A stretch of 64,000 nucleotides of DNA from Parelaphostrongylus tenuis. Its lineage: Eukaryota > Nematoda > Chromadorea > Rhabditida > Metastrongylidae. The position numbers were made by a program, and so were the translations under genes. The stretch covers positions 62,001-126,000 of the forward strand of contig JAHQIW010001527.1 of NCBI GenBank assembly GCA_019055375.1, given 5' to 3'. Of this stretch, positions 1-64,000 are shown piece by piece. Below the pieces are notes generated by a model, which was given only the letters and a program-made list of their open reading frames with translations, ran no database searches and was not told the DNA's origin. Each line of letters begins with the position of its first letter. Within the stretch, counting starts at the first letter, position 1.

Positions 1-254
1 GCTTAATTTTAGAGCAGATTCTCGCTGTTATTGTGATATATAAAATATAATACATCTACATTCGCCTCAAGACGATATTGTTCCGAGAGAAAAAATGATT
101 GTTGAGGATACGCGAGTTTTGTCTTGCTTTAAGGCAACACTTAAACCTAGGCAACACTCGTATGTCATCAGCAACCGTTTTTGCGCTCAAGAAGATTCCG
201 TCTCATAAGAAATGTGTTGGTGTGGTGATCTAGAATGATTATCTTAGCGCATTT

Positions 255-497
255 GGGACCTTGGGGCATCCACTCTGCATCTCTTACACCCAACGTGAGA
301 ACACACTGACTGCATTATTGTGTTATTTCAAGTACACTATTGTTGTCATTTTCCTATTTATAACAACATGATAAATTTATATTTAACATATAGGAAAGAA
401 ATGACAATAATATAATTGAAATAGTCAGGTATTAGACTCAATGTGTTCTCAAGTTGGGAGTTAGAGATACAGGGAACGTGGGTTAGCAGGCCCGAAA
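255..497. mobile_element. Foldback MITE (arm A)
   Basis: Long terminal inverted repeats of about 100 bp face each other around a short AT-rich centre near 360-390. The left end reads GGGACCTTGGGGCATCC and the right end is its imperfect complement. No coding capacity is seen. A relative lies at 34,000-34,240. Confidence 0.65.
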
Positions 498-504
498 GGG
501 ACAT

Positions 505-800
505 TATCGATGACGAATACGACAGCCGGTTGATCCACATCTTCAGGTTAGCGCTATGAAAGGTGAGAGTTCTAAAGATACCAAGAAACGCTTGTCTCCA
601 CAGTTACTCAAACTAACACGTCATCGTGGGGCCCGCACGAACAACAGGCAATCAGGATCTTACGTTCGAATTTGTAAAACAATGCAGAGAAGCGATAGAA
701 AAAAGAGATCTTGAAGAAAGAAGACCAGCACTTATGGCTCGAAACTGCATAAGCTGCAGAGAGTTATCACAAAGCCCACCGAAGCTTGTAGGATGCTGTC
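505..800 (+). pseudogene. RTE-type retrotransposon fragment (arm A)
   Basis: This matches the segment of the RTE element at about 52,550-52,810 that links endonuclease and reverse transcriptase. Shared features are VSAMK, a KKRLSPQ-like motif and CREAIEKRDLEERR against CREAIKEELKERR. It is an isolated, 5'- and 3'-truncated piece that continues into unrelated AT-rich sequence. Confidence 0.75.
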
Positions 801-1269
801 AAATGCTTTAAGAGTTGTATGACAATTTATATAAAATTATCGCGATTTCAACGTGTCTACTTCTTTGGATGTATATGAGAAGGCTTAGTCTTTGCAGACA
901 CTACGAAACAGTCTATCGCGGACGAAGTTAATGTAAAAATGAATAAAATTCTTGATAAAAGAATGACTGAAACGACCCAATACCCATTAAATCTTGAGGT
1001 TATTATGGCATCCTTCCGTCGATTCATGAAAGGTCACGGATGAGAGGATCTATCATGCTATTACGCAGTTCCATAAGTTTTGGCTGTAGGGTGAATAAAC
1101 ACCGAATTTATCAGTAAGAAATGATTAAAATTACACGATTTTGGCAACGTTCAATCACGCATTTTTTAAAAAACATTTTGGTATACACCTCGCCCATACA
1201 GACTCTAAGACGGAGCCGTCGTGAGAACAAATTTGTTTGTTACCTATGCACGAATAACGCTCAGGGTAA

Positions 1270-1425
1270 TATTTTTTTGAAGCGGGTCGCAAGATTAATG
1301 AAGCTTGGGTCGATGATACGGCTGCAGAAAAGATAAATACGAAGTGGTTTGCAAAGTTCAAAGTTGGAGACAACAGTCAGAATGATCAGTCGCGATCTAG
1401 CCGCCCACACAAAGTTCCGACATTT
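1270..1425 (+). pseudogene. Mariner transposase N-terminal (HTH) relic, arm A
   Basis: The translation contains RKINEAWVDD, then KWFAKFKVGDNSQ and DQSRSSRPH. This matches the mariner pattern (INExxG, WFxKFxxGDxxxxDxxRxGRP) of the first helix-turn-helix and its linker. The DDE domain is absent and stops follow. Confidence 0.7.
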
Positions 1426-1721
1426 TTACGCCATTCTCCACTAGCACTTACCTGAATGCGCCAATCGAGTAGCAGGCGAATTTGATTCCAAGGCAGTTCC
1501 ATCTTAGAGCAAATACAGTCAAAATGTATGCCCAAACGCTTACAAGAAAATGCGCAATTGATTTGATACTAAGGCCATTCAATTTCAACTTTTTCTAGTC
1601 AATAATATTGGTATTTATTGCTTTAGTGCCAGAAATTAGGGCACAATCTATAAAGTACAAGACACATTGTAGTGAAGTTGTTTGTTGATGAGAGGCAATA
1701 AAACCTAGACTAACGTTTTAT

Positions 1722-4700
1722 TTAATCATAATTTTTGCATGCACATCGAGGCAAGGGATCAAGAGAACAATGAGTATGTTCTTCATCAGTGTCAAGCTTC
1801 TTGTACAGTTTGAACACTATTGCCTTGACATTTGTGTAACCTTGAGCTGGTGTAAGGAATGTCGCGGGATCAACGCGCATCTTTACTTTTTCGGCCAACC
1901 GCACTGCTAGTACACGACATGACTTTTGCTCCATCAGTTCATGGCGATCCACCTAAAAGCAAAGCATTCCAAAACTAGTGGTATCACGTTGATCACCATA
2001 ACATGTTATGGATTTGATCACTCAACTATAATGTTTTTATGAACAAAGCAACTGAGGATATTGAAGAATTTCAGTGTTCTTGCTGCTTTTTCGCACTGCT
2101 ATGGTGTCTCAAATATACCCAAGAGAATCCAGTGGGTGACCGAAAATCCGCCCTTTAAAGCGAGTTTAACTCGCATTCCACCTATGTCTGTAACAGGTGC
2201 GATCGGGTAAGCAATATCGGTGGTTGGTTGAGGAATGATAGCTATAATATGGACAATGAAGAATGATGTGTGATACAAAACGTGTGCCTCGGTGGTGTAG
2301 TGATAGGTCGTACTACCGGTGCGAGTACTGCGCAGGTTTAACTCTCTGAAGTTGGTACATTGCTATTTTTATCACCTTCCAGTCAGTTTTGGCTCGGCTC
2401 ACAGTTTTTTCCGCTTCGCAATTCTTAGTACAATCAGCACTACATTTATATCTTTGCTTGTTTGAGGATTTGAACTTCTTCACAAACGTCGCAAAGTAGT
2501 TCTCAAGCACATTTCCTTGGAATCTCGAGGACAGCCAGGCTGCTGCGTTTGGTAGGGCGCTCGTTTTTGATTGCCGAGGAGTGATGGGAGGCTGTGAAAT
2601 CGATTACGTTTCAAGCCCCGCGGATCATAACTAACCACGCGGTCATAAGTCAGATATCCCAAAAAATTTATATAGAATATACTATTAACAGCAAAAGTTC
2701 ATCATTAATCACTTACTCAAGGACACGGAATAGATTTTAATCGTATCATATTAGAAGTAATTTAAGGCATGTTTGGTCAATACAAGTACTCCTGTTAGTC
2801 TATTGATTTATCAGGTCAGTGTTTTAATCTCTTTTGACCAAAAACACTATTTGGGTTTGACGATCTGAAAAAGAATAAGGGATCGCTTTACTGCGAAAAA
2901 GGGACCAAATTATCAACTGAGTATGGGCAGAGAGGCACTGATAATCACTGGGTTACAATTTTTTCTGCAGCGAGATTATTCCAGAAAGCGATTCTCAGTT
3001 AATATCAACTTTGCTCATGAAAATGCTATATAGATGAGAATTGCTCCTTGATTCAACACAAAATTGTCAACAAAACATTTACTCTATGACGTCTAACGTT
3101 TCGGTGAGTGTCGTTAGGTAAAAATCAGCGTAACATTTGAAAAGTAGAAAACAACTAAGCTCACCATGTTAGGTCGAAAGTGATGGATCAGGGCACAGAA
3201 AGCGCGTCCATCATCCCAGTCCGATGAAAAATTTCTGACAAATATATTGGGATAATCGGCAAGGCTTAAAAAAGTATTATTTGAAACTTTTAAAAAATTT
3301 CATTAATATAGAAAAAATGACAGCACACTAGTTAAATGAAAATTATGCAAAACTCTCAGATTTTTGTGGAGATGAGCCTTCAATTTGTTATGCTTACAAG
3401 AAACGCTTTGGATAATTTCTAACTTTGAACGTTGTGAAAACTGGTGCAGCATCTTTGTGGGATATTTTATATTTCTTGAGATAAACGAGCATTTTTTGTT
3501 TCCTGTTCGTACTCTTTCAACTCCACTGAAAAAGACTCACTGTGCTTGAGCCCATGCCAACAACGCACTCCGTTTTGAGCCACACTGATACTTCTTCATT
3601 AGATTGGTCCACAACACCTCGTCAGCAGAAACCTCCGTATCACTCACTTCGAGTAATCTCCAATTCAATCAAATATTACGTGGTTGCATCGTAATGCGCA
3701 AAAAATTAACGATAAAACTTCTGCGTTTATCAGTCCGTTAAGAACGCACTAAGGTATTCCATGCTATCAAGCGTCATGAAGGTAGTTAACTGCTTCAAAA
3801 AATTATTTACGATGAAATGACAATGTATCGGTGTAGTCTGTTCACCCTCTTAGAAAAGTCTCCTTCCGCTAGACAATGGTCGTACGAAGATCATGTTCTA
3901 TGGGCATAGAATTCAATGATCAATTTCGTGTGTATTGTTGAGCATATCTAGGTACTGCGCTGCACCCGCCCATATCATTGGTGAACAACTCCTTAATTAC
4001 ATTTCATCATTAAATATTATGTTTGCCCTTCATGAAAAGTCAGAAAGCTTATTTGACAAATAAAAAGCCAACCTCTTTATTTTGGCCTGTGCCTCATCAC
4101 GCTCTCTTCCAGCAGCTTTGATCGCGGCAGTGCAATCTTCCAATTCAGCTTCGTACGTACGACGTTCACTCTTAAATTGCCGCAGTGAGTAGACTAACAA
4201 GAATTATTCAAAAACATTCCAAAATTTCAATTTCTGTAGCTTCTGAATAGGTACACGACAAAGCTGCAGTGCATTCAGTGTGCGTGTGCAACTGAGTTTG
4301 TCAGTTAGCCCACGATCGCGATCAAAATTTCACGAATAGATTATATTATTGTTATTGTTAAATTGAGAAGAGTGTTTCCTGTCAATCAATAATCAAATAA
4401 TTTTTTTCCCCATTGAAGTTATATCTATCTCCTGAGCTTTTTTCAAGCCTTACGATAAGCTCTTATATCCCACTAATTTAGATAAATCAATGGTAATGTC
4501 ACTATCACTATAACATATAGGCGAACCACAATTTGCATCCTACATTCACAGCGGTAATTTGCTATTCTGAATGGTAACTGCTGATGAGTCTTTTTTGTTC
4601 CTTCCTAGAAGAAATGATAAGCAGATGATATTGCCAGCTATTCTGAGAAACCAACATTTTACTTCATGGCTATTATTCGTTGAGAACGCCCGTCACAACT

Positions 4701-7700
4701 GTAAGAGCCACATCACCTTCATCTTTGCTCATTTGTCTTGTTGGCCTTGCCACTATATGAATGACTGTATTGCTTTGATGTATATCCTTGTTTCCGCACT
4801 TTATTCGTTTTGAGCGACCACTACTTGAACTAACATAACATCATAAAAGCGACGCGTCGCCGATCCAACAAAGCCGAGTATCCTACTGTGAACTAGTGAT
4901 TTCACGCTGCTCATGACTGACTAGCAAATCTATCTCAATCACTATCAACTCAGTGGTTTGCAAACAGATGGTTGTACCACAAAGCCTACTTCTTGCATAA
5001 ATCGTAACACGACATTCCCTTTGCAAACAATAAGGAATAAAGTTGCAATGTGCCGATTTCCTAACCGACTGTTTTTTTCCAAACCGATATCATGGTGTAG
5101 CATGGGCTGGACATAACTTTTTCCACTACCAACGACGTCTACCATAGCGGTTAGCGCTCATTGCCGTGACATCGCTGGACTTAATAGACAGCTACTTATG
5201 ACAAGAGACTAACTAAAAATAATGTTTGGTATTTACCATGATATTTCGGCACCCATCCATACTTGGAAGGCCTCCATAATAAATCGCATACCTTTGTGGA
5301 TTGTACGGCTATGTGATTTTTTCAGGCCAATCACGATATCCCTGGTAAACTTACTAGTACTTGGAAGAAGATCCAAGTATGAAACTCAATATCATGCACT
5401 ATTTAGACTTCTTTATTTCAGTAAATAACTTCTCGTCTAGAAACACCACTGGGCAATAAATCGTATCGAAAGGTCTTCTAATGAAATTCTGATCTAGTTA
5501 GTATAAGGTGCAATACGATTCCAACCTTATATTGGACCGAAATACGACCCATGCATTTCAAGTTCCAAAAAGTTCAAACACATACCTCGACAACCGACTG
5601 AAGTCTTTTCACCTCATTTTCCAAACAATCGATTTTTTCATGTAGCTTCTTCAAAATCAGAGATTGATGATTCACATCAACCCTTGTGCAGTCGATAAGA
5701 TTAGTTTCAATAGACTAAAACATAAGATTTACGTAGATAACTTAAGTTCAAGCGTATCACTTTTTGCAATCTGTGCTGTATGAAGCTGCACCTTTTGTAA
5801 GAGAAGTTGCTACAATGTTACAGCTTCGTAATAGGTTGGAAATAAAGTTCCGAGGCACTTGTGAAAAACTGACACTTCATGCGCGAATTTCAAGCAAAAA
5901 CAATAATAACTATTTTCAAAAATGAATGTCATCATTTTCTATGACTTTTTTGGCAGCGGTTCGCTAAGTTTTGGATATGATCGAAGTATCGTTCTTTCGA
6001 ACTGGAATCGAAGAACTCTTGACGTGCTCTAACAGCTGCATCAGATGATTCAAAACAGCGACTCTTTAGAACTATTGCATTGATCGGAAAAGGCCAAAGT
6101 CGGATGGAACGCAATATGGACTGCAAACGGGATGCGGCAGGTTTTCGACTCTATTCAATTCATCAAACTTGTCTTTGGTTTTTGTTGACGATGTGCGGTG
6201 AGGTTTTGTCTAGCTGCATCAAAACGCGCTTTTCGTTGACCACAGCGGAATGCTTCTCTTTGAACAAAGTGATAATAAGTACGAATAATATCTAAGTCTT
6301 CAGTGGAAAAATTTCACATAGGAAGCTGTGATAATCTTTTAATATGCTTGGGAGTTATCTGATGCTTGTCATTGTGCCGCAAATCTTTCCTTCCAATCGC
6401 AGTTCTTGATCGTCAGAAAAAGATTATGATTAAATAACTAACTATACGACAAAGTGTACAACTCAAATACACTAAATTTTCCGTAATTTTTACTCCGTGC
6501 ACAGATTTTTGAAAGGATTTTTGTGGTCTTTTGAGAACATAGTAAAAATGGAATTTCATGATGTATTTGGCTTTTAGTAGGGCCTTGTCGTTGAGTTGTA
6601 AGAACAAAGAGATTGTTCCACTTTGGAGCGAACGCTGTGTTCAATTTACTAACATCTGCTTGAAGTTTCTAATGAGCAAAGTTTTTCCACTATGCTTTCT
6701 GTGGTCATTGATTAGCTTGAGTATCACAGACTTTAGTACCTGATTTTTGAAAGCGTTTTCTCAGCGCGCTGTGCCCATAAAGAGAATATTTCTTTTTTAC
6801 TCCGGAATACTTAGCACGCTGTTTTAATTCACAGTGCTAACATAAAGGCAATTTCAGTACATAGAACGATCATGCACCTTGAAATTATGACTTATTTAAT
6901 GATGAATCTCTACTTCTAATAAAAAATGGATATGTTTGTTACCGTCAATGTTGCAATATTGATACTCAAAAACATAAATCTTAGAGTGTCGAGCTCTTAA
7001 GAAAGACTTTTATGGGGACTTTTTGAGTATGATGCTAGAATAAGCGTAGAACAAGCGCGTATTCACTTTTGTGTGGAGTAGATCTTTGGAAAAATTGAAT
7101 ATTGCTGAGCTAAATTCCTATAACATTCCACTGATGCTCTGAACTATTTATTTTTAATATCTATTTAGCAAAAAGCAAAAGAGGAGAAGTCAAAACTATT
7201 CCCAACGGTCAACAGTTTACTTTTCATGCGCAGAAGTTGCACTTCTACATAATCAGCAGTTGTTAGGTCTCAAAACAGTCAACAGTTAATATATTAGGTT
7301 GAGGAAAAAGTTCCCTAACACAAACTGAACATTCAAAGCTTACACATAAATTTAATTTAAAACCATAATATTTATTTTTCGAAATAACGATCATCATTAT
7401 CCTCGTTCTTCTCTCAACAATCTGCAAACTATCTTAGAGTCGTCATTCTCTGGGCTTTGAATAAAAAAAAAGAGCTCCTGAAGTACGTCTTCGACGTCGT
7501 CAAGTGTCTCGAATCGCCACGTCCACGTAGGAAACGGTCCACTGAGCGGAAGTGGACCGTAATCAGTCGGATCAACATCTGTATCGTATAATGAGTGCGG
7601 TAATACATCGACTTTCTCCAACTCATCAACTCTTCCTTGGTCTTCTCTGAGATGGTGAAGTTTGGCATTGTCTTGCTAAAATAGCTTGCGCTTTCGGAAA

Positions 7701-10700
7701 CGAACAAGACTGAGATCACCACTATGAAATCGGTTATACTACTATGCAGCAGTCACATGAGTCACACTCTCGTCACCTTTGAAGCCACAAATCTCCTTCG
7801 CGGCGTCTCTTGCCAAGAATTTTCGCTTTCAACAACAGCGTATCAAAACTCAAAGCTCGATTTTATCCACAGTTTTAATCTGTTATCCGAAGAGTGAATC
7901 AAAATTTGATGCACCATAACTAACGTTATCGGGGAGTTTCTTATAAAAAAAAATGTTCCTGAAATATGCTTGACAGTTATCCTCGAGTCATGCATGTGTT
8001 TTATCATGAACACATATACAGTGCGCGCAGTAAAATACAAGTGTCTCGGCTTTTTAGCCTTGACATTTACACGCTCCCTTTCTGTTTAATCAGTTCCTCG
8101 AAGATCTATCCCTTACATAGAGGAACCTCACACAAAATATTCACACATGCTGCTAAGTGACAAAATTACCGAACGTGCAGTGTCGCACACTCGACCACAT
8201 GCATGACTCAAAAATAATTCTTAGACATACTAAAATTTGAACGTGGTGTCAAAGAAACACCCGAGACAAGAAGTGTGATATTCCTTAGAGATTCCTATAA
8301 AGTTACAATAATCTATACTGTATGCAACAAACGTAAAATTTATTTCCTTCTCATTAGGAAGGGGCAAGTGAAAAACCGACCTTAATCGCTAGAGAAGAAC
8401 GTTTTCTAGGAGTGTTGGCAACCATTCAAAACCTACAACTTTACGCTACAGCCTTGCGTCGCCGGTTTTCCAAAATATTTCTTTATAACGCTGTAGCATC
8501 CAGATCAAAATGTATGTTCCACACTTGCCTTTCGCCCTCATTTTTATCACGTATAAAATTCAATAAAAACCACAAACATTATATCAATTTTTTGAAGAAA
8601 TTTTCGTGATATCCTGAGAAACTATTTTTTTCAGAGTTTTTATTAAAACCAAGCAAAAATTCTCAAGTGAATAGCAGTATATCGATCGTCCTGCCTCGCC
8701 TCGCCCCTGCAATGTCCCCTGCCACAGATCTCGCCTTGCCGTATAGTCGGTTATAAACGTTGTGAAAAATGTAAAACTCGATCTTATTTTTCCAGCTGAA
8801 CCGTATTTCAAGTAAACAAGCAAATCACTAGAATCAGGAAACGTCACGCTATTAGATGATAACTACCAGTCTAAAGAAAGAACTCTGTCAAGTGAGGTTT
8901 AGAGCACAAATAAAAACACCAGATGGGATCAATAGATCAAGAGAACCTTTTGAAAAGGAAACACATTTCTGAGTTTTTTGAATTCTTTGGTATAGTTTGA
9001 GAACCAGCACTCTAATGAAGGAGTTTTCGCGGCGAAATATAAGTGACATAAGAGGAAAAACACGTGGTTTTATGGAACATGAGTTTGTTGAAGCCTATAG
9101 TCCTATAAAGGAGTATTTGAAAAAAAAAATTTGCTATGACTGGGTATAGCCTAAAATTTCATCTTCCGAATGGTTACTAACGCTTCTGTGAAAAGAATCT
9201 CTACAGCGAATGAGATCAATTTTTCATTTGCCCTTTCTTATTCAGAGAGAACTTGGAATTTTAAATTTTTTGCGGTTGTTACGGTACATTTTCCTCAGCC
9301 TCGTACAAACCATGATTCAAATATCTAAGAGAGCTGCAAAGGTTATATTTTATATAAGCGTACTAAAATATTCAGAAGCAGACTTTTGACACTGACTGCA
9401 CTTAGTAGGCGTCCTTATAACACACTCCCTCGAGCTTAAGCACATCTAAGTTTTAACTGCTTTTCTTTGTAGTAAACTCCTAAGTAGGAAAACGGTAGTG
9501 TACCAATCGTTGACAAACAGGTGTCTCTATTCGTCTAGAATGGCGTCCATTGAGCTCATCACAACACTATCTGTGAGAATTCCTATGTGCCCTTTGCGAG
9601 GGTTTTATTGGCAAAATACATCTCGCCCCAAGCAGATATTTTTTTGGCTTTAGTACAGATCAGGTAACGCTTCAGTTATGTTTTATATGTGACAAATGCA
9701 CAATACTCGTTTGAATGCACAAAACGACAAATTTTCACTTCTTCGACGTTCACCTTTCTTCACCCAGCTTTGCTCTGATTGCCATTGATTTGTCTATTCT
9801 GCAATATACTCTTTAAGATCGATCACAAATTTTTCATACACGTCGAATGGTCCTTGGCACGTCAGCAATACGTCACTGTAAATATCGTGCAGCTCACCAA
9901 AGTGTAGGACTCTGCGACGGTACTTTCTTTGACCACTCGCCAATGTTCTCTTTATTTTCCGTTGCCTACTGTTCTTCGTTCTCTGAGCTACTATCTCCAG
10001 AGACAACACTCGTGACGAGTGCATTGCTTTTCATGCTGTTACCTGCTTCGTCACCGACCTCCTCATCATTATTGTTTGTCAGCAAGCGATCGAGTAGGAC
10101 CTGATCCTTCATCTGCTCGTGCGATAAAATCTTTTTCCCAAAAATGCTTCTTAAGAAGCTTTTTCCCACAACTTCTAAGGTTGGAAGCTTAATCATAACA
10201 TGCAAATATTTGCGCCTTCTTGCATGAAACTCTTGGGCATAAATGATGGAGGATATTCATCGCAAGTAAAGGGCGAATCAGGAACCTTCCGAAGTATGAT
10301 TAAACTCCAAAATTATTTGGACGCCGTCACAGGGAGGCCTATTGCAAAGCTGAAAAATGGTCGAGGTGAAGAAAATTACTTTAAAGACCTTAAAATAATA
10401 AGAAATGCGTAGAGGATCTAAATTCGCTCGCACGTTTTGTAGCAAAAGTCGTTGCGAGTTGCCGATATGTTTATAGTTCAGAAAAAAGTGACTATGCGGA
10501 AATTCTAATGAAAATTTTATATTATTTAACCCGTATCACCGTTTTTTTATGCTGTGCTAGTTCCAGAATTTTTAGTATTCTATTCTTCTTCTCTGCTTTA
10601 TCGCTTGATTGAAATTTTTCCTTTTTACGGACGTCGGTGCCAGGTTTTCACGGAGCCTGGTTGAGGCGCTCCGTGAAACGCTGCTGTTGTTTGCCGGAGA

Positions 10701-12802
10701 GTGTCGGGGTGGGAGATCAACACTGCGTCAAGCCGCGCCGAGCATCTTTCTTTGAGAATTTGTCATTTATTCAACAATACAGCAATGACTGCCCATAAAC
10801 CTATACCCACTAATCAAAAAATATTCCTTCAAGGGTATCGAAGGACTGATATAGCATGCAGTGAGCAGCATCGTTCTTCACAAGCGATTCGTTTCTTGGT
10901 CTGTACTTACTACGATAACTTTTTAAGTGATAGAGAGGAGAGTATGCTAAATGTAAACAATTCATGCAATATTATCCTTTGTACAACTTATCAAAGTTGA
11001 AATACCGCGAGCATCATGACCGCATCGAACACGAGCATTTTCCATTCACACATAAATGTTTTATGTGTACCAGTTTACGAAAGAGTGTATAGAGAAATAT
11101 AAAACAGAAAAAAAATGTTGGAATGAACCTTGAGAAAAATGTAATCAAATAATGAAAATCGCTCGCCACTTGCAATTTGTACAGCGCGCAGCACGCTCAC
11201 TTGCCTTCTTCAATAGGTTTAGGAGTGACTGTCAAATATTGGATAGGGGTAGAGAGGTAAATTTCAAACGATCATACGCTCGGCACTGCCGAGAGCAAAA
11301 AATCATTGTTTCACTTAGAGATAATTTTATTTCGTAAACTCCGAAATGTCTCAAAATTCAGTATATTTGAACATATTTGTTGCACGCAAACTGTGCTCTA
11401 TTAATAGCCTAATTGCCTCATTGTATGCTATTGAACAACTCGGCATTTCGAATAGAATCCGTGTAGATCTAGCTCAGATACAACGTCTAAGCGCATGTCG
11501 AAGATGTAAATTAGCACAGCACGTAAACATTACATTTTTTCTTTGAATTCATTTGCATCTTATGATATATAAATGATAGCTCTTAGTCCGTGTTTATCCA
11601 ACTATTTAAGATATGCTACCTGAAATAACGATTAGGCTCATCGCGTTCACCGATAAATCATATATTCATCATTTTTACTCACTGGGAAGGTAATAGCAGA
11701 TACCAGACCAAAGCATTAAGAAAGGATTTTTGTGTACTATACCCCCGTTTGTCCAAACTGTAATTTTCTAGGTCAAAATCAAAGTTTGCGCCAATCATGT
11801 AACGTTGTATAGAAGCAGAAACGATATGTTAAAATCATGCAAGTAAACATGACATAGTTAGGGCTCAAAGAAGTGCTGCCAGCTGTATTCCTCCTTACTG
11901 ATTTTGCTTCTCGAGAGAATTGTACTTGATTTTGTGTTATTTCCAAATCCGCTTCCAATCTCTTATTTGTTTTTCGTAATGAGGCGCAATCACTCCTGGA
12001 TAATCGTAACGACAACCGAACCTTAAAAAAAGTTATTTGGTCATCTCCTTGATCGCTTGAATGAGACTCAATCAAAGCAAAATTCACCTCTGCTAATTCG
12101 CATAATGCTGCCTGCAGCTGCTCGCTTACGTTGGAATCAATTTCCTTTGGTTCCGGTGTAACCAGCGGAGCAGGTGTGCTGCTATAAAAAAAAAACTAGA
12201 TTGTTTTGTAAGATTCCTCTACAGCATCACATTGGCGATAAACCGATCATAGTGCGATTAAATTAGGCATTGAATTCAGTATTGATTTAGTAATCAACAA
12301 TTAGTTTTAGCGCAATGGACTAATATCTTACGATCACTGCTTACTAATATGTCTAGTCAGTGCTGCTATCCATACAAGCCTAGTACTCATCCACAGACCT
12401 TGCAAGGTTAGAAAGTTTGGTAAAGCGGCAAGCAGGATCGCATTTACTACTAACGTGTGAGCTATAAGACAACTCAAACCACTGTGCTAATACGCAGTCA
12501 TAACATGGGGTATTATTTCAGTTTCGCAACAGTTTCAAAACAACGTACACGTTAAAATTATATGTACAATTTAAACGAAAGCCAGTTCATTTATTGACAT
12601 GTCTTGCTCTATGTTAGAGTTTATAAGTAGCTGAATTAACAGCAGAGCAACATCAGTTAATGAAATGTTTTCTGAAAAAGTTTCCTTGTATGTTCTTGTT
12701 TAAAATTTACCTTGTTATAACAATATCTTCATGAACAGAATCCTCTCTCTGAGAAATTGATTGTCGCCATCTCTGTGGGGACAGCTGTGGCTTTGAACTC
12801 AT
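1722..12802 (-). CDS. Cytospin/smoothelin-type CH-domain protein, copy A (8 exons)
   Basis: Predicted cytoskeletal adaptor: a coiled coil followed by a C-terminal calponin-homology domain, a fold that in cytospin, smoothelin and actinin relatives contacts actin or partner proteins. Coding exons on the minus strand: 12,802-12,711, 12,181-12,088, 12,021-11,926, 5,714-5,586, 4,170-4,073, 3,657-3,541, 3,264-3,165 and 1,952-1,722. All phases join to an open 318-residue frame. Residues 1-31 are Ser/Arg-rich, about 45-170 are coiled coil (including LENEVKRLQSVVE), and about 185-305 are the CH domain with GSKRSALLAW, NFSSDWDDGRAFCALIHHF and VKAIVFKLYKKLD. The short tail is Cys-rich. An AATAAA overlaps the stop. 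The exon-3 donor (GTACAA) is weak in this copy. The family call is firm for the CH domain; a cytospin rather than smoothelin origin is inference, and extra exons in the long introns are possible. Confidence 0.8.
2285..2630 (+). mobile_element. tRNA-derived SINE-like repeat (arm A)
   Basis: Two tRNA-like promoter signals are visible: an A-box-like GGTGTAGTGATAGG near 2,291, and a second head with GTTTGGTAGGGCGCTCG near 2,548 followed by a B-box-like GTTTCAAGCCCCGCGG near 2,610. The spacing and stems are too irregular for a functional tRNA. It lies in the last intron of gene copy A in opposite orientation. Confidence 0.5.
5937..6240 (-). pseudogene. Mariner transposase C-terminal relic 1 (arm A)
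   Basis: Degenerate copy of the DDE C-terminus described at 23,440-23,740, in intron 4 of gene copy A. Frames are broken by stops. Confidence 0.65.
7395..7760 (-). pseudogene. Mariner transposase C-terminal relic 2 (arm A)
   Basis: Same relic as 22,085-22,420, with ELEKVDVLPHSLYDTDVDPT followed by DYG and then ETLDDVEDVLQELFF. It is a different subfamily from relic 1 and also lies within the big intron. Confidence 0.65.
8360..8860 (-). repeat. Dispersed repeat family P (arm A)
   Basis: A non-coding repeat marked by ACGCTGTAGCATCC and GCCCTCATTTTTATCACG. Related copies lie at 20,960-21,470, 30,860-31,090, 54,960-55,740 and 62,580-62,745. It may be a non-autonomous element. No terminal repeats could be fixed. 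Confidence 0.55.
9465..10205 (-). pseudogene. piggyBac-type transposase relic (arm A)
   Basis: Minus-strand fragments match the arm-B relic: KDQVLLDRLL, the acidic NNNDEEVGDEAG, PFDVYEKFVIDLKEYIAEWT, and MDAILDE followed by a stop and HLFVNDWYTTV. The last is the piggyBac core block around its second catalytic Asp. A 120-bp stretch near 9,590-9,710 has been replaced relative to arm B. It is a non-functional intron relic. Confidence 0.68.
10646..10678 (+). other. Conserved hairpin (arm A)
   Basis: A perfect 11-bp stem, TTTCACGGAGC with GCTCCGTGAAA, encloses an 11-base loop. The arm-B counterpart (19,165-19,197) keeps the fold through a C-G to T-A pair change. It is probably a structured part of a repeat or a small RNA; no family is recognised. 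Confidence 0.5.
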
Positions 12803-12821
12803 AGTAATTGCGAAGAAGATC

Positions 12822-12832
12822 CTAAAATGAAC
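12822..12832 (-). promoter_or_regulatory. Splice acceptor just upstream of the copy-A start codon
   Basis: On the minus strand a CATTTTAG acceptor lies 19 bases before the ATG and is conserved in the other arm. A TTTTAG so close to the start fits a nematode spliced-leader trans-splice site, or the 3' end of a 5'-UTR intron. Confidence 0.45.
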
Positions 12833-13283
12833 GTATGCATGGATCAGAAATATTTATCTGCTATACCGGACGGTAATTTGAAGTTTTATACACGTGATGC
12901 AAAAGACGATCTATAAAGCAGTGGTCGTCAAGAAATATGCGAGACGGGAAGAAGAGCTCGAAGGATAAGGAATTAGTTAGTGAAATTAAAATTTCAAAAG
13001 TCCATGGTGTCATTTACTAACGGAAAGGTGAAAAATGAAACCGACCTTCTTTGAACAGTGTACACTTCAATATGAGAACGCGATGGTCATTTATATGCTA
13101 AAGTGATAGTATTATCAGTATCAGTTGCATTGTTGACATAATTGAATCCTATAGAACGTGTTGGAATTTGTAAATTGAACGCTTAGACTCATACCTCGCC
13201 ATTTGACAAGCTTTTTAATAGACATTTCTCGCTCAACGATATTCTGATGAGGATGTAACATGTTTTAAGTCAATAAGTTCTAT

Positions 13284-13331
13284 GTGCTATACAGGCGCCT
13301 GTTTCGTCCTACCGGGACTCATCAGTAGCAC
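13284..13331 (-). ncRNA. Type I hammerhead ribozyme motif, intact core
   Basis: Minus strand: stem I GTGCTA with TAGCAC; core CTGATGA; stem II GTCC-CGGTA-GGAC; GAAA; a loop-less stem III ACAGGC with GCCTGT; then A, giving the site GUA. All conserved positions of the hammerhead consensus are present. Self-cleavage is inferred from the family. Confidence 0.85.
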
Positions 13332-13389
13332 CGTCCTCGGTTCAGCCGATTCTCAAGAGAGCCTTGGTGAATCGGCTGAACCGAGGACG

Positions 13390-13438
13390 GTGCTACTGAT
13401 GACTGCCCTGTAGGATGAAACAGACGCCTGTATAGCAC
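13390..13438 (+). ncRNA. Degenerate hammerhead ribozyme motif
   Basis: Stem I (GTGCTA/TAGCAC), CTGATGA and GAAA remain, but stem II (CTGCC....AGGAT) no longer pairs and stem III has a mismatch. It is the mirror half of the foldback. Confidence 0.6.
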
Positions 13439-14371
13439 ATAGAACTCGATGGCTCAAAACATGTCATATCCTTATCAGATTATCATTGAGCGGTCAGTGT
13501 CTATAAAAAAGTGGTCAAGTGCGAACAGCTTGAATATCAGTCGCAGTCTAACATATAAGTACCAGAGCTTTTTTGCCAGATTATGATTAATCATTCCGTT
13601 GCTTGATTTTGGTGAAATGTTAGCAATGAGACTTCTATATAGAGTTTCATACTAAAAAGAACCTTCATGTTTAGAAAATCCTCTATATTTCAATAAGAAG
13701 ACCACATTGTCATCAAACGGCAATATTTGCAACTGTTATATTACACACTCTTCTCCCTTTTTATGTACGTTTTTGCGCTCGTTTGATAGCTTCTGTAATA
13801 TCGACTTCCATACTAAGTTTGCTTTGCGAAAGAACTTCTATAGTACGTTTTCCTAACTGAAAAAAGATAGCGTTCTGCAATCAGAAGTCATTTTTTCGAC
13901 CATAAAAAACGTTTTGGGTTTTTTTCATAGCGAAATTTGACTTGAAAGAAACATTGTCGCCGTTAGGCTTTGGATATTATTGGAGTGAATTCTATAAACT
14001 TGTTTTTAGGGAAAAGAGCACTTAATTTTTTGAGAAATTTCTACTTTTACTGCGATTTGTTTGAACTGCAGTTATATTTTGTGAAATGTGCTCGTGTTTC
14101 CTTGCCTTTTTTGCCTAGAAGATATTTTAACTAGATCATCAATAATCAATAAATAGCTTAAAAAACGAAGATTTCCGCACTTAACTCCATTCATAGGAAA
14201 ATCCTCTTATTGCGCTGTAATTTGAGAAATGGGGGCTGCCTTTTCTTTTTGACAATATTAGTCCCTTGTCCCAGCCTTACACTGTCGCTTTGCGTATTTT
14301 TACAATCGTGTTTTGATTTTGAAGCAAATTTATCATTGTGGAAGGTTTGTTTTGTGCGTTCGCTTAAGACT

Positions 14372-14655
14372 ACACTGAAAAACACAACATGTCATGTGGT
14401 CAGTTACAGGCTCTTGTACAACCCGCTATTCGTATTTCGGCCTTGCAGCCTAGTTACTAGGGCAGGCCCTTCGTCTTCAGCCATTTTCAAAAGAGAGCGC
14501 GACGACGAACGATTTAGACAATGACCGTCATGTGAAATAAATCACTAGATCGACAGTGTTTGGCACTCGATTGCTCTTGGCTGGTATTTTTAAAATAGCC
14601 CACCTTTTGTTTTGATTGTTTTCTTGAGACCACGCTCAAAATTAAGTATTTCTCA
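14372..14655 (-). mobile_element. Hammerhead-type repeat unit in the palindrome spacer
   Basis: The minus strand has the family's internal marks in order: TTGAGCGTGGTCT, AATACCAGCCAAGAGCAATCG, the hammerhead region, then TGTACAAGAGCC and ACCACATGACATGTTG. It is one unit, decayed. Confidence 0.65.
14420..14470 (-). ncRNA. Hammerhead ribozyme relic
   Basis: Stem II with its GCAA tetraloop (GGCT-GCAA-GGCC) and GAAA survive, but CUGAUGA has become GTAACTA, so it should not cleave. Confidence 0.5.
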
Positions 14656-15159
14656 TAATAACTGCTTAAACGAAAGTGAAGGTGATTGCATGAGCGTAGA
14701 AAGAGTTGACCAAATCTCTTACGTGCGGTCATAACTATATTGGCGAGAAGAGTAGTCCTCTCTAGGCCCTCATAGAAGCTGACAAGCGTCAAATTAGACG
14801 AAATACACTCCTAGACACACATGGAGCACAGAAGCATGATGGAGTAGGTAGATTTTGACATATGACTTACCATCCATGCGCAGGAGCATGGAACATTAAA
14901 GCGGAGGATTTTAGAAGCGATTTTCGTTAACACGAACAATTATAGTTCGAACTGCAGGGAGAAATGTCTCGTTATTACTCGTTATATGAGACAGTATACA
15001 AGAATGTTGTTTTGATAAGTTGAGGTGCGTCACAAGCCTACATGATCTACTTCCGGTGATCTTCTCCTGAAACATTCAGTGGAGTGCATGTAGAAAAGCA
15101 GTGAATATGCTGAGAGTTGATTTTGTGCTCCATGCGATTGATATCTGAGTGTGTTGACC

Positions 15160-15330
15160 TTTCTAGAAGTTTCCAATGGCGGTGTTTGACTGACTGGATT
15201 GTAGACAACTTTACCATTGCAGGCTCTGGAGAAAGGGAACTGCCGAAAACTCGGCTATTATATTGGCAAACTAGGAATTATTAACGCATGATGAGACTAT
15301 CGGATAGTCGGTCTTAAAATTTTATTTATT
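15160..15330 (+). repeat. Dispersed repeat, also at 45,215-45,400
   Basis: The two copies share GGTGTTTGACTG, a TTGTRRACARYYT-like stretch, CAGGCTC, and GATAG.CGGTCTT near the end. They are in the same orientation, and no coding content is seen. Confidence 0.5.
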
Positions 15331-16331
15331 TCATTTAGCGAATAGATACTAGGCAACAATGAAAAGACTCGCCAGCAATAACAATCGGCCCATACTCGTA
15401 AATCACTGCAATGAGCGTTCAAGTAGACGTGATCTGTTCCCAACAGATAAGCGACTAATGATTCACATTGTCCCTGGATGGCGTGTTAAAACCTCTAATT
15501 ATTCACTGCATTTGTCGAGTTTAGAGCAGCAAACTAATTTCCTGAAATCGTCGTTTCACTCCTTGGTTCACTAATGAGAATTGTGATTAGAAGGCTCAAA
15601 AGTCTGTGGAAAATAGCTTCACAAAACCGTGATTACAATATCTGTGGATTGTAAATGTCCATACGGACCCAGTGTCATGAACACCAAACGATGCACGCCA
15701 GAGTTATGGAACTGCTTTCTTGCTCCATATATTATAATCTTCGTTGACACTCGGGAACACCTTATAAGGATGTTAGGATATAATCGAAACCCGGAACTCC
15801 AAGTGAGCTGCGAATTCAAACCATCATTCTCAGCTCGTTTGGTGTAACAGACAGTACGTGAGCCTTAGAAAGGATAATTGTGGGATTGAGGCTCATCTGA
15901 AGTTCCGAATATTAGTCATATTTTTGAGTCTTTGTTGTTGTATAACACATCAGATTTTTCAATTTGAAAAGATTATAAAGTGAATGGGATGTCATAACAT
16001 TTTCACTCATGATACAGTTTGAGTACGTAGTAAACTAACGTCTGCTCATTTAAGAGGTGATGTCGGGCCAGCGTGAGTTGATGCCAATATAATCTCATTT
16101 AGTCATTTTAGCCGTTCTAGAATTTTCTTGTAGCACTCTTCCAATCCTAAACAGAAGCGAATACTATAGTTTTCTACATTTTTGGCTTATGCAATGAAGA
16201 TGATTACATTATATTAGAGCGAGATCTCCCTGTGTATTTGATAAACTGCTTTTTTAACTAATTCGTTAGGTTGTATACGTCAAACTCTAAGTGTTTCATT
16301 ATATAGTATGTTTTAAGCCATCGAGTTCTAT

Positions 16332-16380
16332 GTGCTATACAGGCGTCTGTTTCATCCTACAGGGCAGTCATCAGTAGCAC
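16332..16380 (-). ncRNA. Degenerate hammerhead ribozyme motif
   Basis: Counterpart of 13,390-13,438, with the same broken stem II, so the damage predates the palindrome. Confidence 0.6.
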
Positions 16381-16440
16381 CGTCTCGGTTCAGCCGATTC
16401 CCAAGGCTATACTACCTTGAGAATCGGCTGAACCGAGACG

Positions 16441-16488
16441 GTGCTACTGATGAGTCCCGGTAGGCTGAAACTGGAGCCTGTATAGCAC
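16441..16488 (+). ncRNA. Type I hammerhead ribozyme motif, slightly damaged stems
   Basis: Stem I GTGCTA/TAGCAC, CTGATGA and GAAA are intact. Stem II (GTCC/GGCT) and stem III each carry one mismatch relative to the arm-A motif at 13,284-13,331. The site is GUA. Confidence 0.72.
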
Positions 16489-16941
16489 GTGGAACTTAAT
16501 GACTTAAAACTTGTTACATGCTTATCAGAATATCATTGAGCGAAAAATGTCTATTGAAAAGGTTGTCAAATGGAGAGGTATGATTCTAAGCGTTCAATTT
16601 ACAAATTCCAACAGGTTCTACAGGATTCAATTATGTCAACAATGCAATTGGTACTGATAATACTATCACTTTAGCATATAAGTGACCATTGCGTTCTCAT
16701 AGTTGAAGTGTACATTGTTCAAAGAAGGTCGGTTTCATTTTTCAGTTATCCGTTAGTAAATGACACCATGGACTTTTGAAATCTCAATTTTATTAACTAA
16801 TTCTTTATCCTTCAAGCTCTTCTTCCCGTCTCGCATATTTCTTAACGACCACTGCTGGATAGATCGTCTTTTGCAACACGTGTATGAAACTTCAAATTGC
16901 CGTCCGGTATAGCAGATAAATATTTCTGAGCTATGCATACG

Positions 16942-16951
16942 TTCATTTTAG
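16942..16951 (+). promoter_or_regulatory. Splice acceptor just upstream of the copy-B start codon
   Basis: CATTTTAG ends at 16,951, 19 bases before the ATG at 16,971. It mirrors the copy-A site and supports this ATG as the start. Trans-splicing is inferred from the position only. Confidence 0.45.
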
Positions 16952-16970
16952 GATCTGCTTAACAATTACG

Positions 16971-19900
16971 ATGAGTTCAAAACCACAGGTGTCTCCACAC
17001 AGACGACGACGATCAATCTCTGAAAGAAAGGATTCTAGTCTTGAGGATACTGTTATAACAGGGTAAATTTCAAACAAGAACATACAAGGAAACTTTTTCA
17101 GAAAACATTTCATTAACTGATGCTGCCCTGCTGTTCAATCAGCTACTTATAAACTCTAACTGGAGCAAGGCACGTCAATAAATGAGCTGCTTTCGTTTAG
17201 ATCGTGCACATAATTTCAACGTGTACTTTGTTTTGGAACTGCTGCGAAACTAAAATAACACAGATATAAGTTACAGATATAAGATATTATAGTTGCATAT
17301 AGCGCAGTGGTTTGAGTTGTGCTATAGCTTACACGTTAGTAGTAGATGCGATCCCGCGCCCCGCTTTAGCAAAGCTTCTAACCCTGCAAGGTCTGTGGAT
17401 GGGTACTAGGCTTGTATGGATAGCAGCACTGACTAGACTTATTAGTAAGCAGTGATCTCAAGAAATTAGTTCATTGCGCTAAAACTGATTGTTGATTACT
17501 AAATCAAAATTGAATTCAATGCCTAATTTGATCGCGCTATGATCGGTTTATCGCCAATGTGATGCTGTTGAGGAATCTTATCAATCTAGTTCTTTATAGC
17601 AGTGCATCTGCTCCGCTGGTTACACTGGAACCGAAGGAAAATGATTCCAACGTAAGCGAGGAGCTGCACGCAGCATTACGCGAACTAGCAGAGGTGAATT
17701 TTGCTCTGATTAAGTCTCATTCAAGCGATCAAGGAGATGACATTCAAATAGTTTTCTTTTTTCAGGTTCGGTTGTCAAAACGATTATGTAGGAGTGATTG
17801 CGACTCATTACGAAAAACAAATAAGAGACTGGAAGCGGAATTGAAAGTGACACAGGATCAGGTAAAACTCTCCCGAGAAGGAAAATCAATAAGAAGGAAT
17901 ACAGCTGGCAGCACGACTTTGAGCCCCAACTATGTAATGTTTACTCGTATAATTTTATTATATCGTTTCTGCATTCTATACAACGTTACATGATTGGCGC
18001 AAACTTGGATTTTGACCTACAAAAATTACAGTTTGAACAAACAGGGGCATAGTACATAAAAAATCCTTTCTTAATGTTTCGAAGTGGCATCTGCTATTAC
18101 CTTCTCAGTGAGTAAAAGTGATGAATTTATGATTTATCTGCAGTGGTATCTTCGTTTCATTACTTCAACTATCTAACTCATGTTGGTGAAGACGATGAGC
18201 CTAATCGTTATTTCATGTAGCATATCTCAAATAGTTCGATAAACACGGACTAAGAGCTACCATTTATATATCATGAGATGCAAATGAATTCAAAGAAAAA
18301 ATGCGATCTTCACGTGTTGTGCTGATTTGCATCTTCGACATGCGCTTAGACGTTGTATCTGAGCTAGATCTACACGTATTCTATTCGAAATGCCGAGATG
18401 TTCAATAGCAGACAATGAGGCAATTAGGCTATCAATAGAACACAGTTTGCGTGCAACAAATATGTTCAAATATACTGAATTTTGAGACATATCGAGGTTT
18501 ACGAAATAAAATTAACTTTAAATGAAACAATGATTTTTTGCTTCGGACAGTGCAGAGCGTATGATTGCTTGAAAATCACCTCTCTACCCCTATTCAATAT
18601 TTGACAGTCACTCCTAAACCTATCAAAGAAGGCAATGGAACGTGCTGCGCGCTGTACGAATTGCAAGTAGCGCGCAATTTTCATTATTTGATCACTTTTC
18701 CCTCAAAGTTCAGAAGAAATTCCAACATTTTCTTTTTCTAAGTTTCATATCTCTCTATACACTCTCCCGTAAAGTGGTACACATATAACATTTATGTGTG
18801 AAAGGAAAGCGCTTGCGCTCGACGCGGTCATGATGTTCGCGGTATTTCAACTTTAATAAGTTGTACAAAGGATAATATCACATGAATTGTTTGCATTTAG
18901 CAACCTCTCTTCTCTATAATTTAAAAAGTTATCGTAGTAACTACAGACCAAGAAACGAATTGCTTGTGAAGAACGATGCTGCTCACTGCATGCTATATCA
19001 GTCCATCAATACCTTTGAAGGAATATTTTTTGACTATTTGGTATAGGTTTATAGGGCAAGCTTTGCTGTATCGTTGATGACAAATTTTCAAATGAAGATG
19101 CTCGGCGCGGCTTGACGCTGTGTTGGTCCCCCACCCCGCCACTCTCCGGCAAACAACGGCAGCATTTTACGAAGCGCCTCAACCAGGCTCCGTAAAAACC
19201 TGGCTCCAACATCCGTAAAAAGGGAAAATTTTTAATCAAGCGATAAAGCAGAGAAGAGGTTCAAAATGCTAAAAATACGGGAACTAACACAGCAAAAAAA
19301 GTGTGATACGGGTTAAATAATATAAAAAAATCATTAGAATTTCCGTATAATCACTTTTTTCTGCACTATAAACATATCGGAAAATCGTAACGACTTCTAC
19401 CACAAAACATTCAAGCGAATTCAAATTCTCTACGCATTTTTTTTTACTTAAATGTCTTAAAAGTGATTTTCTTAACCTCGACCACTTTTCAGCTTTGCAA
19501 AAAGCCTCAATGTGACGGCGTCCAAATAGTTTTGGAGTTCTATCATATTCGGAAAGTTTCTGATTAGCCTTTTACTTGCAATGAATATCCTCCATCATTT
19601 ATGCCAAAGAGTTTTATGCAAGAAGGGGCAAATGTTTGCATACTATGATTAAGCTTCCAATCTTAGAAGTTGTGAGGAAAAGTTTGTCTGAAGAAGCATT
19701 ATTGGGAAGAAGATTTTATCATACCAGCAGATGAAGGATCAGGTCTTGCTCGATTTCTTGCTGATACACACTAATGATGAGGAGGTCTGTGACGAAGATG
19801 ATCACATCATAAAAAGCAATGCACTCGTCACGAGTGTTGTCTCTGGGGATAGTAGCTTTGACAACGAACAACAGTGTGCAACGAAAAATAAAGAGAACAT

Positions 19901-22900
19901 TGGCGAATGGTTAGAGAAAGTACCGTCGCAGAATCCTACACTTTGGTGAGCTGCACGATATTTACGGTGACGTATTTCTGACGTGCTAAGAGCCATTCGA
20001 CGTGTATGAAAAATCCGTGATCGATCTTTAAAAGTATATTGCAGAATGGACAAATGAATGGCAATCAGAGCAAAGCTGGGTGAAGAAACGTGAACTTCGA
20101 AGAAGTGAAAATTTGTCGTTTTGTGCATTCTCGCAAAAGGCATATATACGGAATAAAGCTGTTGAAAATGTGAGGTGATGGTGGGTACACCTGCAAAGTG
20201 ATGATTTATGCAGGTGTACTCAGAACTCTTAACTAGCCGAACGTCTCATAGATAGTGTTGTGATGAGCTCAATGGACGCCATTCTAGACGAAGGAATTCA
20301 CCTGTTTGTCAACGATTGGTACACTACCGTTCTCCAACTTAGGTGTTTACTACAGAGAAAAACGGTTGAAAGTTTAGATGTTGCTTAAGCTCGAGGGAGT
20401 GTGCTATAAGGACGTCTACTAAATGCAGTCAGTGTCAAAAATCTGCTTCTTTGGAATATTTCAGTACGCTTATTAAAAATATAACTTTACAACTCCCTTA
20501 GATAATTGAATCGAATCATGATTTGTACGAGGCTGAGGAGAATGTTCCTTAATAATTCCAAGTTCTCTCTGAATAAGAGAGAACAAATGAAAAATTGATC
20601 TCATTCTCTGAAGAGATTCTTTTTACATTAGCGTTAGTAATCATTCGGAAGATGAGAATTTAGGCTATACCCAGTCATCGCAGATTTTCTCAAATACCTC
20701 TTTATAGAACTGTAAGATTCAAATTAAAATCATGTTTCATAAAACCACGTGTTTTTTCTCTTGCGTCGCTTATACTTCGCCAAAAAAAACTCCTTCATCA
20801 GAGTGCTGGTTTTCAAACTATACCAAGGAATTCAAAGAACTCAAAGATGTGTTCGCTTTTCAAAATATCCTCCCGATCTATTGATCCTCTCTGGTGTTTT
20901 GATTTGTGCTCTAAACCTCACTGGACAGAGTTCTTTCTTTAGACTAATAGTAATCATCTAATAGCGTAACGTTTCCTCGTTCTAGTGATGTGCTTGTTTA
21001 CTGGAAATACGGTTTAGCTGGAAAAATAAGATCTAGTTTCACATTTTTCACAACGTTTATTACCGACTATACGGCAAGGCGAGATCCGTGGCAGGGGACA
21101 TTGCAGGGGCGAGGCGAGGCATGATGATCGATATACTGTTTGTTATTCTTTTGAGAATTTTTCCTTAGTTCAAATAAAAACTCTAAATAAAATGACTTTT
21201 AGGATATTGCGGAAATTTCTTCAAAAAATTGATATGATGCTTTGCGCTTTCCATCGAATTTTGTGCGTGATAAAAATTGGAGGCGAAAGGCAAGTGTGGA
21301 ACATACATTTTGATCTGGATGCTACAGCGTTATGAAGAAATGTTTTGAAAAACAGACGACGCAAGGCTGTAACCTATAGTTGTAGGTTTTGATTGGTTGC
21401 CAACACTCCTACGAAATGTTCTTCTTTAGCGATTAAGGTCGGATATTCATTCGCCCCCTCCTAATGAGAAGGAAATAAATTTTATGTTTGTTGCATACAG
21501 TATAGATTATTGTAAATCTATAGAGAATCTCTAAGAAATATCACACCTCTTGTCTCGAGTGTTTCTTTGACGACACGCTCAAATTTCAGTATGTCTAAGA
21601 ATTATTTTTGAGTCATGCATGTGGTCGAGTGTGCAACACTGCATGTTCGGTAATTTTGCCACTTAGCGGCGTGTGTGAATATTTTGTGTGAGGTTCCTCT
21701 ATGTAAGGGATAGATCTTGGAGGAACTGATTAAACGGAAAAAGACCGTAAAAATGTCGAGGCTAAATAGCTGAAATTTTGTATCTTACTGTGCGCACTGT
21801 GTATGCATTCACGATAGAACACATGCATGACTTGAGGATAACTGTCAAACATATTTCAGGAATATTTTTTTGTAAGGATATCCCCGACAACGTTAGTTAT
21901 GGTGCATCAAATTTTGATTTACTCTTTAGATATCAGATGAAGACGGTGAATAAAATTGAGCTTTGAGTTTTGATACGCTGTTGTTGGAAGCGAAAATTCT
22001 TGGCAAGAGATGCCGCGAAGGAGATTTGTGGTGCCAAAGGTGAACGGAGTGTGACCCATGTGACTGCTGCAAAGTAGTACAAACGTTTCACAGTAATGAT
22101 CTCAGTCTCGTTCGTTTTCAGAAGCTCAAGCTACTTCATCAAGACAATGCCAAACTTCACATCTCAGTGAAGACTAAGGAAAAATTTGATGAGCTGGGGA
22201 AGGTCGATGTATTGCCGCACTAATTATACGATACAGATGTTGAGCCTACTGATTACGGACCAGTTCCGCTTAGTGGAATGTCTCCTACGTGAACGTGGCG
22301 ATTCGAGACATGTGATGACGTTGAAGAGGCACTTCAGGAGTTCTTTTTTTTTTTATTCAAAGCCCAGAGAATGACGACTCCATAATGATTTGTAGATTGT
22401 TGGCAGAAGAAAGAGGATAATGATGATAGTTATTTCAAAATAATTATTATGGTTTTGATTAAATTTATGTGTAAGCTTTGAATGTTTAGTTTGTGTTAAG
22501 GAACTTTTTCCTTAACCTAATATATTAACTGCTGATTGTTTTGAGACCTACCAATTGTTGATTATGTAGAAGTGCAAACCGATGGGAATAGTTTCAGCTT
22601 CCTCTCGGCCGCTTTTTGCTAAATAGGTATAAAAAATAAGTAATTTATAGCATCAGTGAAATGTTATTGAAATTTAGCTCAGCAATATTCAATCTTTTCA
22701 AAGATCTACTCTACACAAAAGTGAATACGCGCTTGTTCTACGCTTATTCTAGCATCATACTTGAAAAGTCCACGTAAAAGACTTTTTTAAAGACTCGACA
22801 CTTTAAGATATACGTTTCTGAGTTACAATTCTGCAAAATTGACGATATAAAAATATATCCCTTTTCTATCAGAAGTAGAGATTCATCATTAAATAAGTCG

Positions 22901-25900
22901 TAATTTCAAGGTGCATGATCGTTCTTTGGACTGAAAATGCCTTTATGTTAGCACTGCAAATCTAAACAGCGTGCTGAGTATTGCGGAGTAAAAAGAAATA
23001 TTCTCTATATACGCTTAGCGCGCTGAGAAAGCGCTTTCGAAATTCAGATACTAAAATCGGTGATACTCAAGCTAATCATTGACCACAGAAAGCATAGTGG
23101 AAAAGCTTTGCACATCAAAAACTTCAAGCAAATGTTAGTAAATCGAACTCAGAAATCGCTCTAAGCGGAACAATCTCTTCGTTCTTACAGCTCAACGACA
23201 AGGCCCTACTTAAAACCAAATACATCATGAAATTCTATTTTTACTATGTTATCAAAAGACCATAAAAATCTCGTCAAAACTCTGTGCGCGGAGTAAAAAT
23301 TACGAAAAATCTAGTGTATTTGAACTACTGCTTATGTTAAATTTTTCCACTGAAGGCCTAGATATTATTCGTACTTATTTTTACTTTGATCAAAGATAAG
23401 CATTCCGCTGTGGTCAACGGAAAGCGCGTTTTGTTGCAGCTAGAGAAAACCTCACCGCACGCTGTCAACAAAAACCAAAGACAAGTTTGATGAATTGAAT
23501 AGAGTCGAGGACCTGCCGCATCCCGCCTACAGTCCATATTGCGTTCCATCCGACTTTGGCCTTCTCCGATCAATGCAATAGTTTTTAGAGAGTCGTCGTT
23601 TTGAATAGTTTGATGTAGCTGATAGAGCACGTCGAGAGTTGTTCGATTCCAGTTCGAAGGAACGATACTTCGACCAGATCCAAAACTTAGCGGACCGCTG
23701 GCAGAAAGTTATAGAAAATGATGGCATTCATCGCTGAATATAGTTATTATTGTTTTTGCTTGAAATTCATGCATGAAGTGTCAGTTTTTCACAAGTGCCT
23801 CGGAACTTTCTTTCCAATCTATTACGAAGCTGTAACATTGTAGCAACTGCTCTTACAAAAGTGCAACTTCATACAGCACAGATTGTAGAAAGTGGTACAC
23901 TTGAACTTTAGTTATCTACGTAAATCTTATGTTTTAGTCTATTGAAAACGATCTCACCGACTGCACAAGGGTTGATGTGAGTCATCAATCTTTGTTTCCG
24001 AAGAAGCTGCATGAAAAAATCGGTCGTTTGGAAAATGAGGTGAAAAGACTTCAATCGGTTGTCGAGGTATGTGTTAGAACTTTTTGGAACTTGAAATACA
24101 TGGGTCGTATTTCGGGTCCAATATAAGGTTGGGATCGTATTGCACGTTATACTAACTAGATCAGATTTTCATCAGAAGACCTTTCGATGCGATTTTTTGC
24201 CCGGTGGTGTTTCTAGTTAATGAAACATGATATAATTGATGACGAAAAGTTATTGACCGAAATAAAGAAGTCTAAATTGTGCATGATATTGGGTTTCATA
24301 CTTGGATTTTCTTCTATGTACTAGTTAGTCTACTAAGTCTAGGGATATCGTGGTCGGCCTGAAAAGATCACATAGTCGTACAATCCACAAAGGTATGTGA
24401 TTTATCGTGGATTCTTTCTAAATATGGATGGGTGCCGAATTACTTTTAGTTAGTCTCTTGTCATAAGTAGCTGTCTATTAAGTCCAGCGATGTGACGTCA
24501 ATGAGCGCTAACCGCTAAGGTAGACGTCGTTTGTAGTGGAAAAAGTTATGTCCAACCCATGCTGCTCCATGATATCGGTTTGGAAAAAAATAGTCGGTTA
24601 GGAAACCGGTACATTGCAACTTCATTCCCTATTGTTTGCAAAGGAAATGTCGTGTTACGATTTATGCGAGAAGTAGGCTTTGTGGTATAACCATCTGTTT
24701 GCAAACCACTAAGTTGATAATGATTGAAATAGATCTGCGAATCAGTCTTGAGCAGCGTGAAATCACTAGTTCACAGTAGAAATACTCGGCTTTCTGGGTT
24801 GGTGACGCGTTGCTTTTATGACGTTATGTTAGTTCAAGTACCTAAGACTTAGGTGGTAGCTCAAAACGAATAAATGCGGAAATAAGGATATACACCAAAA
24901 CAATACAGTCATTCATACAGTGGCAAGGTCAACAAGACAAATGGGCAAAGATGAAGGTGATGTGGCTCTTGCAGTTGTGACGGGCGTTCTCAACGAATAA
25001 TAGCCATGAAGTAAAATGTTGGGTGCTCAGGATAGCTGGCAATATCATCTGCTTCTCATTACTTTTGGGAAGGAACAAAAAAGACTCACCAGCAGTAACC
25101 ATTCAAAATAGCAAATCACCGCTGTGATTGAAGGATGCAAATTGTGGGTTCACCTGCATGTTAGGGTGATAGCGACATAACCATTGATTTATCTAAATCA
25201 GTGGGATAAAAGCGCTTATTGTGAGGTGGAAAAAAGCTCAGGAAATAGATATAAGCTCAATGGCGACAAGAATTATTTAATTATTGACTGACAGGAAACA
25301 CTCTTATCAATTTAGCAGTAACAATAATATAACCTATTCGTAAATCGCGATCGTGGGCTAACTGACAAACTCAGTTGCACACGCACACTGAATGCACTGC
25401 AGCTTTGCTGTGTATTTATTCATAAGCTACAAAAATTAAAATTCTGAAATGTTTTTGAAATATTCTTGTTAGTTTACTCACTGCTGCAATTTAAGAGTGA
25501 ACGTCGTTCGTACGAAGCTGAATTGGAACATTGCATTGCCGCGATCAAAGCTGCTGGTAGAGAGCGTGATGAGGCACAGGCCGAAATAAAGAGGTTGGTT
25601 TTTTATTTGCCAAATAAGCTTTCTGACTTTCCATGAAGGACAAACATAATATTTAATGATGAAATGTAATTAAGGAGTTGTTCACCAATGATATGGGGCG
25701 GGTGCAGCGCAGTAGCTAGATATGCTCAACGATACACACGAAGTTGATGATTGAATTTTATGCCCATAGAACATGATCTCCGTACGACCATTGCCTAGTG
25801 GAACGAGACTTTCCTAGGAGGGTGAACAGACTACACCGATACATTGTCATTCCATCGTAAATAATTGTAAAGCAGTTGACTAGCTTCATGACGCTTGATA

Positions 25901-27947
25901 GCATGGAACACCTTAGTGCGTTCTTAACGGAATGATAAACGCAGAAGTTTTATCGTTTATTTTTTGCGCATTACGATGCAACCACGTGATATTTGATTGA
26001 ATTGGAGATTACTCGAAGTGGATGATATGGAGATTTCTGCTGACGAGGTGTTGTGGACCAATCTAATGAAGAAGTATCAAAGTGGCTCAAAACGGAATGC
26101 GTTGTTGACATGGGCTCAAGCACAGTGAGTCTTTTCCAATGGAGTTGAGAGAATACGAACAGGAAACGAAAAATGTTTGTTTATCTTAAGGAATATAAAA
26201 TATCTCATTGAAACTGCTGTACCTGGTCTCACAACATTCAAAGTTAGAAATTTTCCAAATCGTTTCTTGTAAACATACCAAAATGAAGGCTCATCTCCAC
26301 AGTTATCTGAGAGTTTTGCTTAATTTTCATTTAACTAGTGTGTTGTCATTTTTTCTATATTGAAGGAATTTTTAAAAAGTTTCAAATATAACTTTTTAAG
26401 CCTTGCTGATTATCCCGATATATTTGTCACAAATTTTTCATCGGATTGGTATGATGGACGCGCTTTCTGTGCTTTGATCCATCATTTTCAACCTAACAGG
26501 GTGAGCTTAGTTGTTTTTTACTTTTCAAGTGTAACGTTGATTTTTTGCCTAACGACACTCACCGTAACGTTAGACGTCATAGAGTAAATGTTTTGTTGGC
26601 AATTTTATGCTGAATCACAAGAGTAATTCTCAACCATATAGCATTTTCATGAGCAATTTTGATATTATCTGAGAATCACTTTTTGGAATAATCTTGCTGC
26701 AAAAAAAATTGTAACTCAGTGATTATCGGTGCGCTTCTGCCCACACTTAAATGATTCATTCGTTCTTTTTTTCAGTAAAGCGAACCTTTCTTCTTTTTTT
26801 GAATCGTCAAACCTAAAATAGGTGTTCTTGGTCAGAGAAGATCAAAACACTGACCTGATAGATTAATAGATTACCAGAAGTGCTTGTATTGACCAAATAT
26901 GCCTTAAATCACTTCTAAAATGATACGATTGAAATCCATTCAGTGTCCTTAAGTAACTGATTAATGTTGAACTTTTTGTGCTATAAGTATGTTCTATATG
27001 AATTTTAAGGGATATATTACTTTTGACCGCGTGATTAGTTATGCTTCGCGCGGCTTGAAACATAATCGATCTCACAGCCTCCCATCACTCCTCGGCAATC
27101 AATAACGAGCGCCCTACCAAGCGCAGTAGCCTGGCTGTCTTCGACATTTCAAGGAAATGTGCTGGAGCATTACTTTACGATGTCTGTGAAAGAATTCAAA
27201 TCCTCAAACGAGAAAAGAGATAGAAGTGGTGCTGATTTTACTGAGATTTGCGCAGCGGAAAAATCTGTAAATCGGGTCAAAACTGAATGGAATGTGAAAA
27301 AAGAGCAATATACCGACTTCAGGGAGTTAAACCTGCGTATCATTCGCACCGGTAATACGTCCTATCACTACACCACCGAGGCACCGTTTTACTAGCACAC
27401 ATCATTCTTCAATGTCTATATTTTAGCTATCATCGCCCAACCAACCACCGATATTGCTTACCCGATCAAGCCTGTCATAAGCATAGGTGCAACGCGAGTT
27501 GAACTCTCTCTAAAGGGCGGATTTTCGCTCACCCACTGAATTCTCTTAAGTATATTTAAGACACCATTACACTGCGAAAAAAGCAGTAAAAACATTGAAA
27601 TTCTTCAATATTCTCAGTTGCTTCGTGCATAAAAATATTATAGTTGAGTGATCAAATCCATAACATTTTACAGTGATCAACGTGATCTTAGTAGTTTTAG
27701 AATGCTTTGCTTTTAGGTGGATCGCCATGAACTGATGAAGCAAAAGTCACATCGTGTACTAGCAGTGCAGTTGGCTGAAAAAGTAAAGATGCGCGTTGAT
27801 CCCGCGACATTCCTTACACCAGCTCAAGATTACAGAGATGTCATGGCAATAGTGTTCAAACTCTACAAGAAGCTTGACACTGATGAAGAACATACTCATT
27901 GTTCCCTCGATCCCTTGCCTCGATGTGCATGCAAAATTTATGATTAA
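16971..27947 (+). CDS. Cytospin/smoothelin-type CH-domain protein, copy B (8 exons)
   Basis: Plus-strand twin of the 1,722-12,802 gene. Exons: 16,971-17,062, 17,600-17,693, 17,766-17,861, 23,938-24,066, 25,496-25,593, 26,008-26,124, 26,401-26,500 and 27,717-27,947. Each has the same length as in copy A, and together they encode an open 318-residue frame. The CH region shows GSKRNALLTW, TNFSSDWYDGRAFCALIHHF and a last exon with VMAIVFKLYKKLD; the centre is coiled coil. Typical donors are GTAAAT, GTATGT, GTGAGT and GTGAGC; the acceptor before 26,008 (TTGGAG) is weak but shared with copy A. The last exon differs from copy A at about 8 of 77 residues, without stops or frameshifts. The 6-kb intron 3 holds the piggyBac and mariner relics. 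Both copies could be functional paralogues. Confidence 0.82.
19165..19197 (-). other. Conserved hairpin (arm B)
   Basis: Minus-strand stem TTTTACGGAGC with GCTTCGTAAAA and the identical loop CTGGTTGAGGC. Relative to arm A it has one compensatory pair change and one G-C to G-T wobble, so pairing is retained. Confidence 0.5.
19690..20405 (+). pseudogene. piggyBac-type transposase relic (arm B)
   Basis: The order follows piggyBac transposases: an acidic N-terminal stretch (HTNDEEVCDEDDH), a PFDVYEK and YIAEWT segment, GGYTCKVMIYAGVL (matching the GYxxxxxIYAGK strand) and AILDEGIHLFVNDWYTTVLQ (matching the VDNWYTS block). The usual D-N pair reads N-D here, so the catalytic Asp is displaced or lost, and several stops and frameshifts occur. 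It lies in intron 3 of gene copy B. Confidence 0.72.
20960..21470 (+). repeat. Dispersed repeat family P (arm B)
   Basis: Inverted-arm copy of 8,360-8,860, in intron 3 of gene copy B. Confidence 0.55.
22085..22420 (+). pseudogene. Mariner transposase C-terminal relic 2 (arm B)
   Basis: The plus strand reads KLLHQDNAKLH (the second-Asp motif HDNAxxH), KEKFDELGKVDVLPH, a stop, then VEPTDYG (third-Asp block) and a VxxxLQEFFF-like helix. Several stops are present and no N-terminus remains. The mariner assignment rests on motif order. Confidence 0.68.
23440..23740 (+). pseudogene. Mariner transposase C-terminal relic 1 (arm B)
   Basis: After one frameshift the plus strand reads KDKFDEL, LPHPAYSP, VPSDFGLLRSMQ, then RRELFDSSSKERYFDQIQNL and ADRWQKVIENDGIHR. 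This is the tail of a mariner DD34D transposase: the third-Asp block normally reads YSPDLAPSDYHLF, followed by WF.S....FY..GI..L..RW.K.. The third Asp is kept, the second-Asp block is not recognisable, and internal stops are present. It lies in intron 3 of gene copy B. Confidence 0.75.
27050..27378 (-). mobile_element. tRNA-derived SINE-like repeat (arm B)
   Basis: Inverted copy of 2,285-2,630 in the last intron of gene copy B, with the same degenerate A and B boxes. An open frame across 27,159-27,395 on the plus strand is chance: it sits in the repeat, and neither arm gives it splice sites that fit the gene. Confidence 0.5.
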
Positions 27948-28274
27948 ATAAAACGTTAGTCTAAGTTCTATTGCCTCTCATCAGCGAACAACTTCACTAC
28001 AATGTTTCTTCTACTTTATAGATCGTGCCCTAAGTTTTGGCACTAAGGCAATAAATACCAATATTATTGACTAGAAAAGTTGAAATTGCGTGGCCTTAAT
28101 ATCATATCAATTATGCATTTTGTTGTAAGCGTTTGAGCATATATTTTGACTGCATTTACTCTGAGATGGAGCTACCTTGGAAACAGATTCGCCTGCTACT
28201 CGATTGGCGCATTGAGGAAAGTACTAGTGGAGAATGGCGTAAAAATAGTGGAGCTTTGTGTGGGCGGCTCGAGC

Positions 28275-28430
28275 GCGACTGATCATCCTGGCTGTTCTCT
28301 CCAACTTTGAGCTTTGCAAACCACTTCCTAGTCATCTTTTCTACAACCGTATCATCGACCCAAGCTTCATTAATCTTGCTCTCCGCTTCACTAAAATATC
28401 ACCCTAAGCGTTATTCGTACATAAGTAACA
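28275..28430 (-). pseudogene. Mariner transposase N-terminal (HTH) relic, arm B
   Basis: Inverted copy of 1,270-1,425. On the minus strand it reads SKINEAWVDDT, KWFAKLKVGENSQ and QSRSSRPH. Confidence 0.7.
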
Positions 28431-28884
28431 AACATGTTTGTTCTCAAAACAGCTCCGTCTTAAAGTAAGTATAAACGAGATATATACCGAAATGGTTTCA
28501 AAAAGTGCGTGATTGAACGTTGCCAAAATGGTGTAATTTTGATTATTTCTTACTGATAAATTCGGCGCTTATTCACCTTACTGCCAAGACTTATGGAACT
28601 ACGTAATAGCATGATCGATCCTGTCATCCGTGACTATATCATGAATAGACGAAAGGATGCCATAATGACCTCAAGATTTAATGGGTAAAAATGCAGGATT
28701 GGGTCGTTTCAGTCACCATATTATGACTAATTTTATTTATTTTTACATTAACTCCGTCCGCGCTAGACTGTTTCGTAGTGTCTGCAAAGACTAAGCCCTC
28801 TCATATACATCCCAAGAAGTGGAAACGTTGAAATCGCGATGATTTCATATGAAATGTCCATACAACTCTTGAAAGCATTTGACA

Positions 28885-29175
28885 TCGTTCTACAAGTTTC
28901 GATGGGTTTTGCGATAACTCTCTGCAGCTTATGTAGTTTCAAGCCATAACTGCTGCTCTTCTTTCTTCAACATCTCTTTTTTTTCTATCGCTTCTCTGCA
29001 TTGTTTTACAAGTTTGAACGTGAAATCCCGATTGCCTGTAGTTCGTGCGGGCCCCACGATGACGTGTTTATGGAGACAAGCGTTTCTTGGTGGCTATAGA
29101 ACTCTCACCTTTCGTAGCGCTAACCTGAAGATGTTGTGGATGAACCGGTTGCCGCATTCGTCATCGATATTGTCC
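28885..29175 (-). pseudogene. RTE-type retrotransposon fragment (arm B)
   Basis: Inverted copy of 505-800, with the same truncation points, so the fragment was already present before the palindrome formed. Confidence 0.72.
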
Positions 29176-29180
29176 TTTTC

Positions 29181-29430
29181 GGGACTGTGTACCCACGTTC
29201 TCTGCATCTCTAACTCCCAACTTGAGAACACATTGAATGTAATATCTTATCATTTCAATTGTATTATTGTCATTATTTTTTCATATTATGTTAAATATAA
29301 GTTCAACATGTTGTTATAAATAGGAAAATGACAACAATTTTTACAGTTGAAATAACGAAATAATGCAATCACTTGGTTCTCACGTTGGGTGTAAGAGATG
29401 CAGAGTGGGTGGTCCCCATGGTCCCAAAGG
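29181..29430. mobile_element. Foldback MITE (arm B)
   Basis: Inverted-arm copy of the 255-497 element, with the same long terminal inverted repeats ending in the GGGAC type. Confidence 0.65.
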
Positions 29431-30284
29431 CGCTAAGATAATCATTCTATATCACCACACCTATAATTTTATTAAACGACACTTACACACTAGTTATAAG
29501 ACGGAATCCTCTCGAGGGCAAAAACGGTTGCTGATGTCACACGGGTGTCGCTTAGGATTAAGTGTTGCCTTAACGCGAAACAAAACTCGCGTATCCTCAA
29601 CAATCGTTCTTTTTTTTCCTCGGAACTATATCGTCTTTAGGCGAATGTAGATGTATTATATTGTATATATCAAAATAACTGCGAGAATCTGCTCTAAAAT
29701 TAAGCAAAAATCGAAAGCTTGCATGCATGAAAAATAATCAGCATAAACGAAAAGTTCGGGAAATTTCTCGTTAATTTAATACAGCGAAGTTACCGAATCA
29801 TACAAATTGTCAATTTTACCTTCTACAACTGTTGCTAATCTCTTGTTGGCTCAGCAAGATATGTTGTTTACGTATCTAAGTGTTGATCCAGTAGGACGCT
29901 TTGTAACTGCGATGTGCACACTTCATCCAAAATACATTATTCTTCTCAACTTTCTCCAATTTTATTATTCCATTCAGAGTTCCCGCTTTAGTTCATCTCA
30001 AAATCGATCTAAGCGTCTGCCATGCAACTCGTTTCCGTCGAGATTTCGCCCGTTGATCCACATCATTGCCCATCTATCAACCTTGCTATAACATTCAGTA
30101 TAGTTGGTTTGAATGTTCAAAGCCTCACTGAGGTTGTTACATCAGAACCATTCTCCTTTCGCAGGTCTCGCTCTCCTTACTTATCATTGGCCTGCGCCCT
30201 GCACTAAACCGTGTTTTTTAATCTAGCTGTAACACTAAACACGATCTGTAAGGGAAAAAAAGTCGATGAGATCGATCAGTTTGT

Positions 30285-30482
30285 ATATACTAGCCGCAAT
30301 ACATCGACTGAAAAAGTGGTGATAACACAATCTTATATGCTATCAGCACATAGGTCTCCCAATTCTTCTATAATGGAACGGTTCGGTTTGAGGCCTGGAC
30401 CACTGATGAAAAGGACGATACCTTGGAAACACGTGCATGTCTCTGACGTAGCAGGCTCGGTAAAGCTTCAATCATTCTTATA
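30285..30482 (+). mobile_element. SINE-like family S with hammerhead relic
   Basis: Aligns by eye with 63,628-63,832 (CATCGACTGAAAAAGTGGTG start, the ACCACTGATGA region, GGCTCGGTAA end). The ribozyme region near 30,400-30,445 keeps CTGATGA and GGAAAC, but the cleavage triplet reads GCA instead of an NUH. Confidence 0.55.
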
Positions 30483-30859
30483 AATTATAATTCATACGTT
30501 GACTCTGAGCCATATGCTACATCGATACATTCACATCACCATCTCCTATTGTATGTAACAACTGTTTTTACCTGGTCATCATTCGTATCTAATTTGTGTT
30601 AGTGTTTGCTTAGGAATCTTTTCAAAAGAATAAAGGATAAGCTGTTGGTGTCCATCATTTTCTTAGAAATGTGCCATGCATTCGTCTTAAATTCGTTGGC
30701 TTCGTTTGCGATGATTGGATGCGCATCTGATCTTTACAATGACTACAATGGTGGCTCGCTTATCTACTAAGTCGATGCTGCTATCTTTCCAAACAGGCTA
30801 ACACCACTTCAGCGACTGTGAAGGGATGGAAGGAAATCAGTCTCATTTGCTGGAGAAAG

Positions 30860-31090
30860 ACTTTTCATAGAAGTGTTAGTAGTTATTCGAAAGTTTAAAT
30901 CTCTAGTTACTACCACCGTCACCAATGCTCTAAAACACCTTTTATCACGCTGTAGCATCCAGAATAAGGTTCTGTTCTACACTCGCCCTACGCCTTCATT
31001 TTTACCAGGAGTGTTAATCGCTGAAAGCGCGAAAAGCATCTCAGCATATAGAATATTCCTCATAGTATCAGAATCATGCGTTTTCGCTTA
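30860..31090 (+). repeat. Dispersed repeat family P, partial
   Basis: Contains CACGCTGTAGCATCC and GCCTTCATTTTTACC, matching the copies in the palindrome arms. Confidence 0.5.
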
Positions 31091-31139
31091 TAATTTTCGA
31101 CGATGTGGTAAAAAAATTCGTCAATAAAGTAGCAATAGT

Positions 31140-32590
31140 TGCCGACATTTTAACGCGTAGTGTGGTAGCTTACTGTCGAGCTACGCTGTAGCTCAAGCGG
31201 ATATCTAACTAGCAAGTCTTGATTTTGATTTCCTTTGATTATATTTGTCAGACTACCTTAAGAATGAGTCGTCGCTGTGACATTAATTTTACATCTTTCT
31301 AAGCAATGAACTTCATTCCGCCGCATCCATGAAGAGAATCCTTAAGCAAAAGTCAAAATAATGCGCCAAATAATCGCAGGCACACGTTGAAGACGAATGC
31401 CAGAAAAGTTGGAGTGCTGTAATTCGCATTTTGTTAGCGTTTTATAGCACAAAACTCGCCCGTTGGTCGCACTTACCGCTTAGGATACACGTTCCTCATC
31501 AAAAAATCTATTTAAATTCCAAATTTGAGATAGCGAGTGATAGGGGAATACACTGGATATAATTAGAATAGTTTTACCATCTTAAATTTTACTCTGCTGC
31601 TATATTTACCAATTTTCAAGAATGAAGAAGCTTATCATCCTTCATCTTGACTCAGTGCTAGTTCATGGTTTTTGGTTTACTCTTAAGCTGATTTCGCCTG
31701 CTCTCTAGGCTTTCTTTTGCAACAGTTTTTCATTTTCGTCATTTTTTCTCGAAGAATATTATTCAAATATCATCCTCATGTCATGGTCATATAATTTAAA
31801 ACTGTGCAGTGGCTTGTTCTAGTTTTTGAAAAAGTGATCGATCACGAGTACTCACTCAGATCATGTTGACATGTCAGTTCGTGATAAAAAGTGTAGACTC
31901 TTCAAACAACAGAATGTTCTTCCTACTGAAAATATGTTTGTAGAAGACAATTCTAGGACAGTCTAATTTTCATAGCGAGAAAGTTTACTTAATGTGAAAG
32001 TTCTATTATATATTGTCACAATATTCGCTGTGGAACTGAACAGCGTTCTTTGGAAGTAAAACCCTATTCTTTTCTTGTTAAGAAAATGTACTATGATACA
32101 GCTCTAACAAATCAAGCGTATAAAGTCGTTTTTAGAAACTAAGCAAGTCTCTGAAATTAGCAACATTTGTGCTATCCATTAGGATATTTGGTAAAAATCT
32201 GGAAGAAATTTGTATTCAACGAAAGCTACCCAAATGTGGAACATAATATTATTTAGCGCTGCAGTGCAAAAATAGTTTTTACAAAGAACAAATTACTCGT
32301 TGAATTTCACTAGATTTATGTTACAGACTGACTAGAAAAACTTCGCAGAAATGCAAGAATAGCGGTTTTCCCAAGGATCTAAATACTGGCGTGGTTAGGG
32401 AAATAGTACGAAAAAAATTGTGAATCAGAGTACCCCAGTTCAGTAACTGTGTTACTGCTCAAGGTTTTGAAGCATACAGCGCAAAACAGTAAGAGCACTG
32501 AGATCAAATGTAGCCTCGCGCAATACCAGTGGCTGTGGTTTTGACTTCATTCAGATACATTACTAAACTACGCTCTACGCGGCTATTCTC
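31140..32590. other. AT-rich stretch, nothing recognised
   Basis: No repeat, RNA or coding signal that I can support; only short chance ORFs. Confidence 0.5.
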
Positions 32591-32596
32591 CATTAA

Positions 32597-32768
32597 CCCT
32601 TACGGGACCGTGGATCCAACCTTTTGTGGCCCTGGACCCTAGCGTTTTGCCTCTACCAAAGGAGCGTGTTGTTCGTAGTAGTGGCGTCTAAACTCAAGGT
32701 ACCATTGTTAGATCAACACGCTGGTTAATAGAGACGCGGAGGGTTGGTTTCATTGTCCCGTAAGGGCC
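32597..32768. mobile_element. Short MITE with CCCTTACGGGAC termini
   Basis: The 5' end CCCTTACGGGAC and 3' end GTCCCGTAAGGG are perfect inverses, and the next bases (GGATCCAACC-like / GGTTGG) also pair. It is ~170 bp with no coding. TTAA precedes the left CCC; the right flank is CCAA, a possible mutated TTAA duplication. That would suit a piggyBac-mobilised element, but the superfamily is inference. Confidence 0.6.
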
Positions 32769-32769
32769 A

Positions 32770-33685
32770 AATAATCTGAACAATCAAAAAGAAAAGAACA
32801 GGAAGTGGGTTTCTGAAAGTTTCCTAAAGAAACAAAAAGAATTTCAAGTTCCAAGTTATTTCTTCTTAAGTTACGAAAGTGTGTGATTGAGCAGTTTGCA
32901 TATCATTTTGAACTATATAAATTTAGGAGAATGCGAAACCGCAGAAACGTGAACGGGGAATCGCACTGAACGAATTATTACATATTGTATACAGGTTCGT
33001 GTATGACATGGAAACCGGATTATTAAGCACTAATATGAAAAAAGTAAGCTGTATGGTGAACTAGACGAAAAAGAAAACCTACACAGCTATTCTTTTGATG
33101 ATTTATTGAGAAGCAAGCTTTTCACAATCTGCGTCTTTGTATGGTTTGTATCGATCATACAAGGTAAAGAAAAAGATGATGAACTTGATCAGTAGGTTGT
33201 TCACCAGCGGCCGCCACAGGTGAGGCAGCTAATGTTTATTTATTTGTTCTTTAATTGTCTCATGAAGAAGCTTGGGAAGACAACTGGTTGAAATCCACAG
33301 GTTCAACACCATCGCGACGAGGTATGAAAGTCTTTGGTGGTATCAAGGTTTCATCTAAAATAAAGAAAAGGGCTACGCTGCGAAACTATTAGTTTCCCTA
33401 TCGCCGTTGAATTCTATAAACATTATGATTGCAAGATTTTATAGCTAAACGTGAGATAGAAGATGACGTTAGTGTTGATACCTCTAGAAGAACTCTTACC
33501 AACTTGAGTGGTCAAATCGGTTTTCTTTTGAGAAACCAAGCAAACAGTGAGATCTCCGATAGTCATGCTGTTGAATAATCCCAAGCGGTCTAAGCAAAAG
33601 CTCTATACTCAAAAAAAGGAAACATAAGTTCCTACACTCAGTCATAATTCATTTAATTTGACCGCTATTGCGGTGGCATGACATT
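32770..33685. other. Unassigned AT-rich stretch
   Basis: No supported feature. It contains an isolated GC-rich patch with a NotI-type octamer near 33,210. Confidence 0.45.
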
Positions 33686-33688
33686 GCA

Positions 33689-33795
33689 ACAAACCCAATA
33701 ATGTAGAGTGGTATGATGAACATTTGCGTCAGCCGGGATCTTGGCCGACGCAGATATTCTTCACACCACTCTACGTTATTGGGTTTCTTGTAACA
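33689..33795. mobile_element. Small foldback (hairpin) repeat
   Basis: Inverted arms of about 48 bp: ACAAACCCAATAATGTAGAG at the left and its imperfect complement at the right, meeting near GGGATCTTGG. No coding content. Confidence 0.65.
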
Positions 33796-33999
33796 TAAGT
33801 CTATTCAGCAGTACATAACTACATTGCACAGATTGCGTACGGAAAAGCAAAGATTTTTAGGAGAAGCAGGCACCCTTCAGACTGAAAACATGTTTGCAGG
33901 ATCATTTTCTGATGACAGTTTACCTTTGATAGCTATAAGGTTCACTAACCCTTTTGAGATCGCTAACAAATTCCCTCGGCATCTCTAACCACCAGCGTG

Positions 34000-34240
34000 G
34001 CAGCCCTGGACGATCTGCTCCACCTCTCTGCATCTCTCGAGGACGCATTGAATTCAATATTGTATTATCTCAATTACATTATAGTTGCTATATTCTACCT
34101 GTGCCAAAATAACATATTTAAATATCACCTAACATACTGGAATGACAATAACGCAATAGAATAGTACAATAACTCATCGAATGCCCTTTTATGCTGGAGC
34201 TTAGAGGTGCATGGTGGATCCACGGTCCCGAGAAGGCTAA
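34000..34240. mobile_element. Foldback MITE, third family member
   Basis: Same plan and partly the same sequence as 255-497 (CTCTGCATCTCT and AATGACAATAA), with terminal inverted repeats around an AT-rich centre. Copies inside and outside the palindrome show that the family is dispersed. Confidence 0.55.
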
Positions 34241-34244
34241 GTAT

Positions 34245-36120
34245 CAAATCTCGCCATACAATACAAAAAGCCCCCTTTAAAGTTGGAAAAAAGCACTTCG
34301 ACAGCAAGATGATATCTCTTTTTTCATTAGTAAAACGTACTACAAAGGTCCCTTTACAAACAAAACGCAGCATTATAATCGAAATTTCTCAACTAATCGG
34401 AACACGACAAAACATAGATGAAAAGAAACAAAAGTCATACTACTGCTGGCAATGCAATCTTTCTTGGAATGGGTGATTTTCACGTTGAAATAGGGGCTTT
34501 CGCGACATGTGAGCATTTTTCAAAGAAAAAAATCTTTCGTAGAAGCCCTTTTTCGTAGTATGCTATCATTGCATAACAATAATGTTACCTCAAAAACTAA
34601 ATTCACCTAAAAATTTCCCGCATTTCCATTTCAACAGTGTCGATAATGCTACCTGCCGCTGCGGCAACGCACGCCGACGCGATCAGTGTCCTTTCGAGAG
34701 GACACTTCGGACTCAAGGGTTTGAGAGATCTTATAAATCACTTTTAGTCATAAGCAACCTCACTACACAATGCTGACTTTTTTCCATATCCTTCGACATC
34801 TTTTCGAAACTTTTATTCAGGATCTCTGATTATTCACAACGAGCTCCAAGATTACGACGCACTGACCTTGCACTCAGGTTGAAAATATCAAAGTCATTTA
34901 TGAAGAAAGTCGGCATATGTTTAACTGTAGATCTAAGAAATGGAATGTATGAAGGAGTAAACTGAACTGCCTTCAATCGGAATTTACAAGGTCTCATGTT
35001 CACCACCGATCGTACAAAAACCGCTAAAAAAATGCAGATGACCTGAGAAGCTTAATTAAAGTCTTCTATTCCTTCAAAGAGCTAACTAGATATTAAAAAC
35101 TTTATAAGCTACAAAACAAAGTAAAAACGAATCATTCTATCACTTTTATTGAGTATTTCGCTATTAATGTCAACTGCCGAGTCCTTGCCACCATTTCGAA
35201 GATGGGTACTCTCATAAGAAGCCTAACAGGCATCTTCAGAATTTCCGTACAAAAAGCTGCAATTAAGCGAAAAAACAAAAGATCCGGAAATACTATCAAA
35301 GTGAATGTTGGATCATCAGCCAAGAATCTGAAGCTTACCTTGGCGCACTTGTGACTTCAAGTTCAGAAACATTTTGTCTGCGTTGACACATTCCTCCGTC
35401 TCAGTTCACAGCTTTCATTGACGAGTTTTGATAAACTTCAGCAGCCTTTTTTATATTAGCAAAAAGAATAAGTAAGTCGTTTCTTCATACGAATAGAAAT
35501 TCAAGTCTTCTTTGAGATCCCCCTCTTTCAACTGGAATAAGCGAAAATAAAAACAGGAAAGCTGAGCTTCACGCGAAACTTGGGAACTAAGGATTTTGTG
35601 CTACTGATTTCAACAGTCACTATAGCTGTACAGAAGGGCAGTGATTGAAGAGCATAACACTAAAACATCAGATCCCAAGTTTTATGCTTATTTCACCACT
35701 ATTTTCATTGAAGCTCACATAATACTTGGTCATTTGAATAAATAGTTGACTGTAAATAAGAAGTTCAGGCTGAAATACATGATAGTGATGAAATCCGAAC
35801 GTATTCACCACAGAGGCTCAAGCAAAAGCTACAAAGTGATAGAAAAGACGAGGAAAACAGGATAAGCAGAGCTAGCTAGACTGAGATATTGACTAACTTC
35901 ACTTAATTCGCAAAATTTTGAGCTTTTGAGATGTCTATCTCGATATGAGATGAGAGCATGTCGGCTTTCCATCCAGAAACTTTGGAAACTCCTGATTATC
36001 TCCGTCTTCAGGTAATCCAGAGTGATCTGCGGAATCTGTTGCAACTTTATGTCCATTCTCACATCCAGACATAAGCTTTAACAGCATATGCGGGGACCGG
36101 TTGAGCAATAAATACGCTTG
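34245..36120. other. Unassigned AT-rich stretch
   Basis: Only short open frames without splice support or recognisable motifs. Confidence 0.45.
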
Positions 36121-36124
36121 TAGT

Positions 36125-36126
<2 letters not shown>

Positions 36127-36170
<44 letters not shown>

Positions 36171-36210
36171 CATGTATATATATATATATATATATTTACA
36201 TATATGTGTA
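36127..36210. repeat. TA dinucleotide microsatellite
   Basis: A long (TA)n run, briefly interrupted by GAGAGCATG, directly before the 188-bp tandem array. Open frames here are artefacts of the repeat. Confidence 0.95.
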
Positions 36211-36293
36211 TACTGTAAATATGCATGTGTGCACGAACACCCATGTATATACATGTATATATGTTTGAAACTGTGCGTATGCATAGTACAACG

Positions 36294-37655
36294 AAATATG
36301 AAAGAGTGTTTGGTAATTATTTATGCTATTACAAATATTACAAGGCCTGCTTCACCCGTTAAATTTCAAGAATCTCATCATTTTGAAGACAGTTACATAC
36401 AAAGTTGGTCGAATTCGTTCTATTTGATCCTAATCAATTGAGCTGTACTGGTAACACCGGTCCAATCTTTTGTGTATAACGGAATATGAAAGAGTGTTTG
36501 GTAATGATTTATGTTATTACATCTATTACAACGTTTATTTTACTGGTCAAAATTCGAGATTTCCATTATTTCAAAGACAGTTACATGCAAAGTTGATCCA
36601 GTTCGTTCTATTTGTTCCGAATCGATTAAGTCATACTGGTAATACTGATTCAAAGTATTGTGTTTGATGGAATATGAAAACGTGCTGGGTAGGGATTTAT
36701 GCCACTGCATCTCTTACAAGGCTTATTTTACTGGTCAAAATTCGAGATTCCCATTATTTAAAAGACAATTACATGCAAAGTTGATCCAGTTCGTTCTATA
36801 TGATCCGAATCGATTAACTCGTACTGGTTACACTGATTCAAAGTTTTGTGTATAATGGAATATAAAAGAGTGCTTGGCAATGATTTATGCTATTACATCT
36901 ATTACAACGTTCATTTTACTGGTCAAAATTCGAGATTCCCATTATTTTGAAAACACTTTCATACAGAGTTGATCTAGTTCGTTCTATTTGTTCCTATTCG
37001 ATTAAGTCATACTGGTAACACTGATTCAAAGTATTGTGAATAATGGAATATGAAAGAGTGCTTGGCAATGATCCATGCTATTACATCTATTACAAGGCTT
37101 GCTTTCCTCGTCAAAATTGGAGAATTTCATTATTTTGAACACTGTCTCATACAAAGTTGATCCAGTTCCTACTATTTGTTCCTGTTCGACTAAGTCATGC
37201 TGGTAACTTTTATTCAAACTATTGTGAATAATAGAATATGAAAGCGTGCTGGGTAATGATTTATGCTAGTACAACTATTACAAGGCTTGCTTTACTCGTT
37301 AAAATTCGAGATTTTCGTCATTTTGAAGATAGTTACATCGAAAGTTGATCCAGTTTATTCGATTTGATCCGAATCGATTGAGCCGTACTGGTAACACTGA
37401 TTCAATCTTTTGTGTATAGCGGAATATGAGAGAGTGCTTGGTAATGATTTTTGCTATTACAACTATTACAAGGCTCGCTTTACTCGTCAACTTTGGAGAA
37501 TTTTACCGTTTTGAAGACAATTGCATGCGAAATTGATCCAGTTCGTTTCATTTGTCCCGAATCGATTAAGTCAGGCTGGTAACACTGATTCAAACTATTG
37601 CGAATAATGGAATATGAAAGAGTGCATGGTAATGATTTATGCTCTTACAACCAAT
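36294..37655 (+). repeat. Tandem array of a ~188-bp unit (about 7 copies)
   Basis: The phrase GAATATGAAAGAGTG recurs near 36,294, 36,482, 36,670, 36,858, 37,046, 37,234, 37,421 and 37,609, so the period is about 188 bp. Each unit includes TTACTGGTCAAAATTCGAGA- and TTGATCCAGTTCGTTCTAT-like segments. Units differ by scattered substitutions, and the last is cut off where the 37,659 repeat begins. It is a satellite-like array of near-nucleosomal period. Confidence 0.92.
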
Positions 37656-37714
37656 CATTCAAAATACATATATCTTTTTTTTTCACGCAGTCATGCGGAT
37701 AAGAAGAAATTTTA

Positions 37715-38921
37715 TCAGGTAGATGTTACTCGGGATGCTGCCTGGCCGACAACAATGACAGTTTGTAAGAGATGATAGCTCGATGGAGCGGCATCAGGGC
37801 TATGTGCTGGGATGGTCCTGTGGTCTGCCTTACTTTCCTTAAAATGTGTTGAGTCGAGCGTCATCTTGGAGAAGGGTAAGATTGACTGGTTTGGACACTT
37901 CTCTCGCACTCTGGCAGCTAACTTTCGAAGTTGTTCTTCGTTAAGTTGGCACTGTTCGTTTGCTTGATGTCGAGCAGCACCCAAATCATCATGCCCTACC
38001 AACCTCAGAAAACCGAGAACATAATCTTTTGAGCATGGTACTTAGATTATGCTAGAGCTGGTAGGTCTTTGCCATAAAATAGCCAGTGGGCGGGGGACTC
38101 ATAGTTTTGATAGTAGGCTCAAAGCTCATCTCTTGTGATGCAGAATTCAAGGAAATCCTTTTTGTGCGATCGCAGCAAAATACTTTCGTAGACGGTCACG
38201 CGTGCAGTGCGGTCGTAGTCGGTCAATGCATGAGTGACTATCGAGACATCATTAGTCAGACCCCTTCATTGTCTGCATCTTTGTGACCCCTGACTAGAAC
38301 ATTCTCCAATGCACCACAACCTTTTGGCAATAAACCGACTGAAAAATGAGGAAACTGTATGAAGCAATAGTGCGGAAAAAATTATGAGACAACTCAGTAC
38401 AGTGCGCGGCATAATGTATACACCCTTGTTCCATAGTTATAGTGTTTTACAAAAGACGTACATTATAAAGTAGTGGTTCCTCTGATTACAAAAAACTTTA
38501 GAATTTTTTTTACAATCTTCTCCTTATTTCGTTTTTGCTGTGTACGGACATCAGCGAATACTATTAGGTGGAAAAGAAACTTTTGGAACAATTGCGCAAA
38601 ATTGAAATATGCATGAATTCCAAACAAAGTCTGTAATATTTGATCTTCAAAAAAAAACCGTAGTTTTTTACGACTATCTGCCATCTGTTCCAGAACAACA
38701 ATTAAATCTTCGTTGTTCAATTTTGTTACGTCTTGAACGAAGCTTATCTTTGAGGTCAAGATCTCCAGCTTTGAAGCGTCCAAACTAGCGTTCAGCAGCA
38801 TATTTGCATGTTGTGCACTCCCATCAATTTCGTTGATTTTATCGATTGCAACTTTCCGTAAGAGATCCTTTCTACAATAATGACAGAATAGAACACGTTC
38901 TTCGATCCTATCGTTAGACAT
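37715..38921 (-). pseudogene. Decayed mariner transposase (R1a)
   Basis: Read on the minus strand. The N-terminal ORF (38,921 to ~38,650) matches the two HTH ends of mariner: LFCHYCRKDLLRKVAIDKIN then EIDG, and QDVTKLNNEDL followed by a V..LEQM...KKL pattern; the WFxxF linker is missing. Downstream, broken frames give RSHKKDFLEFCITRDE (first catalytic Asp block), AHWLFYGKD, KIMFSVF, EEQLRKLAARVREKCPNQS and AHSPDAAPSSYHLL. The third Asp (normally PSDYH) is Ser. It has multiple stops and cannot be active. The N-terminal match is weaker than the rest. Confidence 0.72.
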
Positions 38922-39000
38922 AGCGGAGGTATGTAACGAAGTAAAATAAGGACGAATAATATGTAGGCCTTTAGTGAGAAAGTCCCACAGAACGGTTTCT

Positions 39001-39045
39001 GCCGAGCTGACGATTCTGGAAGGATGAAACATGAGTATAGTGCTG
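39001..39045 (+). ncRNA. Hammerhead ribozyme relic, first of a tandem pair
   Basis: Core CTGACGA and GAAAC are kept, but stem I and stem II (TTC...GAT) pair poorly. It lies ~320 bp before the intact motif at 39,321. Confidence 0.6.
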
Positions 39046-39049
39046 TACA

Positions 39050-39430
39050 AGAGCCCTTACCAGACCACATGATAAGTTGGCTCGAATCATAATGAGAGGA
39101 TATATTGAAATTTGAGCGTGATCTAAACGAAGCACTCGAAATAAAGGTATAATTATGATAAAAGTACCAGCCAAAGAGCAATCGAGTGCGCAACACACTG
39201 TGTTGGGTGAAGGTTTCACTTGACATGGAGTGTAAAGCGTTCGTCGTCGATGACTCTCTATAAGGAGTGTGAGGCTCCCGAGAGAACTGGCTATGAAAAG
39301 ATCGACAGACGACGGGTTCTGCCCGGCTGATGAGTCTGCAAGGACGAAACACGTGTCTCGGGCTGTACAAGAGCCCTTACCAGACCACATGACAAGTTGG
39401 CTCAAACACTAATGAAAGGATCCATTGAAA
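39050..39430 (+). mobile_element. Hammerhead repeat unit, tandem partner (R1a only)
   Basis: From TTACCAGACCACATGA near 39,057 to the same phrase near 39,378 is one ~320-bp period with one ribozyme. R1b lacks it, so it is a tandem duplication or dimeric insertion within R1a. Confidence 0.7.
39321..39363 (+). ncRNA. Type I hammerhead ribozyme motif, intact
   Basis: Stem I GCCCGG with TCGGGC; CTGATGA; stem II GTCT-GCAA-GGAC with a GNRA tetraloop; GAAA; loop-less stem III ACAC/GTGT; cleavage triplet GUC. This is the classic arrangement of schistosome and newt repeat hammerheads, which need a dimer or a companion stem III. Confidence 0.9.
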
Positions 39431-39431
39431 T

Positions 39432-39668
39432 ATGAGTACTGATGAGAAAGAAGGATCATCACACTCAATGACTGATGTAGATGATCATTTTGAGGCGAAA
39501 ATCGAAGGTGGTTTATGGATTGGATTTGCAGATGAATTTTCCGTTTATTGTTCAGCAGTAGTCTATCATTTGCAGGACACTGAAATGTCGAAAATCCGAA
39601 TGAACGAGGGTAACATAAAAAGAATGACACCAGAGGGCGTTGCTCTGATCTTTCGTTCAAGAAGATAA
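39432..39668 (+). CDS. Small ORF of unknown origin (R1a)
   Basis: 78 codons starting MSTDEKEGSSHSM, acidic at first, then DDHFEAKIEGG. R1b has a longer open version at 60,817-61,122. No domain is recognised. It starts right after a hammerhead unit and could be part of a transposon or a chance ORF; many substitutions between the copies are non-synonymous. Confidence 0.2.
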   Translation: MSTDEKEGSSHSMTDVDDHFEAKIEGGLWIGFADEFSVYCSAVVYHLQDTEMSKIRMNEGNIKRMTPEGVALIFRSRR

Positions 39669-39859
39669 ATTTTTTCTTACTTTCATTATGACATCAATTG
39701 AAAATTAAATTTTTTCTTACTTTCATTATGACATCAATTGAAAATTCATCCTCTTCGGCAGCCGACGATATGTACTACCTTGTTTAAACCAATTTCAAGC
39801 ACTCAAACTCCTGCGAAAGCCGAATTTGTTCCCAGAAGGAATATGGTAGCTACACGAAT

Positions 39860-40370
39860 TAACAGCGTTAGCGATCCATTACGTCTTTCTGAGTGTTGGT
39901 CGAAAGATTACAATTACAGAGGTACTATCACGGCATCGATAAAGTGCAAAACATGGAGCTTATGTGTCATGTATTCGTAGTTGGTAAAAGGAGAAAAACC
40001 TCTAGCGGATTGGCTGCGCTAGGCTACACGTTATTTTTGCCAACGTTTGCTACGTTTCCACATATCTAAACAACAAGTTGATGATAATAAGTGCTCCGCA
40101 ACTAAGTTGCTTGTTAAATGCTTACGAGGAACCTGTTATTTCTGAAACGTCGGTGTTCCCACTATAAGAAAAAAAGAGGTGTCGTGTTATAAAATATGTA
40201 TAGAGTGCAGTATTGCTTGCGGTGACTAATAAGGCTGTAGATCAACCGAGCTAACCCAACTTTAGATTGGAAATGTTAATCTGTGCTTGCTTTTGCACCT
40301 GTTTAATATGCTAACCCATCAGACTTCCTAAGATGTCTTGTTGCGTAGCTGTAGATCATCTGTTGATTTT
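39860..40370. other. No gene recognised
   Basis: No supported coding or RNA feature between R1a and the next hammerhead element. Confidence 0.4.
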
Positions 40371-40436
40371 TTTTGTTTCGAGTGTTTTCTCAAGACCACA
40401 GCTCATATTTCAGTATGCCTGATAATCATTTTCGAG

Positions 40437-40850
40437 CCACGCATGTCAGTGGTCTGTCAAAGAGGGCTGACTTATGAAACTCGGGCCCCATAAGTCAGAA
40501 CTCTCTGACAGACCACTGACATGCGTGGCTCAAAAAATGGTTATCAAGCATATTGAAATTTGAGCTGTAGCCTTAAGAAAACACTCGAAATGAAAGATAT
40601 GATATATTGAATATACCAGTTAAGAGCAATCGAGTGTGCAACACTCTATGTTCGGTGATTTCACTGAAGATAGAGTGTAAAACGTTTGTCATCGCTAACT
40701 CTTAGTGTGAACATAGGAAAAGGCGAGAAAGGGTAACTGCCCGACTGACGAGATCGCATGATCGAAGCACGTGTATCGGGCTTTATAAGTCAGTCCTCTT
40801 TGACAGACCACTGACATGCAGAGCTCAAAAAATGATTATCAGGCATCTGT
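40437..40850 (+). mobile_element. Hammerhead repeat element, second subfamily
   Basis: It begins with a near-perfect foldback (40,437-40,533, arms with TGTCAGTGGTCTGTC), followed by TTGAAATTTGAGC, a hammerhead at 40,739, and a second copy of CTGACAGACCACTGACATGC-like tail about 298 bp after the first. This makes it a unit flanked by its own tail on both sides. Confidence 0.7.
40739..40781 (+). ncRNA. Type I hammerhead ribozyme motif, near-intact
   Basis: Stem I GCCCGA/TCGGGC (six pairs); CTGACGA; stem II GATC-GCAT-GATC; then GAAG, so the closing pair of stem III is G-U instead of A-U; stem III GCAC/GTGT; triplet GUA. Probably weaker but still foldable. Confidence 0.8.
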
Positions 40851-41119
40851 GGATTGTTCGTGGAAACTAGAACTGGCAGTCTAAAAAAAAAAATAAAGAG
40901 CTCATCAGTTTGTTCTCAATTTTTCGTAGACATCCGTTCACGGTATTCATACTCACTATCAATGTAAGGTACGTATTAGCAAGTGGACACGCCGTTGTGA
41001 TAATTACGAAACTTTTTTTATTTGATTTATGGAGTTTATGTCGACCTTTGTAAAGCTTCTTTTGCAAAATAGTATATGCTGTTTTTGGACTCGTGCTTTT
41101 GATACGCTTGGTGGCCATA

Positions 41120-42230
41120 TAGGTCAGTGATATAGTTTATGTATAATTTTGTCATCCTTAATTACCTTCGTTTTGTTTTGCTGCATTCTAACCTAAAGCA
41201 TTCTGTTTTCTCTTTTTTGGCTGCAATTTTGCTTCAAATGTCTTCTTTTTTCGGTAAACATGAGCATTTGAGTGTTCCGCATCGATCTCATAGTTGGATG
41301 CTCCCTTCAAAACTCGCTGATATCACGCTTATTTCAAACCCTTTTTGGATTCCTCGAATTCTGAAAGCTTGCTGTGCTTTGTATTAGCCAAATATCTCAA
41401 TAATATCTGCTATCAACTTCAAGTCTCTATTTTGTGAGGTCTAACATGAATTAACATTTTTTGAATCCCTTAAATTCTGAAAATTACTATGTTTTTTATG
41501 TTGCAAAGCTAGCAGTTTATGAACGCCGTATGCTTTTAAGAAAACCTACTTTGTATCGTTCTGTATTCATAATTCTTTGTGATTCTGATTACTAAACTTT
41601 ACATTTGATAAATGACCAAGTTTATCCTTATTGTATTTGCCTTAATTTCTTGAGTGAGTTTCTGCTTGCTTTGCAATGCATAATTTTGCGGTCGCTGTTG
41701 CCGTTTGGAATCCTTAGACTTCATGTTCTTTACGTTTACAGTAATATGTATCCTCGAAAAATCAAAGAACAAAAGATTCATACGGCAGTAACATAATCTA
41801 TCAAAGTGCCATAACGTATTCATTTATGAACACTGTATATTCTCCAAAAAAATCAGATATTTTTTATGAAATATTCGGCAACAATAATGTTTTTCTGTTT
41901 GCCATTTTACCCATCATCTGTTATCCAAGAAAATGTTGGAATTCACATGTCTGCTTGGCTGTCATTTGATGATTTTGATCTTCTCATAGGTTAGCTTATT
42001 GTTGAGTGAACTGTAGCAAATGGGAGCATGCTTGGTCATGAACGTGGTCAAATCATGGACCGTTCTGTGATGCATGATTTTTCAAGCCATTGCGCACTCA
42101 CGCCCTCAAGTATAAGTGCTCAAATCTAATTTTCTAACACCTATATGAACCTGGGCTTAAAGTTCGGTGGCGAATAAGTCTTTGCATTAGCATCTACCTG
42201 CTGGAAAATTCGGCTTACAGCTTAATCTAA
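41120..42230. other. Unassigned AT-rich stretch
   Basis: Short hydrophobic ORFs only, without splice signals or motifs. Confidence 0.4.
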
Positions 42231-42234
42231 TCAG

Positions 42235-43890
42235 AACCGTTCAAGATGAGCGGCAATTGCTTGATGAAAAACACAATCCCAGAATTGCTAAAACATGAAC
42301 GATACTTTGATATTAATTAAGACTAAGAGAGTAGTGATCTGAAAACAGCTCAAGCTTGACTAAACTCACGGCTGATTTGTGCTTTCCAGATCATATTGGT
42401 TAGCGGGTGGATAGCACTGACAGTGTTAAAATATGGCTGAAAGAATGTTACACTAAACTCTCTGATGATGTAGTGGTAATGTGTGCACCACTGCAAAATG
42501 TAATCGTAGGTTCGAGGCCCACACGATATTCCGAATTACTCTCGTTCAAATTTTTCTGAAAGTGATCTTGCAGGAACCATTGTTTCTTATTTTTTCACGG
42601 CAATAACCGCCTACAGATTCCTGAAACAACTACCATCGCTGCTCGCAATTTTTTAGGTCTAAAAATCAGGTGACCTATAACTTTTTTAAACTGCTTTGGG
42701 CACCGATAACCTTAATCTCTCGTTTTTTACATAAATTCTGAGCAGTTTTGGTTATCGCTTCCGTTATATATGCCGGAAAAATTATAGATGCGATGCACTT
42801 TTTATACAAAAATTCTGCCAATCATCGCTCATGTGACCACGCCACCTCTCTCCAACTCAACTGAGGAAACCTTCATCGACGAGAATTTCCTGTTGTCTAC
42901 GACTTTATTAACAGCAGCAGTCGGTACGCTTACGGCTGTCTTGAAGTTCTTTTCAACATTTTTTTTTCTGTGAATTCCAGCAGCCTGTAATGATTATGAA
43001 TGAAAGATTATAGTATTGAGTTATTTGGAAATTTGTGTAAGATTTGTTTGATTCCGTTTTCTTTAAAGCGCCTAGCAGTATTTTTTTCAAACAATGTGCT
43101 ATTACATATCATTACATTTCCAATTTAATGTATATTTGCTCCTTATAATTCAGCTGAAATTTGAGCTAAAACAAGCTTTAGCTTGTTTGCGATGGCGTGT
43201 ATCCTCCCCAGGTACACGAATATTCAAAGAAGTTTGCTGTTGAACAGAGTTATTTCCCCCAACATTCAATAAATCATAAAGCAAATCAGCATAAATCCTG
43301 GCGGTTCTGAAACTAATTAAGGTATTGAAAGGTCTCTATACAGCTCTGCAAGAGCAAAAAGAAGATCATATTTTACCCGCAAAAGTTTACTCTACACTTA
43401 AAAGTTATATATCAACCAAAGTATATAAGCGCTTTGAGAAAAGCATAAAGTATAAGAGTCACATTGAGAAGTTCATTTTTGTCAAAAACGGTGGGGAAAA
43501 CTTTAGTTGATCTGCAGAAATTGAGTGCCCTCTTGCAAATCACTATCTGCGATTGAACACTGACGTCTCGCCCAAATTAAAGGTTGAGAATTGTAGTCCC
43601 AAAGTAGCAATGTCGCCAAATCTGGGAAAAATTGAAGCTTACTCCTAGTGCAGCAGAAGCCCCAAAACATGAATACAGTAGGATCAAGGTGATACCTATA
43701 AACGCACAGTACAACTCTGCTTCAAAAAATTTCGTCGTAATAATATAAGAGGGACTATGCCGCAAAAATCCTTCTGATATAGATGTTGGTAAATTCAAAG
43801 TCTTAGCGGGAGCAAATATACGCATAGCTGCATGAGATTTTGCTAAAGAATACGCTGTGAGCATCTCAGCCAAGTCTTTGCAGAAGCTCA
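42235..43890 (+). repeat. Inverted repeat IR2, left copy (unknown element)
   Basis: Reverse complement of 55,853-57,690. It contains a tRNA-like stretch (42,461-42,530) and old coding frames on the plus strand: near 43,325 LKGLYTALQEQKEDH and YKRFEKSIKYKSHIEKFIF, near 43,520 an IECPLANHYLRLNTDVSPKL stretch, and near 43,680 EYSRIKVIPINAQYNSASKN and KVLAGANIRIAA. All are broken by stops. The family is not recognised. Confidence 0.75.
42461..42530 (+). pseudogene. tRNA-like pseudogene or SINE head
   Basis: A-box-like GATGTAGTGGTAATGTG and B-box-like AGGTTCGAGGCC at tRNA spacing. The T-arm pairs at 4 of 5 positions, but no convincing acceptor or anticodon stem forms. Confidence 0.4.
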
Positions 43891-44720
43891 CGAGGTCGGT
43901 GGTTCGATCTCGCGCCCATCACTCATCAAGCCATCCATCTCTCCGGGTATCGGTAAGTTGGTAGTATGATGGTCTCAGCCTTATCTGGGAGATATTCAGC
44001 ATTGACTTGGTTCAGCAGGAGGCCACCACAAGTTATTTTGAAGGCCAGATATGCATTCAATCACCTCCAACGAAGTTAAAATTCCAGGGCACAAATCCAT
44101 GGCGCATCCATCAGAAATTGACCAACGCTGAAAGCCTTATCTTTTATTCAGTGGCACCTCTATACCTTCTGTTGCGGCCAAATTGTACAGATTTTGTTGA
44201 GTGCATAAACGTCTATGTTATCAGCCATTCTGCGTTCGACTAATCAGTTGAGTAGTCACAAGTTTTTTTTTGAATGAATCACCTTCAGTCATTTTCTCTT
44301 GCATGCACAACTTTTGATATTTCATTGTCACCTGTACTATGTACAAATCATTTTTACTATTCACTTCAGCTGCGAGAAACGCAGTCCACACAACAGAGTA
44401 TGAACTCGTACTTTGCAAGTGCGACTTCAAATTTTCAGAATTGATTACTCATCGTATTTACAATTCCTCAAATTTTTCTTAAATTGCTTACAAGAGCAAG
44501 TGGATTCAACTATATGAGCACAAACAGTTTAGCATACTGCCTATACAAATGACATCTGTTGATCACATTGGACAAGACGATGAAGCCAAGGCGGTGGATC
44601 ACATGTAGTGCTGTAGCACTATTATGTGTACGCATGCACTATCAATGCATTTATCTGTTGATTAACGAGTAGCATCATTATAAAAGCAAAAAATGAAGAA
44701 TGGAAATTTTATCATTCCAG

Positions 44721-44979
44721 GGAAGTACCCGATTTTTGTATGATGTTCAGGAGTGGTCGTGGTTCAGCAAGTAAAGAGAGGATTGTCAGCACAACACAGC
44801 TGTCTGAGAGGATGATTAGTAAGACAGCTTTGAAGAATGAAGACATATATGCAGAAAGATACGATGAAAATGAAGCAAAGGAAGCGCCAACAGCAGTTCA
44901 CGAAGAAGTGGATTCCGACACAGTGGATATTGTTAAGAGAATACCAAATGAGCCAACAAATGATATGAAGCCAAAATGA
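44721..44979 (+). CDS. Candidate terminal exon, unknown protein
   Basis: A TTCCAG acceptor ends at 44,720, after which a hydrophilic frame runs to a TGA at 44,977-44,979. It contains SKERIVSTTQLSERMISK, YAERYDENEAKEAP and HEEVDSDTVDIVKRIPNEPT. The acidic/Ser/Thr-rich composition is unlike the surrounding AT-rich noise. No domain is recognised, and an alternative acceptor lies at 44,750. It could be the 3' exon of a gene or a lone relic. Confidence 0.35.
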
Positions 44980-45214
44980 CGATAAATTCCAGAAACACAT
45001 GCCATGAAATCTTACTGCAAGGATTCTCAATTTATTTCGTCACTGTCATAATATCGATTAATATAAAATAATGTGTTATTGGCGTTTACTTCTTCACTCC
45101 ATTAATATCTTATGGTCATATAGACATGAATTAGGTAACAAGCACTGTAGTGGACTCCTTAATTTCTTTGTGAAAAAAGCACGAGATTTTTGGAATTTAT
45201 GTTTCATGATTGTC

Positions 45215-45400
45215 CTTACAAATCAATGGAGGTGTTTGACTGCGTGGATTGTGAACAGTCTAATCTTTCCAGGCTCCGAAGAAGATGAAAGCTTCTAAGC
45301 GTCAGCTGTATGAATAAATGCAATTGAAAAAGCAGCAAGAAATAAGGAATTACAGCAAAATAATGAGGTCAATAGATAGCCGGTCTTGGGAGTTACTGTA
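45215..45400 (+). repeat. Dispersed repeat, also at 15,160-15,330
   Basis: Second copy of the repeat described at 15,160; nothing else recognisable. Confidence 0.5.
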
Positions 45401-45590
45401 ATAGATTTTCAGTGCTCCATGAAACCTTCCCAGAGTAACATATCGTAGGTTTTCGAGGTTGCTAGTGCATGTTCCTATTAGAATGTAGATTTTTTTCATA
45501 TGCTTATTTTTTATTTTGAGGCAAGAGATGCGGAAATGTAGCCAGAGCTACCGATCCTAAGCATAAGCTAATGATTGTAAAACATCTGAA

Positions 45591-45782
45591 TTAGGCTTCT
45601 TTTGTCAAATGATCACCGATTGTAGTTAGCCTTGTTTGTGGGCATTTTGCACGAATCGTTAATTTCCTAGTTCGTGATAAACTAGACGTAGAAATAGATT
45701 CGAGTTGAAGACCAGCTGCGCTAGGATCTCTAACTAAGACATTTTTATGACGTCCGTGTGTTACTTTCCAAAAAGGGTGCAC
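45591..45782 (-). CDS. Candidate ORF, unknown
   Basis: Minus-strand frame with FWKVTHGRHKNVLVRDPSAA and SRTRKLTIRAKCPQTRLTTI, ending near 45,591. Basic, with no recognised domain. It could be a terminal exon or a repeat fragment. Confidence 0.2.
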   Translation of the reverse strand: MHPFWKVTHGRHKNVLVRDPSAAGLQLESISTSSLSRTRKLTIRAKCPQTRLTTIGDHLTKEA

Positions 45783-46029
45783 AATATGAAGCGTATTCTT
45801 ATGGTTGTTACATGTCTGCAGAATTCGATGGAAAGGAAATAACTTGTTCTACAATGAAAAAGAAAAAAGTGTTCAGCACTTAATCTCGCTCCAAAATCCC
45901 ATTACCTCTGTGCAAGCAAAACAAAAGTGCGACTTCTTCAAAATCATTGAACAGGCAGAATAGCTACCTCTAAATGTACACTGAACAGATTGTAACTGAC
46001 ATTATTGCAAAGCATGATGATTAAGTTCT

Positions 46030-46345
46030 ATCAAGAATAAAGAATAAAGATCTTGGCGTTGATCGATCCCTAAGGGATGCGCTATTCATTCGCTTTCAAT
46101 TTTAGCTTCGTTATAGGTGATTAAGGCATATCTGGCCTTCACAATGACTCGTGATGGTGTACTGATATATCGAGTCGGTGTTGCTTATCCTCCCAGACAA
46201 GTTTGGGACCAGTCTGCTATCAATTTACTGATCACGGAGGGATGTATGGCTTGGTGAACCATGAACGCTAGACTGAACCATCCATATTGTGTTCGGCGCA
46301 AAGCACCTCTAAGTACTGCGCTTCGTGCGTTCCTCTACATGTTGT
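46030..46345 (-). mobile_element. tRNA-derived SINE, uninterrupted copy
   Basis: The minus strand starts with a tRNA-like head near 46,345 (GTGCTTTGCGCC and GGTTCAGTCT). The body then matches the repeats around the RTE element (CATATCTGGCCTTCACAA, GAGTCGGTGTTGCTTA and TTGGTGAACCAT on the plus strand). It shows the pre-insertion structure of the element at 50,975-54,915. Confidence 0.6.
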
Positions 46346-46632
46346 TAGATGGTCCTTCTAAAGAGTTGTAGCCCCATCATTTCTAAAACCACTTTTAGAT
46401 TAATTTTAGTGTGCTGGAATCTTTTTTGAAAATTTCAGTAAAAAATATCGTTGTCATGTATGCCTGGTGCCCATATAACATTGAACGTGTGTCCACAAAT
46501 GCTCTCCCAGTTTTCTGTACCAGCCTTCATACCTTTTATTCAGAAATTTTGAAATTCACCGATATACGATCTGACTAAAATATTGTTTGGAAAATACACC
46601 TCAATGATTTATTTGACATATAATTCTTACAG

Positions 46633-46771
46633 GGACATGATGTCCGCAAAGTACGGGTCTCATCGAAGAGGCAGAGATGTGCGTCATGTGTGGGCAGTGG
46701 CTAAGAAAATGCCACTGATTATGGCGATGATGCCGAAACACGTGGGTTTGCCAAACTGTTACTTCGAATGA
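46633..46771 (+). CDS. Candidate exon, unknown protein
   Basis: A TTACAG acceptor ends at 46,632. The frame reads MMSAKYGSHRRGRDVRHVWA and AKKMPLIMAMMPKHVGLP up to a stop at 46,771. No domain is recognised. Confidence 0.25.
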
Positions 46772-46849
46772 TCATAACCAAACCTCCGAAAGACGGCTAA
46801 AAACACTTTTAAGGTCTACAAATAAAACAAATGGTTAAATAAATATTGT

Positions 46850-47109
46850 TGGAGGATGGAATCAAAAAGAAAGATCACAGCACAACGATAGTTGAGTTGA
46901 ATACAAGAAGTTTTTTGTGGCTTGCAAGTGACGAAGTAGAAGAGGAACCAGATACCGATATTTCAAATGTGTTATCACAGCATTCCATCATCGACAGTAG
47001 AACATTCATTATGAAGCAGACAAGTTTAAAAATCAAACCTTCCGATATTCCCATCGATATGTTTTGTGAAACGAAGGTAGTACCAGGAACATTGAAATGG
47101 GACTGTTAA
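46850..47109 (+). CDS. Candidate coding fragment, unknown protein
   Basis: Open frame with DHSTTIVELNTRSFLWLASD, EVEEEPDTDISNVL and KIKPSDIPIDMFCETKVVPG, ending in a TAA. The balanced composition suggests real or once-real coding. There is no family match from reading, and links to 44,721 or 46,633 are not established. Confidence 0.3.
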
Positions 47110-47313
47110 GTGATCAGAAGTTTACCAGAAAATTGAGCGCTGCCGAAAATTACTTTTGAAGGACATCTCATTACAGCTAGACAGTCAGCTCATTAAATCT
47201 TTACTCGAAATATAACAGATTGATTAACACCTTCAAAATCTTAAAATCAGCATTTTCAAAGTACTTCTTCAATCATTCTCACCTGTCATAATCATTTCAG
47301 CTTTACTGTCGAT

Positions 47314-47517
47314 ATGAGTGGACGCAAAAATTGTAGTCGTCTTCTCTCTAAGCACCAAACACAAAATTCAGCAAATTATCTGATGATACTTACGATAAAT
47401 GAGGGAGAGATCACGCTTTCGATGATTCTTCAATTTCTGCTGTGGTTTTTTCTCTTTACAATGCGACTATGCATGCAGTTTATGAAGTTCCTAGGAAAAG
47501 GCTCCTACTGCGGTTAA
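47314..47517 (+). CDS. Candidate exon, unknown
   Basis: Follows a TTTCAG acceptor near 47,301. It starts MSGRKNCSRLLSKHQTQ and ends with a hydrophobic LQFLLWFFLFTM segment. Weak support. Confidence 0.18.
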   Translation: MSGRKNCSRLLSKHQTQNSANYLMILTINEGEITLSMILQFLLWFFLFTMRLCMQFMKFLGKGSYCG

Positions 47518-47935
47518 CAAATAAAATATTTTCTTAACAGATTGACAAAGATAATCATTTTGAGTAGAAAACAACGAGATTTCAATACCGACTGCTGACC
47601 TGGTATCGGTGTTCCGGTATTTGTATGAATACACTAGCAGTATTTCAGTGTCTTCAAGCATTGAACAGCGAGGTAAGATCTAAAAGTGATAGAAATCTAA
47701 CAAAACATTGCAGTGAATTCCTTATTAACATTGACACATTTGTTTAGAAGAAAGTATCAAAGAAAACAGTAAGCAGTGATGTAAATGATTATATAAGAGA
47801 TTTTTAGGGTATTTCAAATTTCTAGGAATTTCTTTTCGCAGCAGAGCGGCGAGAACAATAACAGCAAATAATAGATTGAGAACAAAGTCCTAACAGTCGC
47901 GGAAAGTTTAAATTTAACGTTAGTTCGAGCAGTAC

Positions 47936-48102
47936 CTGTTTTTGCAACTTCATGAAAATATCTCAGAAATTTACGTGGTCGACCTGGTCGGTTACGATCG
48001 GAGCAAACGTTGGACTCCAGGAGGTCAAGTTCCGTCATCAGTTGCACTTCAAAATCGGTGTCATGATCTGTGTTTAGTAGAAATTCAAAGGTGTCACGCA
48101 TT
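47936..48102 (-). CDS. Candidate exon with an AT-hook-like motif
   Basis: On the minus strand an acceptor-like GTTCAG is followed directly by ATG. The frame encodes MRDTFEFLLNTDHD, VQLMTELDLLES and SDRNRPGRPRKFLRYFHEVA, then a GTACTG donor. RPGRPRK fits the AT-hook core, so a minor-groove DNA-binding role is possible. The acceptor touching the ATG could be a trans-splice site. The mariner relic at 48,119 abuts it on the other strand, so it may instead be transposon-derived. Confidence 0.35.
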
Positions 48103-48118
48103 CTGAACTTGTTTTAAG

Positions 48119-48493
48119 TAGTCACGCCATCAATGCGGAACTCTGCTGTGAGCAGCTGGACCAAATCTACGATGCATTGATGAAACTACCCGATATTAAT
48201 TCGTCGAAAGCGTGCGCTGTTTGAACACGATAATGTCAAACATCACATCGCAAAGAAGAATAAGAAAAAGTTTGATGTAGTGACGGGAGTCGATATCTTG
48301 GCGCACTTAGCCAACAGTCCAAATGCTGCGCCATCCGATTATGGTCGAGATCCTCTGGAAGAACATTTCGTGCGTAGACGCTTATTCCCCAAGGAATGGC
48401 GATTTCGAGTAGATTCGAAAGCTTGCAGATCGTTGGCGGAAAATTGTGGATAATGATGATTCCTATTTTGAAGAAAAATTCGTGTTGTTTTAA
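48119..48493 (+). pseudogene. Mariner transposase C-terminal relic
   Basis: Plus-strand order: NAELCCEQLDQIYDALMKL, HDNVKHHIAKKNKKKF (second-Asp block), ILAHLANSPNAAPSDYG (third Asp kept), then in another frame KLADRWRKIVDNDDSYFEEK and a TAA. Frameshifts break it and no N-terminal half is present. It is a different copy from those in the palindrome and in R1. Confidence 0.75.
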
Positions 48494-49330
48494 GTTGGAT
48501 CTACGATTAAACTTCAAATTTTCAGCGGGCGTCAAAGAACTTTCTTGTCAACGTAGTAGAATAAAGAATAAGGCCTACCATTTTAACAAATCTTACAAAG
48601 ATGCGTCGTGCATTTGTAAGAAGAAGGAATAAGGATTTTTTCTAACTCAAAAACGCTATGTTTAACTAAGCTTCATTAGAAGAAACACAAACAAAGAAAA
48701 ATCTATGAAATAAAACAGATGGAATGAAAACTGGCGCTAACACTCACAAAGCATTTGTAGGCGAACAAGTTGGGACGTAAATTGCCGTTCAACCGCTAAC
48801 TTCTTTAATAAGCTCTTCTTTTTTCGTACATTGCAATCAAGTCTAACTAAAACCAATCAAAACCAGAAGAAGCATTGAGACATTCGATTACGAAAGTTTT
48901 GTGACGCATTATGGGACAACACAATGCAAAAGTGGAGTAATGAAGAGCCACAAGGAAAGATCATGAAGAGACAACATTTATCCTTAATCACCAATATTAA
49001 TCAAATGCTGGTGAATTTTCCAACCCGCGATTAATTTGAAAAACGTCGTCGGTATTTTGTGGATGAAAGGTCACTCCTCGAGCTTGTTTAATGTCATTAC
49101 TTCGGCGTTGCGAAAATAATGTCGACTGTATCTCAGCTCAACTCATCTCTAATTCACGCAAAAACGCTGTAGTACACTATGCGAGGATACTTGGAAAACC
49201 AAGCCGACCAGCACGTACGACATTCATAAAAAAAGTGAACTTCCTCAAAAAGCAGCTTAACACATATGTCAAAAGTTTGAAAACTTTGTCAATGACGGAT
49301 TCAAAAATTGTAGAAGAGTTACAATATGTA

Positions 49331-49405
49331 TGAGCCACCGTGGCCGAGTGGTTGTGTTGCTCGTCGCGGCGTGTGTGAAGCCGAGCTCCATTCCCAGACT
49401 CTCTT
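49331..49405 (+). pseudogene. tRNA-like sequence (Ser/Leu-type A box)
   Basis: GTGGCCGAGTGGTTGTG matches the A box of Ser/Leu tRNAs, but the downstream half lacks a GTTCGA-type B box and proper stems. Pseudogene or SINE head. Confidence 0.35.
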
Positions 49406-49409
49406 CGGG

Positions 49410-50970
49410 AGTTAACAACTACGCTTACGGTACCTTACAGTCAGGCTATCTCAAAGATTGCAACATGTGTAGGGGTGAATCGCCGATTACGTAGTCACAT
49501 TTTCCATTTCTTAGAAAAACTCGGAAAAGTAGCGATAAACACTATACCACCATTAGAGCTGTGTTGATCTCATGAGAAGATAATCGCAAGAAATGATATT
49601 CGGTGGGAAACTCGAAAATTTTTACTTACTCTTCCAACATTTCAATGGCTCACTTGTTATAAAACGTGCTTAAATACAATGTTTTGGTAGTGGTAAACCT
49701 ACCGCTTCCCATTGCACCGGTAGAGGTAGCCGTACTCTATTCATTGGTGTCCACAACGTCTGTAAGAAAAGTTGGCTGCATTATGGATGGAAGGAGTTTT
49801 ATTCTGAAATTCGGTTTTTGTGGGCATTCATTCTTCCATTTCCACTAGGCTAGTGATCCTGTGATGAATGCAAAGGATCTAGTGCTTCTGGAAATTACTT
49901 TGATTTCCTATATTTTCATAGCGACGAGTTCAACGCTCCCAATGACTCTAATGCAATGTTCACACTTCAAACGATTAAAAAAAAATGATCTTTCGTTATT
50001 GCAGGATAAAATCAACAACAAGTAGTTTGCTGGCAAAAATTGGCACTTGTGCACTTTGTTACAGTACGAAGAGGCAATGAGAGTCTATCTTCTTTCAGAA
50101 CACATTTGTAGGGCCTGGGTGCTAGTAGAATAAGAGGTAGATATGTCTTTGAATAAGCACGAGTCCTAACTCCATCCCTCTTGGGGTCAGACAAGCTTCT
50201 TATCCCTTTACGGTCGACATAATGATGCGAGTTTGGCCTAAGGCAGCTCGCTCTTTGCAGTCTATAAAATCTAGCGACAGCCTGTGTCAAGGCCTTGAAC
50301 AGCTTCTCTGCAGCACCATGGCAAATCGTCTTGGTCGATATTCAGTGACATAGAGGAGATCAGAATCCGCATGCGCTAGCTTTGTTCAAGTTCCGAAGAC
50401 TTCAGTATACATGTCTACGAGGAAACATGGGAATTCAAAAAGTGGCTGAGTTCGCAAAATGTTAGACGCTAAAATTGAATTGAGAGCCCGAGTAACAAGT
50501 ATTTTGAAGTCGAAACAAGCTTGCCTTCCAGATTTTTTGTGGCTATTCTTCATTCCGTTCCTGATTCTATAAGGTCATTTGAAAATTCAAGGATGCCAAC
50601 CTATTTTCTCTCAAGTAGCATATCTCAGCTGAAAAAAAAATCCTGCCAAATAAGAACCCTTAGAGTATGCAAGTGCTCGTCTGCAAAAACTTCTATTGCT
50701 GGAATGTTTGAACTAATGTAGGCGATGAATTCGCTAACGGCGTTTCCTGCATCGATTTGGTCTTCAAAGCCTTTTCTGCATACGAACTTATTGATATGGG
50801 TAAAAAACGGATAATGCTAGGCATGAGTTAAGGCAAGTGTGTGGTGAGTAAGGTGGGATTCGTACCTACCTCGTTCAACCTTAGCGTGTGAGTTAGGTAC
50901 TTATATGTCAGATGGCGACAAGTAAAAAAACCGACCCCTTCCACTGGACACGAACTCGCAAAAAACAAAA
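49410..50970. other. Unassigned; possible repeat fragments
   Basis: Contains a B-box-like TACGAATCCCACC on the minus strand near 50,860 and a repeat-like GC-richer patch at 50,090-50,340. No gene is supported. Confidence 0.35.
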
Positions 50971-51037
50971 AAAGAAGGAATAAAGCTCTTGGGCGTTGAT
51001 CAATCCGTGAGGGAAGAGCCGTACATTCGTCTTCATG

Positions 51038-51138
51038 AGATGGACTGTTTTTTAAAACCTCGTAATAAAGATTCGAAAAAAATTCCAAAAAAAATTTTTT
51101 TTGCATCTTTATCACGAGGTTTTGAAAAACAGTCGATC
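51038..51138. repeat. Foldback hairpin upstream of the RTE element
   Basis: Arms of about 34 bp (GACTGTTTTTTAAAACCTCG and the facing CGAGGTTTTGAAAAACAGTC) enclose an A/T-run centre. No coding. Confidence 0.7.
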
Positions 51139-51166
51139 ATATGGATTAGTTTTGGTCTACCAGCCG

Positions 51167-51446
51167 AAATCCATCGACTGAACAGTGGTGATGGACCAGT
51201 GTCATTGTACACTACAGAATCACCACATACGCCTCTCTCCTGGCTACAATGTAGGGCTTAATGTGGGGCGGAGGTCACTGACATTCGTCTTCAACTTTCA
51301 ATTACGTCTGAGGTGATTAAATACATATCTGGCCTTTACAACAGCTCGCGATGGCCTCCCGCACTATCGAGTCAGTGCTGCTTATTCTTCTAATTGATTT
51401 ACTAACTCCGGAGGGGTGAACAATTAGGTGAACCATAAGCGCGAGA
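51167..51446 (+). repeat. ~280-bp direct repeat left of the RTE element
   Basis: Matches 54,567-54,852 in the same orientation (ATCCATCGACTGAACAGTGG start, ATAAGCGCGAGATCG end), at roughly 90% identity. It is part of a SINE body and is either an unusually long target-site duplication or element-associated terminal repeats, as reported for Rte-1 of C. elegans. Confidence 0.85.
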
Positions 51447-54400
51447 TCGCGGCTGGGAAGTACATGGAAGGCGGTTAGGAGTCACCTCCAACAAATAAGC
51501 TCCTCCCGCTCCTCCGAGAGAGACTGGCAAGCTACTCGTGAGTACCCACTTCCCACGTTTAGAGCCTGGCAAGCTATACGTTGGGTATCGAAATGCCAAA
51601 AACAGCAACAAATATGGGCCTCATTCCCCTGGCCCCGAAAGAACCCCAGGTACGGCAGCGCCAGGTAGGACGAGTACGGAGACGCTGCTAAAACCTCAGG
51701 GCCGAACTACGCTGCCAAGATCGAAACGGACTAAAATGACGATTTGTACCTGCAACGCAAGAACCCTTGCTCACGAATCCGTTGTAGAAGATCTATTGAT
51801 TCAAGCAAGAAGAATAAGGTACGACGTCATTGGCCTGGCTGAGACGAGAAGGCGCCATCCTTTTCACGCTGTTTATGACACCGGAGAAGAACTGTTCCTG
51901 GGTACATGAGATCGCAGAGGTGTCGGCGGCGTTGGCGTCCTCGTCAAACCGAGTTTGACAGTGAACATTGATTCGTTCGAACAACTAACAACCCGCATCG
52001 GACGATTACGGTTGAAACGATGTGGTTCTATGCTGGCTTTAACCATCTTCGTTGCTTACGCACCAACATCAAGCTATGACGAAGACAAAGTCGAAGTGTT
52101 CTATATAAACCTCGAAAAATTCCTCAGAGAAGATCATACATTTTTTAAGGTCATTGTCGAAGATTTTAACGCAAAAATTGGACCTAGAAGAACGTCTGAA
52201 GAACGTCACATAGGGACCCACGGATTAGAATGGAATGAACAGGGTGAGAGACTATCCGAGTTTATCATGACGACCAAAACCATCTATGGTAACTCGCAAT
52301 TCCAAAAGCCTCATTCTCAGCGATGGACGTGGGAGTCTCCCAATGGAGAGTACCATAACGAAATAGATCAGATCATAGTAAATCGAAGGTTTTGCCTGAC
52401 CGACAAGCCTCTTTCGCGTAACGTTCCGATTATAGAGGAGAAGTGAGAAAGCCGCTAAATTCAAACAACGAAGTCCCAGAACTACCATAAACTGAGATGT
52501 ATTCAAATCATTAGTCGGCTCTTGGGAAGATACCGTTGTCGACAACATCGACGAACAATACGATCGACTCGTTGAATATCTTCGCGTTAGCGCTATGAAA
52601 GCCGAGAGTCCTAAGGTAACGAAGAGACGCTTGTCTCCGCAGACACTTGAGCTGATACCTCAACGTGGAATCGCACGAGCTACAGGCGATCAAAGCCTTA
52701 CGTCCGAACTTGCGAAACGCTGCAGAGAAGCGATAAAAGAAGAACTCAAAGAGAGAAGAGCAGCAGTTACGGCAGAAGCTGCAGAAGCCGCGGAAGCTGG
52801 GAAGAACATTCGCAAAGCCCAGCCAGGCTTCGCCAACGATAAGACCAAGATAATTGCACTCCGACACCATGACGGGACACTTAGAGATTCGAGAAGGGTT
52901 ATGGAGAAAATCATCCACCAATACTACTTGGATCTCTTCGCTAGCCATGTCCTCTTACCGTCATATAAATTGAAAGAGTACAAATATGTGGTCCCACCTA
53001 TCCTCCCTTCCGAAATCGGGCATGCAATATCGTCGGTGAAGAACAGAACAACACCCGGTCCAGACAGGATTAGACCAGAACATCTGAAGAATCTGACGCC
53101 AGTTCTCATTAACACCCTGGCTCGGCTCTTCACTCGCTACCTGTCAGAATGCAAGGTCCCTATTCAATAAAAAGCCAGAAAGACCGTATTGTTGTTCGAA
53201 AAGGGTGACCTTCACGACATAGGCAATTATCGCCCAATCTGCTTGCTGTGCGTTGTATACAAACTCTTTACTCGAGTCATCCTAAACAGGATTAACAGAA
53301 CACTGGACGAAGGACAGCCATACGAACAAGTTGGGTTCTTAAAAGGATTTAGTACCATGGACCACATCCACACGATTACAAGACTCGCTGAAGTTTCACG
53401 AGAGTCTAAACAACCACTCTGTCTCACTTTAATCGATCTGAAAAAAGCCTTTGATTTAGTGGAAACAGAAGCGGTTATAAAGGCTCTGGATAACCAGGGC
53501 GTCTCTACTCGGTACATAATGATCCTTCGTGAGCTTTATAAAGATTCGCGTCCAAAATATCTCCATTCTACAACAATATCACCATTGACATAAGAAGAGG
53601 GGTTCGACAAGGCGATACAATTTCGCCAAAACTAGTCACTGCCACCCTACAAAACGTCATGCGAACATTAGAATGGGACGTAATGGTAGTGAAAATTGAC
53701 GGTCGACAAAAAAACCATCTTTGCTTTGCTGACGATATCGTTCTCATAACACCAAACATCAGCCAAGCGGAATGAATGTTGACTGATTTCGATAACGCCT
53801 GTGGAAAGATTGGTCTTCAACTGAATCTAACGAAAACAATGTTCATGAGGAATGGATGGGTTTCTAATGCCTCATTCACGCTGAACGGAACGGCAATCTC
53901 CGAATGCTCCACCTACATCTATCTAGGTCGTGAAATCAACATGATAAACGACCTAGCTCCAGAGTTGAGCAGGAGAAACCAAGCGGCTTGGGGAACGTTT
54001 AAGAGCATCGAAGATGTAGTGAAGAGGACAAAGAACATACGACTCTGTGCCTATCTTTTCGACTCGACAATCATCCCTGCCCTGAGGTATGCAGCAGAAA
54101 CCTGGTCGCTACGTAAGCAGGATGAAAGATCACTTGGAGTTATCGAACGCGCAGTCGAAGGCCGATGCTAGGAGTATCCCGTATCTCGCAAATGGAAGAG
54201 AGTATTCGAAGTTCCGACCTACGTCAGCGATCGAAAATCAGAGACGCCGTTCTACACGCCAGAATATCGAAAATAAGGTGGACCGGACACGTGATGTGCT
54301 TCAGCGACAACCGATTGACCAGAGCCGTTACCGACTGGATTCCTCGGGACGTCAAGCGCTCTAAAGAAAGACCACTGACCCGTTGGTCCGACTTCTTCAC

Positions 54401-54566
54401 GAAAGCGATAGAAGAGAGATATGATGCTCAGCGAATTCCTAGAGCGAGGAGGACCCACTGGGCTACTCTTGCACGCGATAGGGAAAAATGGAAGAGTTGC
54501 TGGTACCTGCTCGATTCACTCGGCGATCAACGCGACGACAGGTGATACAGGTGATACCGAACGGAA
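51447..54566 (+). mobile_element. RTE-clade non-LTR retrotransposon (decayed)
   Basis: A ~3.1-kb single-ORF element: an AP-type endonuclease followed by reverse transcriptase and a C-terminal region, typical of RTE elements abundant in strongylid nematodes. It ends in short tandem repeats of AGGTGATAC just after the stop at 54,545, the usual RTE 3' end. It lies between ~280-bp direct repeats and interrupts a tRNA-derived SINE. Confidence 0.9.
51538..54545 (+). pseudogene. RTE endonuclease/reverse transcriptase ORF, broken
   Basis: Endonuclease: TICTCNARTL and DVIGLAETRR (51.73-51.85 kb), GVGGVGVLV, and EDFNAKIG near 52.17 kb. The stretch that should carry the SDHR motif is deleted near 52,430-52,450, removing a catalytic His. 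Reverse transcriptase: TPGPDRIRPEHLK, NYRPICLLCVVYKL, EQVGFLKGFSTMDHI, the motif-A Asp in LIDLKKAFD, GVRQGDTISPK, and FADD at 53,725-53,736. The C-terminus has KIRWTGHV and RPLTRWSDFF. Breaks: stops near 51,907, 52,444, 52,495, 53,168 and 53,774; frameshifts near 53,545 and 54,165. The catalytic Asp residues of the RT survive, but no functional protein is possible. Confidence 0.9.
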
Positions 54567-54852
54567 TCCATCGACTGAACAGTGGTGATGGACCCGTGTC
54601 ATTGTACACTACGCCATCACCACATACGCCTCCCTCCTTGCTACAATGTAGGGCTTAATGTGTGGCGGGGGTCACTGACATTCGTCTTCAATTTTCAACT
54701 TCGTCTGAGGTAATTGAATACATATCTGGCCTTTACAACGACTCGCGATGGCCTCCCGCTCTATGGAGTCAGTGCTGCTTAGTCTTCTAATTGATTTACT
54801 AGCTCCGGATGGATGAATAATCAGGTGAACCATAAGCGCGAGATCGAACCAA
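54567..54852 (+). repeat. ~280-bp direct repeat right of the RTE element
   Basis: Right-hand copy of 51,167-51,446. It continues without a break into a tRNA-like head (to ~54,915), so this side preserves the SINE junction that the left copy has lost. Confidence 0.85.
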
Positions 54853-54915
54853 TGACCTTATGTGTGACGCAGAGCACCTGTAATCACTACGCCACATGCG
54901 CTCTTTTAACTTTTT
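54843..54915 (-). pseudogene. tRNA-like SINE head
   Basis: Minus strand: GCGCATGTGGCGTAGTGATT (A-box region) and CATTGGTTCGATCTCGCGC (B box and 3' arm). It resembles a tRNA, but the anticodon arm is irregular. Same head type as 46,345. Confidence 0.5.
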
Positions 54916-54959
54916 ATATGAGTGTTGATAATCATTCGAAATCATACTTTTCTAGCTAG

Positions 54960-55740
54960 AGTCGCACGTAAGCGATTTTGAAAAAAGCCTTTTTTTACGC
55001 TTTAGCATTCAAAATCAAGATATATTTCAAAACCGCCGCTCGCCTTCATTTTTATCACGCGTATAATTCACTGGAGCGCGAGATGCTTACGAATGTGTGA
55101 AGAAAATATCGTAGTATCTGAGACCATTCTTTTAAGTGTAGCTCCTTTTAGAGCAGGAAAGAAATTCTCAATTAAATAACAATATGCACCCCACATGTCT
55201 AATCGTCAGGTCAACAATCGATCGCCTTGCCCCAGCTCGTAAATTAGGCGGTTAGCAAGCGCGCCGAAAATGTGAAACTCGATCTCACTTTCCCTGTATC
55301 ATTGCAGTAAAGCGGTCCCTCTAGAAAATAATCACAGAGTTGAAATCAGTGGAACTTGAGATTTCGAATGATCACTAATATTCTAGAGAAATAGATCTGT
55401 CCGACAAGGTGTAGAACTCAAATATTTTCTTTCTTATACAGCACTATAAAAAAAACTTTTCTTAATGGTAGGACATTGCTGAGTTCTTTGAAACATGAGC
55501 TATCGAAAGAGCACTAGCACTCCCAGGAAGGAGTTTTGTCCAGTAAAATATACGTGAGATAAGTAAAAAACGCGTGGTCATGTGAAACATAACTTTATTT
55601 TGGATTTCACAGCGTTATGAAAGGGTTTTTTGAAAACCGACTATGCAACGCGCTTGCAAGTGATTCAAGATTTCGATTGGTTGCTAAAACACTTATAAAA
55701 AATTCTTGTCCAGCCAATGAAGTCAAATATTCCTCTGTCG
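54960..55740 (+). repeat. Dispersed repeat family P, long copy
   Basis: Contains GCTTTAGCATTCAAAATC, CGCCTTCATTTTTATCACGC and, further on, CACAGCGTTATGAAAGG and GATTTCGATTGGTTGC. Two halves appear related in opposite directions. Non-coding. Confidence 0.5.
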
Positions 55741-55852
55741 CCGTCTAACAGTCAAGTACCGTGAGTTGATTAGTATATTTCTGTGGCTCGGTGGTGCGAC
55801 ATGCTGCCAATATAGCAGCCATTTTTCCAGCCTTCTCAAACCGTAGATCTTC

Positions 55853-57690
55853 TTCAAAGACTTAGCTGAGATGCTTACAGCGTATTCTTTTGCGAAATCT
55901 CATGCAGCTATGCGTATATTTGCTCCCGCTAAGACTTTGACTTTACCAACATCTACATCAGAAGGATTTTCGCGACATAGTTCCTCTTATAATATCACGA
56001 CGAAATTTTTCGAAGCAGAGTTGTACTGTGCGTTTATAGGTATCTCCTTGATCCTACTGTATTGATGTTTCGGGGCTTTTGCTGCAATACGTCTAAGCTT
56101 TAATTTTTCCCAGATTTGGCGACATTGCTTCTTTGGGACTTCAATTCTCAACCTTTGACTTCGGCGAGACAGCAGTTGATCAATCGCAGATAGTGATTTG
56201 CAAGAGGGCACTCAATTCCTGCAACTCAACTAAAGTTTTCCCCAGCGTTTTTGACAAAAATGAACTTCTCAATGTGACTCTTATACTTTATGCTTTTCTC
56301 AAAGCGCTTATATACTTTGGTTCATATATAACTTTTACGTGTAGAAAAAGCTTTTGCGGGTGAAATGCGATTTTCTTTTAGCTCTTACAGAGCTGTATAG
56401 AGACCTTTGAATACCTTAATTAGTTTCAGAACCGCCAGGATTTATGCTACTGAACTGTAGGTGAAGTTTTGATAAAAATACATCCATAGATCCTACCTAA
56501 ACAAAAAAAATGTGCTTCAAGTGTAAAACGTAATCTTTTTAAAACTACTTTAGCGCACTTATGAAACCTTTTCAGAGATCAAGCACAGCATTGATATGAC
56601 CAAGAACGTTCGATTAGTCGCTGATTGTCGCAAATATAACTCTGTTCAACAGCAAAGGCCTTTGAATATTCGTGTACCTGGAGAGGATACACGCCATCGC
56701 AACCAAGCTAAAGCTTGCTTTAGCTCAAACTACAGCTGAATTATAAGAAGCAAAAATACATAAAATGGGAAATGTAATGATATGTAATAGCACACAGTTC
56801 GAAAAAAATAAAGCCAAACGCTTCAAAGAAAACGGAACTAAACAAATCTTACACAAATTTCCAAATAACTCAATACTATAATCTCTCATTCATAATCATT
56901 ACAGGCTGCTGGTATTCAAGGAAAAAAATGTTGAAAAGAACTTCAAGACAGCCGTAAGCGTAACGACTGCTGTTATTAATAAAGTCGTAGACAACAGGAA
57001 ATTCTCGTCGATGAAGGTTTCCTCGGTTGAGTCGGAGTGAGGTGGCGTGGTCACATGAGCGATGATTGGCAGAATGATTGTATAAGAGGTATATCGCATC
57101 TATAATTTTTTCGGCATACATAACGGAAACGATAACCAAAACTGCTCAGGATTTAGGTATAAAACGAGAGATTAAGGTTATCGGTGCTCAAAGCAACTTA
57201 AAAAAGTTATAGGTCACCTGATTCTTCTAGATTTCAAAAAATTGTGAGCTACGATGGTAGCTGTTTCGGAAATCTGTAAGCGGTTATTTCCGTGAAAAAA
57301 AAACGAAACAATGGTTCCTGCCAAATCACTTTCAGAAATAAGTTTGAACGAGAGTAATCCGGAACCTCGTGTGGGCCTCGAACCTACGATTACATTTTGC
57401 AGTGGTGCACACATTACCACTACATCATCACAGAGTTTACTGTAACATTCTTTCAGCCATATTTTAACACTGTCAGTGCTATCCATCCGTCAACCAATAT
57501 GATCTGGAAAGTAAAATCAGCCGTGAGTTTAGTCAAGCTTGAGCTGTTTTCAGATCACTACTCTCTTAGTCTTAATTAATATCAAAGTATTGTTCATGTT
57601 TTAGCAATTCTGTGATTGTGTTTTTCATCAAGCAATTGCCGCTCATCTTGAGCGGTTCTGATTAGATTAAGCTGCATATGAGGTCCGCCA
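55853..57690 (-). repeat. Inverted repeat IR2, right copy
   Basis: Inverted copy of 42,235-43,890, with an additional ~200-bp insertion near 56,450-56,640. The same broken frames are seen on the minus strand. Confidence 0.75.
57361..57435 (-). pseudogene. tRNA-like pseudogene or SINE head
   Basis: Inverted counterpart of 42,461-42,530 with the same box-like motifs (GGCCTCGAACCT on the plus strand). Confidence 0.4.
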
Positions 57691-57834
57691 AAAAAAGAAG
57701 CTGAGGTCATATACTGGTGAAATGCGTTGTTTAATCTTGAAATATATTTTCGAATAAATGAGATTATGTTATTCATCATTCCAATGTGCGTTTTTCGCTT
57801 TATATTTTGTTTCTAATGACGTACTACTTGCCGA

Positions 57835-58400
57835 TTAATTTACATTCAGCTTAGACTGTGGGAAGGAGCTGGTGGCTGCAAATGTAATCGCGATATTAAT
57901 GACTTCAAAATGGATCGTAAGTAGCAGAGGCATCACATAACATCAGCAATGCATTTGGTTTGAGAAATGCTAGCAGACTTCAAAGCAATCGCGGTGCAAA
58001 GAGTTTCGTAAAGGAGTCGCTATCCAACAATGCTTTGACCGCAATCATTCTTGCACCGGCCTAGCTAGGAGTCATGAGAAAAGTACTAATCAAGGCTGAA
58101 TCTCTTAAGGCTACACGACATTTTGCAAAAAATTTCAGTGTCGGCTCTACTAATGTCACCATGTGAATCAAATTACTAATGCAACTGTGATTTTGACGCG
58201 GCTTGAAACCGCCATTACTTTTGCATCAAACTTCTTATATGATGTTGGAAAGCTTGTAAATACGACTTACCTACGACTGTAGCAGTGAGACCTACGATTA
58301 CGGCAAAGTTAGCCATAATCACAGCTTGTTCCTTAGCTATGGTGATGAAGAGCATTCGTCCGTCTAGCACAACAGCAAAGCCGACAATGATTTTTTCAAC
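57835..58400 (-). CDS. 3' exons of an unknown membrane-type protein
   Basis: Two minus-strand exons are well bounded. Exon 58,400-58,271 follows TTTACAG and ends at GTAAGT; it is open in one frame only: VEKIIVGFAVVLDGRMLFIT then IAKEQAVIMANFAVIVGLTA. The terminal exon 57,875-57,835 follows a TTTGCAG and, in the right phase, adds ATSSFPQSKLNVN and a stop. Two hydrophobic stretches suggest a membrane protein C-terminus. The 5' exons lie further right and were not identified with confidence. No family is recognised. Confidence 0.55.
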
Positions 58401-58921
58401 CTGTAAAGTTGATCACTGCCGATTATCAATGATAACATATCAGTAATCAATTAGTATCTAAATCCATTATATTATGCATTAACACCACCATGCAATGCTG
58501 GTGGTGCTGACTAGCGTATTTGTTCACACTATGGCATCAATAATAACAGTACTAAGTTAGTAGTTGCTTTTACATTAAAACTCAAAATTAACGTGAGTAT
58601 ATTCAGTTTCCTTTTGTGCGTCATCACAGACACGTAGTGTCGGACCTTCAAAAAGAATAAATGCCTTATCATCATTTGAGACGAAATCTAATAAACTTAA
58701 TGAGCAGTCGAAGTGATAAATCTAAATGTATTGCTTCCCGAACAGTGTTTTCGTCGATACGACATGCAATGGGCATAACGGGGATCAGTTCAGGTTTCTT
58801 CGGATGGCCTAAGTTCAAAAGATAGCAAGATCAGAGTGACGAATTACCACATCACCTTCCGATGTTCAAAGAATTTTTGCGTTTGCTCCTATCATATATA
58901 GTCCTAACTGTACCAATTGTT

Positions 58922-59340
58922 CCTTTCATTATTATTTGAGCCAACATGTCATGTGGTCTGGTAAAGGCTCTATTGATATTTGAGCGTGGTCTTAATAAAG
59001 CACTCGAAGGAAAGGTATAATGTGATAAAAATACCAGCCAGCTAGCAATCGAGTGCGAAAACACTCTGTGTTAGGTGAATGTTTCACCTGGCATAGAGTG
59101 TAAAGCATAGGTCGTCGATAACTATATATAAGAAGTGTGACGCTCCCGAGAGAACTGACTATGAAAAGATCGACAGACGACGGGTTCTGCCCGGCTGATG
59201 AGTCTGTAAGGACGAAACACGTGTCTCGAGCTGTACAAGAGCCTTTACCAGACGACATGACATGTTGGCTCAAATAATAATGAAAGGATCTATTGAAATT
59301 TGAGCGTGGTCTTTATAAAGCACTCGAAGGAAAGGTGTAG
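58922..59340 (+). mobile_element. Hammerhead repeat element with terminal inverted repeats
   Basis: The left end (CCTTTCATTATTATTTGAGC near 58,923) is the inverse of the right end (GGCTCAAATAATAATGAAAG near 59,270). The internal unit (from 58,972) restarts at 59,290 with TTGAAATTTGAGCGTGGTCT, giving a 319-bp period. One ribozyme lies at 59,189. It combines MITE-like inverted ends with tandem-unit structure. Confidence 0.75.
59189..59231 (+). ncRNA. Type I hammerhead ribozyme motif, intact core
   Basis: GCCCGG, CTGATGA, stem II GTCT-GTAA-GGAC (GNRA loop), GAAA, ACAC/GTGT, triplet GUC, then TCGAGC. One mismatch in stem I distinguishes it from the 39,321 motif. Confidence 0.85.
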
Positions 59341-59424
59341 CAATTGTTTTAGGAAAATCGTTCAAAATGCATACATCTCTTTTTCACGCAGTTATGCAGA
59401 TAAGAAGGAATTTTATTAGGTAGT

Positions 59425-60627
59425 TGTTACTCGGGATGCTGCCCGACCGACGACAGTGACGGTTAGCAGGAGATGATAGCTCGATGGAGCGGCATCAGGG
59501 CTATGTGCTGGGGTTGGTCCTGTGGTCCGCCTTATTTTACCCAAAATGTGCCGAGTCGAGCGTCATTTTGAAGAAGGTTAAGAATGCGTGGTTTGAACAC
59601 TTCTCTCACACTCTCGCAATTAACTTCCGAAGTTGTTCTTCGTAAAGTTGGCACTGTTTGTCTGTTTAATGTCGGACAGCTCCCAAATCATCATGCCCTG
59701 CAAACCTCAGAAAACCGAGAACATAATCTTTTGAGCATGGTACTTAGATTATGCTACAGCTGGTAGGTCTTTGCCATAAGATAGCCAGTAGGCGTGGTAC
59801 TCATTGTTATGATAGTAGGCTCAAGACTCATCTCTTGTGATGCAGAATTCAAAAAAATCATACTTGTGCGATCGCAGCAAGATACTTTCGTAGACGGTCA
59901 CGCGTGCAGCGCGGTCGTAGTCGGTCAAGGCATGAGTGACTATCGAGACATCATTAGTCAGACCCCTTCATTGTCTGCATCTTTGTGACCCCTGACTAGA
60001 ACATTCTCCAATGCACCACGGCCTTTTGGCAATAAACCGATTGAAAAATGAGAAAATTGGATGAAGCAATAGTGCGGAAAAAATTATGAGACAACTCAGT
60101 ACACTGCGCGGCATAATGTATATAGCCTTGTTCCATAGTTATAGTGTTTTACATAAGACGTACAATATAAATTAGTGGTCTGTCTGATTATGAAAAGCTT
60201 TAGAATTTTTTTTACAATCTTCTCCTTATTTCGTTTTCGCTGTGCACGGACATCAGCGAATACTATTAGGTGGGAAAGAAACTTCTGGGACAATTGCGAA
60301 AAATTGAAATTTATGCATGAATTCCAAATAAAGTCGGTAATATTTAATCTTCAAAAAAAAAAACCGTAGTTTCTTACGATTTTCTGCCATCTTTTCCAGA
60401 ACAACAATCAAATCTTCGTTGTTCAATTTTGTTACGTCCTGAACGAGGCTTATCTTCGAGGTCAAGATCTCCAGCTTTGAAGCGTTGAAACTAGTGTTCA
60501 TCAGCAGATTTGCTTGTTGTGCACTCCCATCAATTTCGTTGATTTCATCAACTGCAACTTTCCTTAAGAGATCCTTTCTACAATAATGACAGAATAGAAC
60601 CCGAACTTCGATAATATCGTTAGACAT
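59425..60627 (-). pseudogene. Decayed mariner transposase (R1b)
   Basis: Direct-repeat copy of 37,715-38,921. The N-terminal ORF is again open (MSNDIIEVRVLFCHYCRKDL onward), and the C-terminal block again reads APSSYHLL. The shared D-to-S change shows the element was dead before the repeat was duplicated. Confidence 0.72.
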
Positions 60628-60706
60628 GGCGGAGGTTTGTAACAAAGTACAATAAGGACGAATAATATATAGGCCTTCAGTGAGAACGTCCCACAGAACG
60701 GGTTCT

Positions 60707-60749
60707 GCCCGGCTGACGAGTCTGTAAGGACGAAACACGTGTATCGGGC
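60707..60749 (+). ncRNA. Type I hammerhead ribozyme motif, intact (GUA site)
   Basis: Stem I GCCCGG/TCGGGC; CTGACGA (position 7 is free in the consensus); GTCT-GTAA-GGAC; GAAA; ACAC/GTGT; triplet GUA. All required positions are satisfied. Confidence 0.88.
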
Positions 60750-60816
60750 TGTACAAGAGCCCTTACCAGAGCACTGACAAGTTGGCTTAAATAATAATGA
60801 AAGGATCTATTGGAAT

Positions 60817-61122
60817 ATGAGTATTGATAAGAAAGAAGGATCATCACACTCAATGATTGTTGTAGATGATCATTTTGAGGCGAAAATCGAAGTTGGTTTA
60901 TGGTTTGGATTTGCAGATAAATTTTCCGTTTACTGTTCAGCAGTAGTCTATCATTTGCAGGACACTGGAATGTGGAAAATCCGAATGAACGAGGGCAACA
61001 TAAAGAGAATGACACCAAAGGGTTTTGCTCTGATCTTTCGTTCAAGAAGAGAAATTTTTCTTACTATCATTATGACATCAATTGAAAAATCATCCTATTC
61101 GGCAGCCGACGATATCTACTAA
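60817..61122 (+). CDS. Small ORF of unknown origin (R1b)
   Basis: 101 codons, the R1b counterpart of the ORF at 39,432. The frame stays open beyond the R1a stop. No recognised domain, signal peptide or membrane segment. Confidence 0.2.
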   Translation: MSIDKKEGSSHSMIVVDDHFEAKIEVGLWFGFADKFSVYCSAVVYHLQDTGMWKIRMNEGNIKRMTPKGFALIFRSRREIFLTIIMTSIEKSSYSAADDIY

Positions 61123-61293
61123 CTTGTGTAAGCCAATATGGAGCACTCAAACCCTTGCGAAAGCCGAAATTGCTTGGAGATGGAATATGGTAGCTACACT
61201 GATTTTTTTGTCGGTGATTTTTTTGTCGGCGTCGATTTCTTTGTGTGTAGGGGTTAATCCCCTTGCAAGGAATTGGCTGAATCGAAGTGCACC

Positions 61294-61336
61294 GTGCTAC
61301 TAATGAGGCTGTAATGCCGAAACACGTATCTAGCAC
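61294..61336 (+). ncRNA. Hammerhead ribozyme motif with G5 lost
   Basis: Stem I GTGCTA/TAGCAC and stem II GGCT-GTAA-TGCC are good and GAAA is present, but the core reads CTAATGA. The essential G5 is A, predicting loss of cleavage. It belongs to the same subfamily as the 13.3/16.4-kb foldbacks (GTGCTA stem I). Confidence 0.75.
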
Positions 61337-61349
61337 TGTAGTGCCATAT

Positions 61350-62570
61350 CCGGGCTCAAGATAGGCTTAAGATATGTTGGTGGACTTATTGTAGTGATTA
61401 AAAAATTTTCAACTCTTTGTTCTACACAGTTCAAGTGAACGTTATTCAGGCCGTTGCGACTCGAAAAACGGATCAGGAAGTTACTACGGGGAGAAAACAC
61501 ACAGAAACTGATAATTTATGCTCAAGAAGACGTCGGTCATAACTCTCTAAAACGACTTATTAGTTTTCGAAATAATTTTTATTTAGCTACAACTTACTCT
61601 ATTCGTATATGGAATTTTTATGTCTTTCATACATTCGGAATATTCATTTTCACTTAATCTTAAGTTGTTATAAATCTATACTAGAATCGGATAAGGAACC
61701 TTTGTGCATTCTGAGCTTCTGAATAAAATTTATCATGGTATTAAGTAAGCAACATTCACTTTCAGATAATTTGGATGTGTTTCATATACTTGGCATGTTG
61801 ATACGTCATGACTTCTGAGCTAGCGCTATCTCTCCGTACAGTTGTTTACCTACCCACTAAAATAAAACCCGTGGCTGCATTCGCTCGAGTATGATCCCTT
61901 ATCAAAGTTATCGTGATTGATAGCCTTTTAAGTGTCATTTCGAGTTCTCTCGGATACTTTTACAGAGAGGTTTTTGAGATAACTGTTAGTGTACACATAT
62001 TTTCTTCTGTTATTCGGGATCGAATAAAGTAGCGACAGCTCTGCTGTACAAAGACTTTTCTTCATACTTTAAGCAATCATTGCAAAGTTTATATTTCTGG
62101 TTACTGCGCTAAGTTGCCGTTCCTTAAAAAGGCTTTTTTCAAAATCTATAAAAGGAGGAAGACATTTGTGTTACGCGCTCGAGTTTCTCTCACAGTACAG
62201 AGCTCATTCTCTAAACTATTACTAACCATATGATACAGTAAGTCTTCGTCATTCCAACACTGTGCTTATTTAATAGAAAGACCGTTTTACTGTAGTGTAG
62301 TAAGAAAAATAAGATCAAGTTTTGTATAGTCAGTGCGCCTATTTGCCCGCTAATCAGCGGTCGGGTGTCTGGCGTCCGTAGACTGGATGCGGTGCTCCGT
62401 ATCGATCGACTGTAGTACGCTGGCGCGTCACATGTGAAGTGTGATTTCTGCAGTTCGATTGGGAATTTTTTCTCCGCTTCGAATGAAACTTGAAATGAAG
62501 CGCATGATCTTGATGCTATACGATTTCTTCTGCACGTTCCTATGCTTTTCGTGCTTTTGATGGAGTAAAA
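61350..62570. other. No gene recognised
   Basis: AT-rich except for a GC-richer island at 62,330-62,470. No supported feature. Confidence 0.4.
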
Positions 62571-62579
62571 GTAGAAGAA

Positions 62580-62745
62580 ATTGTCGGATGTAAAACATAA
62601 TTAATTTTGAGTGTCACAGCGTTATAATAGGACCTTTATAATAAAGGGAACTTGTAGCTCAGTAGGCAGGGATTTGAGATATCGAAAGCTAATTAGCAAT
62701 ATTATAAAGACTTTCTGTTCAGCGAGAGGAGTCGTTTCTTTGTTT
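62580..62745 (+). repeat. Dispersed repeat family P, partial
   Basis: CACAGCGTTATAATAGG then an A-box-like TGTAGCTCAGTAGGCAGGG; matches the right part of the 54,960-55,740 copy. It hints that family P has a tRNA-like segment. Confidence 0.45.
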
Positions 62746-63322
62746 GTTCCAGGATAACGGAGAAGGCCTTTGCACCATGGAAGACTACCAAATTATACTC
62801 TAAATGAGTAATTTATGGGAACAATACGTATGGACGTTGCCTAATTTGAGGTTACGAACGCGCTGGTTTCTTTATAACTTTCGACAAACTGCGATAAGCA
62901 AATGTCATCTGAGTTGAGAACAAAACTGAATTGATACCACCCTGATAAATCCCTCTGCCGGTTTGAGTAATTTGTATGTACTGTTAAAGATGTGTTGGGT
63001 GGGCTAATCAAACAAGCACATTATTGTCAGCGACTGAAAGCTTCTGTGTTGAGCATATTTACGCACTTTTTGCACCCACTCATTCCATACGGTTAGTGTG
63101 ACCTATTAATGCATTTTGAATTAAAAAGGCTGACAGCCTGTCAATGAATTCATTTGTGAAAACTCTTTGCAGATTTATCAAAAGAACGAAGCTTTCATCT
63201 GGCCGACGTTCGCCACAAAAGCTATGATGTGAAAGCAATAGATCGGGAAAGAATTACATGCACAAAATAAATGACTAGAAAGAAATGCACAGCGTAGTTT
63301 TACATATGGCTAGTAACTCACG

Positions 63323-63522
63323 CCATCGCGTAACGTTGATATGAAACCACTTGGAAGATGATTCCAACTGATGAAGAATTGGCAGCAGTTAAAAGTGCAG
63401 CTTGGGCGTCCAATGTCATCATAGCTACTGCTTTGGTGATGGAAATAGTCTGCTAGTCCATTACCATCACGACGAGTAACAAAGTCATTTGGCTGTCCAA
63501 GAGGTCCTATTCGTCCTCCTAC
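63323..63522 (-). pseudogene. Degenerate paralogue of the 58,271 exon, or a separate exon
   Basis: Minus strand: TTATGCAG acceptor near 63,523 and GTGAGT donor at 63,322. One frame gives TISITKAVAMMTLDAQAALL, similar in pattern to the ITIAKEQAVIMANFAVIVGL of the 58-kb exon, but has upstream stops. Another frame, open across the whole interval, gives GGRIGPLGQPNDFVTRRDG. Which is real, if either, cannot be settled here. Confidence 0.3.
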
Positions 63523-63627
63523 TGCATAAAGGCACAGATCTCATGGACTGACGTCCGACCACTCTCCTTCATCTTGTCGGACTCATCAATGCAAACTAAC
63601 CTTAGTTATCGAATCATAAATCGTAAT

Positions 63628-63832
63628 ACAGCCGCGATCCATCAACTGAGAAGTGGTAATGGCCCAGTGTCACTTTACACTCTGCTGTCACCACGTGCGC
63701 CTCCCTCCTTACTTCAAAGCAGGGCTTGATGTGAGGCATGGGCCACTGACGAGGAGAGCGAGACACCCGAAACACGCGTGTATGGCTCTGGCGCAAGAAC
63801 CTCGGTAAGGTTCAAACATTCCTAACAGTCAT
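63628..63832 (+). mobile_element. SINE-like family S with hammerhead motif
   Basis: Related to 30,285-30,482 and to the ~280-bp repeats flanking the RTE element (shared CGCCTCCCTCCTT and GGGCTTGATGTG). It carries a ribozyme at 63,741. The corresponding position in the RTE-flanking copies has lost the core. Confidence 0.6.
63741..63787 (+). ncRNA. Type I hammerhead ribozyme motif, plausible
   Basis: Stem I GGCCA/TGGCT (one G-U); CTGACGA; a longer, weaker stem II (GG..G...C.CC); GAAA; stem III ACACG/CGTGT; triplet GUA. Stem II is the least certain part. Confidence 0.7.
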
Positions 63833-64000
63833 GTGGAATGAATTTTTAATACAGTTTCTTTGTTAATTTGCAAATGAGAACTGAGTAAATTTTAAGAGCC
63901 AATGCTCCCTCTTCCTTCAGTGATCATTTCATCAGTGAGAGAATCCTTCAGCAGCGATCAGACCAACTCCTGTATTGATGTTCACGCTGAAAGCTTTTCT

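Follow-up and report, generated by a model that had tools for sequence, protein, structure and literature searches.

Within the window, by which we mean the whole 64-kb stretch of DNA analysed here, 13 sites follow the type I hammerhead plan: 13325-, 13396+, 14480-, 16374-, 16447+, 30403+, 39007+, 39327+, 40745+, 59195+, 60713+, 61300+ (CTAATGA) and 63746+. The first-pass annotation of this DNA had counted about thirteen, and that number stands, although nine are decayed in core or stem and six fall outside the interval 38990..63787 to which it assigned them. Core and three stems are retained in 4/13 sites. These are the four that had been singled out at 13,284, 39,321, 59,189 and 60,707, but one (59195) has a mismatch in stem I and that at 13,284 lies on the minus strand. 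The carriers had also been described as a single family; the hammerhead repeats are real, but they belong to at least three families, designated here A, B and C.

Hammerhead-bearing copies in the window

Family B is represented by two palindromic copies and one decayed copy. The first palindrome (13191..13516; minus arm 13191-13350, plus arm 13371-13516; 74.5% and 79.5% match to the unit) is a self-inverted repeat with an intact type I hammerhead on the minus strand at 13284..13331, recovered by the strict scan described below and reading GTGCTA / CTGATGA / GTCC..GGAC / GAA / ACAGGCGCCTGT / A, with a predicted cut before TAGCAC. A plus-strand hammerhead at 13390..13438 keeps its core letters and stem I and is altered in stem II (CTGCCCTGTAGGAT). 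No flanking duplication of at least 7 bp was found around this copy, which sits at the inner edge of a large inverted repeat. The second palindrome (16301..16586; minus arm 16301-16401, plus arm 16423-16586) carries two altered outward hammerheads, with CTGATGA at 16374- and 16447+, and again no flanking duplication was found. The decayed copy at 61213..61369 (+) matches the unit at 64.6% and has the hammerhead-like CTAATGA at 61300.

Five copies are of family A or resemble it. On the minus strand, 14385..14652 is decayed (64.7% unit match; plan site 14480-). A plus-strand tandem of about 1.4 units of 320 bp occupies 38979..39436, its decayed (39007) and intact (39327) hammerheads lying 320 bp apart; an 8-bp repeat, TGAGAAAG, occurs at 38975 and 39443, and relatives show the same arrangement. 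Its intact hammerhead, 39321..39363 (+), has a predicted cleavage site between 39357 and 39358, after GUC. An old A-like palindromic copy at 40372..40896 (minus 40372-40456, plus 40509-40896) retains CTGACGA at 40745, with GAAG replacing GAAA. The family A palindromic insertion at 58914..59348 is bounded by an 8-bp repeat, CAATTGTT, at 58914-58921 and 59341-59348, and contains the mismatched but otherwise core-intact hammerhead at 59189..59231 (+). At 60693..60821 (+), a family A copy with an intact hammerhead ends a 1.47-kb duplicated segment.

Family C includes a plus-strand copy at 63639..63821 (CTGACGA at 63746, stem II partly mispaired; 76.9% identical to the unit of locus L016) and a plus-strand piece without a hammerhead that occurs twice, at 51163..51282 and 54564..54679, in the 5' and 3' copies, respectively, of a direct repeat flanking an RTE-like LINE. 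A decayed, C-like hammerhead at 30391..30445 (+; CTGATGA at 30403) was assigned by eye, the C unit having no match there.

With a strict descriptor, which demands paired stems and exact CTGANGA and GAA, three window sites were recovered (39327+, 60713+ and 13325-), and each of 10 random sequences generated with a second-order Markov model fitted to the window gave 0 matches. A looser one added 59195, whose stem I reads GCCCGG/TCGAGC with one mismatch. Looser matches at 26810- and 5956- do not have an intact core and were taken as chance matches. CTGANGA alone is weakly enriched in the window (51 occurrences against 35.2 expected; 1/100 shuffles as high). The Rfam type I search proposed at first pass bore out one copy: 39321-39363(+) reaches 35.1 bits (E 4.7e-5; cmscan) against the Hammerhead_1 (RF00163) gathering score of 34 and is the only stretch of the window to attain it, whereas 60707-60749 (30.4 bits, E 0.0016) and 59189-59236 (29.2 bits, E 0.0042) fall below. 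The remaining ten window sites are absent from the RF00163 matches up to E 10, a list that omits three overlapping matches of the same clan. At 13.3 and 16.4 kb, Rfam also gave miRNA-like matches, which were rejected because they score under their own gathering cut-offs and correspond to the palindromes themselves.

Families, stem pairing and relation to known retrozymes

Rfam matches, covariation and genome counts all support the first-pass reading of type I hammerheads in dispersed repeats of what is probably a nematode. Two exact core strings occur 2,042 and 3,478 times (5,520 in all) in the 481.5-Mb genome, where the same strings reversed, as a control, occur 0 times. At least 31 RF00163 matches are listed for the genome, 20 of them above the cut-off, with 74 of 119,811 candidates scored. 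An alignment of 18 hammerheads (11 from the window, seven from loci elsewhere) displays the conserved core and three covarying helices of RF00163 type I: across 14 pairs, 93.1% of cells pair, against at most 46.7% in slid controls, and the covariation score is 0.557 against 0.189 when shuffled (0/500 as high). The proposal that stem I pairing is kept while its sequence differs thus holds, as does the description of stem III as a short palindrome (ACACGTGT in family A, ATAGGCGCCTAT in family B). That palindrome can also be drawn as 2-4 pairs capped by a four-base loop, a form that PMC7229834 describes in invertebrates and in one hammerhead of the axolotl.

The carriers are retrozyme-like repeats, single or tandem, with target site duplications. 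Units measure about 283 bp in family B and 320 bp in family A. Among the first 100 sites listed for each core pattern, tandem neighbours are spaced 280-286 bp apart in family B (16 pairs) and 317-323 bp apart in family A (seven pairs), and four hammerheads follow in a row in the family C locus L016. GC content is 0.447 (A) and 0.445 (B) in one unit each, and the longest ATG frame across four joined units is 102 aa (A) or 82 aa (B). Metazoan non-LTR retrozymes are outlined by Cervera and de la Pena (2020; PMC7229834) as many dispersed copies with type I hammerheads, 170-400 bp tandem units, low GC and duplications of more than 4 bp; the tandem unit size, GC under 45-50% and duplications of more than 4 bp are all shared by the present repeats. 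Penelope-like elements, which have minimal type I hammerheads in tandem copies and are a proposed enzyme source (Cervera and de la Pena 2014, as cited in PMC7229834 and PMC7761336), likewise share the type I hammerhead and tandem copies, but the units here are about 280-320 bp and stem III is a palindrome of 8-12 bases.

Schistosome repeat hammerheads have a short, palindromic stem III, like the present ones. So do those of newt satellites, which also lie in repeats (PMC7229834). The loci studied here are not long satellites but scattered insertions that comprise one or a few units and show target duplications. The main text of PMC7229834 makes no mention of nematodes ('nematod' occurs 0 times), and neither a nematode hammerhead nor a palindromic retrozyme insertion appears in the titles and abstract openings of the matches listed from the literature on hammerheads, retrozymes and Penelope-like elements, although further hammerhead or Penelope-like reports could contain nematode cases. 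With its thousands of intact core strings, the present genome would add a nematode to the hosts of hammerhead retrozymes.

Outward-facing palindromes and their two end places

The main surprise, absent from the first-pass annotation, is that many insertions are palindromes that face outward and end at two fixed places of the unit. In the samples of 100 sites listed first for each core pattern, neighbours less than 1 kb apart on opposite strands point outward in 34 cases and inward in none. The 64 mapped insertions comprise 43 minus-plus palindromes, 20 one-way insertions and one of plus-minus-plus order; an additional plus block lies to the left of the minus-plus pair in L029 and L093. Mapping required blocks of at least 80% identity (78% in the held-out set) and insertions of at least 120 bp lying at least 30 bp from the locus end, cut-offs under which L078 and L079 yielded none; L006, L042, L045, L046, L057 and L059 were left out because they overlap other loci. 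Loci L061-L079 and L080-L099 were chosen for neighbouring sites, so they count as independent for ends and duplications but not for orientation. Loci L001-L060 were not picked as pairs, and 27 of their 47 insertions are minus-plus.

Target duplications reach a score of at least 9 in 27/64 insertions, against 1.3% of 600 mismatched flank pairs, leaving 37 without one at that score. Exact duplications of at least 9 bp were found in 33 insertions; L037 (likely one insertion assembled twice) and L061, L071 and L072 (simple repeats) were left out of the length and end counts, which leaves 29. Among insertions whose exact duplications reach at least 10 bp (n = 24), these are 10-16 bp long, most commonly 12, and a family C palindrome in L016 has one of 13 bp. 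In a held-out set of 20 further family A loci, nine have duplications, against 1/380 mismatched pairs, and none was seen in the other 11.

Where duplications mark the ends, these are nearly confined to two places in the unit, predicted hairpin loops that we call alpha and beta. Of 51 mappable outer ends in the 29 insertions, 49 lie in the two loops, against 22% expected by length. Duplication-marked palindromes (n = 23) include 20 with one end in alpha and one in beta, one with both in alpha, one outside both loops and one unmappable at one end. The loops were named once end clustering had been noticed, so the test on unseen material is that of the 20 held-out family A loci only, in which 15/17 ends lie within the loops and 6/8 palindromes pair alpha with beta. 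The family A palindrome in the window at 58914..59348 has outer unit coordinates of 70 (alpha) and 114 (beta) by BLAST. Exceptions with duplications are L065 (alpha and alpha), L019 (75/59), L087 (28) and L094 (74, one base outside); those by BLAST ends alone are L038 (120/150), L039 (53/73), L058 (75/95), L073 (75/88), L089 (138/18) and L097 (64/61). Alpha and beta stems are drawn by RNAfold in both A and B units, with short further stems inside the loops.

The inner junctions, by contrast with the fixed outer ends, are scattered: both arms share a coordinate in 1/43 palindromes and lie no more than 15 nt apart in two more. Junction microhomology of at least 3 nt stands at 34% versus 5.6%. 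Copies tend to resemble others of the same insertion. Their nearest neighbour lies within their own insertion for 17/36 copies in family A and 30/61 in family B (L037 omitted), against at most 22-23% in shuffles. Identity in family B is 0.953 on the same strand, 0.926 between opposite arms and 0.877 between insertions (0/1000 shuffles as high); the corresponding values in family A are 0.914, 0.798 (five pairs) and 0.867 (20/1000 shuffles as high), and the opposite arm is the best match in 1/7 cases.

Possible routes of insertion

Because most duplication-marked palindromes have one end in each loop and inner junctions are scattered, we consider it probable, as a model, that these repeats form at least three retrozyme-like families whose RNAs, predicted to cut themselves into units, re-insert by reverse transcription primed on both nicked target strands, one per predicted hairpin loop. 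The repeat would be transcribed and its RNA cut by the predicted hammerheads into units, which a host ligase may close into rings. Loops alpha and beta would be recognised by an endonuclease/reverse transcriptase that belongs to another element and that would copy the ring starting at each of the two 3' ends, sometimes for more than one round; joining of the two cDNAs mid-insertion would then leave a head-to-head array between duplications, and a single priming strand would leave a plain tandem array. For the more specific proposal that the RNAs are rings in which each of the two nicked strands has its own loading hairpin, and that insertion is two-headed by design with up to several units per side, we put the chances at about even. 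If true, circular RNA would have a separate, two-loop way of inserting by target-primed rolling-circle copying. In the published retrozyme model, as given in PMC7229834, a properly primed ring yields tandem cDNA through the enzyme of another retroelement, with Penelope-like elements a strong candidate; the reverse transcriptase and the priming of the ring are left open there, and with them the step by which the ring re-enters chromosomes. The insertions described here appear to record that re-entry, with a fixed start place for each of the two strands, together with target duplications. Palindromic insertion with fixed end places is not described for metazoan retrozymes in that paper, in the text of which 'inverted' occurs 0 times.

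The same retrozymes could instead use a linear multimeric transcript as template, with both-strand priming on one or two RNAs producing the palindromes, and such a template would leave footprints nearly identical to those of a ring. We regard this as unlikely though credible. The array in L038/L046 (one insertion) has a broken core, CTCACGA, common to three units, so that cutting into units is not expected there, and family A arms are seldom mutual best matches, both of which point toward a linear template. The likeness within insertions exceeds that of shuffles, as repeated copying of a ring predicts, although a multimer from one array would predict it too. Ring closure of such RNAs, moreover, has been reported in other animals (PMC7229834), which favours rings.

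Rather improbable, in our judgement, is that these are ordinary animal retrozymes inserted by the standard LINE route, their inverted arms being occasional accidents of twin priming. In L1 twin priming, the two nicked target strands each serve as a primer on the RNA, which leaves an inverted arm and a target duplication. Such twin-primed inversions are known for L1, and any target-primed insertion would account for the duplications and microhomology. Against this, palindromes account for 27/47 insertions in loci not selected for them, and the second end, when marked by a duplication, falls in a fixed loop instead of being scattered; here, unlike in L1, priming at the second place appears tied to a hairpin loop, and several units can be copied.

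A DNA-level origin with incidental hammerheads, as a MITE with terminal inverted repeats or as a satellite or inverted duplication that arose by recombination, is very improbable: the palindromes do resemble terminal inverted repeats and tandem units are alike, but most duplication-marked palindromes end at different places of the unit with no single terminus, both arms share an inner coordinate in 1/43, inward pairs number 0 in the listed samples and duplication length varies, and a plain MITE, which requires the same terminus and a fixed length, was rejected on its differing ends (alpha/beta in 20/23) and duplications of 10-16 bp.

A possible helper is the RTE-like LINE at 51.5-54.5 kb, but no alpha hairpin was found near its 3' end. 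In the 285-bp direct repeats that flank this LINE, the family C piece ends where the hammerhead would start.

Hammerhead copies in the window and across the assembly

The Rfam hammerhead search called for by the first-pass annotation placed 39321-39363 as the sole window hammerhead over the cut-off, with matches at 60707 and 59189 below it. A strict descriptor recovered 39327+, 60713+ and 13325- in the window and nothing in 10 composition-matched random sequences, and 59195 was gained once a stem I mismatch was tolerated. With decayed relatives included on the basis of unit similarity and core remnants, the total reached 13, as the annotation had estimated, although 6 of the 13 lie beyond the interval it had assigned to the family. 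In a set of 18 hammerheads, of which the window supplied 11 and the rest of the genome 7, 14 base pairs were formed in 93.1% of cells, against at most 46.7% pairing in a slid control of the same set, and the covariation score was 0.557 versus 0.189 in shuffles, with none of 500 shuffles as high. Stem pairing has therefore been kept despite changing letters, which bears out the earlier reading that pairing is conserved and sequence is not.

In the searched assembly (481.5 Mb, 5,105 contigs), we detected 3,478 exact matches to the family A core string CTGAYGAGTCTGTAAGGACGAAA and 2,042 to that of family B, CTGATGAGTCCN{2,8}GGACGAAA, counts that exclude mutated cores; the reversed A and B core patterns gave 0 matches in the same search. 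Tandem hammerheads are spaced 317-323 bp apart in family A and 280-286 bp in family B. One locus (L016) holds a row of four B hammerheads with ACAAATTAGAGG on either flank, together with a palindrome of family C, the third, whose stem I reads GGGGTCA/TGACCC and whose core is CTGACGA; this palindrome bears a 13-bp duplication, AATTCACGAATTA. Decayed family C copies occur at window positions 63746, by unit match, and 30403, assigned by eye. The GC content of one unit each is 0.447 (A) and 0.445 (B), and the longest ATG frames in four joined units encode 102 aa (A) and 82 aa (B).

The hammerhead motif and the retrozyme kind are already known. Metazoan non-LTR retrozymes, in the portions of PMC7229834 consulted, are described as low-GC tandem units of 170-400 bp with type I hammerheads and longer target duplications, with RNA rings as supposed intermediates; the carriers here fit that description in unit size, tandems, GC and duplications. 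Among the literature matches listed, mostly from open-access papers, we found no account of nematode hammerheads, outward retrozyme palindromes or two-loop ends, and the main text of the published P. tenuis assembly (PMC10940269; 491 Mb, 7,285 scaffolds) contains neither "hammerhead" nor "ribozyme".

Outward palindromes and target duplications

Among the first 100 listed sites per core pattern, opposite-strand neighbors less than 1 kb apart were outward in 18 cases for family A and 16 for family B and inward in none, while same-direction (tandem) neighbors numbered 7 (A) and 16 (B). Mapped on the units, 64 insertions comprised 43 minus-plus palindromes (left arm minus strand, right arm plus strand), 20 one-way copies and one plus-minus-plus case (L029), a second such case being found at a held-out locus (L093). 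The minus-plus arrangement was also present in 27 of 47 insertions from L001-L060, loci not chosen as pairs, and family B insertions can carry two (L062) or four (L061) units per side.

Flanking direct repeats scoring at least 9 were detected at 27/64 insertions, compared with 1.3% of 600 mismatched flank pairs, and held-out family A loci gave duplications of at least 9 in 9/20, compared with 1/380 mismatched pairs. Exact duplications of at least 10 range in length from 10 to 16, with 12-14 in 19 of the 24 insertions of a set that leaves out four rows (L037, L061, L071 and L072). TAA(C/A) is favored at the flank 3' end adjoining the insertion on both sides: over 48 boundaries, A accounts for 62% at -3 and 65% at -2, and position -1 is C in 40% and A in 35%.

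Outer ends, predicted loops and a proposed copying model

RNAfold predicts two stems directly after the predicted cut site in A and B units (z -3.3 for either whole unit). The alpha stem, GCTCAAA/TTTGAGC enclosed by AGACC/GGTCT, is almost identical in letters between families, and the beta stem differs, being CAGTCGA/TCGACTG in B and GCACTCGA/TCGAGTGC in A. Of the distinct beta-like stretches in the loci and the window, 58 have GCACTCGA/TCGAGTGC and 6 have ACACTCGA/TCGAGTGT, with both arms of the stem altered; 65 of 88 matches to the beta pattern, which itself fixes the inner five letters, are paired at all eight places. Taking each loop as everything between the named arms, inside which RNAfold draws short extra stems, alpha spans unit coordinates B 24-52 and A 50-73, and beta B 82-116 and A 103-144.

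Where a duplication marks the outer end, that end lies at unit coordinates 25-48 or 75-97 in family B and 60-71 or 108-119 in family A, and nearly all of these 44 ends (at least 17/22 letters matching the unit, all 33 rows included) lie inside one of the two loops. A laxer match, leaving out the same four rows, places 49/51 in loops, versus 22% expected by length. One end lies in each loop in 20 of 23 duplication-marked palindromes, the others being alpha+alpha (L065), neither loop (L019) and one end unmappable (L020). In 20 extra family A loci fetched afterwards as a held-out test, 15/17 ends were in loops and 6/8 palindromes were alpha+beta, the other two having ends at 28 and at 74, the latter one base beyond the alpha loop. 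Judged by BLAST ends, with no duplication, L038, L039, L058, L073, L089 and L097 are exceptions to alpha+beta; the window copy at 58914-59348 has alpha+beta ends with an 8-bp repeat.

The simplest account is two-headed copying of unit RNA, with both nicked target strands priming. The hammerhead is predicted to cut RNA into units, each likely closed into a ring; target-primed reverse transcription would then proceed from both nicked strands, the 3' end of one starting in loop alpha and that of the other in loop beta, and each cDNA would cover part of the ring or several rounds before the two were joined in the middle. Two-loop priming would yield fixed starts, variable stops and outward arms, as is observed. 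Inner junctions are scattered widely across the unit. Junction microhomology of at least 3 letters is present in 34%, versus 5.6%. The nearest neighbor lies inside the same insertion for 17/36 (A) and 30/61 (B), against at most 22-23% in shuffles; the opposite arm is closer than every other insertion in 21/51 for B (shuffles at most 30%) and just 1/7 for A, where opposite arms average 0.798 identity versus 0.867 between insertions (5 pairs).

The template may instead be a linear multimer rather than a ring, a less likely reading that is favored by a single insertion on one contig (L038/L046), in which three tandem A units have a broken core, CTCACGA, in common, so a hammerhead expected not to cut does not keep an array from multiplying or inserting. 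DNA inverted duplication or snap-back copying fits poorly, since it predicts equal outer ends or inner coordinates, which are rarely found: arms meet at an equal coordinate in 1/43 (L038) and no more than 15 nt apart in two more (L049, L062).

Other features of the window

An RTE-like LINE at 51.5-54.5 kb has endonuclease-like and RVT_1 frames, the former (51910-52446) matching best an Angiostrongylus sequence, P0001, at 81% with 85% of the query covered, and a Parelaphostrongylus tenuis one, P0038, at 91% with 70% covered. As a candidate source of the copying enzyme, this element shares a family C piece in its flanking repeats, but the alpha hairpin was absent near it; twister ribozymes are mentioned in RTE elements in the part of PMC7761336 consulted. 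Direct repeats of 285 bp (51165-51449 and 54562-54846, 91.6% identical) bracket the LINE, an LTR-like arrangement for a non-LTR element, and their first ~118 bp match family C as far as the CACTGAC of the hammerhead, diverging beyond it. Just past the 3' repeat, a tRNA-like head with a GGTTCGA box (54838-54905, minus), perhaps a SINE, was recognized by eye; ARAGORN reported no tRNA in the window.

A giant inverted duplication (1-13462 and 16308-29705; three blocks, 86-88% identical) has its inner edges at the two family B palindromes. The segments of a 1.47-kb direct duplication (37653-39116 and 59356-60821, 90% identity) end within or just past family A copies, and a 188-bp unit repeated about seven times in tandem (36295-37651, 81% matches) adjoins an AT dinucleotide run.
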